Of a stretch of DNA of 64,000 nucleotides, positions 1 to 64,000 are shown one piece after another (the first letter of the stretch is position 1; every line of letters begins with the position of its first letter). The DNA comes from Synechococcus sp. RSCCF101 (GTDB lineage Bacteria; Cyanobacteriota; Cyanobacteriia; PCC-6307; Cyanobiaceae): contig NZ_CP035632.1 in assembly GCF_008807075.1 (NCBI RefSeq), positions 1,116,001 to 1,180,000 of the forward strand, given 5' to 3'. Under the pieces are notes generated by a model that was not told where the DNA came from, did no database searches, and was given only the letters and a program-made list of their open reading frames with translations. The position numbers were made by a program, and so were the translations under genes.

Positions 1-486
1 AGCGGCGCCGATGCGCTGATCAGCCTGCACCGGGCCGAAGGCTTCGGGCTGACGCTCGCCGAAGCGATGGCGGCCGAGCTGCCGGTGGTGGCCACCGCCT
101 ACTCCGGAAACCTGCTGTTCATGCCGGAGGGTTCCGCGGCGCTGGTGCCCTTCCGGCGGGTGGTGCTGAGCCGCAGCCACGCCGATTACCGGGCCGGCAT
201 GCACTGGGCCGAGCCCGATGCGGCCGCCGCCGGCCTGGCCCTGCAACGGCTCCGCAACGACCCGGCAGCCCGGCAGCGCCTCGGGGAGGCCGGGCGGCAG
301 GCGGTGGCGGAGGTGCTGGGTCGCGAACCGGTGGCCGCCCGGGTGCGGGAGCAGATCGGCTCACTGCTGCGCTGGGGCGGGCGGCGGGAGCTGCTGGCCC
401 GGCTCCGGCCCGAGGAGCCCCTGGCCCGGCTCAACCAGCCCCTGGAGCCGCTCGCGCAGGGCCCGGGCCCAGGACGGCCCGCATGA
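1..486 (+). CDS. Glycosyltransferase family 4 (group 1), C-terminal part
   Basis: The reading frame is open from the first base, so the gene begins left of the window. The visible 161 residues contain the donor-binding end of a GT-B glycosyltransferase: HRAEGFGLTLAEAM matches the E-x7-E motif, followed by PVVATAYSGN, the usual loop that contacts the nucleotide sugar. A basic, Arg-rich tail follows. The family transfers a sugar from an NDP-sugar, usually in cytoplasmic glycan assembly. The last 126 bases run antisense to the end of the leftward TPR gene. Acceptor and sugar cannot be inferred. Confidence 0.85.
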   Translation, partial: SGADALISLHRAEGFGLTLAEAMAAELPVVATAYSGNLLFMPEGSAALVPFRRVVLSRSHADYRAGMHWAEPDAAAAGLALQRLRNDPAARQRLGEAGRQAVAEVLGREPVAARVREQIGSLLRWGGRRELLARLRPEEPLARLNQPLEPLAQGPGPGRPA

Positions 487-1077
487 GGGCAGGTGCTGCA
501 GCGCCTCGTCCAGATCGAGCGCCAGCACCAGGTGATGCATGGCGTCGGCCTGCACGGCCGCATCCGCCAGCCCCTGGCGGAGCAGCCAGTCGATCAGCTC
601 GGAGCCCTGCACCCGCAGGGCCGCCTGGCAGGCGCCGCTGAGGATCTGGGCCCGGCGGCCCGGCTCCGTGGCGGTGGCGAGGAGGGCCTGGAGGCGCTCG
701 ATCGCCTCGGCGGGCCGCCGATCGAAGAGCACCTCCATCGCGTTGCGCACCGTGAGCGGGCTGTCGCTGCCTTGGCGGAGGGCGGCCTCGTACCCCTGCA
801 GGGCCCCGGTGGGATCGTGCAGGGCGCGCCGCACATCGCCGAGCTTGTGCCAGGTCCAGAAGCTGGTGGAGCCCGCATCCAGGGCGTGCCGGAGGGTGGC
901 TTCCGCCTCCCGGAAGCGGCCCTGCATGAAGCAGGCGTAGCCGAGCAGATCGAGCAGTTCGGGCCGCTCGGGTGCCGTCTGCAGCAGCCGCCGCAGGCCG
1001 CCTTCCGCCACGGGCCAGTCGCCGGCCTCGAGGGCGGCGAGGATCACCGAACGCCAGGAGCGGTCCGCCTCAGCCAT
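361..1077 (-). CDS. Tetratricopeptide-repeat protein
   Basis: A 238-residue protein read from ATG at 1077. This start overlaps the stop of the upstream glycosyltransferase by eight bases, as in a translationally coupled operon; the longer frame upstream is Arg/Pro-rich shadow of that gene. The N-terminal two thirds are TPR-like helical repeats (AALEAGDWPVAEGGLRRLL, GYACFMQGRFREAEATLRHA, KLGDVRRALHDPTGALQGYE). Such proteins act as scaffolds; the partner is not identifiable. The C-terminal 40 residues are Pro/Gln-rich and overlap the convergent glycosyltransferase gene by 126 bases, so the end of one of the two may be degenerate. Confidence 0.75.
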   Translation of the reverse strand: MAEADRSWRSVILAALEAGDWPVAEGGLRRLLQTAPERPELLDLLGYACFMQGRFREAEATLRHALDAGSTSFWTWHKLGDVRRALHDPTGALQGYEAALRQGSDSPLTVRNAMEVLFDRRPAEAIERLQALLATATEPGRRAQILSGACQAALRVQGSELIDWLLRQGLADAAVQADAMHHLVLALDLDEALQHLPSCGPSWARALRERLQGLVEPGQGLLGPEPGQQLPPPAPAQQ

Positions 1078-2278
1078 GGGGATTGGGCGCGGCCAACGAC
1101 CGCAGCAGGGCGAGCTGACGCTCCACAGCCTCCGCCACGCCGTAGCGCGCGGCCACCGTGCGCCGGGCCGCCAGCCGCAGGGGCTGCAGCGGGGCGGGCT
1201 GCTGCAGGGCGCCGCTGATGGCCGCCAGGGTGGCGCCTGGATCACCGGCCGGCACCAGCAGGCCGTTGCGGCCGTGCTCGATCACCTCCTCGGTGGCGGG
1301 GGTGCGGCCGGCCAGCACCAGGGCGCCGCAGCTCATCGCCTCCAGCAGGCTCCAGCTGAGCACGTAGGGCCGGCTGAGGTAGCAGTGCACGCTGCTGATA
1401 CGGAACAGGTTGAGCAGCTGGTCGTGGGGCAGATGGCCCACCAGGTGCAGCCGCGGCCAGGGCAGGGGCCTGGGCAGGGCCTGCAGGGCGTGGCGCAGCC
1501 AGCTGCCGCCGCCGGGGGGCGGGGAGCCGTAGAGCGATTCCTCGCGGCCGGCGATCACCACCTGCAGCTCGGGGAAGGCGGCCATCAGCTCCGGCAGCAG
1601 CGCCACGAAGCGATCGATGCCGCGGGTGTGCTCCAGGCTGCGGGCCGCGAAGCTGAGCACGGGCTGCGCGGCACTGAGGCGGCCACCATCGGGCAGGGTG
1701 AGAACGGCGAAGGGATCGGGCGCGCAGCGGTCGGTGTCGATCCCTTCGTGGATCACGTGCAGCCGGGGCCGGAGCCAGGCCGGGTAGGTGGCCTGCTGAA
1801 AGGCGGTGGCGGTGAGGCCGGCGGCCATGCGGCGGCTGGCCAGGGTCTCGGCCCACTGCAGCAGCTGGCGGGAGCCGATGCTCGCCCGATCCCCGCCGCG
1901 GAGGGCGAGCCCGGCCAGATCGAGCTCCATCACCGCCAGCAGAGGCACCGCAGGGAACACATCATCAAGCAGCAGCACATCGCCCCAGAAGGGGTGAGCC
2001 AGCACCACATCGGGCTGCCAGCCGCCGGCGGCGAGCGCGGCGAAGCAGCGGCGGGCGCGGCGGGCCTGGCGCAGCTGGGCCTGCAGGGGCTCGCGCGCGA
2101 AGCTGGCCCGCAACTCGAGGGCCGGCTGGCCGCCGGTGGCGAGGTAGCGCAGCCCGGGCGTGGCCTCCGGCCGGGCCCGGGCGCCCACAGCGGCCACCTC
2201 GTCGCCACGGCGCAGAAGTTCCGCCAGCAGATGGCGGAACTGGGCGGGGAAGTTCTGGTGAACCAGGAGAACCCGCAA
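1070..2278 (-). CDS. Glycosyltransferase family 4
   Basis: A 402-residue GT-B enzyme. The N-terminus MRVLLVHQNFPAQFRH is the typical first strand and loop of group 1 glycosyltransferases. The acceptor half runs to about residue 190 (HVIHEGIDTDRC is the inter-domain link). The donor half has VVIAGREE, HLVGHLPHDQL and a C-terminal block RPYVLSWSLLEAMSCGALVLA, where the second Glu of the E-x7-E motif is kept in LLEAM but the first is replaced. It is read after the HlyD gene with a gap of about ten bases and overlaps the downstream TPR gene. It probably builds part of the surface glycan or modifies the exported protein; the sugar is unknown. Confidence 0.9.
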   Translation of the reverse strand: MRVLLVHQNFPAQFRHLLAELLRRGDEVAAVGARARPEATPGLRYLATGGQPALELRASFAREPLQAQLRQARRARRCFAALAAGGWQPDVVLAHPFWGDVLLLDDVFPAVPLLAVMELDLAGLALRGGDRASIGSRQLLQWAETLASRRMAAGLTATAFQQATYPAWLRPRLHVIHEGIDTDRCAPDPFAVLTLPDGGRLSAAQPVLSFAARSLEHTRGIDRFVALLPELMAAFPELQVVIAGREESLYGSPPPGGGSWLRHALQALPRPLPWPRLHLVGHLPHDQLLNLFRISSVHCYLSRPYVLSWSLLEAMSCGALVLAGRTPATEEVIEHGRNGLLVPAGDPGATLAAISGALQQPAPLQPLRLAARRTVAARYGVAEAVERQLALLRSLAAPNPHG

Positions 2279-2288
2279 GGGGGATCAC

Positions 2289-3515
2289 TCAGCGGATCGT
2301 GCGCACCGCCCGGGCGCCACCGGTGAAGCGGCTGAACCAGAGCTCCATCAGGCTGGCCTTGTCGAGGCGGAGGTTGGCCACCACGGCCATGCCGGCCTGC
2401 AGCTCGTAGCGCTGGTCATCGGCCTCCAGGTACTGGCGGGCGAGAGCCAGGTTCACCGGGAAGCGGGAGTACTGGTATTCCTGATCGGGCGGGAGGGCAT
2501 CGGTGCCGATGGTGGTCACGGTGCCCTCCAGCCAGCCGTAGGTGTCGCGCCGGTAGGCGGGGAACTCCAGCTCGGCATCCTGGCCGGGCCGCACGAAGGC
2601 CAGGTCCTGATCGGGCACGTAGACCGTGGCCTGAAGGTTGTCGGTGGGCACCAGCTTGAGCAGGGGCTCGGTGGCCGGGGCCAGCAGGCCGGTCTTGGCC
2701 TCCAGGTCAAGGATGGTGCCCTCCACCGGGGCCCGCAGCACGATCTCGCGCAGACGCTGATCGGTGGCCACCTGCTCGGCCGAGTTGCCGGCCATGGCGG
2801 CGGAGAGTTCGGCCTGGCGCTGCGCGGATTCCGCCTCGAGACGGGTGATGCGGGCCTGGGTTTCGCTGATCCGGGCCAGCAGCTGGGCGCGGCTCTTCTC
2901 GGTGTCGAGCACGGCCAGCTGACCGTAGCCACCCTCCTCGGCGAGGGGGCGCAGCTGGGCGAGCTGCTCCTCGGTGAGCGCCAGCTGCTGGCGGTCGCCC
3001 ACCAGCTTGGAGCGCTCCTCCTGCAGGGAGGCCGCCACCCGGTCCACCTCGGCGCGGGAGTTGCGCACCAGATCCTCGGCCTGCTGGAGCAGGGAGCTCT
3101 GACGGGCCTGCAGCACGCGCGTGTCGAGCACCACCAGCACCTGGCCCTCCTCCACGGTGTCGCCTTCTCCCACCAGCACCCGCCGCACCACGCCCTGTTC
3201 GGGCGGTGCGATCTCCTGGGTGGAGCGCTGCGGCTGCAGGCGCCCGGCCACCGGCACCACCCGGTCCACGCGGATCAGGGCGGCGGCGCCCACCAGCACC
3301 AGCACCAGAAAGGAGAGGCTGCCGCCCACGGCGAGCGGAATCCAGGGCGCCCCACGGCTCTCCACCCGCAGATCCTCGGCGAAGGCCCGCGGGTTCGAAC
3401 CGCCGGAGCCGCGCAGGGGCTGGGCCGGGATGGGCTCGGCGGCCTTCGCCCGGCCGGTGGAGGCCGCCGAGCCTCCGAAGCGCAGCTTGTTCAGCCTGTG
3501 GAGTCCTAAGGGCAT
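2289..3515 (-). CDS. HlyD-family periplasmic adaptor of a type I secretion system
   Basis: A 408-residue membrane-fusion protein. A cytoplasmic head of about 57 residues precedes one transmembrane helix (around 58-82, PLAVGGSLSFLVLVLVGAAA). A split biotinyl-lipoyl-like half follows (IAPPEQGVVRRVLVGEGDTVEEGQVLVVLD), then a long coiled-coil hairpin rich in Glu, Gln and Arg (about 130-250), and the second lipoyl half beginning near LRAPVEGTILDL. This is the architecture of HlyD/PrtE adaptors, which link an inner-membrane ABC exporter to an outer-membrane TolC-type channel. It lies 106 bases downstream of the ABC exporter gene, its obvious partner. No TolC homologue is in the window. Confidence 0.93.
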   Translation of the reverse strand: MPLGLHRLNKLRFGGSAASTGRAKAAEPIPAQPLRGSGGSNPRAFAEDLRVESRGAPWIPLAVGGSLSFLVLVLVGAAALIRVDRVVPVAGRLQPQRSTQEIAPPEQGVVRRVLVGEGDTVEEGQVLVVLDTRVLQARQSSLLQQAEDLVRNSRAEVDRVAASLQEERSKLVGDRQQLALTEEQLAQLRPLAEEGGYGQLAVLDTEKSRAQLLARISETQARITRLEAESAQRQAELSAAMAGNSAEQVATDQRLREIVLRAPVEGTILDLEAKTGLLAPATEPLLKLVPTDNLQATVYVPDQDLAFVRPGQDAELEFPAYRRDTYGWLEGTVTTIGTDALPPDQEYQYSRFPVNLALARQYLEADDQRYELQAGMAVVANLRLDKASLMELWFSRFTGGARAVRTIR

Positions 3516-3621
3516 GGTGTGGGTTCCTCGGCAGGCGTCGCAGCGGGGCTCAGGGCCGGTTGATTGCGCTGGAGCCTAAGCAGCACGGCCTGATCCGGTC
3601 AGCCGGGCGGCCTCCCGGCGC

Positions 3622-6582
3622 TCAGGAGAGATCGCCCTGCTGCTGGCGGAAGAGGGTGGCGTAGGCGCCGTCGGCGGCCAGCAGCGCCTCGTGGCGGCCG
3701 TCCTCATCGATGCGGCCGCGGTTCATCAGCAGCACGCGATCGGCATCGCGCAGCGTGGCGAGGCGGTGGGTGATGAAGAGCACCGTCTTGCCGGCGAATT
3801 CCTGGCGCAGGTTGCTGAACACCCGCAGCTCGGTGGCGGCATCGAGCGCCGAGGTGGCTTCATCGAGGATCAGCAGTTCGGGGTTCTGCAGGATCATGCG
3901 GGCCAGGCAGAGGCGCTGGCGCTGGCCGCCGCTCACCCCGGCGCCACGCTCGCCGAGCTGAGTGGCATAGCCGTTCTCCAGGGCCTGGATGAACTCGTGG
4001 GCGCAGGCGATGCGGGCGGCGCGGATCACCGAATCGAAATCGGCTTCAGGGTTGTTGAGGCGGATGTTGTCGAGGATGGTGCCTTCGAAGAGAAGGCTGT
4101 CCTGCGGCACGTAACCCACCAGCTGGCGCAGGCTGCTGAGGCGCACCTTGCTCACATCGTTGTTGTCGATGTACACGTGCCCCGATTCCGGCAGGTAGAG
4201 CCGGTCGATCATCTGGACGAGGGTGCTCTTGCCGCTGCCGCTGAGGCCGGTGATGCCCACGAAGGAGCCGGCCTCGATGGTGCAGTCGAAGCCGTCGAGC
4301 AGCAGGGGCGTGCGGGAGCTGTAGCGGAAGCAGATGTTCTCGAAGCGCACCTCGCCGCGGATCGCATGCAGATCGGGCAGGTCCTGCTCGCTGGGGCCCG
4401 CCTCGGGCATGGCGCGCATCACCTGATCGAGGCAGTCGAGCGAGAGGCGCATCTCCTGCACCCCCTGCCAGAGGCCGAGGATGCCGATCAGGGGCTGCAC
4501 GAAGCGACCGGACAGGATCCGCACGGCGAAGATGGCGCCGATGCTGAGCTGATTGGAGAGCACCAGCACAGCGGCAGTGCCGATCAGGGCCACATCGGCG
4601 AAGCCGGAGAGCGTCTTCGCCAGCTGGTTGAGCAGGGTGCTGAGGCGGGTGAGGCGGAAGTTGGCCGCCGTGAAGCGGCGGTAGCGATCGAGCCAGCGCC
4701 AGCGGGCCTCCACCTCGAAGTTCTGGCTCTTCACGGTGCGAATGCCGCTCAGCACCTCCACCAGATAGGAGCTGGCGGAGGCGCGGTAGCGGTTGCTCAG
4801 TTGCAGCTGCTTCTGAATGATCGGGCTGGCTGTGATGTTGAGCACCAGCACCACGGGAATGAAGGCCAGGATGATCAGGGTGAGGGTGGGGGAGATCAGC
4901 AGCAGGATCACCAGAATCACCAGGGCGAACACGAGGTTCAGGCCCGCCCCCAGCAGCTGCTCGATTAGGAAGCGGCGCAGGCTGTAGAGCTGACTCACGT
5001 TGTAGAGAATCGTGCCCACCTGCCGGGATTCGAAGTAGGGCAGCGGCAGGCGCAGCAGCTGCTCCACCACGGAGGAGCCGAGCCGCACATCCACCCGATC
5101 GGAGAGATCGGCGGTCACCAGGGCCCGGGTGGCACCGAGCACACCGCTCACCAGATTGGCCGCCAGCAGCACCAGGATGATTGGAAACAGCAGCGAGGGG
5201 TTGTTGTTGCCGATCACCACATCGATCACGATCAGCAGTGAGATCGGCAGGGCCGTGTCGAGCAGCTGACCCACGAAGCCGGTGATCAGGATCATCGTGG
5301 TGGCGCCGGGATGGCGGCGCAGCTCGCCCAGAAGCCAGCCCACGCTGAGGGGCTCGCCCTGGCTGCGGGAGGCGGCACCCTCCCGCACCACCAGCAGATC
5401 GAGGCCATCGGGGAAGCGCTGCTCCAGCTGGCTGATGGAGAGGCGGATCTGGCCCTCCTCCGGATGGGCCAGCAGCAGACCGCCGCCGCGGGTGGCCAGC
5501 AGCACCATCACGAAGGTGTCCTCCAGTTCGAGCACGGCGGGCGGCTCGAGCCGGGTGAGCTCCCAGGCCCGGGCACGCAGCGGCCGGGTGTCGAAGCCGA
5601 GGGCTTCGAGCATCAGGCCGATGTGGGTGAGATGCAGCGAGCCGGAGCGCTGCTCGGTGAGCTGGAGGCTCTCGCGGATGCGACGGGCGGCGATGGTGAG
5701 CCCCTTGGCTTCGCAGAGCTGGCGGATGCAGAAGAACGCCTGACCCACCCGGTCGCCGGCCACTTCCCGGCGGCGGCCGCCTCCGGGCAGCGGACCGGCC
5801 TGGTCGGGCTCGAATCCCAGGGCCACCGGATCGGGCGCCTCGGCACTGAGGGCCTCCTCCCGCCGCAGCGGCACCAGCGGGCCGGGGGGCTCTGCCGCGG
5901 CGGCCGCCTCGTCGCCCAGCAGAGCGCGGGGCAGGGCCAGCACACGGGTGGGCAGCCGGTTCACCCGGGCCGGCAGCTGCTGCACCGCCTCGGGCGTGAG
6001 CACGGCGCCGGGCCTGAGGCCATCGGGCGTGCGCGGCCCGCTGAAGATCAGGAGGGGATCGGCGCTGGCCGCTGCGCCGCCGGGCCACACCTGGGAGGCC
6101 TCCACCAGGCTCACCAGGGCCTGGGGATCGAGCGTGCGGCGCTGACCGCTGCGCCGCCAGTGGCCGGCCACCAGCTCGGCGCATTCCTCCGGGCTGGGAT
6201 GGCTCATGAAGGCCTGCCGCAGCTCGTCGTGCTGCTGGAGCAGGGCCAGGGCGGGGGAGGCCGGCACCGCCAGCAGCACCGTGGGCTGGGAGGCCACCAC
6301 GCCGATCTCCCCCTCACCGCGCCAGATGGAGGTCCAGCCCACCCAGGCGCCCGGCTCGATCAGGCCCAGGCTCTGGGGCCCGCCGCCGGGAAGCAGCAGC
6401 AGACGCCGCAGCCGCCCCTCCACCACCAGGGCGGCCTGGGCAGCCAGCTGGCCGGGCCGCTGCAGGGGCTTGCCGGGATCGAGGCGCAGGATCGCGGCCT
6501 CGGCGGCGATGGCCTCGATCAGGGGCTGGGGCAGACCCGCTCCCAGGCCGGAGCGGGCCACCAGGGTGACGAGGCTGCTCAT
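3622..6582 (-). CDS. ABC exporter with cNMP-like and degenerate C39-like N-terminal regions
   Basis: A 986-residue exporter started at ATG 6582, which overlaps the upstream stop as ATGA. Residues ~20-140 resemble a cyclic-nucleotide-binding beta barrel (ALVVEGRLRRLLLLPGGG, GLIEPGAWVGWTSIW). After a variable linker, ~280-405 look like a C39 peptidase-like domain (FFCIRQLCEAKGLTIAARRI) lacking the clear Cys-His catalytic pattern, so it may bind rather than cleave substrate. The membrane domain covers ~420-730. The ATPase domain has Walker A GLSGSGKST, signature VSGGQRQRL, Walker B LLILDEATS and the H-loop ITHR. It should power export with the downstream HlyD adaptor; the RTX protein at 13703 is the likely cargo. 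Confidence 0.92.
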   Translation of the reverse strand: MSSLVTLVARSGLGAGLPQPLIEAIAAEAAILRLDPGKPLQRPGQLAAQAALVVEGRLRRLLLLPGGGPQSLGLIEPGAWVGWTSIWRGEGEIGVVASQPTVLLAVPASPALALLQQHDELRQAFMSHPSPEECAELVAGHWRRSGQRRTLDPQALVSLVEASQVWPGGAAASADPLLIFSGPRTPDGLRPGAVLTPEAVQQLPARVNRLPTRVLALPRALLGDEAAAAAEPPGPLVPLRREEALSAEAPDPVALGFEPDQAGPLPGGGRRREVAGDRVGQAFFCIRQLCEAKGLTIAARRIRESLQLTEQRSGSLHLTHIGLMLEALGFDTRPLRARAWELTRLEPPAVLELEDTFVMVLLATRGGGLLLAHPEEGQIRLSISQLEQRFPDGLDLLVVREGAASRSQGEPLSVGWLLGELRRHPGATTMILITGFVGQLLDTALPISLLIVIDVVIGNNNPSLLFPIILVLLAANLVSGVLGATRALVTADLSDRVDVRLGSSVVEQLLRLPLPYFESRQVGTILYNVSQLYSLRRFLIEQLLGAGLNLVFALVILVILLLISPTLTLIILAFIPVVLVLNITASPIIQKQLQLSNRYRASASSYLVEVLSGIRTVKSQNFEVEARWRWLDRYRRFTAANFRLTRLSTLLNQLAKTLSGFADVALIGTAAVLVLSNQLSIGAIFAVRILSGRFVQPLIGILGLWQGVQEMRLSLDCLDQVMRAMPEAGPSEQDLPDLHAIRGEVRFENICFRYSSRTPLLLDGFDCTIEAGSFVGITGLSGSGKSTLVQMIDRLYLPESGHVYIDNNDVSKVRLSSLRQLVGYVPQDSLLFEGTILDNIRLNNPEADFDSVIRAARIACAHEFIQALENGYATQLGERGAGVSGGQRQRLCLARMILQNPELLILDEATSALDAATELRVFSNLRQEFAGKTVLFITHRLATLRDADRVLLMNRGRIDEDGRHEALLAADGAYATLFRQQQGDLS

Positions 6583-7355
6583 GGGGCCGGCACCTGGAGG
6601 TGGGCCTCGCACCAGGCGCGCCACTGGTCGTTGAGCCAGCGGTCGCGCAGCTCGTTGAGCAGGCGCTGGCGCAGGGCCGCATCGAGGCGGGCCGGGCTGC
6701 GCTCCTCCACCCGGATCAGATGCACGGTGCCGTCGATGTCCACCGGGGGCACGAGGGTGCCGGGCTCATGGCGGCGCAGGATGCGGGCGATGAGGGGGTG
6801 GAGCTGGCTGATGGGCAGCGGCCCCACGAAGCCCCGCCGGGCCCGGTCGGCCGGCTCGCCATGGCGCAGGGCCAGCTCCTGCAGGGTCACGCTGCCCTCC
6901 TGCAACTGGAAATAGAACTCGGTGGCCAGATCGGCATCGCGGAGGCGCAGCAGGCTGAAGCTCACGCTCTCCAGGTCGTTGCGGCGCTCGATGTAGTGGC
7001 CGGCCACCTCCGGTTCCCACACCTGGCGCACGGCAGCGGCCAGCTGATCGGGGAAGCAGGCCAGCTGATCGAGGCTGGTGGGGGGCAGACCCAGCCCGGC
7101 CGAGGCGCGCTCGATCGCCTCGAGATCGCGCAGGCCGTAGCGCAGGCCCCAGGCCCGCAGCCGGGTCGCCAGCTGCTCCGGCTCCTGCGCGGCGGCCAGG
7201 GAGCGCGCCACGCCGGTGTGGCGGATCAGGGCGTTCTGGAGCTGGCGCCGGGCCCAGGGCTGGAGCAGCTCGGCCTCGAGCAGCGGGCCCAGCAGGGCCG
7301 GCTCCGGCAGGGGCACCTGCTGCCAGAGATCCCCGGGTCCGGCGGCCACGGCCAT
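6579..7355 (-). CDS. Parvulin/SurA-like peptidyl-prolyl isomerase of the secretion operon
   Basis: A 258-residue protein with no obvious signal peptide. The N-terminal ~120 residues are helical, as in the SurA/PrsA chaperone arm. Residues ~130-225 resemble a PpiC domain: FSLLRLRDADLATEFYFQL, then GFVGPLPISQLHPLIARIL and PGTLVPPVDIDGTVHLIRVEE, the conserved end of parvulin domains. Its start codon shares one base with the upstream TPR stop and its stop overlaps the exporter start, so the three genes are tightly coupled. The position suggests a chaperone for the exported substrate before passage through the ABC exporter. Some parvulin catalytic residues are not evident, so isomerase activity is uncertain. 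Confidence 0.8.
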   Translation of the reverse strand: MAVAAGPGDLWQQVPLPEPALLGPLLEAELLQPWARRQLQNALIRHTGVARSLAAAQEPEQLATRLRAWGLRYGLRDLEAIERASAGLGLPPTSLDQLACFPDQLAAAVRQVWEPEVAGHYIERRNDLESVSFSLLRLRDADLATEFYFQLQEGSVTLQELALRHGEPADRARRGFVGPLPISQLHPLIARILRRHEPGTLVPPVDIDGTVHLIRVEERSPARLDAALRQRLLNELRDRWLNDQWRAWCEAHLQVPAP

Positions 7356-8077
7356 CAGCGGCCGCCCGAGCCGGCGCCGGCCTTCGCTTCGGCGGCGAAC
7401 AGGTCGCGGAACACCACGGCGGCCCGCTGGAAGTCACCCCGGCGTTCGAGCAGCTCCGCCAGATGCCGGGTGAGGCTGATGTTGCCCACGCTGCGGTACA
7501 CGCCGAGCAGGATCTCGATCGCCTCGCCGTCGTTGCCCATGGCCTCGAGGGTGGTGGCGGCCTGCACGAGCTTGGCCGGTTCGAGGTGATCGCGCCTGGC
7601 CCGGTAGATGCGCAGCACCACCTTGGCGGCGTCCATCTCGCGGCCGAGGGTGAGCAGGGCCAGGGCCAGGTTGGTGAGGGCGGCCAGGGAGGAGGCGGAG
7701 CCCTCGGGCACCTGACGCACGGCACGGGTGAGGGTGGCGCTGGCCGCCTGGGCATCGCCCCGCTTGAGCTCGAGGCCGCCGAGGTTCACCAGCGAGCGGG
7801 CGTGGTTGGGGTTGCGGCTGAGGGCCTGGCGCAGCAGGGGCTCCGCTTCGCCGGGGCGGTTCTGCAGCAGCAGGGTCATGGCCAACAGGCAGAGGCCCTC
7901 CTCATGGGACGCCAGCTCGGCTGGCAGCCGGCGGGCCTCCACCTCCACCTGCGCTGCGGTGCGGGGGGTGAGGCGCTCGCGCAGGGGGCGGATGCGGCTC
8001 TCGATCCGCTCGGTGGCGAGGCGTTGCGGCGACACGGAGCTCAGCTGCCGTTCGGCCGGTGCGGGGGTGGGTTGCAC
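7355..8077 (-). CDS. TPR protein of the secretion operon
   Basis: About 240 residues with several TPR units between ~50 and 220 (LLQNRPGEAEPLLRQALSRN, LGGLELKRGDAQAASATLTRA, LAELLERRGDFQRAAVVFRD). The ATG at 8077 overlaps the upstream gene by 37 bases. A GTG at 8035, eight bases after the start of that gene's TGA, is a reasonable alternative that avoids the overlap and shortens the protein by 14 residues. The stop codon overlaps the start of the parvulin gene. It probably acts as an adaptor within the secretion or glycan machinery; no enzyme motif is present. Confidence 0.8.
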   Translation of the reverse strand: MQPTPAPAERQLSSVSPQRLATERIESRIRPLRERLTPRTAAQVEVEARRLPAELASHEEGLCLLAMTLLLQNRPGEAEPLLRQALSRNPNHARSLVNLGGLELKRGDAQAASATLTRAVRQVPEGSASSLAALTNLALALLTLGREMDAAKVVLRIYRARRDHLEPAKLVQAATTLEAMGNDGEAIEILLGVYRSVGNISLTRHLAELLERRGDFQRAAVVFRDLFAAEAKAGAGSGGR

Positions 8078-8616
8078 CGGGGGGCCGGCGGCGCCAGGGG
8101 CGGCGGGGGCGGAGGTGGCGGGGGCGGTGCGCCGGTCTGAGTCAGCGCGGGGAAGGGGGGCTGCTCGGCTGAGGCCGCCTGCGGCACCCCGGCCCCGCCG
8201 GTGAGCTGGAGCGAGATGAAGGCCTGCCGGAAGAAGAGCGAGGCGAGCTCGGGCTGACCCTGGTTGTTGAGCTGATCGCCCTGGAGAAAGAGGCGCTCCG
8301 CCTGCAGACGGGCATGGTCGGCCTGGGCGGCCGGCGCACTCGCGGGGCTGGGCGGCAGCGGAGAAGGCTGGGAGGGGGCCGGCGTCAGCTGCGGCAGGGC
8401 CGGTGCCAGGGCCCGTTCGGCGGGCGCGGCTGGCGGCGGCTGGGGAGGCTCCAGGCCGCGGGCGCGACGCGACCCTCCGCCGGAGAGGGGCTCGCCACCG
8501 CCGAGGAGCCGCAGCAGAAAGCGCCGCAGGAAGCGGCAGGGTCCGCTGCGGCGGGCGCGCACCCGGCGGAGCACGGCCCGGTCATGCGCCGACAGCTCAT
8601 CGCTGTGAGGTTGCAT
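8041..8616 (-). CDS. Proline-rich protein with a TPR-like helical segment, first gene of the leftward operon
   Basis: A 191-residue protein read from ATG 8616 (MQPHSDELSAHDRAVLRR). A basic N-terminus (RRVRARRSGPCRFLRRFLLR) is followed by a Pro/Ala linker, a helical pair (LFLQGDQLNNQGQPELASLF) and a C-terminal run of about ten prolines. I do not recognise a family. It may tether the downstream secretion proteins through its low-complexity regions. Only 23 bases separate it from the divergent glycosyltransferase start, so both promoters must overlap coding sequence or be very compact. Confidence 0.65.
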   Translation of the reverse strand: MQPHSDELSAHDRAVLRRVRARRSGPCRFLRRFLLRLLGGGEPLSGGGSRRARGLEPPQPPPAAPAERALAPALPQLTPAPSQPSPLPPSPASAPAAQADHARLQAERLFLQGDQLNNQGQPELASLFFRQAFISLQLTGGAGVPQAASAEQPPFPALTQTGAPPPPPPPPPPLAPPAPRCNPPPHRPNGS

Positions 8617-8639
8617 GGTTCCGGCCGGGAATGGCGGCA

Positions 8640-11264
8640 ATGATGCCACGCGTCTCCGTTGTGATGCCCTTCCGCAACGCGGCCCGCTGGCTGAGCGAGG
8701 CGCTGGCCTCTCTCGCCCGCCAGACGCTGCCGGAGTGGGAACTGCTGGCGGTGGACGACGCCAGTGACGACGAATCGCGCCGGCTGGTGGAGGCCTGGAG
8801 CCGGCGGCAGCGGCAGCCGGTGCGCCTGATCAATGGCGGTGGGGCGGGGGTGTCGGCCGCGCGCAACCGGGGCTGGCAGCAGGCCGCGGCGCCGCTGGTG
8901 GCGTTCCTCGATGCCGATGACCGGATGGGGCCGCAGCGGCTGGAGCAGCAGGCGGGCCTTCTGGAGGCGGAGCCCGGCCTGGCCCATGTGATGGGCGGCT
9001 GGCAGCGGGTGGATGCCGGCGGCCGGCCGCTGGCCCGGGTGGCGCCCTGGGAGGAGGGGGCGGATTTCAGCCTGCGCGGCAGCTTCCAGCACAAGGCGGT
9101 GCTGCCGAGCGCCTGGATGCTCCGGCGCAGCGTGCTGGAGGCCCTGGGTGGATTCGATCCGGCGCTGGCCCATGCCGAGGACGTGGACCTGCTGCTGCGG
9201 CTGGCCCGGGCCGGTCACGCCGGCCGATGGCTGCGCGCCAGCGTCTGCGACTACCGGGTGCACGGGGAGGGGGCCAGCCGGGATGTAGCCGGGCAGTGCG
9301 AAAGCCTGCTCTTCGTGGTGAACCGGCAGCTGCAGGCCGTTCCCGATCGGCGGCTGCCGGCCCGCGAGAAGCGGGGCATCCAGCACGGCAGCCGGGCCTG
9401 GACGGCCTGGCTGGCCTGGCGGAAGCAGCAGCCCGAGCTGGCCTTCAACCTCTGGCGCACGGCCTGGGGCCTGAGCCCCTACGGCGCGGCCAGCACGGTG
9501 CTGCATCTGGCGGAGAACGCCGCCCGCAGCGACCGGCGGGTGGGCGCCGCAGGCGGCGCGGCCGCCCTGCTGGGCAGTGCGCCCTGGCAGGCGCTGGAGG
9601 CCACGGTGGCGCAGGAGCTGCAGCGGCCGGCCCGTGCCCGCCAGCGCCTGCGCGGGCTGCGGGATGGCCTCCGGCGCGATCTGGCGGCGGGTTCAGAGCT
9701 GTGGCAACCCGACGCTCTGGCGGCCTGGGCCGCCAGAGCGTCGGGCGATCTGGACCGGCTCGATGGCCTGCGCCAGGCGGTGATCAGCTGGCTGCAGGCC
9801 GCCCTGGCGGCCACCACGCTGGAGCCGACCCGCGAGGGCCGCCGGCTGGGGGAGCTCCTGATCGGCTGGGCCGGGGCCTTCAGCCGGCATGACACCGCCT
9901 CGTGCGTGGCCCGCCTGGCCGATGCCTTCGAACTGATCCCGTGCCGGGAGCTGGCCGGCCTGCTGGCCCGGCTGCAGGAGCGGCGCTACCCGGGCGGCGC
10001 GGCGGCGCTGGCGGCCCTGGCCGCGCGGCTGCCGGAAGAGCCGGGCCTTGCCTCGGCACTGGCGCCCTGCCGGCAGGCGGACCCGCTGCCCTCCAGCCCC
10101 GACAGAGCCGAACCGATCCGCTGCCAGGGCCCCTGGTGCCCGCCCTGCGTAGGCGAGCTGGAGCAGGCCTGGCGGCGGCAACCGCTGGCTGTCGCCGGCG
10201 GCGCCGGCGGCTCCCCGGTGCTGGAGCGCTGGCACGCCCGAGGAGAGCCGGAGGGCGAGCCGGCCTCCGAGGGCCCGCTGCCGCTGACGCGGCTGGCCGG
10301 CGGGCACATCTGGCTGCGCCCGCCGGCCTGGAATCCCTGGGGCCACACCCATGCCGTGGCCGTGATGGAGGCCGGCGGGCAGCGCCGGCCGGAGCTCTCG
10401 CGCCGCTACCCGCTCGGCTGGCCGGGCTGCAGGGCGCCGGCCAGCGAGCTGGAGCCGCCGCCGGCGGTGGCGCTGCAGCCGCTGCGGGGGCCGGTGCTGG
10501 CGGTGGCCGATCTCTCGGCCGAAACCCACTACCACCGGCTGCTGGAATGGCTGCCGCGCCTGGGGCTGGCGCTGGAGGCGCTGGGCTCCGAGCGGCACAC
10601 CGTGCGGGTGTGGCACAACGGCGGCCGCGGCTCGGAGCTGAGCGCCCTGCTGGAGCGCTGCCTGGGGCTCGGCCCGGAGCGGCAGATCCACGCCGCCGAG
10701 TACCCCTGGATCCGGGCCGAGGAGCTGATCGTGCCGGGCTTCTGCGGCCCCTACGGCCAGCCGTCGGCGGCGGGGCGGCGCTGGCTGCGGCGCACATTGC
10801 TGCCGGATCCGCCCGGCCAGGCCGCCGATGGAGCGGGCCGCTGGCTCTGGCTCAGCCGGGCCCCCTCCTGGCGGCGGCCGATCTGGAACGAACCGGCCTG
10901 CCTGGCCGCCCTCGCCGCCCGGGGGCTGGAGATCGAGGCGCTGCGGCCGGATGGTCTGCCGCTGGAGGAGCAGGCCCGGCGGCTGGCCGGTGCGCGGCGG
11001 CTCTGCATCCCCCATGGCGCCGCGCTGGCCAATCTGGTGTTCGCCGCGCCCGGCAGCACGGTGCTGGAGCTGCTGCAACCGGGCTACACGCCACCGTTTT
11101 CGCTGTTGCTCAGCCGCCGGGGGGGGCTGGATCTGGCGCGCTGCCTGCAGCCGGAACGGGCGCCGCGGGCCCTGAGGAGCCTGCTGTTCGAGAGTGCGGT
11201 CACCGAGCCGATCGTGCTGGATCCCGAGCGGATCGGCGCCGCCATGGAGGCCCTGGCAGCCTGA
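8640..11264 (+). CDS. Bifunctional glycosyltransferase: GT2 domain fused to a GT61 (DUF563-like) domain
   Basis: A protein of about 874 residues. ATG at 8640 is preferred because GGGA lies nine bases upstream; 8631 and 8643 are alternatives. Residues 1-~240 form a GT2 GT-A domain: VSVVMPFRNAARWLSEAL, VDDASDDE, then FLDADDRM carrying the DxD metal site. A helical middle follows. The last ~330 residues match GT61 enzymes: HYHRLLEWLPRLGLAL, VPGFCGPYG, and IPHGAALANLVFAAPGSTVLEL with the family's HGAxLxN and GSxVLEL signatures. Two transferases in one chain suggest consecutive sugar additions. The sulfotransferase starts immediately after its stop. Confidence 0.88.
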   Translation: MMPRVSVVMPFRNAARWLSEALASLARQTLPEWELLAVDDASDDESRRLVEAWSRRQRQPVRLINGGGAGVSAARNRGWQQAAAPLVAFLDADDRMGPQRLEQQAGLLEAEPGLAHVMGGWQRVDAGGRPLARVAPWEEGADFSLRGSFQHKAVLPSAWMLRRSVLEALGGFDPALAHAEDVDLLLRLARAGHAGRWLRASVCDYRVHGEGASRDVAGQCESLLFVVNRQLQAVPDRRLPAREKRGIQHGSRAWTAWLAWRKQQPELAFNLWRTAWGLSPYGAASTVLHLAENAARSDRRVGAAGGAAALLGSAPWQALEATVAQELQRPARARQRLRGLRDGLRRDLAAGSELWQPDALAAWAARASGDLDRLDGLRQAVISWLQAALAATTLEPTREGRRLGELLIGWAGAFSRHDTASCVARLADAFELIPCRELAGLLARLQERRYPGGAAALAALAARLPEEPGLASALAPCRQADPLPSSPDRAEPIRCQGPWCPPCVGELEQAWRRQPLAVAGGAGGSPVLERWHARGEPEGEPASEGPLPLTRLAGGHIWLRPPAWNPWGHTHAVAVMEAGGQRRPELSRRYPLGWPGCRAPASELEPPPAVALQPLRGPVLAVADLSAETHYHRLLEWLPRLGLALEALGSERHTVRVWHNGGRGSELSALLERCLGLGPERQIHAAEYPWIRAEELIVPGFCGPYGQPSAAGRRWLRRTLLPDPPGQAADGAGRWLWLSRAPSWRRPIWNEPACLAALAARGLEIEALRPDGLPLEEQARRLAGARRLCIPHGAALANLVFAAPGSTVLELLQPGYTPPFSLLLSRRGGLDLARCLQPERAPRALRSLLFESAVTEPIVLDPERIGAAMEALAA

Positions 11265-12344
11265 ATGGCGATGGCTCTTTCCAGCACCGCCGGCCGCTGC
11301 CTGCAGCAGCTGCAGCAGCGTCCGGGCGACCGGGGCGCCCTGGCGCACCTCTACTACCTGCCCCTGGCGGCGGCGGAGAAACGCCTGGCGCTGGATGCGC
11401 TGGCGGAGCTGGCCGGCCTGGGCCGGCTGGAACAGAGCCTGAGCGCGGCCCAGCGGCAGCGGGCTCTCAGCAGCCCCGCCATCACCCCGATGCTGCTGGC
11501 CCTGCTGGCGCTCTGGGCCAGCGAGCTGGAGCAGGAGGGGCTGGATGCGGCGCTGCGGCGCTGCCTGTGGGAGCGAACCGTGCCGGCCGAGCGCCTGCTG
11601 CCGGAAGCCCCGGCCACGGCCGAGCCAGCCTCGGCGGGGCCGGGGCTGCTGATCATCGGCGCACCGAAATCGGGCACCACATCCCTGGCGGCCTATCTGG
11701 CCCGGCACCGCGAGGTGTGGATGCACCCGATCAAGGAGCTGCATTTCTTCGATCAGCGCTGGCCGCTGGGGGCGAGCTGGTACCGCCAGCGCTTTCCCCG
11801 GTTCGAGGAGGGGCTGGGGATGCTCTGCGCCGAGGCCACGCCCAGCTACCTGCTCGATGGGGCCGTGCCGGCGCGGGTGCAGCGCACGCTGGGGCGGGTG
11901 AAGCTGATCGCCCTGCTGCGGGAGCCGCTGGAGCGGGCCCATAGCTGGCTGCGGCACATGCGTCAGTTCACGCCGTTGCCCCGGAGCGATGCCGCCCTGC
12001 TGCGAGAGGAGGCCGAGGCGCTGGCGGGGGGTAGTGGTGCGGCCCATCCGCCGGTGCGAGCCCTGGAGGGGAGCCTCTACGGGCGGCACCTGCAGGCCTG
12101 GCGGCGCTGCTTCGGGGAGGACACCCTGCTGCTGCTGCGCTTTGAAGACCTGCGCGATCAGCCGGAGGCCGTGATGGACCGGGTGGTTCACTTCCTGCAG
12201 CTGCCCGCGGATGCCGCGGAGCCGCCCCGCTTCCCCGTGTACAACCCCTCCAGCACCCCGGCGGAGCCCCTGCCGATCGATCTGGCCCGGGAGCTGCGGG
12301 CCGGCGTGCTGGCCGAGGCCCTGGATCTCTGGGCCTCGCTCTGA
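11265..12344 (+). CDS. Sulfotransferase, PAPS-dependent
   Basis: A 359-residue protein. The first ~120 residues are helical and unassigned. The catalytic domain begins at LLIIGAPKSGTTSLAAYL, the 5'-phosphosulfate-binding loop, followed by PIKELHFFD. The 3'-phosphate motif appears as LLREPLERAHSWLRHM. FEDLRDQPEAVMDRVVHFL is the usual C-terminal region. The family moves sulfate from PAPS to sugar hydroxyls or other acceptors. The ATG at 11265 directly abuts the preceding TGA, with a second ATG at 11271. Its position after the GT2-GT61 gene points to sulfation of the same glycan. Confidence 0.9.
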   Translation: MAMALSSTAGRCLQQLQQRPGDRGALAHLYYLPLAAAEKRLALDALAELAGLGRLEQSLSAAQRQRALSSPAITPMLLALLALWASELEQEGLDAALRRCLWERTVPAERLLPEAPATAEPASAGPGLLIIGAPKSGTTSLAAYLARHREVWMHPIKELHFFDQRWPLGASWYRQRFPRFEEGLGMLCAEATPSYLLDGAVPARVQRTLGRVKLIALLREPLERAHSWLRHMRQFTPLPRSDAALLREEAEALAGGSGAAHPPVRALEGSLYGRHLQAWRRCFGEDTLLLLRFEDLRDQPEAVMDRVVHFLQLPADAAEPPRFPVYNPSSTPAEPLPIDLARELRAGVLAEALDLWASL

Positions 12345-12348
12345 CGTC

Positions 12349-13653
12349 ATGACGATGGATTTCCCGACCCAGGCGCAGCAGGCCCTCAGCGACCTGCGGG
12401 AGGGCCGCAGCCCCAGCGGCCTGACGGGGGAGGAGGCCTTCAGCGCCTTCTGCCAGGAAGCCGCCAACTGGTGGCTGCTGCTGGGGGAGGGCTCCGCATC
12501 GGCGCGCTGGCGCGGCTGGGCGCTGCTGACGCCGGAGCCAGCCGCGCTGATGGCCGGCCTGGAGGCGTTGCTGCAGCGCCTGAGCGAAACCGATGCCACC
12601 GAGGGACCCGGCCACACCACCGGCTCCAGCCCAGGAGCCGACGCACTCTCCGCCGAGGCGATCCTGCAGCGGCTGGGTGCGGCAGAGCGGGGGCGGGCCC
12701 GCTTCCCGGGCCCCCACCAGCTGCTGCAGTGGGCCTACCGGCTGGCCAAGGCGGGCGAAGCCCGGGCCGCGCTGGCCACCTATCTGCGGGTGGCACGGGA
12801 TCAGGATCTGCCGGTGGCGGTGTGCAACGCGATCGGCTCGCTGCAGGAGCAGCTGGGCGATCTCTGGCTGGCGGAGCGCTGGTTTCTCACCAGCCTCAGC
12901 AAGCAGCCGCAGCAGGTGGGGGTGTTGTGCCATCTCAGCCGGCTGCGGCTGCGGCAGGGGGTGTGGGATGAGGCCTGGCTGGCGGCGGCGCAGGCGGTTC
13001 AGCTGAACCGGGAGCTGGAGTGGCCGCGCCAGCTGCTGAGCCGCTGCGCCCTCGAGAGCGGCGGCTGCCGCACCCTGGCCTGGATCGAGCAGCAGGACCT
13101 GCTGCCGCGGGAACCGGCCCACCGCAAGCCGGTGCTGGCCCAGCGCGCCCGGCTGCAGCGCTGGCCACTCACCGCTCCGGCCGCCGCGCCCTGGCCCGGC
13201 GCCGGCCTCGAGCAGCGGCTGGCCCTGCACCGACGCTGCCGCCCGGCACGTCATCTGGTGCTCGTGCATGGCCGCACGCTCCAGGCGCTGCACTGGCTGC
13301 TGGCGGAAGGTCTGATCGAGACGGGCACGGTGATCCACCCCAGCGCCAGCCGGGATCCGCTGGGGGTGGAGCAGGGCCTGCAGGCGCTGGGGCTGGAGGC
13401 CGCCCCGGAGCAGCCGCTGGAGGCGCTGGCCGGCTCCCTGCCGGATCCCTTTGCCCTGGTGGTGTGCAGACACAAACACCAGGCCGTGCATCACGCCCTG
13501 GGCCAGTTGTTGAACCGGGCCAGCTATTCCTTCTGCCACCGCAGCACCATCGGCGCCGATTCCCAGGCCGACGTGTTCAGCGTGAACGGTTACAACCTGC
13601 GCAGCGGCCGCATCTCATCCGTCGCGTCAGGAGACCCACACAGCAGCGATTGA
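12349..13653 (+). CDS. TPR-containing protein of unknown function
   Basis: A 434-residue protein started at ATG 12349, four bases after the sulfotransferase stop. Residues ~130-270 form TPR-like helices (RLAKAGEARAALATYLRVA, IGSLQEQLGDLWLAERWFL, SRLRLRQGVWDEAWLAAAQ). The C-terminal ~140 residues (HLVLVHGRTLQALHWLLAEG, DPFALVVCRHKHQAVHHAL) look like an alpha/beta fold that I cannot assign. Spacing indicates co-transcription with the two upstream genes. A role as glycan or sulfation accessory is inference from context only. Confidence 0.75.
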   Translation: MTMDFPTQAQQALSDLREGRSPSGLTGEEAFSAFCQEAANWWLLLGEGSASARWRGWALLTPEPAALMAGLEALLQRLSETDATEGPGHTTGSSPGADALSAEAILQRLGAAERGRARFPGPHQLLQWAYRLAKAGEARAALATYLRVARDQDLPVAVCNAIGSLQEQLGDLWLAERWFLTSLSKQPQQVGVLCHLSRLRLRQGVWDEAWLAAAQAVQLNRELEWPRQLLSRCALESGGCRTLAWIEQQDLLPREPAHRKPVLAQRARLQRWPLTAPAAAPWPGAGLEQRLALHRRCRPARHLVLVHGRTLQALHWLLAEGLIETGTVIHPSASRDPLGVEQGLQALGLEAAPEQPLEALAGSLPDPFALVVCRHKHQAVHHALGQLLNRASYSFCHRSTIGADSQADVFSVNGYNLRSGRISSVASGDPHSSD

Positions 13654-13679
13654 CAGCCCTGAACCCCAATCAGTAGGTT
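13650..13679 (+). promoter_or_regulatory. Possible promoter of the RTX gene
   Basis: TTGACA at 13650-13655 overlaps the preceding stop codon. TAGGTT at 13674-13679 lies 18 bases on, a weak -10 match. The AT-richer stretch up to the ATG at 13703 stands out in this GC-rich region. The match is partial and could be chance. Confidence 0.3.
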
Positions 13680-13702
13680 GCAACAACTAATAAGACTGGG
13701 TC

Positions 13703-14488
13703 ATGTCTTTCGTCGTCCCGCCAGACGAGACTGTTTTCGACACGTCCCAGGTTCCTGTGGATGAGGAGACCGGCGAGCAGGCTCCCATTTTCGTTGAGGG
13801 CACTCCGACCGGCTCCGAGACCCAGACGGTGGTCGTCAATTCAGACGACGCCACCATTGGCCTCGGCACCGGCAGCGTCAACATCGTTGTGGAGAGCGGT
13901 GGGGCGATCATCGAATCGCTGCCCACCACTCAGGAAGTGAGCGGCGACAAGATCATCACCGCTGTGGAGATCGAGGACCCCCCGGCCATCAGTCAGGACA
14001 CGGAACTCGCTCCCGAGCCCGGCGCTCCCGAGGGCACCCCTGCGCCCACCATCAGCCAGGTGACCGGCGGCCTGGCCGATGACGTGGAGATCAACAACTA
14101 CGTCCACACCGGTGCCGGCAACGACACCATCACCTACTCCGGCAACAACGATCTGATCCGCGCCGGCGGCGGCGACGACACAGTGGTGGCCGGCGGCGGC
14201 GCCGACCTGGTTCGGGGCGGTTCCGGCAGCGACCAGGTGTCCCTCGGAGAAGGTGAAGACACGCTGTACTTCACCACCGACCAGGTGGTGACCGGCGATG
14301 CCGACACCATCACCGACTTCACCGCCGGCGAAGACCAGATCGCCTTCCTGGCCTCCGACATTCAGTCGCCTGTGGGCGGCCTGGGCACCGACACCCTTGT
14401 CATCACCAACACGGCGGGCGAAACGATCACCCTCACGGCCACCAACGGCCACATCTGGTCGGAAGACGACATCCAGTTCGTGGTCTGA
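13703..14488 (+). CDS. Acidic RTX (haemolysin-type calcium-binding) protein, likely type I secretion substrate
   Basis: A 261-residue, strongly acidic protein with no N-terminal signal peptide. Residues ~125-200 carry RTX-type nonapeptides in series (HTGAGNDTITYSG, IRAGGGDDTVV, AGGGADLVRGGSGSDQV, LGEGEDTLYF). These bind calcium and fold after export. A C-terminal beta region follows (ADTITDFTAGEDQIAF, then repeated Thr/Val/Ile), a layout shared by proteins exported through HlyB/HlyD systems with a C-terminal signal. The exporter and adaptor genes lie about 7-10 kb to the left. The first 120 residues are Thr/Val/Glu/Pro-rich with no enzyme motif, so it may be a structural surface or matrix protein. 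Confidence 0.85.
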   Translation: MSFVVPPDETVFDTSQVPVDEETGEQAPIFVEGTPTGSETQTVVVNSDDATIGLGTGSVNIVVESGGAIIESLPTTQEVSGDKIITAVEIEDPPAISQDTELAPEPGAPEGTPAPTISQVTGGLADDVEINNYVHTGAGNDTITYSGNNDLIRAGGGDDTVVAGGGADLVRGGSGSDQVSLGEGEDTLYFTTDQVVTGDADTITDFTAGEDQIAFLASDIQSPVGGLGTDTLVITNTAGETITLTATNGHIWSEDDIQFVV

Positions 14489-14524
14489 TCCATTCTGGAT
14501 ATCCTCCTCACCCAGGGCTGACGC

Positions 14525-17101
14525 TTGGCTTGGCTGGAACTCACGCTCCGTGTGCCCTCCAGCTCGGCCATCAGCCACCTGTTCCGGCTCAGCCTCCCCG
14601 GCACCTCCGAGTCGGTGCTGATCCGGGCCAGCAACCACTGGCCCACCAGCACGGTTTATTTCGACGCCGATGGTTCATCCGCTGAGCCAGCAGGGGTGGC
14701 CCCTGGCCTCACCTGCCTCTCCGATCCCGAGCTGACGGCCTCGCTGGAGTGCCGGTCCATCAGCCCGATGCGGGCCTACCTGGGCATCAGTCGGCAGCTC
14801 TGCGCCGATGATCCGGCCACGCTCTACACCTCACCCGCTGAGCTGCGCGGCGACCTGGAGCATCTGCCGCTGCCGGAGCGACTGGCGCTGCTGCAGCCGA
14901 TCTACGCCCGCCACCTGCGCGAGCGGCAGGCGCCCCTCGCCTCGGCCGACTGGCTTGAGCTGAAGCCGCTGCTGGAGAGCGCCACCGAACCGCCGGCGCC
15001 CGAAGCTCTGGGGCCGCTGGAGCGGCAGGTGCAGCAGCTCTGGCGGCAACTGGCAACGTGCCCGGCGCCCTCGGAGCCAGGGGAGCGGGTGTCGATCGTG
15101 ATTCCCTCCTACGGCAACTGGCAGCAGACGCTGCAGTGCCTCTGGAGCCTGCTGCTGGATGCGGCCACGGCTTCAGGCCCGGCCCTGGAGCTGATCCTGA
15201 TGGACGACTGCTCGCCGGAGCCACCGCCGGAGGTGTTTCAGGCTCTCGAAGCCGAACCGCACCGGCACCAGCTGAGGCTGCTGCGCAACGCCAGCAACCT
15301 GGGCTACCTGCGCAGCTGCAACGCGGGTGCCGCACGCGCCAGCGGAGCCTGGATCGTGCTGCTCAACAACGACACGCTGGTGTGCAGCGGCTGGTTGCCG
15401 CCGCTGCTGGCCACCTTCCGCCGCTTTCCGGCAGCGGGACTGGTGGGGCCGCAGCTGCTCTATCCCAATGGCCGACTGCAGGAGGCGGGCGGGATCGTGT
15501 GGGCCGATGGTTCGGCCTGGAACTACGGGCGCGACGGGGAACGCAACGATCCGGCTTACCGCTTCCTGCGGGAGGTGGATTACATCTCCGGCGCCTGCCT
15601 GATGATCAGCCGGGCCGTGCTGGAGCGCAGCGGCGGCTTCGATCCGCGCTACGCCCCCGCTTATTACGAAGACACCGACCTGGCCATGCAGGTGCGGGCC
15701 CTGGGCCTGCGGGTGTACGTGCAGCCGCTCTCGCAGGTGATCCACTGCGAGGGGGCCTCCAGCGGCCGCGATCCCCAGAGCGGCGTGAAGCGCTACCAGC
15801 TCCGCAACCAGCAGCTCTTCCGCGGCAAGTGGAGCTCCGTGCTGGAGCAGCACCAGGCCAACGCCACGAAGGTGCTGCAAGCCTCGAATCGCTGTGTGGG
15901 CCGGATCCTCATCCTCGAGGTGACCCTGCCCACCCCCGATCAGGACGCCGGCTCGCTCTACATCCACAACCTGATGGTGGATCTGCGGGCCCTCGGCTAC
16001 CACCTCACCTACGTGCCGGTGGACAACTTGCTCGACCGGCCCGATTACGGCGATCCGCTGCGGGCGATGGGGGTGGAGGTGATCCACCACCCCTGGATCA
16101 GCAACGTGGAGGCCTATCTGCAGGAGCAGGCCGCCAGCTTCGATGCCGTGTTGCTGTGCCGGCCGCAGGTGGCGGAGCGCTGCCTGGATCTGCTGCGGGA
16201 AGCAGCGCCCTATGTGCCGCTGCTGTACTACAGCCACGATCTGCATGGCCTGCGGATGGAGCGGCAGCGGCAGCTGGCCCCGGATCAGGTGAGTGAGCTG
16301 GAGCTGCAGCGGATGGACGCCCTGGAGCGGCGCATCCTGCACGCGGTGGATGTGGCGGTGCTGCTGAGCGAGGCGGAGCGCCAGGCGGCCGAGGAGCGGC
16401 TGCAGCCCAGCTGCGTACTGGCGGTGCTGCCGCCACGGGTTTCGGCCACGCGCTCCACCGTGCCGTTCGCAGAGCGGAGTGATGTGGTGTTCGTGGGCGG
16501 CTTCGGGCACCCGCCGAATCTGGATGCGGTGCGCTTCTACATCGAAGCGGTGATGCCGCGGCTGCGGGAGCGTGGCTGCTGCCCGCGCCTGCATGTGGTG
16601 GGCTCCAAGCCACCGCCGGAGCTACTCACGCTTGAAGGCGAGGATGTGGTGGTGCACGGCTACGTGGCCGATCTGGAAGCCCTGCTCAGCCGGATGCGGT
16701 TGGCGGTGCTGCCGCTGCGCTACGGCGCCGGTGTGAAAGGCAAGGTGCTCCTGGCGATGGCCTGCGGCCTGCCGATGGTGCTGACCCCGGTGGCCGCTGA
16801 AGGCCTGGGGCTGCGGGATGGGGTGCAGGCCCGCATCGCGGCCGACGCCGAGGCCTTCGCCGCCGCTGTGCAGCACAGCTACCAGCACGACGACATCTGG
16901 CAGGGCCTGGCCGATGCGGCCCAGACGCACCTGGAGCGGGGCTGGGGGCAGGTGGCCTGCCAGGAGAGCCTGAGAGAGCTGTTGCAGCAGGTGCATCTGC
17001 CTGCCAGGTCGCCCGCAGATCCGACCCCGGAGGACGGCTGGGCGCCGGCAACAGGCGCGGGGGAGGAGGAGCTCCTGGCCTTCTACACCTTGCCTGGATG
17101 A
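14525..17101 (+). CDS. Two-domain glycosyltransferase (GT2 plus GT4-like)
   Basis: An 858-residue protein beginning at TTG 14525. An in-frame TGA lies six bases upstream and AGGG sits seven bases before the TTG. Residues ~190-430 are a GT2 domain: VSIVIPSYGNWQQTLQCL, LMDDCSPE, LLNNDTLVC as the DxD-type region, and YYEDTDLAMQVRALG. From ~460 the chain becomes a GT-B-like transferase (SLYIHNLMVDLRALGYHL, VFVGGFGHPPNLDAVRFY, LPLRYGAGVKGKVLLAMACG). This pairing occurs in large capsule or O-chain glycosyltransferases. It lies in the direction of the upstream RTX gene. Confidence 0.88.
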   Translation: MAWLELTLRVPSSSAISHLFRLSLPGTSESVLIRASNHWPTSTVYFDADGSSAEPAGVAPGLTCLSDPELTASLECRSISPMRAYLGISRQLCADDPATLYTSPAELRGDLEHLPLPERLALLQPIYARHLRERQAPLASADWLELKPLLESATEPPAPEALGPLERQVQQLWRQLATCPAPSEPGERVSIVIPSYGNWQQTLQCLWSLLLDAATASGPALELILMDDCSPEPPPEVFQALEAEPHRHQLRLLRNASNLGYLRSCNAGAARASGAWIVLLNNDTLVCSGWLPPLLATFRRFPAAGLVGPQLLYPNGRLQEAGGIVWADGSAWNYGRDGERNDPAYRFLREVDYISGACLMISRAVLERSGGFDPRYAPAYYEDTDLAMQVRALGLRVYVQPLSQVIHCEGASSGRDPQSGVKRYQLRNQQLFRGKWSSVLEQHQANATKVLQASNRCVGRILILEVTLPTPDQDAGSLYIHNLMVDLRALGYHLTYVPVDNLLDRPDYGDPLRAMGVEVIHHPWISNVEAYLQEQAASFDAVLLCRPQVAERCLDLLREAAPYVPLLYYSHDLHGLRMERQRQLAPDQVSELELQRMDALERRILHAVDVAVLLSEAERQAAEERLQPSCVLAVLPPRVSATRSTVPFAERSDVVFVGGFGHPPNLDAVRFYIEAVMPRLRERGCCPRLHVVGSKPPPELLTLEGEDVVVHGYVADLEALLSRMRLAVLPLRYGAGVKGKVLLAMACGLPMVLTPVAAEGLGLRDGVQARIAADAEAFAAAVQHSYQHDDIWQGLADAAQTHLERGWGQVACQESLRELLQQVHLPARSPADPTPEDGWAPATGAGEEELLAFYTLPG

Positions 17102-17388
17102 GCGAGCTCCAGCACCCCCACTATCCGGAGCGGGAGGACCAAAACAACCCTGAGGCCTGGTTGCGATATGCGGCCGCCTTGTGCGAGGAGCCGGCCGGGG
17201 CGGGCTTCCAGGGTGGAGTGCAGGATCAGCAGATCGCCCTGGCGCTGCTGCAGGCCAGGGAGAATGGCGCTGGCGAGGTTGCTCTCCGAGGGGCCCTTGG
17301 CCAGCTTGAGGTTGGTGAACTGCAGGGGTTGCTCAACGAGATCGGTCTGCAACACGACACCCAAGGGCTCCAATGGCCTGAGCTTTAG
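17098..17388 (+). CDS. Doubtful small ORF next to the IS island boundary
   Basis: A 96-residue frame whose ATG overlaps the stop of the preceding glycosyltransferase as ATGA. I recognise no family. The opposite strand of the same DNA is also open across 17083-17394 and has protein-like composition in part (ERFAIDLTLKLRPLEPLG). One of the two frames may be the remains of a gene cut by the IS island. I prefer the plus frame only because of the ATGA coupling. Confidence 0.25.
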   Translation: MSELQHPHYPEREDQNNPEAWLRYAAALCEEPAGAGFQGGVQDQQIALALLQARENGAGEVALRGALGQLEVGELQGLLNEIGLQHDTQGLQWPEL

Positions 17389-17440
17389 GGTCAAGTCGAT
17401 CGCGAACCGCTCGGGGTGTTGCTGGCCTGGTTCCGATGAT

Positions 17441-17555
17441 TGGTCCAGAGTGTATGAGAGTCCTCAACCGGCGAGACTGGCCCGGCAGGGTTGATTCAAA
17501 GTTCTACAGAACCCCCCTATTGACTTCCTGACCAGCGCCAACGACGATCTCGTGA
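17441..17555. repeat. Relics of IS-E and IS-A ends
   Basis: 17441-17486 matches the left end of IS-E (GAGAGTCCTCAACCGG followed by a diverged copy). From about 17486, CAGGGTTGATTCAAAGTTC is a one-base variant of the IS-A terminal repeat, followed by a decayed stretch of IS-A. No intact element is present. This marks the left edge of the island. Confidence 0.65.
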
Positions 17556-18457
17556 GACTTTAAAGCAGCCCTGGGGACGGACGGGATCGCCGCAAAGGCA
17601 GCTCCCGTCTCGTTTCTCACCGCCTCACCGCCGAGGAGCGCCAGCGGATTCCGCTCACCTGCAACCAGCCGGAGTTCGCAGCGTCGCCGCCGGGCCAGAT
17701 CGTGCCGGTCCTGGCCGATCGGGGGCTCTATATCGACTCCGAGCGCAGCTTCTATCGGGTGCTCCATGCCCACGGCCAGACCCATCGGCGTGGTCGTGCC
17801 CGTCCGTCCCAAGGTCCCCGGCCGGTGCCCTGCCTGCAAGCCAGGGGACCGAATCAGCTCTGGAGCTGGGACATCACCTACCTGCCCACAAGAGTGCGGG
17901 GGGTGTGGCTCTATCTCTATCTGGTGATCGATGTCTGGAGCCGCAAGGTGGTGGCCTGGGATGTGGCCGACCGGGAAGAGTCCCAAATCGCCGCTGATCT
18001 CGTGAGCAGGGCCTGCCTCAGGGAGCGGATCGGCAAAGGTCACCGTCAACCGTTGATCCTCCATGCCGACAACGGCAATGCCATGAGGGCCGCCACCCTT
18101 GAGGCCCGGCTGGAGGAGCTGGGGGTGCTCAGATCCTTTTCCAGGCCGAGGGTCAGCAACGACAACCCCTACTCCGAGTCGCTGTTCCGCACCGCGAAAT
18201 ACCGGCCGAACTACCCGCGGCGTCCGTTCCACAGCGTGGAGGAGGCCTGCGACTGGGTGGCGACGTTCGTGAGCTGGTACAACCACCGGCATCGCCACAG
18301 CGGCATCCGGTTCGTCACGCCCGTCCAACGACACAGCGGACAGGCGAACGCCATCTGCCAGCGGCGTGCCCGGGTCTACGAGCAAGCCCGTCAGCGTCAC
18401 CCACGCCATTGGAGTCGCAGCACGCGCTGCTGGCAGCAGCCGGAGGTGGTCTGGATC

Positions 18458-19699
18458 CAGGGCTGATTCAAAGTTCTACGCCATCGTTCCCCCTGGTGGC
18501 CTCCTGACCATCGCCAGCAGCGTGGTGATGTCGTGCATCACGACCTGGAGTCCCTCGCGGACGGAGCGGAATCCAGCCAGTCGCAGGAGGTTGAGAGCGG
18601 CGGTGCGCAGCGTGGCCATCACTCCGGCGCCATTGCCGCCGTAGCGGTGGTTGTCTTCTCTGAGCTGGGTGTCCCGGATCCAGTGCCAGCTTTCCAGGCT
18701 CCAGCGGTCACGGACCAGTTGCAGCAGGGCTTTTGGAGGGGTGCGCAGACTGGTGATGAACCGGTGGGTGGCCTGAAACGGCTTGCCCTGGCGGGAGCCG
18801 GTGGCGCTCACCTCCACGATCCAGGCACTGCCGGGCCAGTTCTCCTTGATGTGAGCGGGTGCCTCTTTCGCCCGGATGCTCCAGGTGATGTCACGGCCAT
18901 GGCCAAGCTCGTGATCCGTTGCGGTGAAAGGGATCCGGCGCTTCCCCTGGAATTGGCTGCGGATCTGACGATGCAGCGTCCGCTGGTTGGCTTTGACCGT
19001 CAGCAGGAAGTCGGCTCCCTGCTCCTGGAGCTGCCGAAAAACGGTTTCTGCGTGTGGAGTGCGTCGGCCTGAACCAGCACACCGCCGAGGTCGAGCTCTC
19101 CAAGCAGCCTCCTGAGGACAGCCCGCTCGTGGTCCTCGCCTGTGGCGGTGCAGGTCTGAGCAATCGCCACGCCCAGGGCCGCGGAGTAGAGCGTCACCTG
19201 GGCAATGAAGGCCGAGCCACCGCCAGCGGTGGGCTCTGCCGAGCCCCGCAACGTCTTGCCGTCACACACCAGCTGATCGAGATCGGCCGCATCATCAGGG
19301 ATCTGAGCGATCGTCCAGTCGCGAATGGCATCGCAGACGGCCGTGACATCCACCTGCAGGAAGAAGTAGCGGAAGGCGGAATCAGACGGTGGGCGCCGCA
19401 GTTCGATCCCAAGCGCCTCGATGAGAACAGCGTGATGGCGCCGGGCAAAGCGCTCCAGATCCCGGAGGCTCTCGCAACGGCTCAGGATTCCGAGAACCGC
19501 AACCAGGAGCAGGTACCAGGCCGGGATGCGAACGCCCCGGCGCATGCGGGCATCAGGAATAGCCCGGAGGTAGGTGATCAGGTCGAGATCAGTTGCGGCA
19601 GAGGCGATCTGGGGCACGGAGACGGAGCGATCCCGCTGACCTCAGCCCATGCTGGCAGCCGTGGCAAGGATTGCTGTGCCGAACTTTGAATCAGCCCTG
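18458..19699 (-). mobile_element. IS-A1, ISAs1-family element, 1242 bp
   Basis: Perfect 19-bp terminal inverted repeats begin CAGGGCTGATTCAAAGTTC. The target duplication is GGTCTGGATC (10 bp) on both sides. CAGGG ends and an 8-10 bp duplication are known traits of the ISAs1 family, and the encoded protein agrees. Its length equals that of copy A3. Confidence 0.95.
18476..19617 (-). CDS. ISAs1-family transposase, split by a -1 frame change (IS-A1)
   Basis: The first frame (19617-19000) starts MPQIASAATDLDLITYL and contains the family signature DGKTLRGS and VQADALHTQKPFF. It then shifts out of frame. The -1 frame continues the homology directly (RQLQEQGADFLLTVKANQ ... WSLESWHWIRDTQLREDNH) to 18476, giving about 380 residues, the usual family length. 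The break falls at TTTTTC near 19042. The identical break occurs in copies A2 and A3, so it is either programmed frameshifting or an old mutation copied in trans. Sense of the call: the gene is family-typical, its activity is not established. Confidence 0.85.
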
Positions 19700-19774
19700 G
19701 GTCTGGATCAATCCGCCGCCACCGGAGAGCGGCGTCACTGCGGCTACCTTGGCCAGGGCTGCCTGATGGGCGGC

Positions 19775-20302
19775 ATGGGCGTCATCTTTCCTGGCAGTCA
19801 CCGTTACAGCGAGGCCGTCAAGGCTGACGTCCGCCGTCGGATGAGCCCGCCCAATCGCCAGAGCGTGGCTGACATCTCCCAGGAGCTGGGCATTCACGTG
19901 ATCACCCTCTACAAGTGGCGCAAGGTCTGGCGGCTGCAGGGGGAGGTGGTGCCGGCCACCCAGAAGGATCCTGAGGGCTGGACTGCTTCCGACAAGTTCA
20001 CGGTGGTGCTGGAGAGCGCGGGAATGAACGCCACCGAACTCGGCGCCTACTGCCGCGAGCGGGGCCTGTTCCCCGAGCAGGTGGACCGCTGGCGACAGGC
20101 AGCCCAGGATGCCAATGCCCAGCAGCGGCTGACGATGGCCGAGCAGAAGGACCTGGAGAAGCGCCACCAGGCCGATCAGCGAGAGATCAAACGCCTCCAG
20201 CAGGAACTGCGCCGCAAGGACAAGGCCCTGGCGGAGGCGGCGGCACTGCTGATCGCCTCAAAAAAGATCCAGGCCTACTGGGGCGAGGACGCGGGGGATT
20301 GA
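19775..20302 (+). CDS. IS3-family OrfA (IS-B2)
   Basis: About 175 residues. A helix-turn-helix region (SVADISQELGIHVITLYKWR) binds the IS ends. A Gln/Arg/Lys-rich coiled coil follows (KRLQQELRRKDKALAEAAAL). The proposed ATG lies in sequence contributed by the IS-B1 right end, so the first residues may not be native. Its stop overlaps the orfB start by four bases (TTGA). Confidence 0.8.
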   Translation: MGVIFPGSHRYSEAVKADVRRRMSPPNRQSVADISQELGIHVITLYKWRKVWRLQGEVVPATQKDPEGWTASDKFTVVLESAGMNATELGAYCRERGLFPEQVDRWRQAAQDANAQQRLTMAEQKDLEKRHQADQREIKRLQQELRRKDKALAEAAALLIASKKIQAYWGEDAGD

Positions 20303-21418
20303 CCTCTCCCGGTGATCGCCGCAAGGCCCTCGAGATCCTTGATGCCGCCGTGGCCGCCGGGGCACGGGCCCGTGAGGTGGCCGCTCTCCTCGGCATGGGG
20401 CTCCGCACCCTGCAGCGCTGGCGGCGTCAGTTCGCCGGTGATGGGGACGGACTGGATCGCCGTAAAGGCAGCTCCCGTCACGTTTCTCACCGCCTCACCG
20501 CCGAGGAGCGCCAGCGGATCCTGCTCACCTGCAACCAGCCGGAGTTCGCGGCCTTGCCGCCGGGCCAGATCGTGCCGGTCCTGGCCGACCGTGGGCTGTA
20601 TATCGGCTCGGAGCGCAGTTTCTATCGGGTGCTCCATGCCCACGGCCAGGCTCATCGGCGTGGTCGTGCCCGTCCGCCCCAAGGGCCCCGGCCGGTGCCC
20701 CGCCTGCAAGCCAGGGGTCCGAATCAGCTCTGGAGCTGGGACATCACCTACCTGCCCACAAGAGTGCGGGGGGTGTGGCTCTACCTCTACCTGGTGATCG
20801 ATGTCTGGAGCCGCAAGGTGGTGGCCTGGGATGTCGCTGAGCGGGAAGACGCTCAGATCGCCGCTGATCTCGTGAGCAGGGCCTGCCTCAGGGAGCGGAT
20901 CGGTAGGGGCCGCCGCCAACCGTTGATCCTCCATGCCGACAACGGCAATGCCATGAGGGCCGCCACCCTCGAGGTCCGGCTGGAGGAACTGGGGGTGCTC
21001 AGATCCTTTTCCAGGCCGAGGGTCAGCAACGACAATCCCTACTCCGAATCGCTGTTCCGCACCGCGAAATACCGGCCGGACTACCCGCGGCGCCCGTTCC
21101 AGAGCGGGACAGAGGCCTGCGACTGGGTGGCGTCATTCGTGAGCTGGTACAACCACCAGCACCGCCACAGCGGTATCCGGTTCGTCACGCCCGTCCAACG
21201 CCACAGCGGACAGGCGAACGCCATCTGCCAGCAGCGTGCCCGGGTCTACGAGCAGGCTCGTCAGCGTCACCCACGCCGCTGGAGTCGCAGCACCCGCTGC
21301 TGGCGGCAGCCGGAGGTGGTCTGGATCAATCCACCGCCACCGGAAAACGGCATCACTGCGGCTACCTTGGCCATGACCGCCTGATGGGCGTCAGGAGCGC
21401 CATCTTTCCTGGCAGTTA
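19804..21418 (+). mobile_element. IS-B2, IS3-family element with orfA and orfB
   Basis: This is the only IS-B copy with both reading frames. Its right end (TTTCCTGGCAGTTA at 21418) matches that of IS-B1. The left terminus is not recognisable because orfA begins immediately after the IS-B1 right end. The two elements therefore sit head-to-tail with IS-B2's own left end missing or fused. The right end abuts the IS-A4 fragment. The start coordinate is approximate. Confidence 0.75.
20299..21384 (+). CDS. IS3-family OrfB DDE transposase (IS-B2)
   Basis: A 361-residue integrase-core protein beginning at TTG 20299, overlapping orfA. An N-terminal helix-turn-helix (GMGLRTLQRWRRQF) precedes the DDE core: WDITYLPTRVRGVWLYL, HADNGNAMRAAT and NPYSESLFRTAKYRP. 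It appears intact and could supply transposase for IS-B. Confidence 0.88.
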   Translation: MTSPGDRRKALEILDAAVAAGARAREVAALLGMGLRTLQRWRRQFAGDGDGLDRRKGSSRHVSHRLTAEERQRILLTCNQPEFAALPPGQIVPVLADRGLYIGSERSFYRVLHAHGQAHRRGRARPPQGPRPVPRLQARGPNQLWSWDITYLPTRVRGVWLYLYLVIDVWSRKVVAWDVAEREDAQIAADLVSRACLRERIGRGRRQPLILHADNGNAMRAATLEVRLEELGVLRSFSRPRVSNDNPYSESLFRTAKYRPDYPRRPFQSGTEACDWVASFVSWYNHQHRHSGIRFVTPVQRHSGQANAICQQRARVYEQARQRHPRRWSRSTRCWRQPEVVWINPPPPENGITAATLAMTA

Positions 21419-21916
21419 CCGGATCGGCCGCACCATCAGGGATCTGAGCGATCGTCCAGTCGCGAATGGCATCGCAGACGGCCGTGACATCCACCTGCAG
21501 GAAGAAGTAGCGGAAGGCGGAATCCGACGGTGGGCGCCGCAGTTCGATCCCCAGCGCCTCGGTGAGAACAGCGTGATGGCGCTGACGTGACCCCCTTTAT
21601 CGGTCCAATCCTTATGAGAGTGGGTGGTCATGGTCATGCGGCAGCTCCCTGTTGAACTGCCTCCAGGGGCGTACGCCCCTGGAGAGCCGAATGCGGCCTG
21701 AGTGAGTTGTACTCCCAGCGCCAACGATCGGCCAGGATCTGAGCCTCTGGGGCTGTGGTGAATAGCTCAGTGTTGAGGAATTCATCCCTGAACCGTCCGT
21801 TGAACGACTCGGCAAAGCCGTTCTGCCACGGAGATTGAGGTGGTCTGGTTTTTCTGGACAGGTCCCATCGTTAACCTTTGAGGCGGGGCACCGCCCCTGA
21901 GAAGGGGCTCCCACCA

Positions 21917-22204
21917 ATGAGCAAGCGCCGAACCCACAGCCCTGAGTTCAAGGCCAAAGTCGCCATGGAGGCGATCAGCGGCCGCAAGACGATCCAGGAG
22001 ATCGCCGCTGACCACGCGATTCACCCGATCCAGGTGAGCCAGTGGAAGAAACAGCTCCTGGACGGGGCGAGCGATCTGTTCACCAGAGGCAGGAAGAGCA
22101 AGGACAAGGAGGACGGTCAGGCCAGGGAGGCGGAGCTGTTCCAGCAGATCGGCCGCCTGCAGATGGAGCTGGAGTGGCTCAAAAAAAAGTCTCAGCTCCT
22201 GTGA
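21917..22204 (+). CDS. IS3-family OrfA (IS-C1)
   Basis: 95 residues from MSKRRTHSPEFKAKVAMEA. It carries a helix-turn-helix (TIQEIAADHAIHPIQVSQWK) and a C-terminal leucine-zipper-like helix (LFQQIGRLQMELEWLKKK). It ends just after a run of eight A (22181-22188), the likely slippage site joining it to orfB. Confidence 0.9.
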   Translation: MSKRRTHSPEFKAKVAMEAISGRKTIQEIAADHAIHPIQVSQWKKQLLDGASDLFTRGRKSKDKEDGQAREAELFQQIGRLQMELEWLKKKSQLL

Positions 22205-22340
22205 GGCTCATGAACTCCGCAGCCTGGTCGATCACGACCACAGCCAGCTCAGCATCAGCCGGCAGTGTGCCCTCCTGGGGCTCCCGCGATCCACGCTCTA
22301 CTACCGACCTGCTCCGGTCCGTTCGTCGACGCTACGGATC

Positions 22341-23087
22341 ATGGCCAGGATTGATGCCCTCTACCTGGAGGATCCCTGCAGCGGCAGCCGACGAATCGTG
22401 GCCTACCTGGCCAGGGAAGGGATCCCGATCAGCCGTGACCGCGTGCGAAACCTCATGCGCCGCATGGGTTTACGGGCGATCTACCAGAAACCCCGGACCA
22501 CGATTCCAGGCGAGCCATCGGAGCGATTCCCCTGCCTGGTGGACATCGATGAGATCCACACCGTGGACCAGGTCTGGGCCACCGATATCACCTACATCCC
22601 GCTGCAAAAGGGCTTTCTCTATCTGGTGGCGATCATGGATCTCCACTCAAGGCACGTCCTCAGTTGGAGGCTCTCCAACAGCCTTGACACGGAGTTCTGC
22701 CTGGATGCCCTGGAGATGGCCTTATCCACTGGCCGCAGGCCAGAGATCTTCCATTCCGATCAGGGCTGCCAGTTCACCTCTGCTGAGTTCGTCGGCAGGC
22801 TGCAGAAGGAGGGAATCAGGATCAGCTGGTCCGGCAGGAAGCGTTGCTACGACAACATCCTTGTCGAGCGACTCTGGAGGACGCTCAAGTATGAGGAGGT
22901 CTACCTGCATGCCTACAGCGATGGTTGGGAAGCAGAAGTCAGCCTGGCCCGCTTCCTGTGGAGGTACGGCCATGTGAGACCCCACAGTGCCCTGGGAGGC
23001 AGAACTCCCAATCAGGTCTACAATGAGACCCAACCCTGTTCCTCCCGTCCGGGGTTAACGATGTCAGGGGCCAAGGCTGTCCAATAA
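22341..23087 (+). CDS. IS3-family OrfB DDE transposase (IS-C1)
   Basis: The ATG gives 248 residues, but the homology begins earlier in the same frame (HELRSLVDHDHSQLS, from about 22209). The product is therefore probably made as an OrfAB fusion. The core has TDITYIPLQKGFLYLVAI, HSDQGCQFTS and NILVERLWRTLKYEEVY as the three DDE blocks. It looks intact. Confidence 0.9.
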   Translation: MARIDALYLEDPCSGSRRIVAYLAREGIPISRDRVRNLMRRMGLRAIYQKPRTTIPGEPSERFPCLVDIDEIHTVDQVWATDITYIPLQKGFLYLVAIMDLHSRHVLSWRLSNSLDTEFCLDALEMALSTGRRPEIFHSDQGCQFTSAEFVGRLQKEGIRISWSGRKRCYDNILVERLWRTLKYEEVYLHAYSDGWEAEVSLARFLWRYGHVRPHSALGGRTPNQVYNETQPCSSRPGLTMSGAKAVQ

Positions 23088-23735
23088 AAGGCACCCACCT
23101 CAGTGTGGGCGATGGACTTTCAGTTCGATGCCACGGCCGATGGCCGGCGGCTCAAGTTCCTGAACGTGATCGATGAGCACAGCCGCCTCTGCCTGGCCAT
23201 CCGGGTGGGCAGGCGCTGCAAGGCCAGGGACGTGGTGGCCGTGCTGGAGGAGCTCACCAGCCTCTACCCGGCGCCGGCGTTCATCCGGTGCGACAACGGC
23301 CCCGAATTCATCGCCCACGCGCTGCGGCGCTGGTGCCAGGGCAGCGGAACCACCACCGCGACCATCGAACCGGGATCTGATGGGGATACTCGGCCTGATG
23401 GCGGCGCACCGACCCGTCCGCGGGCCGTGCCCGTTTCTGCTTTCGGGGAGTGGGCCGCTGCAGACCTTCCTCCCGCCAGATCCGTTGCACCCACTTGTGA
23501 TTCACAGCCCAGCCCTCCCGCCGCAGCACGCGGTGGGCCATCCGCCGGCCCCAGCGGATGTGCTCAGCGGCGATCTCCCTCAGCCGGCGCCTGAGCTTGG
23601 CCTCCTCGGCCCCAGGGACCGTCCCGCCATGGCGTTGGGTGCTGCGGTGCTGACCCACCAGCCGGCAGGCGAACCGCTCAGATGCCCGGTAACGCTGCTG
23701 CAGGACGAGGACCGCCCTGCGCCTGCGTTCCGGGC

Positions 23736-24014
23736 TCAGAAGTTTCCCTCGGCAAGGTCTTTCAGCATTGCCTTCTCCAGCTCGGCCTCGGCCAGCAGCT
23801 TCTTGAGTCGGGCGTTCTCCTTCTCCAGCTGGGTCAGGCGCTTGGCCTCCTCGGCCTGCATCCCTCCAAACTGCTGCCGCCAGCGGTGGTAGGTCGGCTG
23901 TGTCACCTCGATCACGCGGCAGACCTCGTTGACGGTCTTGCCCTGGGCGATCAGCTGCTCTGCGGTCTTGAGCTTGCGGATGATCTGCTCGGGTGTGTGG
24001 CGGATTCGTTTCAT
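23736..24014 (-). CDS. IS407-like OrfA (IS-E7)
   Basis: 92 residues from MKRIRHTPEQIIRKLKTAEQ, with a helix-turn-helix (NEVCRVIEVTQPTYHRWR) and a coiled coil (LEKENARLKKLLAEAELEKA). The slippery heptamer GGGAAAC is present before its stop. The orfB beyond is broken by the inversion. Confidence 0.85.
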   Translation of the reverse strand: MKRIRHTPEQIIRKLKTAEQLIAQGKTVNEVCRVIEVTQPTYHRWRQQFGGMQAEEAKRLTQLEKENARLKKLLAEAELEKAMLKDLAEGNF

Positions 24015-24350
24015 GGTGAAGTCCCCGGCCCAGTCTGGCCGGTTGAGGACTCTCATTCACCCTGGACCGATTTCCAGGGTCCACGTCAGCGCCGGGCAAA
24101 GCGCTCCAGATCCCGCAGGCTCTCGCACCGGCTCAGGATTCCGAGAACCGCCACCAGGAGCAGATACCAAGCCGGGATGCGAACGCCCCGTCGCATGCGG
24201 GCATCAGGAATCGCCTGTAGGTAGCTGATCAGGTCGAGATCAGTTGCGGCAGAGGCGATCTGAGGCACGGAGACGGAGCGATCCCGCTGACCTCAGCCCA
24301 TGGTCGCAGCCACGGCAAGGATTGCTGTGCCAGACTTTGAATCAGTCCTG

Positions 24351-24606
24351 GGTGGATCCTCAGCATGGTGGCCAGTGGATACGGAGGCCGGCCCCCCTTC
24401 TTGCTCGTCTTAGGGTAGTGGGGTTCGATCAGGGCGATCAGCGCCTCCCAGGGCACGACGGCCTCTATCTCCGAGAGGAACTTCTCGCGTTTGGTCTGCT
24501 TCTTGGCTGTGGTCAGCTCATAAGCCGAGAAGCCGAGCTGCTTGCCGCCCATCAGCGCAGACCTGGTCTGTAATCACGAGACCATTCTCGCTTGGACCGT
24601 ACTGGT
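24351..24606 (-). mobile_element. IS-G2, 5' fragment of an IS5-like element
   Basis: Encodes the transposase N-terminus (MGGKQLGFSAYELTTAKKQT ... VVPWEALIALIEPHYP) and the same terminal sequence as IS-G1 (GGTTTCCCAGGATCT). It is cut by the IS-A4 end. It forms the left border of the AT-richer cargo region. Confidence 0.8.
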
Positions 24607-24668
24607 TTCCCAGGATCTCTTCAGGCCAAGAGAGTATCCAACGACTCGGCCGTAAACTCTGCGTCTGC

Positions 24669-26537
24669 TTATTTGCTATCCATGGTATCCCTGCAAAGCT
24701 TGTCAATGTCCCCAATCGCCTCTCGAATAATCATGCTGGGGGAAAGAGGGAAGAAATGACTATCGCCAACATCATCACTCTCTAGACCAGAAGCATCTAC
24801 TTCTAGGCGAACTTCTAGATAGGGATCACTAGACATGTGGGATGCATGCAATGCGATCTCAGCATACAGAGGATGGAGATGGGGATCCCATGTTGAGCGA
24901 TCAGAGAGGATAGGGTAGACAACCACCCTCATCCCGGAAGACGCGTTAATCAGCGATGCTTGCAATGGGGTGAGCAAGTATATCATTGCGTGCATAGTTG
25001 CAGCGCTCAACGAAGATAGTGAGTTTAACTCTTCAACGGAGCAGAATCTGCAATCAAGCAGAATCAACCGAGGACCAGGATTAGAAAGAAAGATGTCTAG
25101 CAGCTGATACTGTCCGAATGAAAAGACTGCAAACGTCGAGCTTGACCAAGAATCAATAGCCGCGGACAGTGATTGAATCTTAGGTATTTGGTCTGATGGG
25201 ACTGACGCAATAAATTGCTCCATTTCTGGCTGAACAGCAATGCCTTGCGGTCGAAAGGCGCTGACAAGTTCTTTGTAGAGCGCAAGTCCTGCAAATGACT
25301 CAACTATAACCCTGGATAGAGAAGCAGACCTAGTTCCAAGAAGCTGGAAAAAAGAGGGTCTTCCCAAGTTGTACCAAAAGATAAGTCTGTCCTTTGCACC
25401 TTGAATCCAGCCAGAAGCTCGAGTAGAGCTTTCATTGCATTCCTTAACAAGATCAGCAGGAACCTTTCCATCCAGTGAGATTTGTGCTGCCCATAATGCC
25501 ATCTCTCTCAAGCTCTGACAGATGCGTCCATGAAAACCAGTCCCTTCAGCACTATGAACTGTAAACAGAACAGGCTTGCTGTAGGCGAGAGCTTCAACCG
25601 ACTTGATCTTGACGCCAGTCCCATGCAACATTGGCACCGTTACCACGTCCACAGCTGAGTAGAATGTAGAAACATGATCAACAAACCCAAGCTTTTTGAC
25701 AAAGCTCGGGCATTCACCGACAGATCGGCAGATAGATCCCGCCAGGACAAATTCAATTGGTGCATAAGTATCTCGCACCACTGCCTCTAACTCTTTGATC
25801 AAGGCATGAACGGATTGACGGTTGAAGTGAATATCGGATCCAATCATTCCGAATACCACTTTCCCGGGATGGAGTGGCTGCAAATTAGCCATTGGACTAA
25901 TGGCTGTCACATCTAGATCGGGCTCCTCAACGTAAGGGATAGTGATGATGTCAGAGAATCCCCTGGCTATACACCAGTCTGCATCTTCCTGTTTAATAGC
26001 TAGAAGCAAGTCAGCACGTCTCAAGCCAAATATCTCATCTTTCTCGCTACAGAAAAAGAATTCAGGCTTCACTCCTGTAGCCTCATATTCTTTTGCTCTT
26101 TGACTGAAGAGATCATGCATCTCAAGTGCCTTGAGGCAGCGATTAGGTACATAATCGAATGCCTTGCTAAGCCAGACATTATGACAGACAAATAAATCAT
26201 ACTGACGCTTGCTAAAGATATTGCTGATATAGCTACCCAAAGCTTCGTCCCACCACTCATCTAAATGATGAGATTCACCGTTTGCTGGTGGAAGGCCTAC
26301 AGCCTTGCTAGCATAGAAATGAAGAACATCTCCCTCCCACTGTTTCCTGATCACCGCATCGTCTTCGCTATTGTGGCCCCAATACCAGCGCGTTTCGAAA
26401 GCGAAGTGCAGAAATGTAATCGAGAAGCCCCACTTCCTTAGTAGAGAAGTGGTTTGAAATGCCCGCTTTCGCTGTCCTGCATCCAATGGATGGGTTGCAA
26501 AAGGTGAAAGAATCAGAGCGTTTCCGAGATAATTCAT
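24669..26537 (-). CDS. Glycosyltransferase family 4-like protein
   Basis: A 622-residue protein from ATG 26537, which shares a base with the upstream TAA; a TTG at 26552 is less likely. The N-terminus ALILSPFATHPLDAGQRKR is the acceptor-side loop of GT-B enzymes. GMIGSDIHFNRQSVHALI and VPMLHGTGVKIKSVEALAYS mark the donor domain. The last ~200 residues are extra and unassigned. Base composition is clearly AT-richer than the flanking chromosome, pointing to transfer. It closes a four-gene leftward operon for glycan synthesis. Confidence 0.82.
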   Translation of the reverse strand: MNYLGNALILSPFATHPLDAGQRKRAFQTTSLLRKWGFSITFLHFAFETRWYWGHNSEDDAVIRKQWEGDVLHFYASKAVGLPPANGESHHLDEWWDEALGSYISNIFSKRQYDLFVCHNVWLSKAFDYVPNRCLKALEMHDLFSQRAKEYEATGVKPEFFFCSEKDEIFGLRRADLLLAIKQEDADWCIARGFSDIITIPYVEEPDLDVTAISPMANLQPLHPGKVVFGMIGSDIHFNRQSVHALIKELEAVVRDTYAPIEFVLAGSICRSVGECPSFVKKLGFVDHVSTFYSAVDVVTVPMLHGTGVKIKSVEALAYSKPVLFTVHSAEGTGFHGRICQSLREMALWAAQISLDGKVPADLVKECNESSTRASGWIQGAKDRLIFWYNLGRPSFFQLLGTRSASLSRVIVESFAGLALYKELVSAFRPQGIAVQPEMEQFIASVPSDQIPKIQSLSAAIDSWSSSTFAVFSFGQYQLLDIFLSNPGPRLILLDCRFCSVEELNSLSSLSAATMHAMIYLLTPLQASLINASSGMRVVVYPILSDRSTWDPHLHPLYAEIALHASHMSSDPYLEVRLEVDASGLESDDVGDSHFFPLSPSMIIREAIGDIDKLCRDTMDSK

Positions 26538-27469
26538 TAGCTCTTTGGCCAAGTAAAGGTAGGAGAGCCATTCATCATGATCATTAGTTGCGAATAGATT
26601 AACCTCAATTGCCGATTCATGTCTTCACTGTTCGATGGTTCAAACTCCATCGCTCTGTAACTGCGATATTCAGCAGGAACGTTAAGAATATCGTCCGCAA
26701 AGCGTTGAGACGCATCCTTTGAACTGAGCCACACTGTGCCAGCCACGATGTCAGATAATGCTTGCCAAAAGATGCGCTTACGAAACCACTGGGGATCGAG
26801 GCGCTCTATTGGAATTAAGTGGTCCACTGCCATCTGTGGGACATAATAGATTCGATCTTTTCCAATCGCTTCAAAAAGCTCGGTTTCATCATTGCTCAGG
26901 AGTGCACTTGTGCCGTTGCGCCCGAGTCTCTCATCAAAGCCAATACCCTGCTGAAATACCCGCCGACGGAATACCATATTCGCCCCTGCTATCCATACTC
27001 CTTCAGCCATCGACGTCGGCTGATCAACAGGCCAATCAATGCAAGAAAGAAATTCTTCTAGCTTGGAATCGATCCATACGGGCTTGCGGTTCGCTGGATA
27101 TTTTGCAAGGATTCTCCCGCCGATCACATCCCATTGTGGATTATTACTGAACAAGTCAATAGCTTCAGATGCCCAAGTTGAGCTTGCCATAGCATCGTCA
27201 TCTAAGAAAGCAATAAGCTCGGCACAAGAAGCCTCAATGCCAATGTTTCGCGCTCTGCTTAGGCCTGAAATATCCTCAGTGATGAACTGATCACATTTGA
27301 TTGCATTGTAAACTGGCTTCCGCTCTCCGGGAGGTGTATTGTCGACTACAATGATCTCAAGATCTTCGCGATCTACGTGTTCCTGAGTGAGGACACTATT
27401 GATGGAATTGGCTAAAGTATCGTAGCGCTTGAATGTAGCAATAACAATACTGAGCTTAGGCTTTGTCAT
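26537..27469 (-). CDS. Glycosyltransferase family 2
   Basis: About 310 residues from ATG 27469, six bases after the upstream stop. LSIVIATFKRYDTLANSI opens the GT-A fold. IIVVDNTPPGE, SGLSRARNIGIEAS and IAFLDDDAMAS (DxD) follow, and NDETELFEAIG supplies the acidic catalytic block. It transfers a sugar from an NDP donor to a growing glycan or lipid. AT-rich like its neighbours. Confidence 0.9.
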   Translation of the reverse strand: MTKPKLSIVIATFKRYDTLANSINSVLTQEHVDREDLEIIVVDNTPPGERKPVYNAIKCDQFITEDISGLSRARNIGIEASCAELIAFLDDDAMASSTWASEAIDLFSNNPQWDVIGGRILAKYPANRKPVWIDSKLEEFLSCIDWPVDQPTSMAEGVWIAGANMVFRRRVFQQGIGFDERLGRNGTSALLSNDETELFEAIGKDRIYYVPQMAVDHLIPIERLDPQWFRKRIFWQALSDIVAGTVWLSSKDASQRFADDILNVPAEYRSYRAMEFEPSNSEDMNRQLRLIYSQLMIMMNGSPTFTWPKS

Positions 27470-27474
27470 GGAGC

Positions 27475-28173
27475 TCAAGCGGGAACGAGGGATAAATAAC
27501 GGATGGCAAAAGCAATTATCCGCTGATCGCTTTCTGAGGCTTGTCGTGAAGCTGGTATAGAAAGGGAGATAATTGCAACAGAAATACCTTTAGAAATCGA
27601 AGTTCCTAAGAAGTCTTTCGCCTTCAGCTTACATTGATAGGAGGAACCTCCTGTCCACTCAAGAGGCTTATGGTGGCCATTCACCTCAAAGGCAAGACAT
27701 TCTGCGTGTTCCTCATTGGTGAAGGCATGGAAAGTCGCTGTAAATAGCCAGTTCTCTGATATATCTGGCGCGAGAGGAAGCCTAAGTTCCAAAATCGGAT
27801 TGGGCCCAATCCAGCGGTACCATCCCTTCGCAGAGGGCTCGCGCGAATAAAGATTGCCTACAAAGGGGCTCAGATAGCTACAGTCATAGGTAAATCTGCG
27901 CAGACATAACGGCTTGCTTTCTTCGCCGAACTGTTGATCGATTGATTTTGGATACCAGGGAATAGGCTCATCGGCTTGGCTTTGCCTGTTGGTTTGATCG
28001 GTTAGAATAGATTCAGTGTGGACAGAAATAGACTCACTCTGAAATCTAGGCTCTACTTCAACAAGGCTGTGCGATACACCTGGTGAGTGGTGGATGATCT
28101 CGTGCCAAGCCGGGTTGTCGGCCGGGGTCTGCAGACAGCTGATCTGCTTAAGGTAGAAGGTTTTGGTGTTCAC
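27475..28173 (-). CDS. Glycan-cluster protein with a C-terminal beta-sandwich-like domain
   Basis: A 232-residue protein starting with GTG at 28173, with AAGGG nine bases upstream. No signal peptide. The last ~100 residues are beta-rich (LELRLPLAPDISENWLFTAT, LAFEVNGHHKPLEW) and end DQRIIAFAIRYLSLVPA. That pattern resembles small domains found beside or fused to cyanobacterial glycosyltransferases, but the resemblance is from memory. No catalytic motif. It lies in the middle of the four-gene operon. Confidence 0.6.
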   Translation of the reverse strand: MNTKTFYLKQISCLQTPADNPAWHEIIHHSPGVSHSLVEVEPRFQSESISVHTESILTDQTNRQSQADEPIPWYPKSIDQQFGEESKPLCLRRFTYDCSYLSPFVGNLYSREPSAKGWYRWIGPNPILELRLPLAPDISENWLFTATFHAFTNEEHAECLAFEVNGHHKPLEWTGGSSYQCKLKAKDFLGTSISKGISVAIISLSIPASRQASESDQRIIAFAIRYLSLVPA

Positions 28174-28196
28174 TGGAAATTACCCTTACTACAATC

Positions 28197-29078
28197 TTAC
28201 TTTTGAGCTTCGATCACTAGAATGCCTGGGAGATCAGCTCCAAGCACCCCGTATTTCCAGCTGGAAATGTGGTGAATCTTGGCTTGCGCCATGCCTGCTT
28301 CCTTGAGCTGGTCTAGTATCTCCCACCCAGGAATGCGATACACTAGTGAACCCCACTCAGGGCGGACGGGATCACCGTGCAGCTCGGCATCGCCGAACAT
28401 CTGGGTTTCACCTGTCGCTGGATCAGCGACGGCTTTGACAATACTGATCTGGCGGCCAAAAGCCATTGGACAAGTGGCTACAAGCCGGCCTCTAGGTCTC
28501 AGTACCCGAGCGATCTCTACAAAAGCGCGATCCAAAAGTGGCAGATGCTCAAACAGATCATTGCAGAGCACAAGATCGAGACTGGAACTCGCAAGTGTGA
28601 GCTTTGACAAATCCTGATGGGAGATATCGCTAAAGGCTGACTGGGCATCTTCTAGATACTCACTGCATAGCAGGCGATTTGGTCCAAGCTGGCGCCTAAG
28701 CCAAAGAGCGAAACCGCTCAGCGCCTCAGCTAGATATACATCTTTATGTCTCAGAGTTTCAAGTGATCCATAGAGTCTTTCGAGAAGCCAGAGTACGGCA
28801 CGGTTTCGACTAAGAAGCCCATTTCCGATGAGTGACTCGCGCCAGTTCTGGCCTTGCATCATCATCGTTTCTGGCGGTACATGTTCCCCTGTAAGGGGCT
28901 CCAATATGCCAAGTGCTTGGGTGATGGTGATGCATTCGTCGAGTAGCGATCCAAGTTGTATCAAGCTTGGCAGATCGGCTTGGAACTCGTCAAAGCAGTC
29001 ATAGCACCGGTGCAGCTCATGAAGTGTCATCAGGCTCTCATTGGGCGACAGGGCTGGGGCCAATACTCCGTCCACCAA
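28197..29078 (-). CDS. SAM-dependent methyltransferase (class I)
   Basis: Up to 293 residues. The start is uncertain: TTG 29078 and GTG 29075 follow an in-frame TAA closely, and ATG 29030 (MTLHELHRCYDC) with GAGAG just upstream is a strong alternative. LTLASSSLDLVLCNDLFEHL and EIARVLRPRGRLVATCPM are motif II and post-II of Methyltransf_11 enzymes, although the first glycine loop is poorly conserved. It probably methylates a sugar made by the adjoining transferases. First gene of the operon. Confidence 0.82.
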   Translation of the reverse strand: MVDGVLAPALSPNESLMTLHELHRCYDCFDEFQADLPSLIQLGSLLDECITITQALGILEPLTGEHVPPETMMMQGQNWRESLIGNGLLSRNRAVLWLLERLYGSLETLRHKDVYLAEALSGFALWLRRQLGPNRLLCSEYLEDAQSAFSDISHQDLSKLTLASSSLDLVLCNDLFEHLPLLDRAFVEIARVLRPRGRLVATCPMAFGRQISIVKAVADPATGETQMFGDAELHGDPVRPEWGSLVYRIPGWEILDQLKEAGMAQAKIHHISSWKYGVLGADLPGILVIEAQK

Positions 29079-29156
29079 CTTTGCACTACAGGACTCATAT
29101 TACATAGGAAGTGACCTTTGATGAGCACGGCTTCAAAGCTCAAACCCGCCTGGCAG

Positions 29157-29811
29157 GCCTTCAGTTTAGTTCCGGCTTAGGTCGCGCCCCGTGGAGTGGT
29201 GTAAATCCCGAGGTCAGTGACCTGATCGGAGATGGCTGATCAGGCAGCTGCTGAGATTGCAGCTGTGAGTTGATCCTGGCCCTGATCGCTGGTGTTGTCC
29301 AGCTTGGCCATCGATAGTTCCGAGAACACGCGCCGGCCATCGAGTTGCCATTCCTCCTGCTGCTCGAGCAGCAGGACGCCCACCAGGCGGATGATCGCGG
29401 CGTCGTTGGGGAAGAGGCCGACGACACGCGTGCGGCGCTTGATTTCCTTGTTGAGCCGCTCCAGGGGGTTGGTGCTCCAGATCTTTCGCCAATGCTCCGG
29501 GGGATAGAAGCGGAAGGCCAGGACGTCCTCCCTGGCCTGCTGCATCAGGGCCGCAGCAGCGGGGAATTTCTCCTGGAGCATCGTGATCACCTGCTCCCAC
29601 TGCTGCTCGACGGCCCCCGCCTCGGGCTGAACGAACACCGAGCACAGGGCGGCAGCCACCATGTCCTGACTGCCTTTGGGCACCTTGACCAGCAGGTTGC
29701 GGGCGAAATGCACGCGGCAGCGCTGCCAGCTGGTGCCCTGACAGCAGCGGGCAACAGCCTTCTTGAGCCCGGCGTGGGCGTCGCTGATCACCAGCTGCAG
29801 GCCTGAGAGCC
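29157..29811 (-). mobile_element. IS256-family fragment
   Basis: Right-hand part of an IS256-like element, cut by IS-A2 at 29812. It contains the transposase C-terminus and an end region near GTGGAGTGGTGTAAATCCCG. No target duplication can be recognised. Confidence 0.75.
29240..29811 (-). pseudogene. IS256-family (MULE-type) transposase, C-terminal fragment
   Basis: About 190 residues remain: LVISDAHAGLKKAVARCCQG, CRVHFARNLL and WSTNPLERLNKEIKRRTRVV with VVGLFPNDAAIIRLVG, the usual family end. The N-terminal half, with the first catalytic Asp, is missing. Inactive. Confidence 0.85.
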
Positions 29812-29872
29812 CAGGGCTGATTCAAAGTTCTACGCCATCGTTCCCCCTGGTGGCCTCTGAGGTGGGTGCCTT

Positions 29873-30619
29873 TTATTGGACAGCCTTGGCCCCTGACATC
29901 GTTAACCCCGGACGGGAGGAACAGGGTTGGGTCTCATTGTAGACCTGATTGGGAGTTCTGCCTCCCAGGGCACTGTGGGGTCTCACATGGCCGTACCTCC
30001 ACAGGAAGCGGGCCAGGCTGACTTCTGCTTCCCAACCATCGCTGTAGGCATGCAGGTAGACCTCCTCATACTTGAGCTTCCTCCAGAGTCGCTCGACAAG
30101 GATGTTGTCGTAGCAACGCTTCCTGCCGGACCAGCTGATCCTGATTCCCTCCTTCTGCAGCCTGCCGACGAACTCAGCAGAGGTGAACTGGCAGCCCTGA
30201 TCGGAATGGAAGATCTCTGGCCTGCGGCCAGTGGATAAGGCCATCTCCAGGGCATCCAGGCAGAACTCCGTGTCAAGGCTGTTGGAGAGCCTCCAACTGA
30301 GGACGTGCCTTGAGTGGAGATCCATGATCGCCACCAGATAGAGAAAGCCCTTTTGCAGCGGGATGTAGGTGACATCGGTGGCCCAGACCTGGTCCACGGT
30401 GTGGATCTCATCGATGTCCACCAGGCAGGGGAATCGCTCCGATGGCTCGCCTGGAATCGTGGTCCGGGGTTTCTGGTAGATCGCCCGTAAACCCATGCGG
30501 CGCATGAGGTTTCGCACGCGGTCACGGCTGATCGGGATCCCTTCCCTGGCCAGGTAGGCCACGATTCGTCGGCTGCCGCTGCAGGGATCCTCCAGGTAGA
30601 GGGCATCAATCCTGGCCAT
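29873..30619 (-). CDS. IS3-family OrfB DDE transposase (IS-C2)
   Basis: 248 residues from the ATG, almost identical to IS-C1 OrfB (a TDVTYIPLQKG variant of the first DDE block; RLWRKLKYEEVY in place of RLWRTLKYEEVY). Likely made as an OrfAB fusion. Confidence 0.9.
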   Translation of the reverse strand: MARIDALYLEDPCSGSRRIVAYLAREGIPISRDRVRNLMRRMGLRAIYQKPRTTIPGEPSERFPCLVDIDEIHTVDQVWATDVTYIPLQKGFLYLVAIMDLHSRHVLSWRLSNSLDTEFCLDALEMALSTGRRPEIFHSDQGCQFTSAEFVGRLQKEGIRISWSGRKRCYDNILVERLWRKLKYEEVYLHAYSDGWEAEVSLARFLWRYGHVRPHSALGGRTPNQVYNETQPCSSRPGLTMSGAKAVQ

Positions 30620-30755
30620 GATCCGTAGCGTCGACGAACGGACCGGAGCAGGTCGGTAGTAGAGCGTGGATCGCGGGAGCCCCAGGAGGGCACACTGCCG
30701 GCTGATGCTGAGCTGGCTGTGGTCGTGATCGACCAGGCTGCGGAGTTCATGAGCC

Positions 30756-31043
30756 TCACAGGAGCTGAGACTTTTTTTTGAGCCACTCCAGCTCCATCTG
30801 CAGGCGGCCGATCTGCTGGAACAGCTCCGCCTCCCTGGCCTGACCGTCCTCCTTGTCCTTGCTCTTCCTGCCTCTGGTGAACAGATCGCTCGCCCCGTCC
30901 AGGAGCTGTTTCTTCCACTGGCTCACCTGGATCGGGTGAATCGCGTGGTCAGCGGCGATCTCCTGGATCGTCTTGCGGCCGCTGATCGCCTCCATGGCGA
31001 CTTTGGCCTTGAACTCAGGGCTGTGGGTTCGGCGCTTGCTCAT
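30756..31043 (-). CDS. IS3-family OrfA (IS-C2)
   Basis: 95 residues, identical in layout to IS-C1 OrfA: MSKRRTHSPEF start, helix-turn-helix and coiled coil. The eight-A run lies just before its stop. Confidence 0.9.
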   Translation of the reverse strand: MSKRRTHSPEFKAKVAMEAISGRKTIQEIAADHAIHPIQVSQWKKQLLDGASDLFTRGRKSKDKEDGQAREAELFQQIGRLQMELEWLKKKSQLL

Positions 31044-31078
31044 TGGTGGGAGCCCCTTCTCAGGGGCGGTGCCCCGCC

Positions 31079-32241
31079 TCAAAGGTTAACGATGGGACCT
31101 GTCCAGAAAAACCAGACCACCTCACTCCTGACCATCGCCAGCAGCGCGGTGATGTCGTGCATCACGACCTGGAGTCCCTCGCGGACGGAGCGAAATCCAG
31201 CCAGCCGCAACATGTTGAGAGCGGCGGTGCGCAGCGTGGCCATCACTCCGGCGCCATTGCCGCCGTAGCGGTGGTTGTCTTCTCTGAGCTGGGTGTCCCG
31301 GATCCAGTGCCAGCTTTCCAGGCTCCAGCGGTCACGGACCAGTTGCAGCAGGGCTTTTGGAGGGGTGCGCAGACTGGTGATGAACCGGTGGGTGGCCTGA
31401 AACGGCTTGCCCTGGCGGGAGCCGGTGGCGCTCACCTCCACGATCCAGGCACTGCCGGGCCAGTTCTCCTTGATGTGAGCGGGTGCCTCTTTCGCCCGGA
31501 TGCTCCAGGTGATGTCACGGCCATGGCCAAGCTCGTGATCCGTTGCGGTGAAAGGGATCCGGCGCTTCCCCTGGAATTGGCTGCGGATCTGACGATGCAG
31601 CGTCCGCTGGTTGGCTTTGACCGTCAGCAGGAAGTCGGCTCCCTGCTCCTGGAGCTGCCGAAAAACGGTTTCTGCGTGTGGAGTGCGTCGGCCTGAACCA
31701 GCACACCGCCGAGGTCGAGCTCTCCAAGCAGCCTCCTGAGGACAGCCCGCTCGTGGTCCTCGCCTGTGGCGGTGCAGGTCTGAGCAATCGCCACGCCCAG
31801 GGCCGCGGAGTAGAGCGTCACCTGGGCAATGAAGGCCGAGCCACCGCCAGCGGTGGGCTCTGCCGAGCCCCGCAACGTCTTGCCGTCACACACCAGCTGA
31901 TCGAGATCGGCCGCACCATCAGGGATCTGAGCGATCGTCCAGTCGCGAATGGCATCGCAGACGGCCGTGACATCCACCTGCAGGAAGAAGTAGCGGAAGG
32001 CGGAATCAGACGGTGGGCGCCGCAGTTCGATCCCAAGCGCCTCGATGAGAACAGCGTGATGGCGCCGGGCAAAGCGCTCCAGATCCCGGAGGCTCTCGCA
32101 ACGGCTCAGGATTCCGAGAACCGCAACCAGGAGCAGGTACCAGGCCGGGATGCGAACGCCCCGGCGCATGCGGGCATCAGGAATAGCCCGGAGGTAGGTG
32201 ATCAGGTCGAGATCAGTTGCGGCAGAGGCGATCTGGGGCAC
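31079..32241 (-). CDS. ISAs1-family transposase with -1 frame change and altered C-terminus (IS-A2)
   Basis: The same two-frame transposase as IS-A1, with the same TTTTTC break. The insertion of IS-C2 replaces the last residues after LLAMVR with SEVVWFFWTGPIVNL encoded by the IS-C end. The core domain is untouched. Confidence 0.8.
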
Positions 32242-32323
32242 GGAGACGGAGCGATCCCGCTGACCTCAGCCCATGCTGGCAGCCGTGGCAAGGATTGCTG
32301 TGCCGAACTTTGAATCAGCCCTG

Positions 32324-33191
32324 GGGTGGCCCGCAGTGGCTACTACGCCTGGCGGAAGCGTCAGGAGGCGCCGGGAAAGCGGGCGGCCGAGAACACTCGG
32401 CTCACCGCTGAGATCGAGGCGGTGTTTCAGGAGCACCGGGGCTTCTACGGCTCCCCTCGGATCCACCAGGAGCTGCGAGCGTCAGGCCGGCAGGTCGGAC
32501 GCCACCGTGTCGCCCGGCTCATGCAACGGGCTGAGCTCAGGGCCAGGACCCGCAAGCCGTTCCGGCCCTGCTCCAGGGCCAGCAGTGGAACCGCGGGTGT
32601 GGTCGAGAACCAGCTCCAGCAGGACTTCCAGCCACCCGCTCCGAACCGCTGTTGGGCAGGCGACATCACCTACATCCGCACGTCGGCCGGCTGGCGGTAC
32701 CTGGCGGTGTGGATCGATCTGTTCAGCCGCCGTGTCGTCGGCTGGACGCTGGATCAGCGGATGGATACCGCCCTGGTGATCGAGGCCCTCAGCCGGGCTC
32801 TCGGTCACCGGAATGTGGAGCCGGAACAGCTGCTGCTGCACACGGATCAGGGCAGTCAGTACCGGGCGACTGACTACCGCGATCTGCTCAGGGATCAGAA
32901 GATCGCCTGCAGCATGTCCGCAAAGGGCTGCTGTTGGGACAACGCGGTGGTGGAGAGCTTCTTCTCCACCCTCAAGTTGGAGCTCGACCTCGATGACAAT
33001 CGAGACACCTTGATCTCACCCCAGCAGCTGCAGCGGGATCTGGCCTTCTGGATCGAGGGTTACTACAACCGCGAACGCCGCCACTCAACGATCGGTTACC
33101 TCAGCCCGATCGATCACGAGCAGCAGTTCATTGCTGCCCGTACACTCACCCCTGTGAACCCCTGAGACCTGTCCACGAAATCGGGGGAACC
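32324..33191 (+). mobile_element. IS-D1, 5'-truncated IS3-family element
   Basis: The orfB and right end remain (CCTGTCCACGAAATCG at ~33170-33185). The left end and orfA are replaced by IS-A2. A second fragment of the same element is at 47115-47460. Confidence 0.8.
32326..33165 (+). CDS. IS3-family OrfB transposase, N-terminally truncated (IS-D1)
   Basis: 279 residues from a GTG at the IS-A2 junction. ARSGYYAWRKRQEAPGKRA is the start of the conserved OrfB helical region. GDITYIRTSAGWRYLAV, HTDQGSQYRATDY and NAVVESFFSTLKLELD are the DDE blocks, and YNRERRHSTIGYLSP ends the domain. The core is complete, but without orfA and the left end the element should not move itself. Confidence 0.85.
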   Translation: MARSGYYAWRKRQEAPGKRAAENTRLTAEIEAVFQEHRGFYGSPRIHQELRASGRQVGRHRVARLMQRAELRARTRKPFRPCSRASSGTAGVVENQLQQDFQPPAPNRCWAGDITYIRTSAGWRYLAVWIDLFSRRVVGWTLDQRMDTALVIEALSRALGHRNVEPEQLLLHTDQGSQYRATDYRDLLRDQKIACSMSAKGCCWDNAVVESFFSTLKLELDLDDNRDTLISPQQLQRDLAFWIEGYYNRERRHSTIGYLSPIDHEQQFIAARTLTPVNP

Positions 33192-33305
33192 CCATGGAGA
33201 AGGCGAACGGGGAGTGGGCCCTGATGGCGACCACTCACAACATCCTCAAACTGTTTCGGGCCTCGCTGGCCATGGCCTGAGGGCGGCTTGTTCCTGACGG
33301 CAATG
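33192..33305 (+). mobile_element. Fragment of an IS1182-like (IS-H type) element
   Basis: Encodes MEKANGEWALMATTHNILKL, matching the end of the IS-H transposase at 50370-50448 with clear divergence, plus a little trailing DNA. Bounded by the IS-D1 and IS-G1 ends. Confidence 0.7.
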
Positions 33306-33733
33306 CTGGGATTTGATCCCCCTCGATCCCAGACCAGGGGCTCATTCAGGATGAGTTGGCCTGAGCTCAACGCGCGACAGACTCCTAGCACATTGATCTT
33401 GTAGCGATTCTTGGCCAGGCCGCGCAGCCGGGTTTTCTGGAATCCGAACTGCTGTTTGATGACTCGGAATGGGTGCTCGACCTTGGCGCGGACGTGTGCC
33501 TTTGCAGCCTCAATCAGATCTTGCAGCCTTCCTTCTGGTGTGTCTGGCAGAGCGCGGCGCTTCCCGGGTCGCATCTCAACTCTGAAATCCGCTTTCGTGC
33601 CTTTCATCTCGGGCCTCTTGGCGATGCCCTGGTAGCCAGCGTCGCCGTAGACGACCTCCTGACGTGGACCCTGGAAATCGGTCCAGGGTGAATGAGAGTC
33701 CTCAACCGGCCAGACTGGGCCGGGGACTTCACC

Positions 33734-34012
33734 ATGAAACGAATCCGCCACACACCCGAGCAGATCATCCGCAAGCTCAAGACCGCAGAGCAGCTGATCG
33801 CCCAGGGCAAGACCGTCAACGAGGTCTGCCGCGTGATCGAGGTGACACAGCCGACCTACCACCGCTGGCGGCAGCAGTTTGGAGGGATGCAGGCCGAGGA
33901 GGCCAAGCGCCTGACCCAGCTGGAGAAGGAGAACGCCCGACTCAAGAAGCTGCTGGCCGAGGCCGAGCTGGAGAAGGCAATGCTGAAAGACCTTGCCGAG
34001 GGAAACTTCTGA
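33734..34012 (+). CDS. IS407-like OrfA (IS-E4)
   Basis: 92 residues, MKRIRHTPEQIIRKLK start, helix-turn-helix and coiled coil. The slippery GGGAAAC lies two codons before the stop. OrfA is intact although its orfB is broken. Confidence 0.88.
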   Translation: MKRIRHTPEQIIRKLKTAEQLIAQGKTVNEVCRVIEVTQPTYHRWRQQFGGMQAEEAKRLTQLEKENARLKKLLAEAELEKAMLKDLAEGNF

Positions 34013-35529
34013 GCCCGGAACGCAGGCGCAGGGCGGTCCTCGTCCTGCAGCAGCGTTACCGGGCATCTGAGCGGTTCGCCTGCCGGCTGGTGGGTCAGCA
34101 CCGCAGCACCCAACGCCATGGCGGGACGGTCCCTGGGGCCGAGGAGGCCAAGCTCAGGCGCCGGCTGAGGGAGATCGCCGCTGAGCACATCCGCTGGGGC
34201 CGGCGGATGGCCCACCGCGTGCTGCGGCGGGAGGGCTGGGCTGTGAATCACAAGTGGGTGCAACGGATCTGGCGGGAGGAAGGTCTGCAGCGGCCCACTC
34301 CCCGAAAGCAGAAACGGGCACGGCCCGCGGACGGGTCGGTGCGCCGCCATCAGGCCGAGTATCCCCATCAGGTGTGGGCGATGGACTTTCAGTTCGATGC
34401 CACGGTCGATGGCCGGCGGCTCAAGTTGGGCCTCCTGAGAAAGGCCAGACCAACTGCGCTGCAACGAGTCCGAGGAGCTTGTCGCAGTAAAATGCTGGCA
34501 ATTCGGCGCATTCCGGCCGAAAAGCTGCCCAGAGTTTTCCACATGTACCGACGTGAGCATCGTCATCAGCTCTCGTTTGAGGATTTCTTCCTGCCATTCG
34601 GCGGCAAGAGCTCTCTGGAGATAATCGCTGGATCAAGCTCGCTGAGCTGATTCCCTGGGATGAGCTTGAGGACGACTATGCCGCCCAGTTCTGCAAGGGC
34701 TTTGGAGCACCCGCCAAGCCCTTCCGCATGGCGCTTGGAGCTCTGATCATCAAGGCGCGCATGGGACTCACCGATGAAGAGCTGGTCGAGCAAGTCAAGG
34801 AGAATCCTTATCTCCAGTTTTTCCTTGGTCTGGAGGCCTATCAGTACTCTGCTCCATTCGATCCATCGATGCTGGTCCATTTCCGCAAGCGATTACCGGA
34901 GTCGGTGGTGAACGACTGCAACGAGCGGATCGTGCGACATGGATTGAATGTCATCCAAGCTGCGGCTTCCAGTGATGACGAGGATCCTGGCCGTGGTGGC
35001 GGATCTACCAGCGGTGGTCAACGGCTGACCCAGCCAGACACGCCATCTCAGAATCAGGGCACGCTTCTGATTGACGCCACATGCGTCCCAGCTGACATCC
35101 GTTACCCAACCGATCTGTCTCTGCTCAATGAAGCCAGGGAAGTCACCGAGCGGCTGATCGATGCGATGCATCCGCAGGTCAGGTATTGCTTTGGCGGCAA
35201 GCCACGCACGCATCGCAGGAAGGCCAGACAGCAGTTCCTTGCGGTAGCCCGGAAGAAGCGGCCCCGCATCAGCAGGATTCGCAAGGCCATTGGGCAGCAA
35301 CTGAGCCACCTGGACCGCAATCTGGCCAGCATTGATGCCCTGACCGCCTGCGGCGGCTGCCTTCTTGCTGCAGGCCGGCACTGGTACCGCAAGCTGCTGG
35401 TGGTCAGTGAGCTGGTCCGGCAGCAGAGGATTCTCCATCACTCCGGCAGCCGGAGTGACGTGGACCCCGGAAACCGGTCCAGGGTGAATGAGAGTCCTCA
35501 ACCGGCCAGACTGGGCCGGGGACTTCACC

Positions 35530-35807
35530 ATGAAACGAATCCGTCACACTCCAGAGCAGATCATCCGCAAGCTCAAGACTGCAGAGCAGCTGATCGCCCA
35601 GGGCAAGACCGTCAACGAGGTCTGCCGAGTGATCGAGGTGACGCAGCCGACCTACCACCGCTGGCGGCAGCAGTTCGGGGGATGCAGGCCGAGGAGGCCA
35701 AACGGCTGACCCAGTTGGAGAAGGAGAACGCCCGACTCAAGAAGCTGCTGGCGGAAGCCGAGCTGGAGAAGGCGATGCTCAAAGATCTTGCCGAGGGAAG
35801 CTTCTGA
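35530..35807 (+). pseudogene. IS407-like OrfA, frameshifted (IS-E5)
   Basis: Starts MKRIRHTPEQIIRKLKTAEQ, but a one-base loss near 35684 (TTCGGGGGATG against TTTGGAGGGATG) changes the frame before the coiled coil. The slippery site is also altered (GGGAAGC). Confidence 0.85.
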
Positions 35808-35830
35808 GCCCGGAACGCCGGCGCAGGGCG

Positions 35831-36640
35831 GTGGTCGTCCTGCAGCAGCGTTACCGGGCATCGGAGCGGTTCACCTGCCGGGTTGTGGGTCAGAACCGCA
35901 GCACCCAACGCCATGGCGGCAGGGCCCCTGGGGTCGAGGAGACCAAGCTGCGGCACCGGCTGAGGGAGATCGCCGCTGAGCACATCCGCTGGGGCCGGCG
36001 GATGGCCCACCGCGTGCTGCGGCGCGAGGGCTGGAGCGTGAATCACAAACGGGTGCAACGGATCTGGCGGGAGGAGGGTCTGCAGCGGCCCACCCCCAGA
36101 AAGCAGAAGCGGGCACGGCCAGCGGACGGCTCAGTGCGTCGCCATCAGGCCGAGCATCCCCACCAGGTGTGGGCCATGGACTTCCAGTTCGATGCCACGG
36201 CCGATGGCCGGCGGCTCAAGTTTCTGAACGTGATCGATGAGCACAGCCGCCTCTGCCTGGCCATCCGGGTGGGCAGGCGCTGCAAGGCCAGGGACGTGGT
36301 GGCCGTGCTGGAGGAACTCACCAGCCTCTACCCGGCACCGGCGTTCATCCGGTGCGACAACGGCCCTGAATTCATCGCCCACGCCTTACGGCGTTGGTGC
36401 AGGACCAGCGGCACGACAACGGCCACGATCGAGCCAGGTTCCCCGTGGCAGAACGGCTTTGCCGAGTCGTTCAACGGGAGATTCAGGGATGAGTTCCTCA
36501 ACACCGAGCTGTTCACCACGGCTCCTGAGGCTCAGATCCTGGCCGACCGCTGGCGCTGGGAGTACAACTCACTCAGGCCGCATTCGGCCCTCCAGGGGCG
36601 TACGCCCCTGGAGGCAGCTCAACAAGGAGCTGCTGCATGA
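35831..36640 (+). CDS. IS407-like OrfB DDE transposase (IS-E5)
   Basis: 269 residues from [40 protein letters not shown] and [17 protein letters not shown] are the three DDE blocks, and the end [15 protein letters not shown] is family-typical. The frame itself is intact, but the natural product would be an OrfAB fusion, which this copy cannot make. Confidence 0.85.
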   Translation: MVVLQQRYRASERFTCRVVGQNRSTQRHGGRAPGVEETKLRHRLREIAAEHIRWGRRMAHRVLRREGWSVNHKRVQRIWREEGLQRPTPRKQKRARPADGSVRRHQAEHPHQVWAMDFQFDATADGRRLKFLNVIDEHSRLCLAIRVGRRCKARDVVAVLEELTSLYPAPAFIRCDNGPEFIAHALRRWCRTSGTTTATIEPGSPWQNGFAESFNGRFRDEFLNTELFTTAPEAQILADRWRWEYNSLRPHSALQGRTPLEAAQQGAAA

Positions 36641-38841
36641 CCATGACCAACCACTCTCATAAGGCCTGGACCGATGAAGGGGGTCACGTCAGGAGCATCC
36701 CCGATCGGATCGTCAGCCTGGTTCAATCTCACATCAGGCCAATCGTTCGAGGCAAAGCCAGGAGCAATGTGGAATTCGGAGCGAAGATCTCAATCTCGGT
36801 GACTGGCACTGGATTTGCGTTCCTGGATCGGCTCAGTTATTCCCCCTATAACGAAGGAGAAGACCTCAAGAGCCAAGCCAGAGCCTACCGACGCCGGCAT
36901 GGTTCTTATCCAGAAGCGATCTGTGCCGATCAGATCTATCGAACCAGGGCGAATCGCTCCTTCTGCCGGCGCCATGGCATTCGCCTGAGTGGTCCCCGCC
37001 TCGGCCGGCCCAAGACTGATCCTGATCTGGTGGCAGCAGAGAGGCAGCAATTTGCCGCAGATCAGCGGCGGCGCAACGCTGTGGAAGGCAAATTCGGCCA
37101 GGGCAAACGCCGCTTTGGCCTCGCCCTGATCCGGGAGAAACTGGCAGCGACGCAGGGTTCAGCGATTGCGATCAATGTGCTGGCGATGAACCTGGAGAAG
37201 CTGCTGGAGCTTCTTTTTGTCCTTGTCGCCTTTTGGCTGCAGATTCTCCTGGGCACAGAGGTCGCTGATGAGCGTGAATCTACGGCCTGTGGCTACCACC
37301 TGATTCCTGCCTGATGAACAGTCGTGCAGGAGGACTAGCGACCGGCTATCGTACTTCTGCTGCGGGCGTGGATTTCTCAGGAGGCCCCAAGTTCCTGAAC
37401 GTGATCGATGAGCACAGCCGCCTCTGCCTGGCCATCCGGGTGGGCAGGCGCTGCAAGGCCAGGGACGTGGTGGCCGTGCTGGAGGAGCTCACCAGCCTCT
37501 ACCCGGCGCCGGCGTTCATCCGGTGCGACAACGGCCCCGAATTCATCGCCCACGCGCTGCGGCGCTGGTGCCAGGGCAGCGGAACCACCACCGCGACCAT
37601 CGAACCGGGATCTCCGTGGCAGAACGGCTTTGCCGAGTCGTTCAACGGACGGTTCAGGGATGAATTCCTCAACACTGAGCTATTCACCACAGCCCCAGAG
37701 GCTCAGATCCTGGCCGATCGTTGGCGCTGGGAGTACAACTCACTCAGGCCGCATTCGGCTCTCCAGGGGCGTACGCCCCTGGAGGCAGTTCAACAGGGAG
37801 CTGCCGCATGACCATGACCACCCACTCTCATAAGGATTGGACCGATAAAGGGGGTCACGTCACTCCTCGTCGCCATGCAGCAGCTTGGCAGCTGGGTTGA
37901 GGTCGTGGACATTGGCGGCCGTGACCACCACCGAATGGATCAGGCCAGAATCCTTGTCCACGCCTGCGTGGGCCTTCATCCCGAAATACCACTGGTTGCC
38001 CTTCCTGGTCTGATGCATCTCCGGATCCCGCTTGCCAACTCTGTTCTTGGTGGAGCTGGTCGCGGCGATCAAGGTGGCATCGACGATCGTGCCCTGCCGC
38101 ATCGTCATCCCCCGCGCGCTGAGGTGGGCCTTGACGGCCTCAAGGATCTGCTCGCCCAACGCGTGCTTCTCCAGCAGGTGGCGGAAGGTCAGGATCGTGG
38201 TCTCATCCGGGATCCGGTCACTAATCAGCTCAATGCCGGCAAAGCGGCGCATCGTGGGCACTTGATCAGAGCCTCTTCCATGGCCGGATCACTGAGCGAA
38301 TACCACTGCTGCAACAGGTGGATCCTCAGCATGGTGGCCAGTGGATACGGAGGCCGGCCCCCCTTCTTGATCGTCTTAGGGTGGTGGGGTTCGATCAGGG
38401 CGATCAGCGCCTCCCAGGGCACGACGGCCTCTATCTCCGAGAGGAACTTCTCGCGTTTGGTCTGCCTCTTGGCTGTGGTCAGCTCATGATCCGAGAAGCC
38501 GAGCTGCTTGCTGCCCATCAGTGCAGACCTGGTCTGTAATCACGAGACCATTCTCGCTTGGACCGTGCTGGTTTCCCAGGATCTCCCTAATGTTCTCGGC
38601 GCGCTGAGGAACCTATTCTTGGCCCAGCGAAACCCGTTGGCAATGACATAGCCATGACGCCATCGGCGTGTCTCAGAAGACCGACGAGCAAGTTCGGGAG
38701 AAAGCAATAGAGCTGGGTAATCACTTTAACGGCCATTGAGCCCAGCGGATTAGGGCGTCGAGGTCGAGTTGGATTGGTTTGTTGAATCAACAACCGCTCA
38801 GCCTGCCGTTGCCAAGCAAGAGATTTCCTTGGCTTGTTGTC

Positions 38842-39561
38842 TCAGGCATAGTTAAAGGCGAGATAATCCTCTGCAAAGATCTCTCTAAGGTGACCCAACG
38901 AGTGTTCTGAGAGTGATTCTATGCATGCTTTTCCGGGGGAGCTTTTGTTTTCGTGGGGAATTGCTAGTGTTTTCCCTGTATAATCTGAGATCACATTCTT
39001 GCAAGATGCCAGCTCCTCAAGCTTGATGATTCTAAGCTGTTCAGGCAGGTTGCTTCCGAGGGCAAGCTGGCTATACTGGGTCTTCATCGCTCTTTCCCTT
39101 TTCAAAGCATCCTGTTTAAAAAACTCATTGAGATCTCCAGTTGCTTTGATGTATGCCTCGCCTGCGGGCCACTGTAAAGGCCAGAATAGATGCTTGGAAT
39201 TATCGTAATCTTGTGATAATTCAGGAAGCGTCAGCCCTGTATTTATTGAGTATTTATCAATGATACCGCTAATAAAACGAAAGAGTGACAAGGCTCGCTC
39301 GAGCGGATGTCTAACTATCGATAAATATCGATAATTGTGAAAGTTCGGATTTTCGCAGGTGGCGAGTACTTCAGAGAGAGAGCTGTGTTTGTGCAGTTTG
39401 AATTTCTTGAGATAGTATTTATCTAGTTCTTCGCCGATTGGAGTGCTCCCCAGCAGTAGATCGTTCCATTTAAGTGTAGGCTCGACTGCAATTTCAAGGC
39501 TGGAGCCTCCAGTCTTGTGGAGATGGATAAAAATATATTCCCTAGAGTTGCAGATAATCAT
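38842..39561 (-). CDS. Sulfotransferase-family protein
   Basis: About 239 residues from ATG 39561; ATG 39615 is an alternative. EYIFIHLHKTGGSSLEIAVE is the P-loop-like PAPS 5' motif and YLSIVRHPLERALSLFRFI the 3'-phosphate motif of Sulfotransfer_2 proteins. It is AT-richer than the surrounding IS DNA and sits alone between IS-G1 and IS-C3. It probably sulfates a carbohydrate, in keeping with the other sulfotransferases at 11265 and 54389. Confidence 0.83.
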   Translation of the reverse strand: MIICNSREYIFIHLHKTGGSSLEIAVEPTLKWNDLLLGSTPIGEELDKYYLKKFKLHKHSSLSEVLATCENPNFHNYRYLSIVRHPLERALSLFRFISGIIDKYSINTGLTLPELSQDYDNSKHLFWPLQWPAGEAYIKATGDLNEFFKQDALKRERAMKTQYSQLALGSNLPEQLRIIKLEELASCKNVISDYTGKTLAIPHENKSSPGKACIESLSEHSLGHLREIFAEDYLAFNYA

Positions 39562-39847
39562 GATTGCAGTACTTACCTGTTGCAGGGCGTTTGGTTTATT
39601 CGCTAATCGTAGCATCTGGCTGTGACTGCCTAAGAGTTCGCTGAAAACCCCCTTCACCTCTGCGAAAATCAGGAAACTGCCCAGCTGAGATGCGAAGTCA
39701 GTAGCAGCGCAGCGGTTCTCAGTTCTCCTACGTCTCGATCGCCTCAATCCAACCTGATGTGATCTGTGAGGTGGTCTGGTTTTTCTGGACAGGTCCCATC
39801 GTTAACCTCTGAGGCGGGGCACCGCCCCTGAGAAGGGGCTCCCACCA

Positions 39848-40135
39848 ATGAGCAAGCGCCGAACCCACAGCCCTGAGTTCAAGGCAAAGGTCGCCATGGA
39901 GGCGATCAGCGGCCGCAAAACGATCCAGGAGATCGCCGCCGACCACGCGATTCACCCGATCCAGGTGAGCCAGTGGAAGAAGCAGCTCCTGGATGGAGCG
40001 AGCGACCTGTTTACCAGGGGCAAGAAGAGCAAGGACAAGGAGGACGGTCAGGCCAGGGAGGCGGAGCTGTTCCAGCAGATCGGCCGCCTTCAGATGGAGC
40101 TGGAGTGGCTCAAAAAAAAGTCTCAGCTCCTGTGA
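39848..40135 (+). CDS. IS3-family OrfA (IS-C3)
   Basis: 95 residues, MSKRRTHSPEFKAKVAMEAI start, differing from the other copies by FTRGKKSKD. The eight-A run is kept before the TGA. Confidence 0.9.
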   Translation: MSKRRTHSPEFKAKVAMEAISGRKTIQEIAADHAIHPIQVSQWKKQLLDGASDLFTRGKKSKDKEDGQAREAELFQQIGRLQMELEWLKKKSQLL

Positions 40136-40246
40136 GGCCATGAACTCCGCAGCCTGGTCGATCACGACCACAGCCAGCTCAGCATCAGCCGGCAGTGTGC
40201 CCTCCTGGGTCTCCCACGATCCACGCTCTACTACCGACCAACACCG

Positions 40247-41017
40247 GTGCGGCAGTCGACGCTACGGATCATGGCCAGGATTGATGCCCTCTACCTGGAG
40301 GATCCCTGCAGCGGCAGCCGACGGATCGTGGCCTACCTGGCCAGGGAAGGGATCCCGATCAGCCGTGACCGCGTGCGAAACCTCATGCGCCGCATGGGTT
40401 TACGGGCGATCTACCAGAGACCTCGAACCACGATTCCAGGCGAGCCATCGGAGCGATTCCCCTGCCTGGTGGACATCGATGAGATCCACACCGTGGACCA
40501 GGTCTGGGCTACCGATATCACCTACATCCCACTGCAGAAGGGCTTTCTCTATCTGGTGGCGATCATGGATCTCCACTCAAGGCATGTCCTCAGCTGGAGG
40601 CTCTCCAACAGCCTTGACACGGAGTTCTGCCTGGATGCCTTGGAGATGGCCCTCTCCGATGGGCGAAAGCCAGAGATCTTCCATTCCGATCAGGGCTGCC
40701 AGTTCACCTCTGCTGAGTTCGTCGCCAGGCTGCAGAAGGAGGGAATCAGGATCAGCTGGTCCGGCAGGAAGCGCTGCTACGACAACATCCTGGTCGAGCG
40801 ACTCTGGAGGACGCTCAAGTATGAGGAGGTCTACCTGCATGCTTACAGCGATGGCTGGGAAGCAGAAGTCAGCCTGGCCCGCTTCCTGTGGAGGTACGGC
40901 CATGTGAGACCCCACAGTGCCCTGGGAGGCAGAACTCCCAATCAGGTCTACAATGAGACCGAACCCAGTTCCTCCCGTCCGGGGTTAACGATGTCAGGCG
41001 CCAACACTGTCCAATAA
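40247..41017 (+). CDS. IS3-family OrfB DDE transposase (IS-C3)
   Basis: About 256 residues from 40247, with ATG 40271 the internal start seen in other copies. The same DDE blocks are present (TDITYIPLQKGFLYLVAI, HSDQGCQFTSAEF, NILVERLWRTLKYEEVY). In this copy orfB is in the same frame as orfA with only a TGA between them, unlike copies C1 and C2. Confidence 0.88.
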   Translation: MRQSTLRIMARIDALYLEDPCSGSRRIVAYLAREGIPISRDRVRNLMRRMGLRAIYQRPRTTIPGEPSERFPCLVDIDEIHTVDQVWATDITYIPLQKGFLYLVAIMDLHSRHVLSWRLSNSLDTEFCLDALEMALSDGRKPEIFHSDQGCQFTSAEFVARLQKEGIRISWSGRKRCYDNILVERLWRTLKYEEVYLHAYSDGWEAEVSLARFLWRYGHVRPHSALGGRTPNQVYNETEPSSSRPGLTMSGANTVQ

Positions 41018-41032
41018 AAGGCACCCACCTCA

Positions 41033-41225
41033 CTGTACGCATCAGAAGGCCGGCCATCGGTTCCGCCGGACCAGTTGCTTCTGGTGTCACTGCTGCAGGC
41101 GTTCTACGGCATCCGCTCGGAGTGGCTGTTGTTGGAGCAGCTCGACTACAACCTGTTGTTCCGCAGGTTTGTGGGCTTGAGCCCCTGTCCGGCGACAATC
41201 TGGTTGAGAGGCGCATTGCATCGTT
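41033..41225 (+). mobile_element. IS5-like transposase N-terminal fragment
   Basis: Reads GRPSVPPDQLLLVSLLQAFY and LLLEQLDYNLLFRRFVGLS, the DUF772-type start of IS5-family transposases, then loses similarity. No ends visible. Confidence 0.6.
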
Positions 41226-42805
41226 GATCCAGTTACCGGTCTAGGGTTGTTGCATCAATGCCTGATTCGGCGTGGCGGCCATGCCGAGGGTTTCGGCGAG
41301 TGGGTGGCGTGAGGCTGGAGCGGCCGGCCCTGATCCGCAGCGCCGGCGCGCCGCTCTGGCGGCGGCCCGCAAGCGCTACGGGGACCTGAGCGCTGCGGGC
41401 AAGAAGACAGTTCTCGATGAGCTGGAGCTGCTCACCGGCTACCACCGCAAATCCTTGCTGCGTCTGCTCAACCGTCGTCCCTCCCCGCCGCCGGATGGAG
41501 CGCGGGCCATGGATGAGAACGCTGAGCCCAAATCCCATCCCCGCCGGGGCTATGGCCCGGAGGCTGCAGCGGCCCTGGTGCCCCTGTGGGAGGCGAGTGA
41601 CCGGCTCTGCGGCAAGCGTCTGGCGGCCTTGCTGCCTCTGTTGGTGGAATCGCTGGAGCACCACGGCCACCTGTCCCTGGAGCCGGCTGTGCGCGAGCAG
41701 GTGCTCTCGATGAGCAGCGCCACGATCGATCGGTTGCTGGCACCGATTCGCAGAGCCAGTGGCGGCAACAACTGGAGGCGGCCAACCGCGGGCCTACAGC
41801 GCCGTCCGGCGGCGGGTGCCGGTGCGCACGTTCAAGGGCTGGGATGAGCATCACGAGCCTGGCTGGCTGGAGATCGATCTGGTGGCTCACTGCGGCGGGC
41901 GGATGCAGGGGCCGTTTCTCTGGACCCTGATGGCCACCGACATCGCCACGGGCTGGAGTGAAAGCGTGCCGATCCTGCTGCGCGATGGCGCCGTTGTGCT
42001 CACAGCCCTGCAGCTGATTCGCCGGCAGCTGCCGTTCCCGCTGCGGGGCATCGATGCCGACAACGACCCCGTGTTCATGAACAGCCTGATGGAGGCCTGG
42101 TGCGACCGGCCGGGGCACCAGATCGTGCTGACCCGCTCTCGGGCCTACCAGAGCAACGACCAGGCCTGGGTGGAGCAGAAGAACGGGATGCTGGTTCGCC
42201 GGGTGGTGGGCTACCAGCGGTTGGAAGGCCTGGACGCCGCCCAGGTGCTGGGAGAGCTGTATGGCGCGATGCGCCTGTTCACCAATCTGTTCCAGCCGTC
42301 GTTCAAGCTCAAACGCAGTGAACGCGATGGCGGCCGGATCAAGCGGCAGCACCACCCGCCCCGCACACCTCTGCAGCGGTTGATCAGGAGCGGCGCCCTG
42401 TCTGCTGAGCAGGCCGAGGCGCTGCAGCATCTGCAGCGCGGCACGGACCCGGTGGTGTTGCGGAGCACCATCCCCCGCTGTCAGGGGCAGCTGGCCGTGC
42501 TGGCCAGTGGCGACCACGGAACAGGAGAGCAGCCCGCACCCAGGCCCGGGATCTGGCAGCGGAGAACCGATCACTGGAGGTGTTCCTGGGCGGGCTGCAG
42601 GCCCTGTGGCACAGCAACCAGCCCAGGCGCCGCAAGCCACGGCCCCGCAACGGTCGACGCTCCAGGCCCGATCCGTTTGAGCCGGATGTGGCACGGATCG
42701 AGCAGTGGCTGGCAGCCGAGCCCTTGATCAGGGCCAGAACTCTTCTGGACCGGCTGATCCAACACAACCCAGAGCGCTACGGAGAGCGGCATCTGCGCAC
42801 CCTGC
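41226..42805 (+). mobile_element. IS-J, rve/ISNCY-like element remnant
   Basis: Holds one transposase gene damaged by frameshifts and cut at its 3' end by IS-E2. No inverted repeats were recognised, so the left limit is approximate. Confidence 0.65.
41272..42805 (+). pseudogene. Integrase-core (rve, ISNCY-type) transposase, frameshifted
   Basis: The first part (YGDLSAAGKKTVLDELELLT, GYHRKSLLRLLNRR, SSATIDRLLAPIRRAS) ends out of frame near 41800. The next frame gives RRVPVRTFKGWDEHHEPGWL, EIDLVAHCGG, GIDADNDPVFMNSLMEAWC and QSNDQAWVEQKNGMLVRRVV, the DDE-like core. A second shift near 42500 leads to RPDPFEPDVARIEQWLAAEP. The end is lost at IS-E2. Confidence 0.8.
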
Positions 42806-42856
42806 TGACGTGACCCCCTTCATCGGTCCAGGCCTTATGAGAGTGGTTGGTCATGG

Positions 42857-43666
42857 TCATGCAGCAGCTCCTTGTTGAGCTGCCTCCAGGGGCGTACGCC
42901 CCTGGAGGGCCGAATGCGGCCTGAGGGAGTTGTACTCCCAGCGCCAGCGGTCGGCCAGGATCTGAGCTTCTGGGGCTGTGGTGAACAGCTCGGTGTTGAG
43001 GAACTCATCCCTGAATCTCCCGTTGAACGACTCGGCAAAGCCGTTCTGCCACGGGGAACCTGGCTCGATCGTGGCCGTTGTCGTGCCGCTGGTCCTGCAC
43101 CAACGCCGTAAGGCGTGGGCGATGAATTCAGGGCCGTTGTCGCACCGGATGAACGCCGGTGCCGGGTAGAGGCTGGTGAGTTCCTCCAGCACGGCCACCA
43201 CGTCCCTGGCCTTGCAACGCCTGCCCACCCGGATGGCCAGGCAGAGGCGGCTGTGCTCATCGATCACGTTCAGGAACTTGAGCCGCCGGCCATCGGCCGT
43301 GGCATCGAACTGGAAGTCCATGGCCCACACCTGGTGGGGATGCTCGGCCTGATGGCGACGCACTGAGCCGTCCGCTGGCCGTGCCCGCTTCTGCTTTCTG
43401 GGGGTGGGCCGCTGCAAACCCTCCTCCCGCCAGATCCGTTGCACCCGCTTGTGATTCACGCTCCAGCCCTCGCGCCGCAGCACGCGGTGGGCCATCCGCC
43501 GGCCCCAGCGGATGTGCTCAGCGGCGATCTCCCTCAGCCGGTGCCGCAGCTTGGTCTCCTCGACCCCAGGGGCCCTGCCGCCATGGCGTTGGGTGCTGCG
43601 GTTCTGACCCACAACCCGGCAGGTGAACCGCTCCGATGCCCGGTAACGCTGCTGCAGGACGACCAC
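42857..43666 (-). CDS. IS407-like OrfB DDE transposase (IS-E2)
   Basis: 269 residues with complete DDE blocks, identical in plan to the other IS-E OrfB proteins. It is separated from its orfA by IS-E1, so the OrfAB fusion cannot form here. Confidence 0.87.
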
Positions 43667-43773
43667 CGCCCTGCGCCGGCGTTCCGGGCTCAGAAGTTTT
43701 GACGTGGACCCCGAAAACCGGTCCAGGGTGAATGAGAGTCCTCAACCGGCCAGACAGGGCCGGGGACTTCACC

Positions 43774-44052
43774 ATGAAACGAATCCGTCACACTCCAGAG
43801 CAGATCATCCGCAAGCTCAAAACCGCCGAGCAGCTGATCGCCCAGGGCAAGACCGTCACCGAGGTCTGCCGCGTGATCGAGGTGACGCAGCCGACCTATC
43901 ACCGCTGGCGTCAGCAGTACGGCGGCATGCAGGCCGAGGAGGCCAAGCGGCTGACTCAGCTGGAGAAGGAGAACGCTCGGCTCAAAAAGCTGCTGGCAGA
44001 GGCGGAACTGGAAAAGGCGATGCTCAAAGATCTTGCCGAGGGAAACTTCTGA
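43774..44052 (+). CDS. IS407-like OrfA (IS-E1)
   Basis: 92 residues from MKRIRHTPEQIIRKLK, with helix-turn-helix (TEVCRVIEVTQPTYHRWR) and coiled coil. GGGAAAC then TTC TGA closes the frame. Intact. Confidence 0.9.
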   Translation: MKRIRHTPEQIIRKLKTAEQLIAQGKTVTEVCRVIEVTQPTYHRWRQQYGGMQAEEAKRLTQLEKENARLKKLLAEAELEKAMLKDLAEGNF

Positions 44053-44075
44053 GCCCGGAACGCCGGCGCAGGGCG

Positions 44076-44885
44076 GTGGTCGTCCTGCAGCAGCGTTACC
44101 GGGCATCGGAGCGGTTCACCTGCCGGGTTGTGGGTCAGAACCGCAGCACCCAACGCCATGGCGGCAGGGCCCCTGGGGTCGAGGAGACCAAGCTGCGGCA
44201 CCGGCTGAGGGAGATCGCCGCTGAGCACATCCGCTGGGGCCGGCGGATGGCCCACCGCGTGCTGCGGCGCGAGGGCTGGAGCGTGAATCACAAGCGGGTG
44301 CAACGGATCTGGCGGGAGGAGGGTTTGCAGCGGCCCACCCCCAGAAAGCAGAAGCGGGCACGGCCAGCGGACGGCTCAGTGCGGCGCCACAGGGCCGAGC
44401 ATCCCCACCAGGTGTGGGCCATGGACTTCCAGTTCGATGCCACGGCCGATGGCCGGCGGCTCAAGTTTCTGAACGTGATCGATGAGCACAGCCGCCTCTG
44501 CCTGGCCATCCGGGTGGGCAGGCGCTGCAAGGCCAGGGACGTGGTGGCCGTGCTGGAGGAACTCACCAGCCTCTACCCGGCACCGGCGTTCATCCGGTGC
44601 GACAACGGCCCTGAATTCATCGCCCACGCCTTACGGCGTTGGTGCAGGACCAGCGGCACGACAACGGCCACGATCGAGCCAGGTTCCCCGTGGCAGAACG
44701 GCTTTGCCGAGTCGTTCAACGGGAGATTCAGGGATGAGTTCCTCAACACCGAGCTGTTCACCACAGCCCCAGAAGCTCAGATCCTGGCCGACCGCTGGCG
44801 CTGGGAGTACAACTCCCTCAGGCCGCATTCGGCCCTCCAGGGGCGTACGCCCCTGGAGGCAGCTCAACAAGGAGCTGCTGCATGA
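44076..44885 (+). CDS. IS407-like OrfB DDE transposase (IS-E1)
   Basis: 269 residues from GTG 44076. The -1 frame continues upstream through SPERRRRA to the slippery site, so an OrfAB fusion of about 370 residues is expected. All three DDE blocks are present. A perfect 24-base palindrome lies at 44835-44858 in the codons for LQGRTPLE. This and IS-E3 are the best candidates for active IS-E copies. Confidence 0.9.
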   Translation: MVVLQQRYRASERFTCRVVGQNRSTQRHGGRAPGVEETKLRHRLREIAAEHIRWGRRMAHRVLRREGWSVNHKRVQRIWREEGLQRPTPRKQKRARPADGSVRRHRAEHPHQVWAMDFQFDATADGRRLKFLNVIDEHSRLCLAIRVGRRCKARDVVAVLEELTSLYPAPAFIRCDNGPEFIAHALRRWCRTSGTTTATIEPGSPWQNGFAESFNGRFRDEFLNTELFTTAPEAQILADRWRWEYNSLRPHSALQGRTPLEAAQQGAAA

Positions 44886-44933
44886 CCATGACCAACCACT
44901 CTCATAAGGCCTGGACCGATGAAGGGGGTCACG

Positions 44934-45209
44934 TCAGTTTCCCTCGGCAAGATCTTTGAGCATCGCCTTTTCCAGTTCCGCCTCTGCCAGCAGCTTTTTG
45001 AGCCGAGCGTTCTCCTTCTCCAGCTGAGTCAGCCGCTTGGCCTCCTCGGCCTGCATGCCGCCGTACTGCTGACGCCAGCGGTGATAGGTCGGCTGCGTCA
45101 CCTCGATCACGCGGCAGACATCGGTGACGGTCTTGCCCTGGGCGATCAGCTGCTCGGCGGTTTTGAGCTTGCGGATGATCTGCTCTGGAGTGTGACGGAT
45201 TCGTTTCAT
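44934..45209 (-). CDS. IS407-like OrfA (IS-E2), stop supplied by IS-E1
   Basis: Starts MKRIRHTPEQ and runs through the coiled coil to LAEGN. The IS-E1 end then provides TGA directly after GGGAAAC. The protein is only one residue shorter than normal OrfA. Confidence 0.8.
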   Translation of the reverse strand: MKRIRHTPEQIIRKLKTAEQLIAQGKTVTDVCRVIEVTQPTYHRWRQQYGGMQAEEAKRLTQLEKENARLKKLLAEAELEKAMLKDLAEGN

Positions 45210-45283
45210 GGTGAAGTCCCCGGCCCTGTCTGGCCGGTTGAGGACTCTCATTCACCCTGGACCGGTTTCCGGGGTCCACGTCA

Positions 45284-45703
45284 CTGGGATTTGATCCCCC
45301 TCGATCCCAGACCAGGGGCTCATTCAGGACGAGTTGGCCTGGGCCCAACGCGCAACAGGCTCCTAGAGCCGGACGTTCTCCTTCTCCAGCTGGGTGAGCC
45401 GTTTGGCCTCCTCGGCCTGCATCCCTCCAAACTGCTGCCGCCAGAGGTGGTAGGTCGGCTGCGTCACCTCGATCACGCGGCAGACCTCGGTGACGGTTTT
45501 GCCCTGGGCGATCAGCTGCTCGGCCGTTTACTGCTTCGCAAGAGCCTTCGGCTAGAGCTTGCGGATGATCTGCTCCGGCGTGTAACGGATTCGTTTCATG
45601 GTGCGGTCCTCGGTCCAGCCTGGCCGGCTGATGACTCTCATTTACCCTGGACCGATCTCCGGGGTCCACGTCAGGACCTGTCCAGAAAAACCAGACCACC
45701 TCA
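45284..45703 (-). mobile_element. Mosaic of IS-G, IS-E and IS-C end fragments
   Basis: 45284-45364 matches the IS-G end (CTGGGATTTGATCCCC). 45365-45673 is the orfA end of an IS-E copy (E6), with a 25-base insertion at 45530-45554. 45674-45703 is the left tip of IS-C (CCAGAAAAACCAGACC, minus orientation). Nothing here is functional. Confidence 0.8.
45530..45554. repeat. Double-hairpin repeat inside IS-E6 orfA
   Basis: Twenty-five bases interrupt the orfA relic: CTTCGCAAG then AGCCTTCGGCT, two adjacent small palindromes ending in TA. A near copy in reverse orientation is at 50548-50572. Confidence 0.5.
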
Positions 45704-45803
45704 GGCCTTGCCTCCTTTCCACGAGGTACCTAAGTTAATGAATGCCCATAACTCAGGACAGAGCATTGGTTGATGCTCGGTTCAGCAAAGTGAAATCACT
45801 ACT

Positions 45804-46958
45804 GTGAACAACTGCCTTGACCACCTCTTTAAGTATGTTGTACTTACGAATGAAGCCTCCTGCAGGTCTGAGCATCTTGTTGCGCAGCTATCGTCGGCTG
45901 TATGCGCAGATTCAATTAAGGTAATAAGCTCACCATTTGATCCCGATCAGTATCAGCTAGCCAGAAATGGAATTATTGATCTTTTCCCTTCCCACCTTAT
46001 ATCGGACAAGCTTTACTCATTTGAGCAGAGAATGTACTATCCCGGCACCCTTGGCTGCCAGTTAAACCATTGGCTCTCTGTGGTAGAGCTATTGAAAGAT
46101 AGCTGTGAGTATTATGTGGTACTTGAAGATAATGCAGTTCTCGTTGATGACTTTAATGAGCGCATCCAGAATGTTATTCAAAGTCTATCTGATCAGTCTT
46201 GGGATATAATTCATCTATTTTCTACTCTGAGACGTGATCGCGAGGAGTTTATTCCAGGCATTTTTATCGGCTGTGACGAATGGGGGACTGCCAAAGCTCA
46301 TCTCATTAGCAAGAGGTATGCAATGGCGATGGTGACCAGGCTTCCCTTCCATGAGGTGGCAGATGGTATCTCGATGATTCCCAGCATGCCATGGATGAAA
46401 ACCAACTTGATCTCATATGTTACGTATCCTTATGTCGCAGGGAAATCCCGTTCTCTTAAGCCAGCCCGAGTCGCAAGCGATAATAAGTACTTAAGAAAAA
46501 TCAATGAAATTATAAGGCTTGAGGACACAGCCTTATATTACCTGAAGGCTTTGAAGTCTAATGGCCTGCAAAATCCGCCGCCGGCCTTGTGTCATCGAGA
46601 TCCTTGCGATCTCTTTTTAGCCCGCGAAATGTTCTTGCTCGGGTCAGGATCCAATGGAACCATCACTGTTCATCCAGTCACAAGAAGGGAGTCAGGGGCG
46701 ATATTGAAAGAGTTTAGCATCCTGCCTCCGCCCCATGATATATTAATCCAGCCTATTCGCCATGAATGCTTGAAGATTGTGACAGAAGAAGGCCTGTGTC
46801 TTGCCTATGACGCGGAGAGTGCTGTTGAGGTGTCTATGCACGGCGTTCCGAAGACAGTCGTATGGATTCCTAAGGATATACGTCTTCCAGAAAATGCTAT
46901 TTCATGCCACTTCAAAAGCCATCCTTCTCTTTCAAGGGCTCTTAGGTTCGCAGTCTGA
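45804..46958 (+). CDS. Glycosyltransferase family 25-like protein
   Basis: 384 residues. GTLGCQLNHWLSVVELLKDS followed by EYYVVLEDNAVLVDDF is the GT25 pattern (a conserved G-C-xxSH-like stretch, here NH, then VLEDD-like), with the second acidic residue replaced by Asn. WDIIHLFSTLRRDREEF continues the fold. The last ~150 residues are extra. The family moves galactose or related sugars onto LPS or glycans. AT-rich, lying alone between IS relics. Confidence 0.7.
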   Translation: MNNCLDHLFKYVVLTNEASCRSEHLVAQLSSAVCADSIKVISSPFDPDQYQLARNGIIDLFPSHLISDKLYSFEQRMYYPGTLGCQLNHWLSVVELLKDSCEYYVVLEDNAVLVDDFNERIQNVIQSLSDQSWDIIHLFSTLRRDREEFIPGIFIGCDEWGTAKAHLISKRYAMAMVTRLPFHEVADGISMIPSMPWMKTNLISYVTYPYVAGKSRSLKPARVASDNKYLRKINEIIRLEDTALYYLKALKSNGLQNPPPALCHRDPCDLFLAREMFLLGSGSNGTITVHPVTRRESGAILKEFSILPPPHDILIQPIRHECLKIVTEEGLCLAYDAESAVEVSMHGVPKTVVWIPKDIRLPENAISCHFKSHPSLSRALRFAV

Positions 46959-47114
46959 ACAGGCTCTATCTGTGTGCGTGTGTCAGGGGATCATCTTCCT
47001 GTCTTCGACTTGCAATTCGCCCATCAGCTCATGCATCTTGCATGTTGTTCGTTAGTCAGGTGAGCCATGGATACAATCTGAAGCGAATGCGCTAAGCTTT
47101 CCATTTCATCATTG
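46959..47114. other. Non-coding gap
   Basis: AT-richer DNA after the GT25-like gene up to the IS-D2 end. I see no gene, RNA or clear terminator in it. Confidence 0.5.
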
Positions 47115-47460
47115 TGGGTTTCCCTCGATTTCGTGGACAGGTCTCAGGGGTTCACAGGAGTGAGTGTACGGGCAGCGATGAACTGCTGCTCGTAGTCGAT
47201 CGGACTGAGGTAACCGATCGTTGAATGACGGCGCTCGCGGTCGTAGTAACCCTCGATCCAGAAGGCCAGATCACGCTGCAGCTGCTGGGGCGTGATCAAC
47301 GCGTCTCGATTGTCATCGAGATCTAGTTCCAGTTTCAGGGTGGAGAAAAAGCTCTCAACCACGGCATTGTCCCAACAACAGCCCTTGGCGGACATGCTGC
47401 GCTGATCTCATGCTTGCTGAGAAGGGCGAGATAGTCGCTGGCCCGGTACTGGCTGCCCTG
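47115..47460 (-). mobile_element. IS-D2, 3' fragment of IS3-family IS-D
   Basis: Encodes the last 83 residues of the IS-D OrfB (NAVVESFFSTLKLELDLDD, YDRERRHSTIGYLSP) from 47395, with a one-base loss just upstream (SQYRASDYLALLSKHEIS in another frame). Cut by IS-C4 at 47461. Confidence 0.8.
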
Positions 47461-48910
47461 TGAGGTGGACTGGTTTTTCTGGACAGCTCCCATCGTTAAC
47501 CTCCGAGGCGGGGCACCGCCCCTGAGAAGGGGCTCCCACCAATGAGCAAGCGCCGAACCCACAGCCCTGAGTTCAAGGCCCAAGGAGCGTGTCGCGCATA
47601 GATCGCGTCCATCCTCTCCAGAGACGCCCCTAAATCCGCCCAGATCGCTGTTGCCGCAATCGATCTGGGCGCGACAATGGGGCATGAGCAAGACCTTCCG
47701 CCCCTGGAACCCCGAGCAGACGCTGCTGTTGCCGCCCTCACCGGTGGATTGGCTGCCGGAGAACCATCTGGTGTTCTTCCTGCTCGATCTCATCGTTGAG
47801 CTGGATCTGGGCGAGATCCACGTCTACTACGACCAGAAGGATCCTCGTGGTGAGAAGGCGTACGACCCGCAGATGATGGTGGTGTTACTCCTGTACTCCT
47901 ACTGCGTCGGCCTGCCCAGCTAGCGCAAGATCGAGAGGGCCTGCTGGGAGGACGCGGCTTTCCGGGTGCTGACCGGCAACCAGCAACCGGATCACAGCCG
48001 GATCAGCGACTTCCGTCGCCGCCACCTGGGCGCACTGGCCGGACTGTTTGTCCAGGTGCTCAAGGTCTGCCAGAAGGCGGGGTTGGTGAGCCTGGGCCAT
48101 GTGGCGCTGGATGGCACCAAACTCCGGGCCAATGCCAGCAAACACAAGGCCATGAGCCACGAGCGGATGCTCAAGTCCGAGCGGCAGCTGGAGGGTGAGA
48201 TGCGGGCGCTGCTGCGCAAGGCCGAGCTGATCGACGCCCAGGAGGACGGCCAGTACGGCAAGGGCAAACGAGGTGATGAGCTGCCCGAGGAACTGCAGCG
48301 GCGCTCCAGCCGTCTGGAGTGGATCCGCAAGGCCAAGGCGGAGCTGGAAGCAGAGGCCGCAGCCGCCAAGGCCCGTCAGCGTGAGGAGCAGGCTGAGGTC
48401 GCCGAGCAGGAGGCGGCAGAAGCGCAGGCCAGTGGTGATGAGCAGCGCAGCAAGCGAGCAGCCCGCCGGGCCCGTGGTGTTCGCAAGCGCGCCGATGACG
48501 CCCAGAAGCTGGCGATGGAGAAGGCAGAGGCCTCAGGCCTGGAGCTGAGCACCGTTGCCACTCCTGCTGAGAGCGATGCGCTGCCGATGCCAGCCCGCAC
48601 ACTCCCTACCGACGCAGCCGGCAACCCCAAGCCTTCTGCCCAGAGGAACTTCACCGACCCCGACAGCCACATCCTCAAAAGCGGTGACGGCTGGATCCAG
48701 GGCTACAACTGCCAGGCTGCAGTCGATGGTGATCACCAGGTAATCGTGGCGATCGGTGTGAGCAACCAGGCCAGCGATGCGGTGCACCTACTGCCCATGC
48801 TGGAGCGGATCCAGGCGAATACCGGCCAGCAGCCTGACGTGTTCATCGCGGATGCGGGTTGACGTGACCCCCTTTATCGGTCCAGGCCTTATGAGAGTGG
48901 TTGGTCATGG

Positions 48911-49720
48911 TCATGCAGCAGCTCCTTGTTGAGCTGCCTCCAGGGGCGTACGCCCCTGGAGGGCCGAATGCGGCCTGAGGGAGTTGTACTCCCAGCGCCA
49001 GCGGTCGGCCAGGATCTGAGCTTCTGGGGCTGTGGTGAACAGCTCGGTGTTGAGGAACTCATCCCTGAATCTCCCGTTGAACGACTCGGCAAAGCCGTTC
49101 TGCCACGGGGAACCTGGCTCGATCGTGGCCGTTGTCGTGCCGCTGGTCCTGCACCAACGCCGTAAGGCGTGGGCGATGAATTCAGGGCCGTTGTCGCACC
49201 GGATGAACGCCGGTGCCGGGTAGAGGCTGGTGAGTTCCTCCAGCACGGCCACCACGTCCCTGGCCTTGCAACGCCTGCCCACCCGGATGGCCAGGCAGAG
49301 GCGGCTGTGCTCATCGATCACGTTCAGGAACTTGAGCCGCCGGCCATCGGCCGTGGCATCGAACTGGAAGTCCATGGCCCACACCTGGTGGGGATGCTCG
49401 GCCTGATGGCGACGCACTGAGCCGTCCGCTGGCCGTGCCCGCTTCTGCTTTCTGGGGGTGGGCCGCTGCAAACCCTCCTCCCGCCAGATCCGTTGCACCC
49501 GCTTGTGATTCACGCTCCAGCCCTCGCGCCGCAGCACGCGGTGGGCCATCCGCCGGCCCCAGCGGATGTGCTCAGCGGCGATCTCCCTCAGCCGGTGCCG
49601 CAGCTTGGTCTCCTCGACCCCAGGGGCCCTGCCGCCATGGCGTTGGGTGCTGCGGTTCTGACCCACAACCCGGCAGGTGAACCGCTCCGATGCCCGGTAA
49701 CGCTGCTGCAGGACGACCAC
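48911..49720 (-). CDS. IS407-like OrfB DDE transposase (IS-E3)
   Basis: 269 residues from GTG 49720, all DDE blocks present, in -1 frame to orfA through the GGGAAAC site. Near-identical to IS-E1 and IS-E2 OrfB. Confidence 0.9.
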   Translation of the reverse strand: MVVLQQRYRASERFTCRVVGQNRSTQRHGGRAPGVEETKLRHRLREIAAEHIRWGRRMAHRVLRREGWSVNHKRVQRIWREEGLQRPTPRKQKRARPADGSVRRHQAEHPHQVWAMDFQFDATADGRRLKFLNVIDEHSRLCLAIRVGRRCKARDVVAVLEELTSLYPAPAFIRCDNGPEFIAHALRRWCRTSGTTTATIEPGSPWQNGFAESFNGRFRDEFLNTELFTTAPEAQILADRWRWEYNSLRPHSALQGRTPLEAAQQGAAA

Positions 49721-49743
49721 CGCCCTGCGCCGGCGTTCCGGGC

Positions 49744-50022
49744 TCAGAAGTTTCCCTCGGCAAGATCTTTGAGCATCGCCTTTTCCAGTTCCGCCTCTGC
49801 CAGCAGCTTTTTGAGCCGAGCGTTCTCCTTCTCCAGCTGAGTCAGCCGCTTGGCCTCCTCGGCCTGCATGCCGCCGTACTGCTGACGCCAGCGGTGATAG
49901 GTCGGCTGCGTCACCTCGATCACGCGGCAGACCTCGGTGACGGTCTTGCCCTGGGCGATCAGCTGCTCTGCAGTCTTGAGCTTGCGGATGATCTGCTCTG
50001 GAGTGTGACGGATTCGTTTCAT
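49744..50022 (-). CDS. IS407-like OrfA (IS-E3)
   Basis: 92 residues, intact, with the same helix-turn-helix and coiled coil as IS-E1 OrfA. Ends GGGAAAC TTC TGA. Confidence 0.9.
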   Translation of the reverse strand: MKRIRHTPEQIIRKLKTAEQLIAQGKTVTEVCRVIEVTQPTYHRWRQQYGGMQAEEAKRLTQLEKENARLKKLLAEAELEKAMLKDLAEGNF

Positions 50023-50547
50023 GGTGAAGTCCCCGGCCCAGTCTGGCCGGTTGAGGACTCTCATTCACCCTGGACCGGTTTCCGGGGTCCACGTCAGGGT
50101 TACTGCAGCACCGCCAATCTGGAAGCCTGCGAGGAGAGGGGACTCAACGCCCATATCTCCACGAGCCGGCAGCAGCACGGGCACCGGCCAAGACCATCAC
50201 GGGGTCGAGCGCCCAAGGATCTCGATGCCCGAGGGCGCATGGATCGCAAGCTGCGTTCCGTGAGCGGCCAGGCGATCTACGCCCTACGCAAGACGGTGGT
50301 CGAACCCGTGTTTGGACAGATCAAAGGAGCCAGGCGGTTGGATCGCTTCCGGTTGCGAGGGCTTGAGAAGGTGAACGGGGAGTGGACACTGATGGCCACC
50401 ACCCACAACATCCTCAAGCTGTTCAGGGCATCGCTGGCAACGGCCTGAGGGCCTGGTTCAGATCGCCACGGCTGCGATCGGGTAGTTCCGGAATCCCCGG
50501 AGCTCAACCACTGCCGCCGGGCCACGGTGCAACTTGCGACACGCTCC

Positions 50548-50572
50548 TAGCCGAAGGCTTCCGCTTGCGGTA
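50548..50572. repeat. Double-hairpin repeat at the IS-H right end
   Basis: TAGCCGAAGGCT, then CCGCTTGCGG, then TA: two adjacent small palindromes between IS-H and the resumed IS-C4. The first block is identical (reverse orientation) to that at 45530-45554. The second differs in sequence but keeps a hairpin. Confidence 0.5.
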
Positions 50573-50900
50573 GGTCGTCATGGAGGCGATCAGCGGCCGC
50601 AAGACGATCCAGGAGATCGCCGCAGACCACGCGATTCACCCGATCCAGGTGAGCCAGTGGAAGAAGCAGCTCCTGGACGGGGCGAGCGACCTGTTCACCA
50701 GGGGCTAGAAGAGCAAGGACAAGGAGGACGGTCAGGCCAGAGAGGCGCAGCTGTTCCAGCAGATCGGCCGCCTGCAGATGGTGCTGGAGTGGCTCAGAAA
50801 AAGTCTCAGCTCCTGTGAGGCTCATGAAGTCCGCAGCCTCGTCGATCATGACCACCGCCGGCTCAGCATCAGCCGGCAGTGTGCCCTGCTGGGTCTCCCT

Positions 50901-52142
50901 CAGGGCTGATTCAAAGTTCTACGCCATCGTTCCCCCTGGTGGCCTCCTGACCATCGCCAGCAGCGCGGTGATGTCGTGCATCACGACCTGGAGTCCCTCG
51001 CGGACGAAGCGAAATCCAGCCAGCCGCAACATGTTGAGAGCGGCGGTGCGCAGCGTGGCCATCACTCCGGCGCCATTGCCGCCGTAGCGGTGGTTGTCTT
51101 CTCTGAGCTGGGTGTCCCGGATCCAGTGCCAGCTTTCCAGGCTCCAGCGGTCACGGACCAGTTGCAGCAGGGCTTTTGGAGGGGTGCGCAGACTGGTGAT
51201 GAACCGGTGGGTGGCCTGAAACGGCTTGCCCTGGCGGGAGCCGGTGGCGCTCACCTCCACGATCCAGGCACTGCCGGGCCAGTTCTCCTTGATGTGAGCG
51301 GGTGCCTCTTTCGCCCGGATGCTCCAGGTGATGTCACGGCCATGGCCAAGCTCGTGATCCGTTGCGGTGAAAGGGATCCGGCGCTTCCCCTGGAATTGGC
51401 TGCGGATCTGACGATGCAGCGTCCGCTGGTTGGCTTTGACCGTCAGCAGGAAGTCGGCTCCCTGCTCCTGGAGCTGCCGAAAAACGGTTTCTGCGTGTGG
51501 AGTGCGTCGGCCTGAACCAGCACACCGCCGAGGTCGAGCTCTCCAAGCAGCCTCCTGAGGACAGCCCGCTCGTGGTCCTCGCCTGTGGCGGTGCAGGTCT
51601 GAGCAATCGCCACGCCCAGGGCCGCGGAGTAGAGCGTCACCTGGGCAATGAACGCCGAGCCACCGCCAGCGGTGGGTTCTGCCGAGCCCCGCAACGTCTT
51701 GCCGTCACACACCAGCTGATCGAGATCGGCCGCACCATCAGGGATCTGAGCGATCGTCCAGTCGCGAATGGCATCGCAGACGGCCGTGACATCCACCTGC
51801 AGGAAGAAGTAGCGGAAGGCGGAATCAGACGGTGGGCGCCGCAGTTCGATCCCAAGCGCCTCGATGAGAACAGCGTGATGGCGCCGGGCAAAGCGCTCCA
51901 GATCCCGGAGGCTCTCGCACCGGCTCAGGATTCCGAGAACCGCCACCAGGAGCAGGTACCAGGCAGGGATGCGAACGCCCCGTCGCATGCGGGCATCAGG
52001 AATAGCCCGGAGGTAGGTGATCAGGTCGAGATCAGTTGCGTCAGAGGCGATCTGGGGCACGGAGACGGAGCGATCCCGCTGACCTCAGCCCATGCTGGCA
52101 GCCGTGGCAAGGATTGCTGTGCCGAACTTTGAATCAGCCCTG
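50901..52142 (-). mobile_element. IS-A3, ISAs1-family element, 1242 bp
   Basis: Perfect 19-bp ends and a 10-bp duplication, GGGTCTCCCT (50891-50900 and 52143-52152). Inserted in IS-C4. Confidence 0.95.
50919..52060 (-). CDS. ISAs1-family transposase, split by a -1 frame change (IS-A3)
   Basis: Begins MPQIASDATDLDLITYL. It has the same DGKTLRGS and HTQKPFF blocks, the same TTTTTC break and the same -1 continuation to LLAMVRRPPGGTMA as IS-A1. About 380 residues if the frames are joined. Confidence 0.85.
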
Positions 52143-52968
52143 GGGTCTCCCTCGATCCACGCTCTACTACCGCCCTGCTCCGGTCCGTTCGTCGACGCTA
52201 CGGATCATGGCCAGGATTGATGCCCTCTACCTGGAGGATCCCTGCAGCGGCAGCCGACGGATGGTGGCCTATCTGGCCAGGGAAGGGATCCCGATCAGCC
52301 GTGACCGCGTGCGAAACCTCATGCGCCGCATGGGTTTACGGGCGATCTACCAGAGACCTCGAACCACGATTCCAGGCGAGCCATCGGAGCGATTCCCCTG
52401 CCTGGTGGACATCGATGAGATCCACGCCGTGGACCAGGTCTGGGCCACCGATTTCACCTACATCCCGCTGCGTAAGGGCTTTCTCTACCTGGTGGCGATC
52501 ATGGATCTCCACTCACGCCACGTGCTCAGCTGGAGGCTTTCCAACAGCCTTGAGACGGAGTTCTGCATGGATGCCCTGGAGATGGCCCTCTCCGGTGGTC
52601 GAAAGCCAGAGGTCTTCCATTCCGATCAGGGCTGCCAGTTCACGTCTGCCGAGTTCGTCGGCAGGCTGCAGAAGGTGAGCATCAGGATCAGCTGGTCCGG
52701 CAGGAAGCGTTGCTACGACAACATCCTGGTCGAGCGACTCTGGAGGACGCTCAAATATGAGGAGGTCTATCTACACGCCTACAGCGATGGCTGGGAAGCA
52801 GAAGTCAGCCTGGCCCGCTTCCTGTGGAGGTACTGCCATGTGAGACCCCACAGTGCTCTGGGAGGCAGAACTCCCAATCAGGTCTACACTGAGACTCAAC
52901 CCTGTTCCTCCCGTCCAGGGTTAACGATGTCAGGCGCCAACACTGTCCAAAAAAAGGCACCCACCTCA

Positions 52969-53470
52969 GGGCGGTCCGCTCGATGGCGGCGACCAGCTTC
53001 GATCCCGCATCCGCGCCCTGCTCCAGGGGGATCCAGAGTCTGCGCACGACGATCCTAAGCGTCCCAAAGGCGCCCTCACCTTCCGCCGCGAGGCCACCAT
53101 GCAGGCCGATCGCCAGCCGCTCACGGTGTGGATCGATGCCAACGGCCTCTCCTGGGCCCTGGCGGCCGATCTGCTGGCCCGCTATGGGATTCCATACCTC
53201 TGGGATGCCAGCCTCCGCCGCATCCTCATCGGTGCCCTCGATGTGGCCCCCGCCTACCGGGAGGATGCGATCCAGGACTCCATCGGCTGGCCCCTGTTCG
53301 AGATGAGCCTCCAGAGCGCCACCGCGCCGGTGATCCTGCGGGGCATCCTTCGCCCGCAGGCGGCTGGGCAACCGGCCCGGGCCTGGTGCCGTGTGCTCGA
53401 ATTCGCCGAAGAGTTCGGCATCAGCGTGCGTTTCGATCCCTTCACCCTCCTCGCCCGTCGGGGCGGCTGA
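52969..53470 (+). pseudogene. Chromosomal gene cut at its 5' end by the IS island
   Basis: The frame is open from the IS-C4 end and gives ~166 residues (LTFRREATMQADRQPLTVWI, YGIPYLWDASLRRILIGALD, RAWCRVLEFAEEFGISVRFD). GC content matches the host, not the cargo genes. I do not recognise the family. An internal ATG at 53099 could still give a 123-residue protein. It precedes the glycosyltransferase by 14 bases, so it was part of that operon. Confidence 0.6.
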
Positions 53471-53484
53471 ACCGAGGCAGGCCC

Positions 53485-54342
53485 ATGGATGTGGTGGTGG
53501 TGGTCGACAGCGAGCGCATCAGCCTGGCGGCGCTGCTGGCCGCCCTGGTGGCCTGCCGCACCTTCCCCGAAAGCCGCTACCACTTCGCCGCCCCCAGTGG
53601 CTGCCCCTTCTGGCGCCAGGACGCCCTGCGCGGCCTCGCCGCCGATCTGGCCATCCCCCTGCTGGAGATCCCCACCCCCGCCCTGCAGGTGGAGGGCCGC
53701 CCCTACCGCATCCTCAACAAGGTGCAGGCCCTGGCGGCCTTCGGGGCGCGGCCTGCCCTGCTCACCGATTCCGATCTCTTCTTCCACCGGCCCCTGCCGG
53801 CCGAATACCTCACCTGGCGGGCCTGCCCCGCCGCCGTGCCCGAGCACGGCCAGATCGAGCTGCCCTGGCAGCGCCTCTACGAGGCCTGCGGCCTGCCCCA
53901 GCCCCAGCTGCGCCAGCTCTGCGGCAGCGGCGCCGCCTCCCGTCCCTGGTTCAACGCCGGCCTGGTGGCCGCCCCGGATGCCGCCGCCCTCGGCCGCGCC
54001 TGGCTGGAGATGGCCGAGCGCGTGAACCACCTGGAGTGGGTGCCGCGGCGCTTTCCCTACCTCGATCAGATCGCCCTGCCCCTGGCCATGGCCTCCCTCG
54101 CACCCCAGGGCACTCTCACGGCGGCGAGCGTGCTCGATGGCCGCCTCAACCAGAACCTCTTCCACTGGCAGAAGGATCAGAGCTACGTGGGCAATGGCAT
54201 CGGCCTGCACCACCACGGCCGCCTCTCCCTCGTGCAGCGCTACCTGCCCGGCCTGCTGCCCTGGGCGGCCTCCGTGCACCCCCAGGCCCGATCGATCATC
54301 GATCGCTACGCCGCCTACGAGGAAGCCCCCTCGAACGGCTGA
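53485..54342 (+). CDS. Putative glycosyltransferase (GT-A-like)
   Basis: 285 residues from ATG 53485, with GAGGCAGG upstream. VVVVVDSERISLAALLAAL is a Rossmann-like start. KVQALAAFGARPALLTDSDL gives a DxD (DSD) followed by FF, as in GT8-like and nucleotide-diphospho-sugar transferases. SRPWFNAGLVAAPDAAAL and the downstream FPYLDQIALPLAM fit that fold. The family assignment is inference. It lies next to a sulfotransferase gene. Confidence 0.65.
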   Translation: MDVVVVVDSERISLAALLAALVACRTFPESRYHFAAPSGCPFWRQDALRGLAADLAIPLLEIPTPALQVEGRPYRILNKVQALAAFGARPALLTDSDLFFHRPLPAEYLTWRACPAAVPEHGQIELPWQRLYEACGLPQPQLRQLCGSGAASRPWFNAGLVAAPDAAALGRAWLEMAERVNHLEWVPRRFPYLDQIALPLAMASLAPQGTLTAASVLDGRLNQNLFHWQKDQSYVGNGIGLHHHGRLSLVQRYLPGLLPWAASVHPQARSIIDRYAAYEEAPSNG

Positions 54343-54388
54343 TCTCTCTTTGATTCTGTGACGCTGTTGTGCCGTCATCAGCCCCCGC

Positions 54389-55306
54389 GTGGTGGGATGG
54401 CGCAGTTCCAAGCCGCGGCCGTTGCTCACCCTGCTCCACCTGCACGGCTTCAAGTGCGCCGGCAGCACCCTGATCTGGGCGCTTGAGCACAGCACCCGAG
54501 GCACCCTGCTGCAGGTGGAATCACCCGGCCCCGGCGACCGGCTCGACTGGCACCTGCTGGAGCAGCACCTGGCCGCCCACCCCGGGATCTCAGAGGACGG
54601 CCGCACCACGGCCGCCAGCTCCCACCTGATCACCCTGCCGCCGCCCGGCCGCCTGGCCCGGCTGCATGTGGCCCTGCTGCGCCGGCCCCTGGCCCGCATC
54701 CTCTCGGCCTACCGCTTCCAGCGGGAGGTGCAGCACTCCACCAGCGCCTCCAGCTTCGCCGACTACGTGAACGGCCTGGTGCGCACCTCCCTGGCCAACT
54801 ACCAGACCCGCCACCTCTCGCCCCAGGAACCGATCGACTGGCAACGCCGCCGCGGCTGGGCCGCCCGGCCCGAGCTGATCGATCTGGAACGGCCCGATCT
54901 GGTGGTGGGCCTGGTGGAGCGCTACGACGAATCGATGGTGGTGATCGAGCACGCCCTCGAAGCCCTCGGCCAGCCGCTCGATCTGGCCTACCCCGAACCC
55001 CAGAACCGCTCCGCCCGCCCCTCCGGCAGCAACGGAGCCTCCGGCGATCCCATGGCCCAGGCCCTGTTCGTGACCGAGCTCGATCTCAGCCTCCACGAGC
55101 GGGCGGAAGCGCAGCTCAACCGGCGCATCGCCGCCATCGAGGGCTTCCCCGCCCGGCTGGCGGCCTTCCGCGAGCGCTGCGGCCGCCTGGCCGAGCAGCG
55201 GCCGGCGGTACGCCTCAAGCCCCGCTCCGAATGGCTGCTGCTCAGTCCCACACCCGGGGGATCGGTCCCGGCAGCTGACTCCGCACCTTCTGCAGCTCGG
55301 CCATGA
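54389..55306 (+). CDS. Sulfotransferase-family protein
   Basis: 305 residues from GTG 54389. LLHLHGFKCAGSTLIWALEH is the 5' PAPS loop and LHVALLRRPLARILSAYRFQ the 3'-phosphate motif. The remainder (DLVVGLVERYDESMVVIEHA) is family-typical. Acceptor unknown. The 3' end overlaps the convergent small gene by 65 bases. It is the third sulfotransferase of the window. Confidence 0.8.
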   Translation: MVGWRSSKPRPLLTLLHLHGFKCAGSTLIWALEHSTRGTLLQVESPGPGDRLDWHLLEQHLAAHPGISEDGRTTAASSHLITLPPPGRLARLHVALLRRPLARILSAYRFQREVQHSTSASSFADYVNGLVRTSLANYQTRHLSPQEPIDWQRRRGWAARPELIDLERPDLVVGLVERYDESMVVIEHALEALGQPLDLAYPEPQNRSARPSGSNGASGDPMAQALFVTELDLSLHERAEAQLNRRIAAIEGFPARLAAFRERCGRLAEQRPAVRLKPRSEWLLLSPTPGGSVPAADSAPSAARP

Positions 55307-55475
55307 AGGCGTTGCGCAGATCCGGATGCTGGCGGAACTCCTGCATCAGGTTCATCACCTCGTCGTTGCTGAGGGCCATGTCGTCGAGCATTTCCGCCAG
55401 CCGGCGCCGGAACTGCTCCAGCACCTGCTGCTGAGCCTCGTTCAGGGGCTGGGAACCGGGAAAATCGATCTCCAT
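55242..55475 (-). CDS. Small helical protein, conserved-looking, function unknown
   Basis: 77 residues from ATG 55475 (MEIDFPGSQPLNEAQQQVLE). Almost wholly alpha-helical and charged (QFRRRLAEMLDDMALSNDEV, MQEFRQHPDLRNAFMAELQK). No membrane segment or known motif. The ATG at 55514 would add 13 residues of less convincing sequence. It lies 20 bases downstream of the zinc-ribbon gene and is probably co-transcribed. Confidence 0.6.
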   Translation of the reverse strand: MEIDFPGSQPLNEAQQQVLEQFRRRLAEMLDDMALSNDEVMNLMQEFRQHPDLRNAFMAELQKVRSQLPGPIPRVWD

Positions 55476-55495
55476 GGCAGATGCGGCACGCAGGC

Positions 55496-55786
55496 TCAGT
55501 CTGCCGGCGGCCACGGCCGCCCGTCAGGAGCGCTGGCCACGGTTCCCTGATCCGGCATCGGCGGGCGCGGCGGCTCCGGCGCCCACAGCTGAGGCAGGCT
55601 CCAGGCCGCCAGGCCGCCCGCCACCAGCAGCGCCACCACCGCCGCCCCCGGGCGCACCAGCGGCACCGACTCGGTGCGCTCGCCGCAGGCCGGGCAGTGG
55701 ACCGGCGGCCGGCCGCCCCGCGGCACGGGGATGGAGGGTCCGCCGCAGCTGCGGCAGCGCCAGCGCAGAGGCAGCCCCAGCACCAC
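55496..55786 (-). CDS. Small zinc-ribbon membrane protein
   Basis: 96 residues from GTG 55786. Two CxxC pairs (RCRSCGG and HCPACGE, about residues 11-34) form a zinc ribbon. One transmembrane helix follows (AAVVALLVAGGLAAWSLPQL), then a Pro-rich tail. Function unknown. It is divergent from mfd, with about 110 bases between the starts. Confidence 0.65.
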   Translation of the reverse strand: MVLGLPLRWRCRSCGGPSIPVPRGGRPPVHCPACGERTESVPLVRPGAAVVALLVAGGLAAWSLPQLWAPEPPRPPMPDQGTVASAPDGRPWPPAD

Positions 55787-55899
55787 AGCCTCCCCGGCGA
55801 TCTGCCGGGACCCTAGTCATCCCCGCCGCCCGCACCGGTGACCCCGCCGATGCAGGGAGCGGGATTGCACAATCGAGTGCTGCGTGTCCACCCGCCTCG

Positions 55900-58800
55900 A
55901 TGCCCCTCACCGCCCTTGTGCGCCAGCTCGAGCAAGCGGCACTCACCGGTGAGGTGCTGGAGCGCAGCCGCCGCAGCGAGCGCCTGCGCCTCGGCGGCGC
56001 CTCCCGGGCCGGCCGGGCCCTGGTGAGCAGCGCCCTGGCCCGGCTGAACGGCTCGCCCCTGCTGGTGGTGGTGCCCACCCTCGAGGAGGCCGGCCGCTGG
56101 ACGGGCCTGCTCAGCCTGATGGGCTGGCAGACGGCCCAGCTCTACCCCACCAGTGAGGGATCGCCCTACGAGCCCTTCGATCCCACCAGCGAGATCTGCT
56201 GGGGCCAGCTGCAGGTGCTGGCCGACCTGCTCAGCCCCACCGGCTCCGGTTCAAGCCAAAGCAATGGCCGGTCCCTGGCGATCGTGGCCACCGAGCGGGC
56301 CCTCCAGCCTCACCTGCCGCCACCCGACCAGCTGCGGCGCCGCTGCCTCACCCTCAGTCGCGGTGACCGCGTTGATCTCGATGAGCTGGCCCTGACCCTG
56401 ACGGGTCTCGGCTACGAGCGGGTGCCCACGATCGAGCAGGAGGGCACCTGGAGCCGCCGCGGCGACATCCTCGACATCTTCCCGGTCAGCGCCGAACTGC
56501 CCCTGCGGCTGGAGCTCTTCGGGGAGGAGATCGAGAAGGTGCGGGAATTCGATCCCGCCACCCAGCGCTCACTCGATGCCGTGGAGGCCGTGCGGCTCAC
56601 CCCCACCGGCTTCGCCACGCTCGTGGCCGATGCCCTGCGGGACACGATGCCCGATGGGATCGAGACCCTGCTGGGGGAGGAGGCGACCGACCAGCTGCTC
56701 GAGGGCGGCACACCCGAGGGCATGCGCCGGTTGATGGGCCTGGTCTGGCCGGAGCCCGCCAGCCTGCTCGATTACCTCCCGCCGGACACCCTGATCGCCT
56801 GCGATGAGCGGCGCCATCTCCTGGCCCACGGCGAGCAGTGGCTCCGCCACGTGAGCGACCACCACGGCGATGTGATCGCCGACCTCCCCCCCGGGGCGGC
56901 CGATCTGATCCGCCCCGTCCTGCACCGGCCCGTGCAGGAGGCGCTGGCCCTGGCCGAGGCCTTCGCCGGTTTCGATCTGGCCGAGCTGCACGAGAGCGAC
57001 AGCCACTCCAACGCCCTCGATCTGGCCAGCCGGCCGGTGCCCGCCTACCCGAACCAGTTCGGCAAGCTCGCCGGCCTGGTGAAGGGCCTGCTGCAGGAGA
57101 AATCCCAGGTGTGGCTCCTCTCGGCCCAGCCCAGCCGGGCCGTGGCGCTGCTGGAGGAGCACGACTGCGTCTGCCGTTTCGTGCCCAACCCGAACGACCG
57201 ACCGGCGATCGAGCGGCTGATCGAGCAGCGCACGCCGGTGGCGCTCAAGACGCCGGGCACCAGCGAGCTCGAGGGTCTGCAACTGCCCGCCTGGCGGCTG
57301 GCCCTGATCAGCGACCGGGAATTCTTCGGGCAGCACAACCTCACCGCCACGGGCTACGTGCGCCGGCGCCGCCGCGCCGCCAGCCGCACGGTGGACCCCA
57401 ACAAGATGCGGCCCGGCGATTTCGTGGTGCACCGCAACCACGGCGTGGGCCGCTACCTGAAGCTCGAGAAGCTGGCCATCAGCGGCGAGACCCGCGAATA
57501 CCTGGTGGTGCAGTACGCCGACGGCACTCTGCGGGTGGCCGCCGACCAGCTGGGCAGCCTGGGGCGCTACCGCGCCACCTCGGAGAGCCCGCCCGAGCTC
57601 AACCGCATGGGCGGCACCGCCTGGACCCGCGCCAAGGAGCGGGCCCGCAAGGCCATCCGCAAGGTGGCCACCGACCTGGTGAAGCTCTACGCCGAGCGCC
57701 ACAAGGCCGGCGGGCACGCCTTCCCCCCCGACGGCCCCTGGCAGCGGGAGCTGGAGGAGTCCTTCCCCTTCGATCCCACACCTGATCAGCTCAAGGCCAC
57801 CGGCGATGTCAAGCGCGACATGGAGCGCCCCCAGCCGATGGACCGACTGGTCTGCGGGGATGTGGGTTTCGGCAAGACCGAGGTGGCGATCCGCGCCATC
57901 TTCAAGGCGGTGACGGCCGGCCGTCAGGTGGCGATGCTGGCGCCCACCACCGTTCTGGCCCAGCAGCACTGGCGCACCCTCAGCGAACGCTTCGCCCCGT
58001 ACCCGGTGAAGGTGGCGCTGCTCAACCGGTTCCGCACGGCCACGGAGCGGCGCACCATCCTCGATGGGCTGCGCGATGGCGTGGTGGATGTGGTGGTGGG
58101 CACCCACCAGCTGCTGGGCAAGGCCACCCGCTTCCAGCAGCTGGGTCTGCTGGTGGTGGATGAGGAGCAGCGCTTCGGCGTGAACCAGAAGGAGAAGATC
58201 AAGGTGCTGCGCAAGGACGTGGACGTGCTGACCCTCTCGGCCACGCCCATTCCCCGCACCCTCTACATGAGCCTCTCCGGCGTGCGGGAGATGAGCCTGA
58301 TCACCACGCCGCCGCCGCAGCGGCGACCGATCCGCACCCACCTGGCGCCCCTGGATGAGGAGGCGGTGCGCAGCGCCATCCGCCAGGAGCTCGACCGTGG
58401 CGGCCAGGTGTTCTACGTGGTGCCCCGGGTGGAGGGCATCGAGGAGGTGGCGGCCGGCCTGCGCCGGATGCTGCCCGGCCTGCGGCTGCTGGTGGCCCAC
58501 GGCCAGATGGCCGAAGGCGAGCTGGAGAGCGCCATGGTGGCCTTCAACGCCGGCGAGGCCGACGTGATGCTCTGCACCACCATCATCGAAAGCGGGCTCG
58601 ACATCCCCCGCGTCAACACGATCCTGGTGGAGGACGCCCAGCGCTTCGGGCTCTCCCAGCTGTATCAGCTGCGCGGCCGGGTGGGCCGCAGCGGCATCCA
58701 GGCCCACGCCTGGCTTTTCTTTCCGGGCAATGCCTCCCTGTCGGAGGCGGCCCGCCAGCGCCTGCGGGCCATCCAGGAATTCGCCCAGCTCGGCAGCGGC

Positions 58801-59490
58801 TACCAGCTCGCCATGCGCGACATGGAGATCCGCGGCGTGGGCAACCTGCTGGGGGTGGAGCAGAGCGGCCAGATGGAGGCCATCGGCTTCGACCTCTACA
58901 TGGAGATGCTGCAGGAGTGCCTGGCTGAGATGCAGGGGCAGGACATCCCCTCGGTGGAGGAGACCCAGGTGGATCTGGCCCTCACCGCCTTCATCCCGGC
59001 CGACTGGATCAGCGATGGCGACGAGAAGCTGGCCGCCTACCGGGCCGCGGCCGACTGCGACTCACCCGAAGCCCTGGTGGAACTGGCCGCCGGCTGGGCT
59101 GACCGCTACGGCGCCATCCCGGCGGCGGCCCAGGCGCTGCTGCAGCTGATGGAGCTCAAGCTGCTGGCCCGCCGCTGCGGCATCGCCCGCATCCGGCCCG
59201 AGAAACCGAACATCGTGCTCGACACGCCGATGGAGGAGCCCGCCTTCCGCCGCCTGCGCCAGGGTCTGCCCCAGCATCTGCACGGCCGGCTGGTGTATCA
59301 GGCCGGCAGCGGCAGCAACGCCAAGGTGCTGGCCCGCGGTCTGGGCGTGCTGCCGATGGACAGGCAGGTGGAGCAGCTGATGGAGTGGCTGCGGGCCATG
59401 GCCGCCACGCTGCCGGGCGCCGATGGCCTCAGCAGCACCGAGCGCGAGAACGCCGTCGCGCAGGCCGATTCCGAGGTGCTGCGGGTCTGA
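55900..59490 (+). CDS. mfd: Transcription-repair coupling factor Mfd
   Basis: 1196 residues, the usual family length, from ATG 55900. The N-terminal UvrB-like part covers ~1-330 (VVPTLEEAGRWTGLLSL, TSEGSPYEPFDP). The RNA-polymerase-interaction domain is near 480-560 (GDFVVHRNHGVGRYLKLEKL). The helicase motor has Walker A CGDVGFGKTEVAIRAIFKA, motif II VVDEEQRFGV and motif VI QLRGRVGRS. The C-terminal TRCF domain begins near QVDLALTAFIPADWI. Mfd displaces stalled RNA polymerase and recruits UvrA. The frame is open upstream of 55900, but that sequence is Pro/Ala-rich and not family-like. Confidence 0.97.
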   Translation: MPLTALVRQLEQAALTGEVLERSRRSERLRLGGASRAGRALVSSALARLNGSPLLVVVPTLEEAGRWTGLLSLMGWQTAQLYPTSEGSPYEPFDPTSEICWGQLQVLADLLSPTGSGSSQSNGRSLAIVATERALQPHLPPPDQLRRRCLTLSRGDRVDLDELALTLTGLGYERVPTIEQEGTWSRRGDILDIFPVSAELPLRLELFGEEIEKVREFDPATQRSLDAVEAVRLTPTGFATLVADALRDTMPDGIETLLGEEATDQLLEGGTPEGMRRLMGLVWPEPASLLDYLPPDTLIACDERRHLLAHGEQWLRHVSDHHGDVIADLPPGAADLIRPVLHRPVQEALALAEAFAGFDLAELHESDSHSNALDLASRPVPAYPNQFGKLAGLVKGLLQEKSQVWLLSAQPSRAVALLEEHDCVCRFVPNPNDRPAIERLIEQRTPVALKTPGTSELEGLQLPAWRLALISDREFFGQHNLTATGYVRRRRRAASRTVDPNKMRPGDFVVHRNHGVGRYLKLEKLAISGETREYLVVQYADGTLRVAADQLGSLGRYRATSESPPELNRMGGTAWTRAKERARKAIRKVATDLVKLYAERHKAGGHAFPPDGPWQRELEESFPFDPTPDQLKATGDVKRDMERPQPMDRLVCGDVGFGKTEVAIRAIFKAVTAGRQVAMLAPTTVLAQQHWRTLSERFAPYPVKVALLNRFRTATERRTILDGLRDGVVDVVVGTHQLLGKATRFQQLGLLVVDEEQRFGVNQKEKIKVLRKDVDVLTLSATPIPRTLYMSLSGVREMSLITTPPPQRRPIRTHLAPLDEEAVRSAIRQELDRGGQVFYVVPRVEGIEEVAAGLRRMLPGLRLLVAHGQMAEGELESAMVAFNAGEADVMLCTTIIESGLDIPRVNTILVEDAQRFGLSQLYQLRGRVGRSGIQAHAWLFFPGNASLSEAARQRLRAIQEFAQLGSGYQLAMRDMEIRGVGNLLGVEQSGQMEAIGFDLYMEMLQECLAEMQGQDIPSVEETQVDLALTAFIPADWISDGDEKLAAYRAAADCDSPEALVELAAGWADRYGAIPAAAQALLQLMELKLLARRCGIARIRPEKPNIVLDTPMEEPAFRRLRQGLPQHLHGRLVYQAGSGSNAKVLARGLGVLPMDRQVEQLMEWLRAMAATLPGADGLSSTERENAVAQADSEVLRV

Positions 59491-59502
59491 GCGGGCTCAG
59501 AC
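59485..59502 (+). terminator. Hairpin at the mfd stop codon
   Basis: GTCTGAGCGGGCTCAGAC is a perfect inverted repeat spanning the TGA. No T-run follows, so it is at best a weak terminator or an mRNA-protecting stem. Confidence 0.35.
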
Positions 59503-59587
59503 GGTGCCTGGAGACCCACCACTTCCTGAGAAAACCCTGCAGAACCGCAAAATCTCGTTACATTGGTCCCACTTGACGGATTGACGC

Positions 59588-59752
59588 ATGGGTGAAGTGG
59601 TGGACATCTCTCAGGGCATGGGCAGTTCCTTCAGCCTGATCTCCGGCGTGGTGAGCGTTCTGGCCCTCGGCATGTTCGCCCTCTTCAACGAGGACGGCGA
59701 CGACGATGACGACTCCACCCCCGGCGGTGGCCTGATGCAACCGGTGGCCTGA
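59588..59752 (+). CDS. 54-residue single-span membrane protein with an acidic tail
   Basis: ATG 59588 to TGA 59752. MGEVVDISQGMGSSF precedes a hydrophobic helix (SLISGVVSVLALGMFALF), then NEDGDDDDDSTPGGG and a short tail. A possible -10 TTACAT lies near 59558. I do not recognise a named family. The compact layout (helix plus poly-Asp) looks like a real small thylakoid or plasma-membrane protein. Confidence 0.6.
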   Translation: MGEVVDISQGMGSSFSLISGVVSVLALGMFALFNEDGDDDDDSTPGGGLMQPVA

Positions 59753-59853
59753 GCCGCCGGTCACATCGGCTCACATCCCCCTCAGGGAACGCCACACCTC
59801 AGCCACAGGGCGCCATCAGAGTGGAGAGAGACCCTCCGCTGCGCCTGCCGGCG

Positions 59854-60345
59854 ATGCTCAAGCGTTCCCATGCCCTCACGGCTCTGATCCTGGTGCTGGC
59901 GGCGGCACCGCTGCCGGCTCCGGCCGCCGCTCGCACCTGGGAGGCGATCGACGCCCTGCGCAGCCGCCTCGAGCGGGCCGGCGTGGACGTGCGGCAGGAG
60001 AACTGCCGCCGCCGCAACCTGATGGGCCTCTACCACCCCCGCAGCGACACGATCGTGATCTGCCGCGTGCATGCCTCTCCCGAGGACGTGTGGGACACCC
60101 TCGCCCATGAGGCGGCCCATCGCATGCAGCAGTGCGCCGGTGGCTCGATCACCCATGCCAGCCATCACCGGCACATGGCCCGGGCCCTGGCCCGCCATTC
60201 CCCGGCGGACCTGCGCTCCCTGCGGGCCTACCCCCGCAGCCAGCACCTGGCCGAGTTGGAGGCCCGCTACACGGCCAAGCTGACCAGTGAGCAGGTGCTG
60301 CAGCTGTTCGACCGCTACTGCGGCCCCACACAGACCGATCTCTGA
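59854..60345 (+). CDS. Secreted HExxH protein, putative metalloprotease-like
   Basis: 163 residues from ATG 59854; GTG 59821 would add 11. A signal peptide is clear (ALTALILVLAAAPLPAPAAA). The mature part contains DTLAHEAAHRMQQCAGG, an HExxH zinc-binding motif, and cysteines in QENCRRRN, VICRVH, MQQCAG and RYCGP that could pair. No third zinc ligand is obvious, so protease activity is inference. Confidence 0.65.
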   Translation: MLKRSHALTALILVLAAAPLPAPAAARTWEAIDALRSRLERAGVDVRQENCRRRNLMGLYHPRSDTIVICRVHASPEDVWDTLAHEAAHRMQQCAGGSITHASHHRHMARALARHSPADLRSLRAYPRSQHLAELEARYTAKLTSEQVLQLFDRYCGPTQTDL

Positions 60346-60366
60346 GCTCCCAACGCAACCGCACCC

Positions 60367-60825
60367 ATGGATCCCACCCTTCTGCAACTGGTGATGGCGG
60401 CCCTGAGCCAGATGGCTCCCATCGGCGGCCTCAGCACCCTCTCCCCAGCCCAGCCGTTCCAACCGATCCGGCCCGCGGCCGTGGTGCGGCGCTCCCCGGT
60501 GAACCGCGCCCAGGTGGCCACTTTGGCCACGGCCACCTGCCTGATGCGTCAGGGCCTCATGCCCCGCCACGAGGCCGTGCGCCTGGTGGAGGCCCAGGGG
60601 CGGCGCCAGGGATGGCCCCAGGGCTGGGGGCGGCGCGTGCCCCTCAATACCCTCGATCGACTGATCGCCGGGTCCGGCGGCTGCTCCCGCATCGTGGCTC
60701 AGCTGGATGGGCTCACGGGCCGGCCTGGCTGGGAGACCGACCGACCTGCGGCGCCCCGCGGCCGGGGCAACGGCTGGGGCAGCCGCAGCCAGCAGGAGGG
60801 ATTCGGGCTGGCGCCCTACCGCTGA
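60367..60825 (+). CDS. Hypothetical protein
   Basis: 152 residues. The middle (QVATLATATCLMRQGLMPRH, EAVRLVEAQGRRQG, RVPLNTLDRLI) is helical and basic. The C-terminus is Gly/Arg-rich. No family recognised. It follows the HExxH gene by 21 bases and its last ten bases overlap the convergent protease gene. Confidence 0.5.
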   Translation: MDPTLLQLVMAALSQMAPIGGLSTLSPAQPFQPIRPAAVVRRSPVNRAQVATLATATCLMRQGLMPRHEAVRLVEAQGRRQGWPQGWGRRVPLNTLDRLIAGSGGCSRIVAQLDGLTGRPGWETDRPAAPRGRGNGWGSRSQQEGFGLAPYR

Positions 60826-62153
60826 GCCGGTCCGAGGGCAGCGGGCAGGTTGGCGCTGGAGGGGTCGAAGCCGGTCGCCGCACCGGCGGCGGCCCGCAGC
60901 TGCTTCACCAGGGTGGATTCAGCCACGCGGTACTGGCTGTCCTTGGAGCTGCCCAGATCCTCCACCGTGAGGGATTCGATCTCCTTCTTGGTCATCTCGG
61001 CCGGAACGTCCGGCCGGATGCCGTGCTTGTGGATGTCGTTGCCGTCCGGCGTCAGGTACTTGGCGATGGTGACCGTCATGCCGGAACCGTCCGACAGGCT
61101 GCGCACGGACTGAACCAGACCCTTGCCGAAGGTCTTCTGGCCCACCAGCACCGCCCGGTCGTTGTCCTGCAGGGCGCCGGAAAGGATCTCGCTGGCGCTG
61201 GCGGAGCCCTCGTTGACCAGGATCACGACCGGAGCCTCGGTCAGCGCGCGCCCGTTGGCCCGCTTCACATCCTGGATGCCATCGCGGGTCTTGGTGGAGA
61301 CGATCGTGCCTTCGTCGAGCCACTGGCGTGCGATCTCCACGCTCGCCATCAGCAGACCGCCAGGGTTGCTGCGCAGGTCGAGCACATAGCCATCCACCTC
61401 CTGGGATTCGAGCTCCTTGATGGCGGCCCGCATCTCCTTGGTGGCGTTGGCGTTGAACTGCTTCAGGCGGATGTAGCCCACCTTGCGGCCATCAGGCGTG
61501 GTGTTCACCTGATGGTTCACCGCGTGGATCTCGATCCGGTCCCGCTCGAGAGGCACCTGCATCACCGAGCCGCGGCGCCGCAGGCTGAGGGTCACCGTGG
61601 TGCCGCGCTTGCCCCGGATCAGCTTCACCGCGTCCTCGGTGGTCATGCCCTTGGTGCTGCGGCCATCGATGGCCACAATCACGTCCTTGGGCTGCACGCC
61701 GGCGCGGGAGGCCGGGGTGCCCTCGATCGGCGAGACCACCACCAGCTCCTTGGTGTCCTTGTCGAGAGAGAGCTGGATGCCCACCCCGGTGAGTTCACCG
61801 GAGGTGTCGATCTGCATCTCCTTGAACTCCTGCGGATCCAGGAAACGGGTGTAGGGATCGTCCAGGGAGGCCAGCATGCCGCGGATGGCCTCGTAGGACT
61901 CATCGGGGCTGCCGTAGGAGCGGGCCAGCAGGTCGCGGCGCAGGGTCCGCCAGCGGCCGGCGTCGTAATTGCCGTTGGTGTCGAGGTAGTCGCGGAAGAC
62001 GATCTGCCACGCCTGATCCATCACCTCCTTCGGGCTGTCGGTGATCAGGGAGGCCACGCTGGGAGCACCCAGGAACGGGCTGGCCACGGCCACAGCCAGG
62101 ACTCCGCCGCCCACACTCATCAACGCGATCAGACCAGTGCGTCGACGGATCAT
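60816..62153 (-). CDS. C-terminal processing peptidase (S41, Prc/Ctp family)
   Basis: 445 residues. An N-terminal signal anchor (TGLIALMSVGGGVLAVAVA) places it on the lumenal or periplasmic side. The PDZ domain is near 115-200 (GVGIQLSLDKDTKELVVVSP, GVQPKDVIVAIDGRS). The S41 core has VDGYVLDLRSNPGGLL, the nucleophile Ser in NEGSASASEILSGAL and the general-base Lys in VGQKTFGKGLVQS. Cyanobacterial homologues process proteins such as the D1 precursor; which paralogue this is cannot be told. It lies 60 bases downstream of ispG in the same direction. Confidence 0.93.
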   Translation of the reverse strand: MIRRRTGLIALMSVGGGVLAVAVASPFLGAPSVASLITDSPKEVMDQAWQIVFRDYLDTNGNYDAGRWRTLRRDLLARSYGSPDESYEAIRGMLASLDDPYTRFLDPQEFKEMQIDTSGELTGVGIQLSLDKDTKELVVVSPIEGTPASRAGVQPKDVIVAIDGRSTKGMTTEDAVKLIRGKRGTTVTLSLRRRGSVMQVPLERDRIEIHAVNHQVNTTPDGRKVGYIRLKQFNANATKEMRAAIKELESQEVDGYVLDLRSNPGGLLMASVEIARQWLDEGTIVSTKTRDGIQDVKRANGRALTEAPVVILVNEGSASASEILSGALQDNDRAVLVGQKTFGKGLVQSVRSLSDGSGMTVTIAKYLTPDGNDIHKHGIRPDVPAEMTKKEIESLTVEDLGSSKDSQYRVAESTLVKQLRAAAGAATGFDPSSANLPAALGPAQR

Positions 62154-62213
62154 CGCGGACTCCAGTGCGGCACTTCAATGTAACCAGCATTGCCGGGCCG
62201 TGAAACCGGAGCG

Positions 62214-63446
62214 TCAGGGGTCCACCCAGCGACCGTCCTCCTTGATCAGGGCGATCAGCGCCTCCACCCCCTCGGCCTCGGGCACCTTGCGGATTTCATC
62301 ACGGCCCCGGTAGAGGGAGATCACACCCGGCGTCTTGCCCACGTAGCCGTAGTCGGCATCGGCCATCTCTCCGGGACCGTTGACGATGCAGCCCATTACG
62401 GCGATGTCGAGGCCGGTGAGGTGGGCCGTGGCGCTGCGCACCCTGTGCAGCACCTCCTCGAGATTGAACAGGGTGCGTCCGCAGCTGGGGCAGGCCACGT
62501 ACTCCACCATCGTCTTGCGCAGGCCCATGGCCTGGAGGATGCTGTAGCAGACGGGGATCTCCTTCTCCGGCGCCTCCGTGAGCGACACCCGGATCGTGTC
62601 GCCCAGGCCCTCGGCCAGCAGGCTGGCGATGCCGGCCGTGCTCTTGATGCGGCCGTAATCGCCATCACCTGCCTCCGTCACCCCCAGATGCAGGGGGTAG
62701 TGGAAGCCGGCCCGGTCCATGGTGTGAGCCATCAGCCGATACGCGGCCAGCATCACCGGGGCGCGCGACGCCTTCATCGACACCACGATGTTGTGGAAGT
62801 CGAGCGCATCGCAGATGCGGATGAACTCCATCGCCGACTCCACCATCCCCCGGGGCGTGTCGCCGTAGGTGAACAGCATCCGCTCGGCCAGCGAGCCGTG
62901 GTTCACGCCGATGCGCAGCGCCTTGTTCTGATCCTTGAGCGTGCTCACCAGGGGCTCGAAGCTCTCCTGGATCCGCGCCCCGATGGCGGCGAACTCCGCC
63001 TCGCTGAAGGAGTCGCGGCCGGGATCGGGCTTCTCGAACACGAACAGGCCGGGATTGATGCGCACCTTGTCGACGTGCTGCGCCACCTCGAGCGCGATCC
63101 GGATGCCGTTGTGGTGCACATCGGCCACCAGGGGAACGGTGCAGCCCTGATCCCGCAGGCGATGCCGGATCTCCTTCATCGCCCGGGCATGGGCCATCGA
63201 CGGGGTCGTGACCCGCACGATCTCGCAGCCCACGTCCGCCAGACGACGGATGCCCGCCACCGAGCCCTCGATGTCGAGGGTGTCCTCATTGATCATCGAC
63301 TGCACCACCACCGGGTGCTGGCTGCCGATCGGCACCTCGCCGGCCCAGACGGTGCGGGTGGGGCGGCGATGGATGGCGGTGTCGAAGCGCGGATCCTGGG
63401 AGAGCTCCCGGTCGGAGCGTTCGCTGGGGACCAGGGTTCCGGTCAT
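62214..63446 (-). CDS. ispG: 4-hydroxy-3-methylbut-2-enyl diphosphate synthase (MEP pathway)
   Basis: 410 residues. [20 protein letters not shown] and [20 protein letters not shown] form the TIM-barrel domain. The iron-sulfur ligands lie in [20 protein letters not shown] and [19 protein letters not shown], the diagnostic IspG end. It converts MEcPP to HMBPP, the penultimate step of the plastid/cyanobacterial isoprenoid route, using reduced ferredoxin. The length fits cyanobacterial IspG. The protease gene follows it. Confidence 0.97.
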
Positions 63447-63515
63447 GGGGTCTGCCGGGGTGGGGCGGAACGCGCCAACCCTGCCACAGGCCAGGCCGTC
63501 ACTGGCGCGGCGGGC

Positions 63516-64000
63516 TCAGGGCCGCACCTGCTTCAGGCGGCGGGTCACGTCCTGGAGGTCCTGCCAGGTGAGCCACTTCGGTGAACCGCGGTCCCGCGAG
63601 GCGTTGCGGAGCAGGTAGGAGGGGTGAAAGATCGGCATCAGCCAGCGCCCCTCCCACTCGCGCCACTGGCCCCGCAATCGGGTGATGCCGCCCTTCACCC
63701 CCAGGATTCCCTCCATGGCCGTGGCGCCGGCGAGCAGCACCACGGGTGGATCCACCAGCCGGATCTGCTCCTGCAGCCAGGGCCGGCAGGCCTCCATCTC
63801 CAGCGGCGTGGGCCGGCGGTTGCCGGGAGGCCGGCACTTGACGATGTTGCAGATGTAGGCGTCGCGCTCGCTGTCGAGCCCCACGCTCTCCAGCATGCGG
63901 TCCAGCAGCTGGCCGGCACGGCCCACGAAGGGCAGACCGGTTTCGTCCTCCTGGGCTCCCGGGCCCTCACCGATCACCATCAGGGGCGCCTCCGGGTTGC
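63516..64000 (-). CDS. Uracil-DNA glycosylase (family 4-like), 5' end beyond the window
   Basis: The frame is open to the right edge (NPEAPLMVIGEGPGAQEDET), so the N-terminus lies outside. GEGPGAQEDETGLPFVGRAG is the catalytic loop of family 4/5 enzymes. YICNIVKCRPPGNRRPTPLE with EACRPWLQEQI holds two of the iron-sulfur cysteines. LMPIFHPSYLLRN contains the HPSxLL motif. It removes uracil from DNA. Confidence 0.92.
   Translation of the reverse strand, partial: NPEAPLMVIGEGPGAQEDETGLPFVGRAGQLLDRMLESVGLDSERDAYICNIVKCRPPGNRRPTPLEMEACRPWLQEQIRLVDPPVVLLAGATAMEGILGVKGGITRLRGQWREWEGRWLMPIFHPSYLLRNASRDRGSPKWLTWQDLQDVTRRLKQVRP

What the first reader, a model, noticed from the sequence alone, without database searches (positions are those of the whole stretch)
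361..17101. Candidate glyco- and sulfo-modified RTX export system
One locus combines a type I ABC exporter, HlyD adaptor, parvulin-like protein, TPR scaffolds, an acidic RTX protein without signal peptide, three glycosyltransferases (two bifunctional) and a sulfotransferase. The couplings (ATGA or shared-base overlaps at 6579-6582 and 7355) show that the export genes act together. It is plausible, not shown, that the RTX protein or an associated polysaccharide is glycosylated and sulfated around export.
Basis: partly seen in the sequence, partly recalled or inferred. Interest (0 to 1): 0.72.

Follow-up and report, generated by a model that had tools for sequence, protein, structure and literature searches.

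The report
Picocyanobacterial RTX export and glycosylation cluster
A cyanobacterium carries a conserved gene cluster that pairs a secretion pump and its likely cargo, a small calcium-binding surface protein, with enzymes that build and sulfate sugars, so it may export a sugar-coated protein; the pairing is real, but the coating itself is unproven.

Summary
In detail: a type I ABC exporter, HlyD, cytosolic parvulin and TPR gene form one overlapping unit; divergent to it lies a tight operon of a GT2-GT61 fusion, a sulfotransferase, an unnamed protein ("J") and a 261-residue RTX protein. The genome holds three such exporters, each with parvulin, HlyD and an RTX gene. In 13 of 13 sampled genomes with an exporter 48-100% identical, GT2-GT61 lies divergently 1.8-2.05 kb away; J occurs in 12, RTX on the same contig in 10, the sulfotransferase within 10 kb in only 8. 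PF00685 sulfotransferases cluster at the family's exporters (13 of 48 within 10 kb, 0.76 expected). The sulfotransferase resembles heparan-sulfate sulfotransferases, so a sugar is its likelier acceptor. The exporter's C39-like domain lacks the catalytic cysteine. Most likely the cluster exports the RTX protein and decorates it beforehand with an often sulfated glycan. That is inferred: RsaA-like non-covalent anchoring is nearly as likely, and the genome's third exporter locus holds a Wzm/Wzt-type polysaccharide transporter. Glycosylated cyanobacterial RTX proteins (SwmA, oscillin) are known, so this is a new variant of a known kind.

The parts
361..1077 (-). TPR protein, start overlaps the GT4 stop by 8 bases
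   Evidence: TPR_14 E 1.6e-9; 43% identical gene at the same place in G032; overlap read
1070..2278 (-). GT4-type glycosyltransferase (Glyco_trans_4_3 + Glycos_transf_1), TTG start
   Evidence: PF12000 E 6.7e-25, PF00534 E 1.6e-16; 49% identical gene downstream of HlyD in G032; a PF12000 GT also lies downstream of the RTX gene of the third own locus
2289..3515 (-). HlyD-type membrane fusion protein
   Evidence: PF13437 E 7.7e-19; TIGR01843 E 3.7e-45, below its cut-off; HlyD within 5 kb of 51 of 53 exporters
3622..6582 (-). Type I ABC exporter, 986 aa: weak cNMP-like domain, C39-like domain without catalytic Cys, TM domain, ATPase
   Evidence: PF00664 E 8e-33, PF00005 E 2e-30; TIGR01846 HlyB-type E 1.6e-149, below its cut-off; full-length relatives; catalytic columns
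6579..7355 (-). Parvulin-like PPIase-domain protein, probably cytosolic, coupled to the ABC gene by ATGA
   Evidence: PF00639 E 6.3e-5; no hydrophobic stretch; parvulin within 5 kb of 47 of 53 exporters
7355..8077 (-). TPR protein, coupled to parvulin by TGATG
   Evidence: TPR_14 E 2.8e-12; 41% to the second half of a 441-aa frame in G032
8041..8616 (-). Frame resembling the first part of that TPR gene in relatives; frame break in a Pro-codon-rich linker
   Evidence: by eye; no Pfam family, no BLAST hit at 1e-8
8631..11264 (+). GT2-GT61 fusion glycosyltransferase, 877 aa, divergent to the export genes
   Evidence: PF00535 E 1.5e-25, PF04577 E 2e-16; beside the exporter in 13 of 13 orthologue genomes
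11265..12344 (+). Carbohydrate-type (heparan-sulfate-like) sulfotransferase
   Evidence: PF00685 E 7e-15; HS 3-O-sulfotransferase 3A1 E 1.2e-18 among solved structures; 41% to the G032 copy with the PKSGTTSL and KELHFFD stretches identical
12349..13653 (+). 'J': probably helical, TPR-like N-terminal half (low-confidence model) and C-terminal region of unknown family; marker of the cluster
   Evidence: no Pfam family; found in 12 of 14 genomes, each time beside other genes of the cluster; model pLDDT 44
13703..14488 (+). Small acidic RTX protein, 261 aa, the likely export substrate
   Evidence: PF00353 E 3.4e-7; relatives linked to the cluster; pI 4.05, 0 Cys
14525..17101 (+). GT2-GT4 fusion glycosyltransferase (true start uncertain; domains from residue 190)
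   Evidence: PF00535 E 5.5e-20, PF13692 E 2.6e-25; 37-38% relatives beside exporters in G035 and G005
28197..29078 (-). Methyltransferase-domain protein, possible outlier of the same cluster beyond transposase-like frames
   Evidence: PF08241 E 1e-10; 53% identical to a gene 8.5 kb downstream of the G032 exporter

Best explanation
A dedicated surface-protein export and decoration cluster. The ABC exporter with HlyD, and presumably a TolC encoded elsewhere, secretes the neighbouring small RTX protein by the type I route without cleaving a leader. The cytosolic parvulin and TPR proteins handle the unfolded substrate at the exporter. Before export the soluble GT2-GT61 fusion and the other glycosyltransferases put a glycan on the RTX protein, and in most but not all genomes a PAPS-dependent sulfotransferase sulfates it. 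Outside, calcium folds the RTX repeats and the acidic glycoprotein joins the cell coat. Shown here: the genes, their coupling and their conservation as a cluster, and that no flippase- or polymerase-like gene was seen among the window-type cluster proteins scanned. Inferred: that the RTX protein is the substrate, that the glycan is on that protein rather than on another molecule, the order of steps, and the roles of parvulin, TPR proteins and J.
For: RTX next to parvulin-ABC-HlyD in all three exporter loci of this genome and within 10 kb of 28 of 53 family exporters against 0 of 20 controls. GT2-GT61 divergent at 1.8-2.05 kb in 13 of 13, J in 12 of 13, RTX same contig in 10 of 13. RTX shares a tight + strand gene string with GT2-GT61, sulfotransferase and J. 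Carbohydrate-type sulfotransferase. PF00685 enrichment at exporters, 13 of 48 against 0.76 expected. Catalytic Cys of C39 absent in 71 of 73 exporters examined, in keeping with uncleaved RTX substrates. Among 16 window proteins scanned only the ABC has more than one hydrophobic stretch and none matched a flippase, polymerase or priming-transferase family in Pfam, so the sugar enzymes look soluble. Precedent: SwmA and oscillin are RTX proteins of cyanobacteria reported as glycosylated (PMC3034196, passages).
Against: No direct evidence of glycan or sulfate on the RTX protein. Sulfotransferase not near the exporter in 3 of 13. No glycosylation motif recognised; the N-terminal 110 residues hold 12-26% Ser+Thr in five RTX proteins, not striking. 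The third exporter locus of this genome has a Wzm/Wzt-type polysaccharide transporter 5-8 kb upstream of the exporter (ABC2_membrane and Wzt_C over cut-off), and similar-looking ATPase frames lie near exporters of G007, G020, G023, G025, G028 and G035 (by eye). Glycosyltransferases are common in picocyanobacterial genomic islands (PMC2441476, passages). TolC was not searched for. Many RTX genes lie elsewhere in the genome, so the exporter may serve other cargo. 25 of 53 exporters have no RTX hit within 10 kb, though some flanks are cut by contig ends.
Confidence: 0.42

Rival explanations
1. RsaA-like: the glycosyltransferases and sulfotransferase build a surface polysaccharide or O-antigen, and the exported RTX protein binds it non-covalently with calcium. 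The genes cluster because coat protein and its anchor are made together.
For: The Caulobacter S-layer RTX protein RsaA binds O-antigen in a calcium-regulated way (PMC6978808, abstract), and S-layer RTX proteins are described as acidic and without cysteine (PMC3034196, passage), as here. Several exporter loci of the family hold many GT4-type genes. The third own locus has a Wzm/Wzt-type polysaccharide transporter, with similar-looking ATPase frames near six relatives' exporters (by eye).
Against: In the window cluster no polytopic membrane protein other than the ABC exporter among 16 proteins scanned, nor in locus 2 apart from its ABC and a glycosyltransferase with two hydrophobic stretches; no Wzt-like frame within 13 kb of the window-type exporters of G000 and G032. 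The sugar genes are packed in one string with the RTX gene. None of this excludes use of polysaccharide genes elsewhere.
Confidence: 0.37
2. Hot-spot co-location: export, RTX and sugar genes are separate functions gathered in a variable surface island and not one pathway.
For: Picocyanobacterial islands are rich in glycosyltransferases, ABC transport genes and transposases (PMC2441476, passages). The window beyond 17.5 kb is full of transposase-like frames (recognised by eye).
Against: Orientation and a 1.8-2.05 kb spacing of GT2-GT61 to ABC kept in 13 of 13 genomes with 8 genus labels, at 48-59% exporter identity for the 12 others; abutting genes. A hot spot would not keep one spacing. The order of J, sulfotransferase and RTX does vary.
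Confidence: 0.11
3. The parvulin-ABC-HlyD unit mainly exports something else, a small modified peptide or another large RTX protein, and the small RTX gene is incidental.
For: The parvulin scores against TIGR04500, a putative peptide maturation family (E 4.6e-6, far below its cut-off). Large RTX frames lie elsewhere in the genome. About half of the family's exporters have no RTX hit within 10 kb.
Against: The C39-like domain lacks the catalytic Cys that leader cleavage needs. Each of the three exporters in this genome has an RTX gene within 7.1 kb, and window-type exporters have the specific small RTX relative.
Confidence: 0.1

Closest known systems
SwmA of Synechococcus sp. WH8102
   Same: RTX protein of a cyanobacterium at the cell surface, reported as glycosylated (PMC3034196, PMC2943079, passages); its genomic island also holds a glycosyltransferase (PMC7522525, passage)
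   Different: 130 kDa S-layer and motility protein against about 26 kDa here; no sequence comparison made; no sulfotransferase or GT2-GT61 partner mentioned in the passages read
Oscillin of Phormidium uncinatum
   Same: Cyanobacterial RTX protein described as highly glycosylated (PMC3034196, passage)
   Different: 646 residues with 46 repeats, fibril-forming; no gene cluster described in the passage
Caulobacter RsaA type I secretion and O-antigen anchoring
   Same: Acidic RTX surface protein, calcium-dependent, secreted by the type I route, linked to sugar synthesis
   Different: Glycan is LPS O-antigen bound non-covalently (PMC6978808, abstract). No parvulin, J or sulfotransferase there is known to me (recalled, not searched)
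HlyB-HlyD type I secretion
   Same: ABC exporter with a C39-like domain and HlyD; that HlyB's domain also lacks the catalytic Cys is recalled
   Different: Extra N-terminal cNMP-like domain, coupled parvulin and TPR genes, divergent sugar genes; TIGR01846 score 499 against cut-off 726
NodO of Rhizobium
   Same: Small (30 kDa) RTX protein (PMC3034196, passage)
   Different: Nodulation role; no sequence comparison made

Membership tests
Type I secretion system | ABC exporter with TM and ATPase domains | tested here: met
   PF00664 and PF00005 over cut-off
Type I secretion system | HlyD-type adaptor in the same unit | tested here: met
   PF13437 over cut-off; TIGR01843 below its cut-off
Type I secretion system | TolC-type outer membrane channel | not tested
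   None among the cluster proteins scanned; the genome was not searched for it
RTX proteins | Gly/Asp-rich nonapeptide repeats | tested here: met
   PF00353 30.5 bits against 23; GxGxD-type units at residues 137, 155, 164, 173 and 182
RTX proteins | No N-terminal signal peptide, uncleaved C-terminal secretion signal | tested here: inconclusive
   No hydrophobic stretch; no signal-peptide predictor was run and the C-terminal signal cannot be proven from sequence
C39 peptidase exporters (PCAT, NHLP) | Catalytic Cys and His | tested here: not met
   Window has Gln and Thr in those columns; Cys present in 2 of 73 exporters, Cys and His together in 1 of 73
HlyB-type exporter (TIGR01846) | Score over the curated cut-off | tested here: not met
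   499.3 bits against 725.6, though the best NCBIfam hit
Carbohydrate sulfotransferase (PF00685) | Family match with PAPS-binding loop | tested here: met
   55.5 bits against 22; PKSGTTSL conserved. Naming the loop and the catalytic Glu of the HFFD stretch is recalled
Carbohydrate sulfotransferase (PF00685) | Acceptor is a sugar | not testable with these tools
   Needs an enzyme assay; the resemblance is a lead
Wzx/Wzy or Wzm/Wzt polysaccharide cluster | Flippase, polymerase, priming transferase or ABC-2 exporter in the cluster | tested here: not met
   Window cluster: no such Pfam family and 1 of 16 proteins with more than one hydrophobic stretch, the ABC exporter (crude scan). Own locus 3 does have Wzm/Wzt-type genes nearby
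S-layer RTX protein (SwmA, RsaA) | 40-200 kDa, lattice-forming, abundant | tested here: not met
   261 aa, about 26 kDa by length; lattice and abundance not testable

The most novel reading that the evidence does not exclude
A cytosolic pathway that glycosylates and sulfates a type I secretion substrate before export: a bacterial counterpart of a sulfated glycoprotein or minimal proteoglycan, built by soluble GT2-GT61 (and in the sister locus GT47 exostosin-type) enzymes with heparan-sulfate-like sulfotransferases, and passed through an ABC-HlyD-TolC channel with its sugars on.
Probability: 0.23. Interest if true: 0.8.

Novelty: new variant of a known kind. Interest (0 to 1): 0.5.

Why it matters
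Glycosylated RTX proteins of cyanobacteria are in print, but the passages read here do not say how their sugars are made or whether sugars pass through the type I channel. This cluster puts a candidate substrate, its exporter and its sugar enzymes side by side in a set of genes kept across several genera of Cyanobium/Synechococcus-like genomes, which makes the question testable by single gene deletions. If covalent, it would show a type I system exporting a pre-glycosylated, perhaps sulfated, polypeptide. If not, it is a further lineage in which an RTX surface protein and its anchor glycan are inherited together.

Tried and rejected
Structure models of J and of the RTX protein were made without alignments and were poor (mean pLDDT 44 and 43), so no fold search was run. 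The parvulin matched no solved structure by sequence at E 0.01; the C39-like region alone gave one insignificant hit (E 0.44). Rfam (gathering threshold) and tRNA scans of the window gave nothing. The iterative 'J' and TPR profiles drifted towards general TPR proteins, so J labels are not used as evidence; J counts come from the single-sequence search. The J-like frame of own locus 2 is weak (24% in alignment, no BLAST hit at 1e-8). Surroundings were fetched for 53 of the 64 exporter matches (37 of 38 in the family, 16 of 26 outside it), and some flanks are cut by contig ends, so neighbour counts are lower bounds. The PF00685 count uses 24 of the 25 family genomes with an exporter (G002 left out) and includes the hits under the family cut-off. 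The 20 control regions come from 5 genomes and are 20 kb against about 23 kb. In one search three rows (L213, L219, L222), whose longest frame was not the exporter, and the reference row L017 were dropped before counting 73; L017 proved unsuitable as an active C39 reference, so an exporter row of G053 carrying the DCG motif was used. The greedy gene list for G032 contains shadow frames over its true glycosyltransferase genes, so its hydropathy counts are not used. Checking the draft brought up the Wzm/Wzt-type genes of own locus 3; because of them I lowered the best explanation from 0.45 to 0.42, the hot-spot rival from 0.12 to 0.11 and the novel case from 0.25 to 0.23, and raised the RsaA-like rival from 0.33 to 0.37. 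Peptide-export (NHLP/RiPP) readings were considered and ranked lower. A claim of no precedent is limited to searches of one open-licence library; the McCarren and Brahamsha motility papers did not come up in them and were not read.


Full report
What is there. The window is C1:1116001-1180000 of a 2.98-Mb cyanobacterial genome. Between 361 and 17101 lie two divergent gene sets. On the minus strand: TPR 7355-8077 (with a probable split-off upstream frame 8041-8616), parvulin 6579-7355, ABC exporter 3622-6582, HlyD 2289-3515, a GT4-type glycosyltransferase 1070-2278 and a TPR protein 361-1077. On the plus strand: a GT2-GT61 fusion 8631-11264, a sulfotransferase 11265-12344, a protein without Pfam match that I call J (12349-13653), the 261-residue RTX protein 13703-14488 and a GT2-GT4 fusion 14525-17101. 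The overlaps at 6579-6582 (ATGA) and 7355 (TGATG) are real, and the plus strand genes are just as tightly packed: the sulfotransferase ATG follows the GT2-GT61 stop directly, J starts 4 bases after the sulfotransferase stop, RTX 49 bases after J. The set runs past the left edge of the window with further TPR, GT2 and GT-like genes.

The same genome repeats the design. A search of the genome with the exporter found two more full-length relatives, 39% and 37% identical. Each has a parvulin just upstream, HlyD just downstream and an RTX gene close by. The best own relative of the window's RTX protein is the one beside the second exporter (48% over its C-terminal half). That second locus also holds GT2, GT61, a GT47 exostosin-type enzyme and a Sulfotransfer_2 protein; the third holds a PF12000 glycosyltransferase of the window's GT4 type next to its RTX gene and a PF00685 sulfotransferase about 5 kb downstream of the exporter. 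Against my reading, the third locus also has an ABC-2 permease and a Wzt-type ATPase 5-8 kb upstream of the exporter, beyond another large frame: the ordinary way to export a polysaccharide.

The exporter family is old; the cluster is narrower. 43 of 60 genomes, this one included and 37 of them from its family, have the exporter at E 1e-100. In the 53 exporters (of 64 matches) whose surroundings I fetched, a parvulin lies within 5 kb of 47 and HlyD of 51; an RTX gene lies within 10 kb of 28 and a glycosyltransferase of 29, against 0 of 20 control regions of 20 kb for each. The controls come from five genomes only, and the profiles were seeded with window proteins. Of 48 PF00685 sulfotransferase hits in 24 exporter-bearing genomes of the family, 13 lie within 10 kb of an exporter where 0.76 are expected from genome sizes; sizes of relatives are rounded. 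Seen per exporter the association is modest: 11 of 37 family exporters have such a hit within 10 kb.

The window-type cluster. In 400 genomes sampled from the family, 25 have the exporter at E 1e-175; 13 including this one carry it at 48-100% identity (one of these, G370, is cut by a contig end). In these 13 the GT2-GT61 gene lies on the opposite strand at 1.81-2.05 kb from the exporter in 13 of 13 (coordinates). J occurs in 12 of 13 and was not found in G362. A relative of the small RTX protein is on the same contig in 10 of 13, at 6.3-7.5 kb in 8 of these; in G362 it is a fragment at a contig end 13 kb away and in G060 the RTX and J genes are turned round and 12-14 kb away. In the other three it lies on another contig, in two of them together with J and the sulfotransferase. 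The sulfotransferase is within 10 kb in 8 of 13, on such another contig in 2, 18 and 24 kb away in 2, and not near in 1. So export, RTX, J and GT2-GT61 form the constant core and sulfation looks like a frequent option. The parvulin-ABC coupling is kept too: in 12 of 12 loci examined the nearest ABC start lies from 1 base before to 6 bases after the first base of the parvulin stop codon, overlapping in 9. Two of the 80 named loci returned match GT2-GT61 over its whole length: Synechococcus sp. CS-1329 and Cyanobium sp. FGCU6.

What the parts say about mechanism. The C39-like region has Gln and Thr where active peptidases have Cys and His; Cys is present in only 2 of 73 exporters examined and both residues in 1. 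So no leader is likely to be cleaved, as for HlyB-type export of RTX proteins (recalled). The RTX protein has pI 4.05, one Lys, two Arg and no Cys, matching the description of S-layer RTX proteins as acidic and without cysteine (PMC3034196, passages), though at 261 residues it is much smaller. The sulfotransferase's best solved relatives are heparan-sulfate 3-O- and N-sulfotransferases (E 1e-18 and 6e-17), with the PKSGTTSL and KELHFFD stretches identical in the G032 copy. That points to a sugar rather than tyrosine as acceptor; the catalytic reading of these stretches is recalled. No polytopic membrane protein other than the exporter was seen among 16 window proteins and no polysaccharide flippase, polymerase or priming family among the cluster proteins scanned with Pfam, so the sugar enzymes look soluble and no lipid-linked route is visible in the window cluster itself. 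The membrane scan is a simple hydropathy window.

Reading. I think the cluster exports the small RTX protein by the type I route and puts a glycan, often sulfated, on it beforehand. Export of the RTX protein is supported by repeated linkage; joint function of the sugar enzymes with it is supported by synteny and gene packing; covalent attachment is an inference at little better than even odds against RsaA-like anchoring, in which the enzymes make a surface glycan that the RTX protein binds with calcium (PMC6978808, abstract). Mere hot-spot co-location is hard to square with one spacing kept in 13 genomes.

Known or new. Glycosylated RTX proteins of cyanobacteria are known: SwmA appears glycosylated and oscillin is described as highly glycosylated (PMC3034196, passages; PMC2943079, table passage). 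The island with swmA holds a glycosyltransferase (PMC7522525, passage). What I did not find in ten paper searches, of which I opened six papers in part, is a conserved cluster tying such an exporter and its RTX gene to a GT2-GT61 fusion and a heparan-sulfate-like sulfotransferase. I file it as a new variant of a known kind, type I export of cyanobacterial RTX surface proteins, with linked decoration genes.

Noticed in passing
window 8041-8110: The TPR gene looks broken between two frames inside a Pro-codon-rich, C-rich linker, while two relatives (G023, G032) have one frame of 384 and 441 aa; sequencing error, decay or slippage cannot be told apart.
   Followed up: partly
window 17500-53000: Dense transposase-like frames (recognised by eye), several repeated almost identically, with GC-poor cargo (24-30, 38-40 and 46-48 kb; 46-56% GC against 61-76% elsewhere) that includes GT4, GT2, a methyltransferase and a Sulfotransfer_2 protein.
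   Followed up: partly
G000:C1:1222360 to beyond 1251999 (-), L062/L063: A giant open frame with an RTX match, 11377 aa (9879 aa seen), in the size class of SwmB (10791 aa, PMC4949707, passage).
   Followed up: partly
L057 (C1:1915000-1934900): Sister locus with GT47 exostosin/RXYLT1-like, GT61, GT2 and Sulfotransfer_2 proteins around the second exporter: a second sugar-enzyme set beside a second RTX protein.
   Followed up: partly
L059:3857-6155 (C1:1823856-1826154): ABC2_membrane and Wzt_C proteins, a polysaccharide ABC exporter, upstream of the third type I exporter.
   Followed up: partly
G053:C1:2976194-2979319: The only exporter of 73 with both C39 catalytic residues, beside a second exporter without them and with an RTX gene about 9 kb away; may process a different cargo.
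   Followed up: no
window 54389-55306, L059:9573-10535 and L057:18947-19792: Proteins with a sulfotransferase-like P-loop to the eye but no Pfam match; possible unrecognised sulfotransferases.
   Followed up: no
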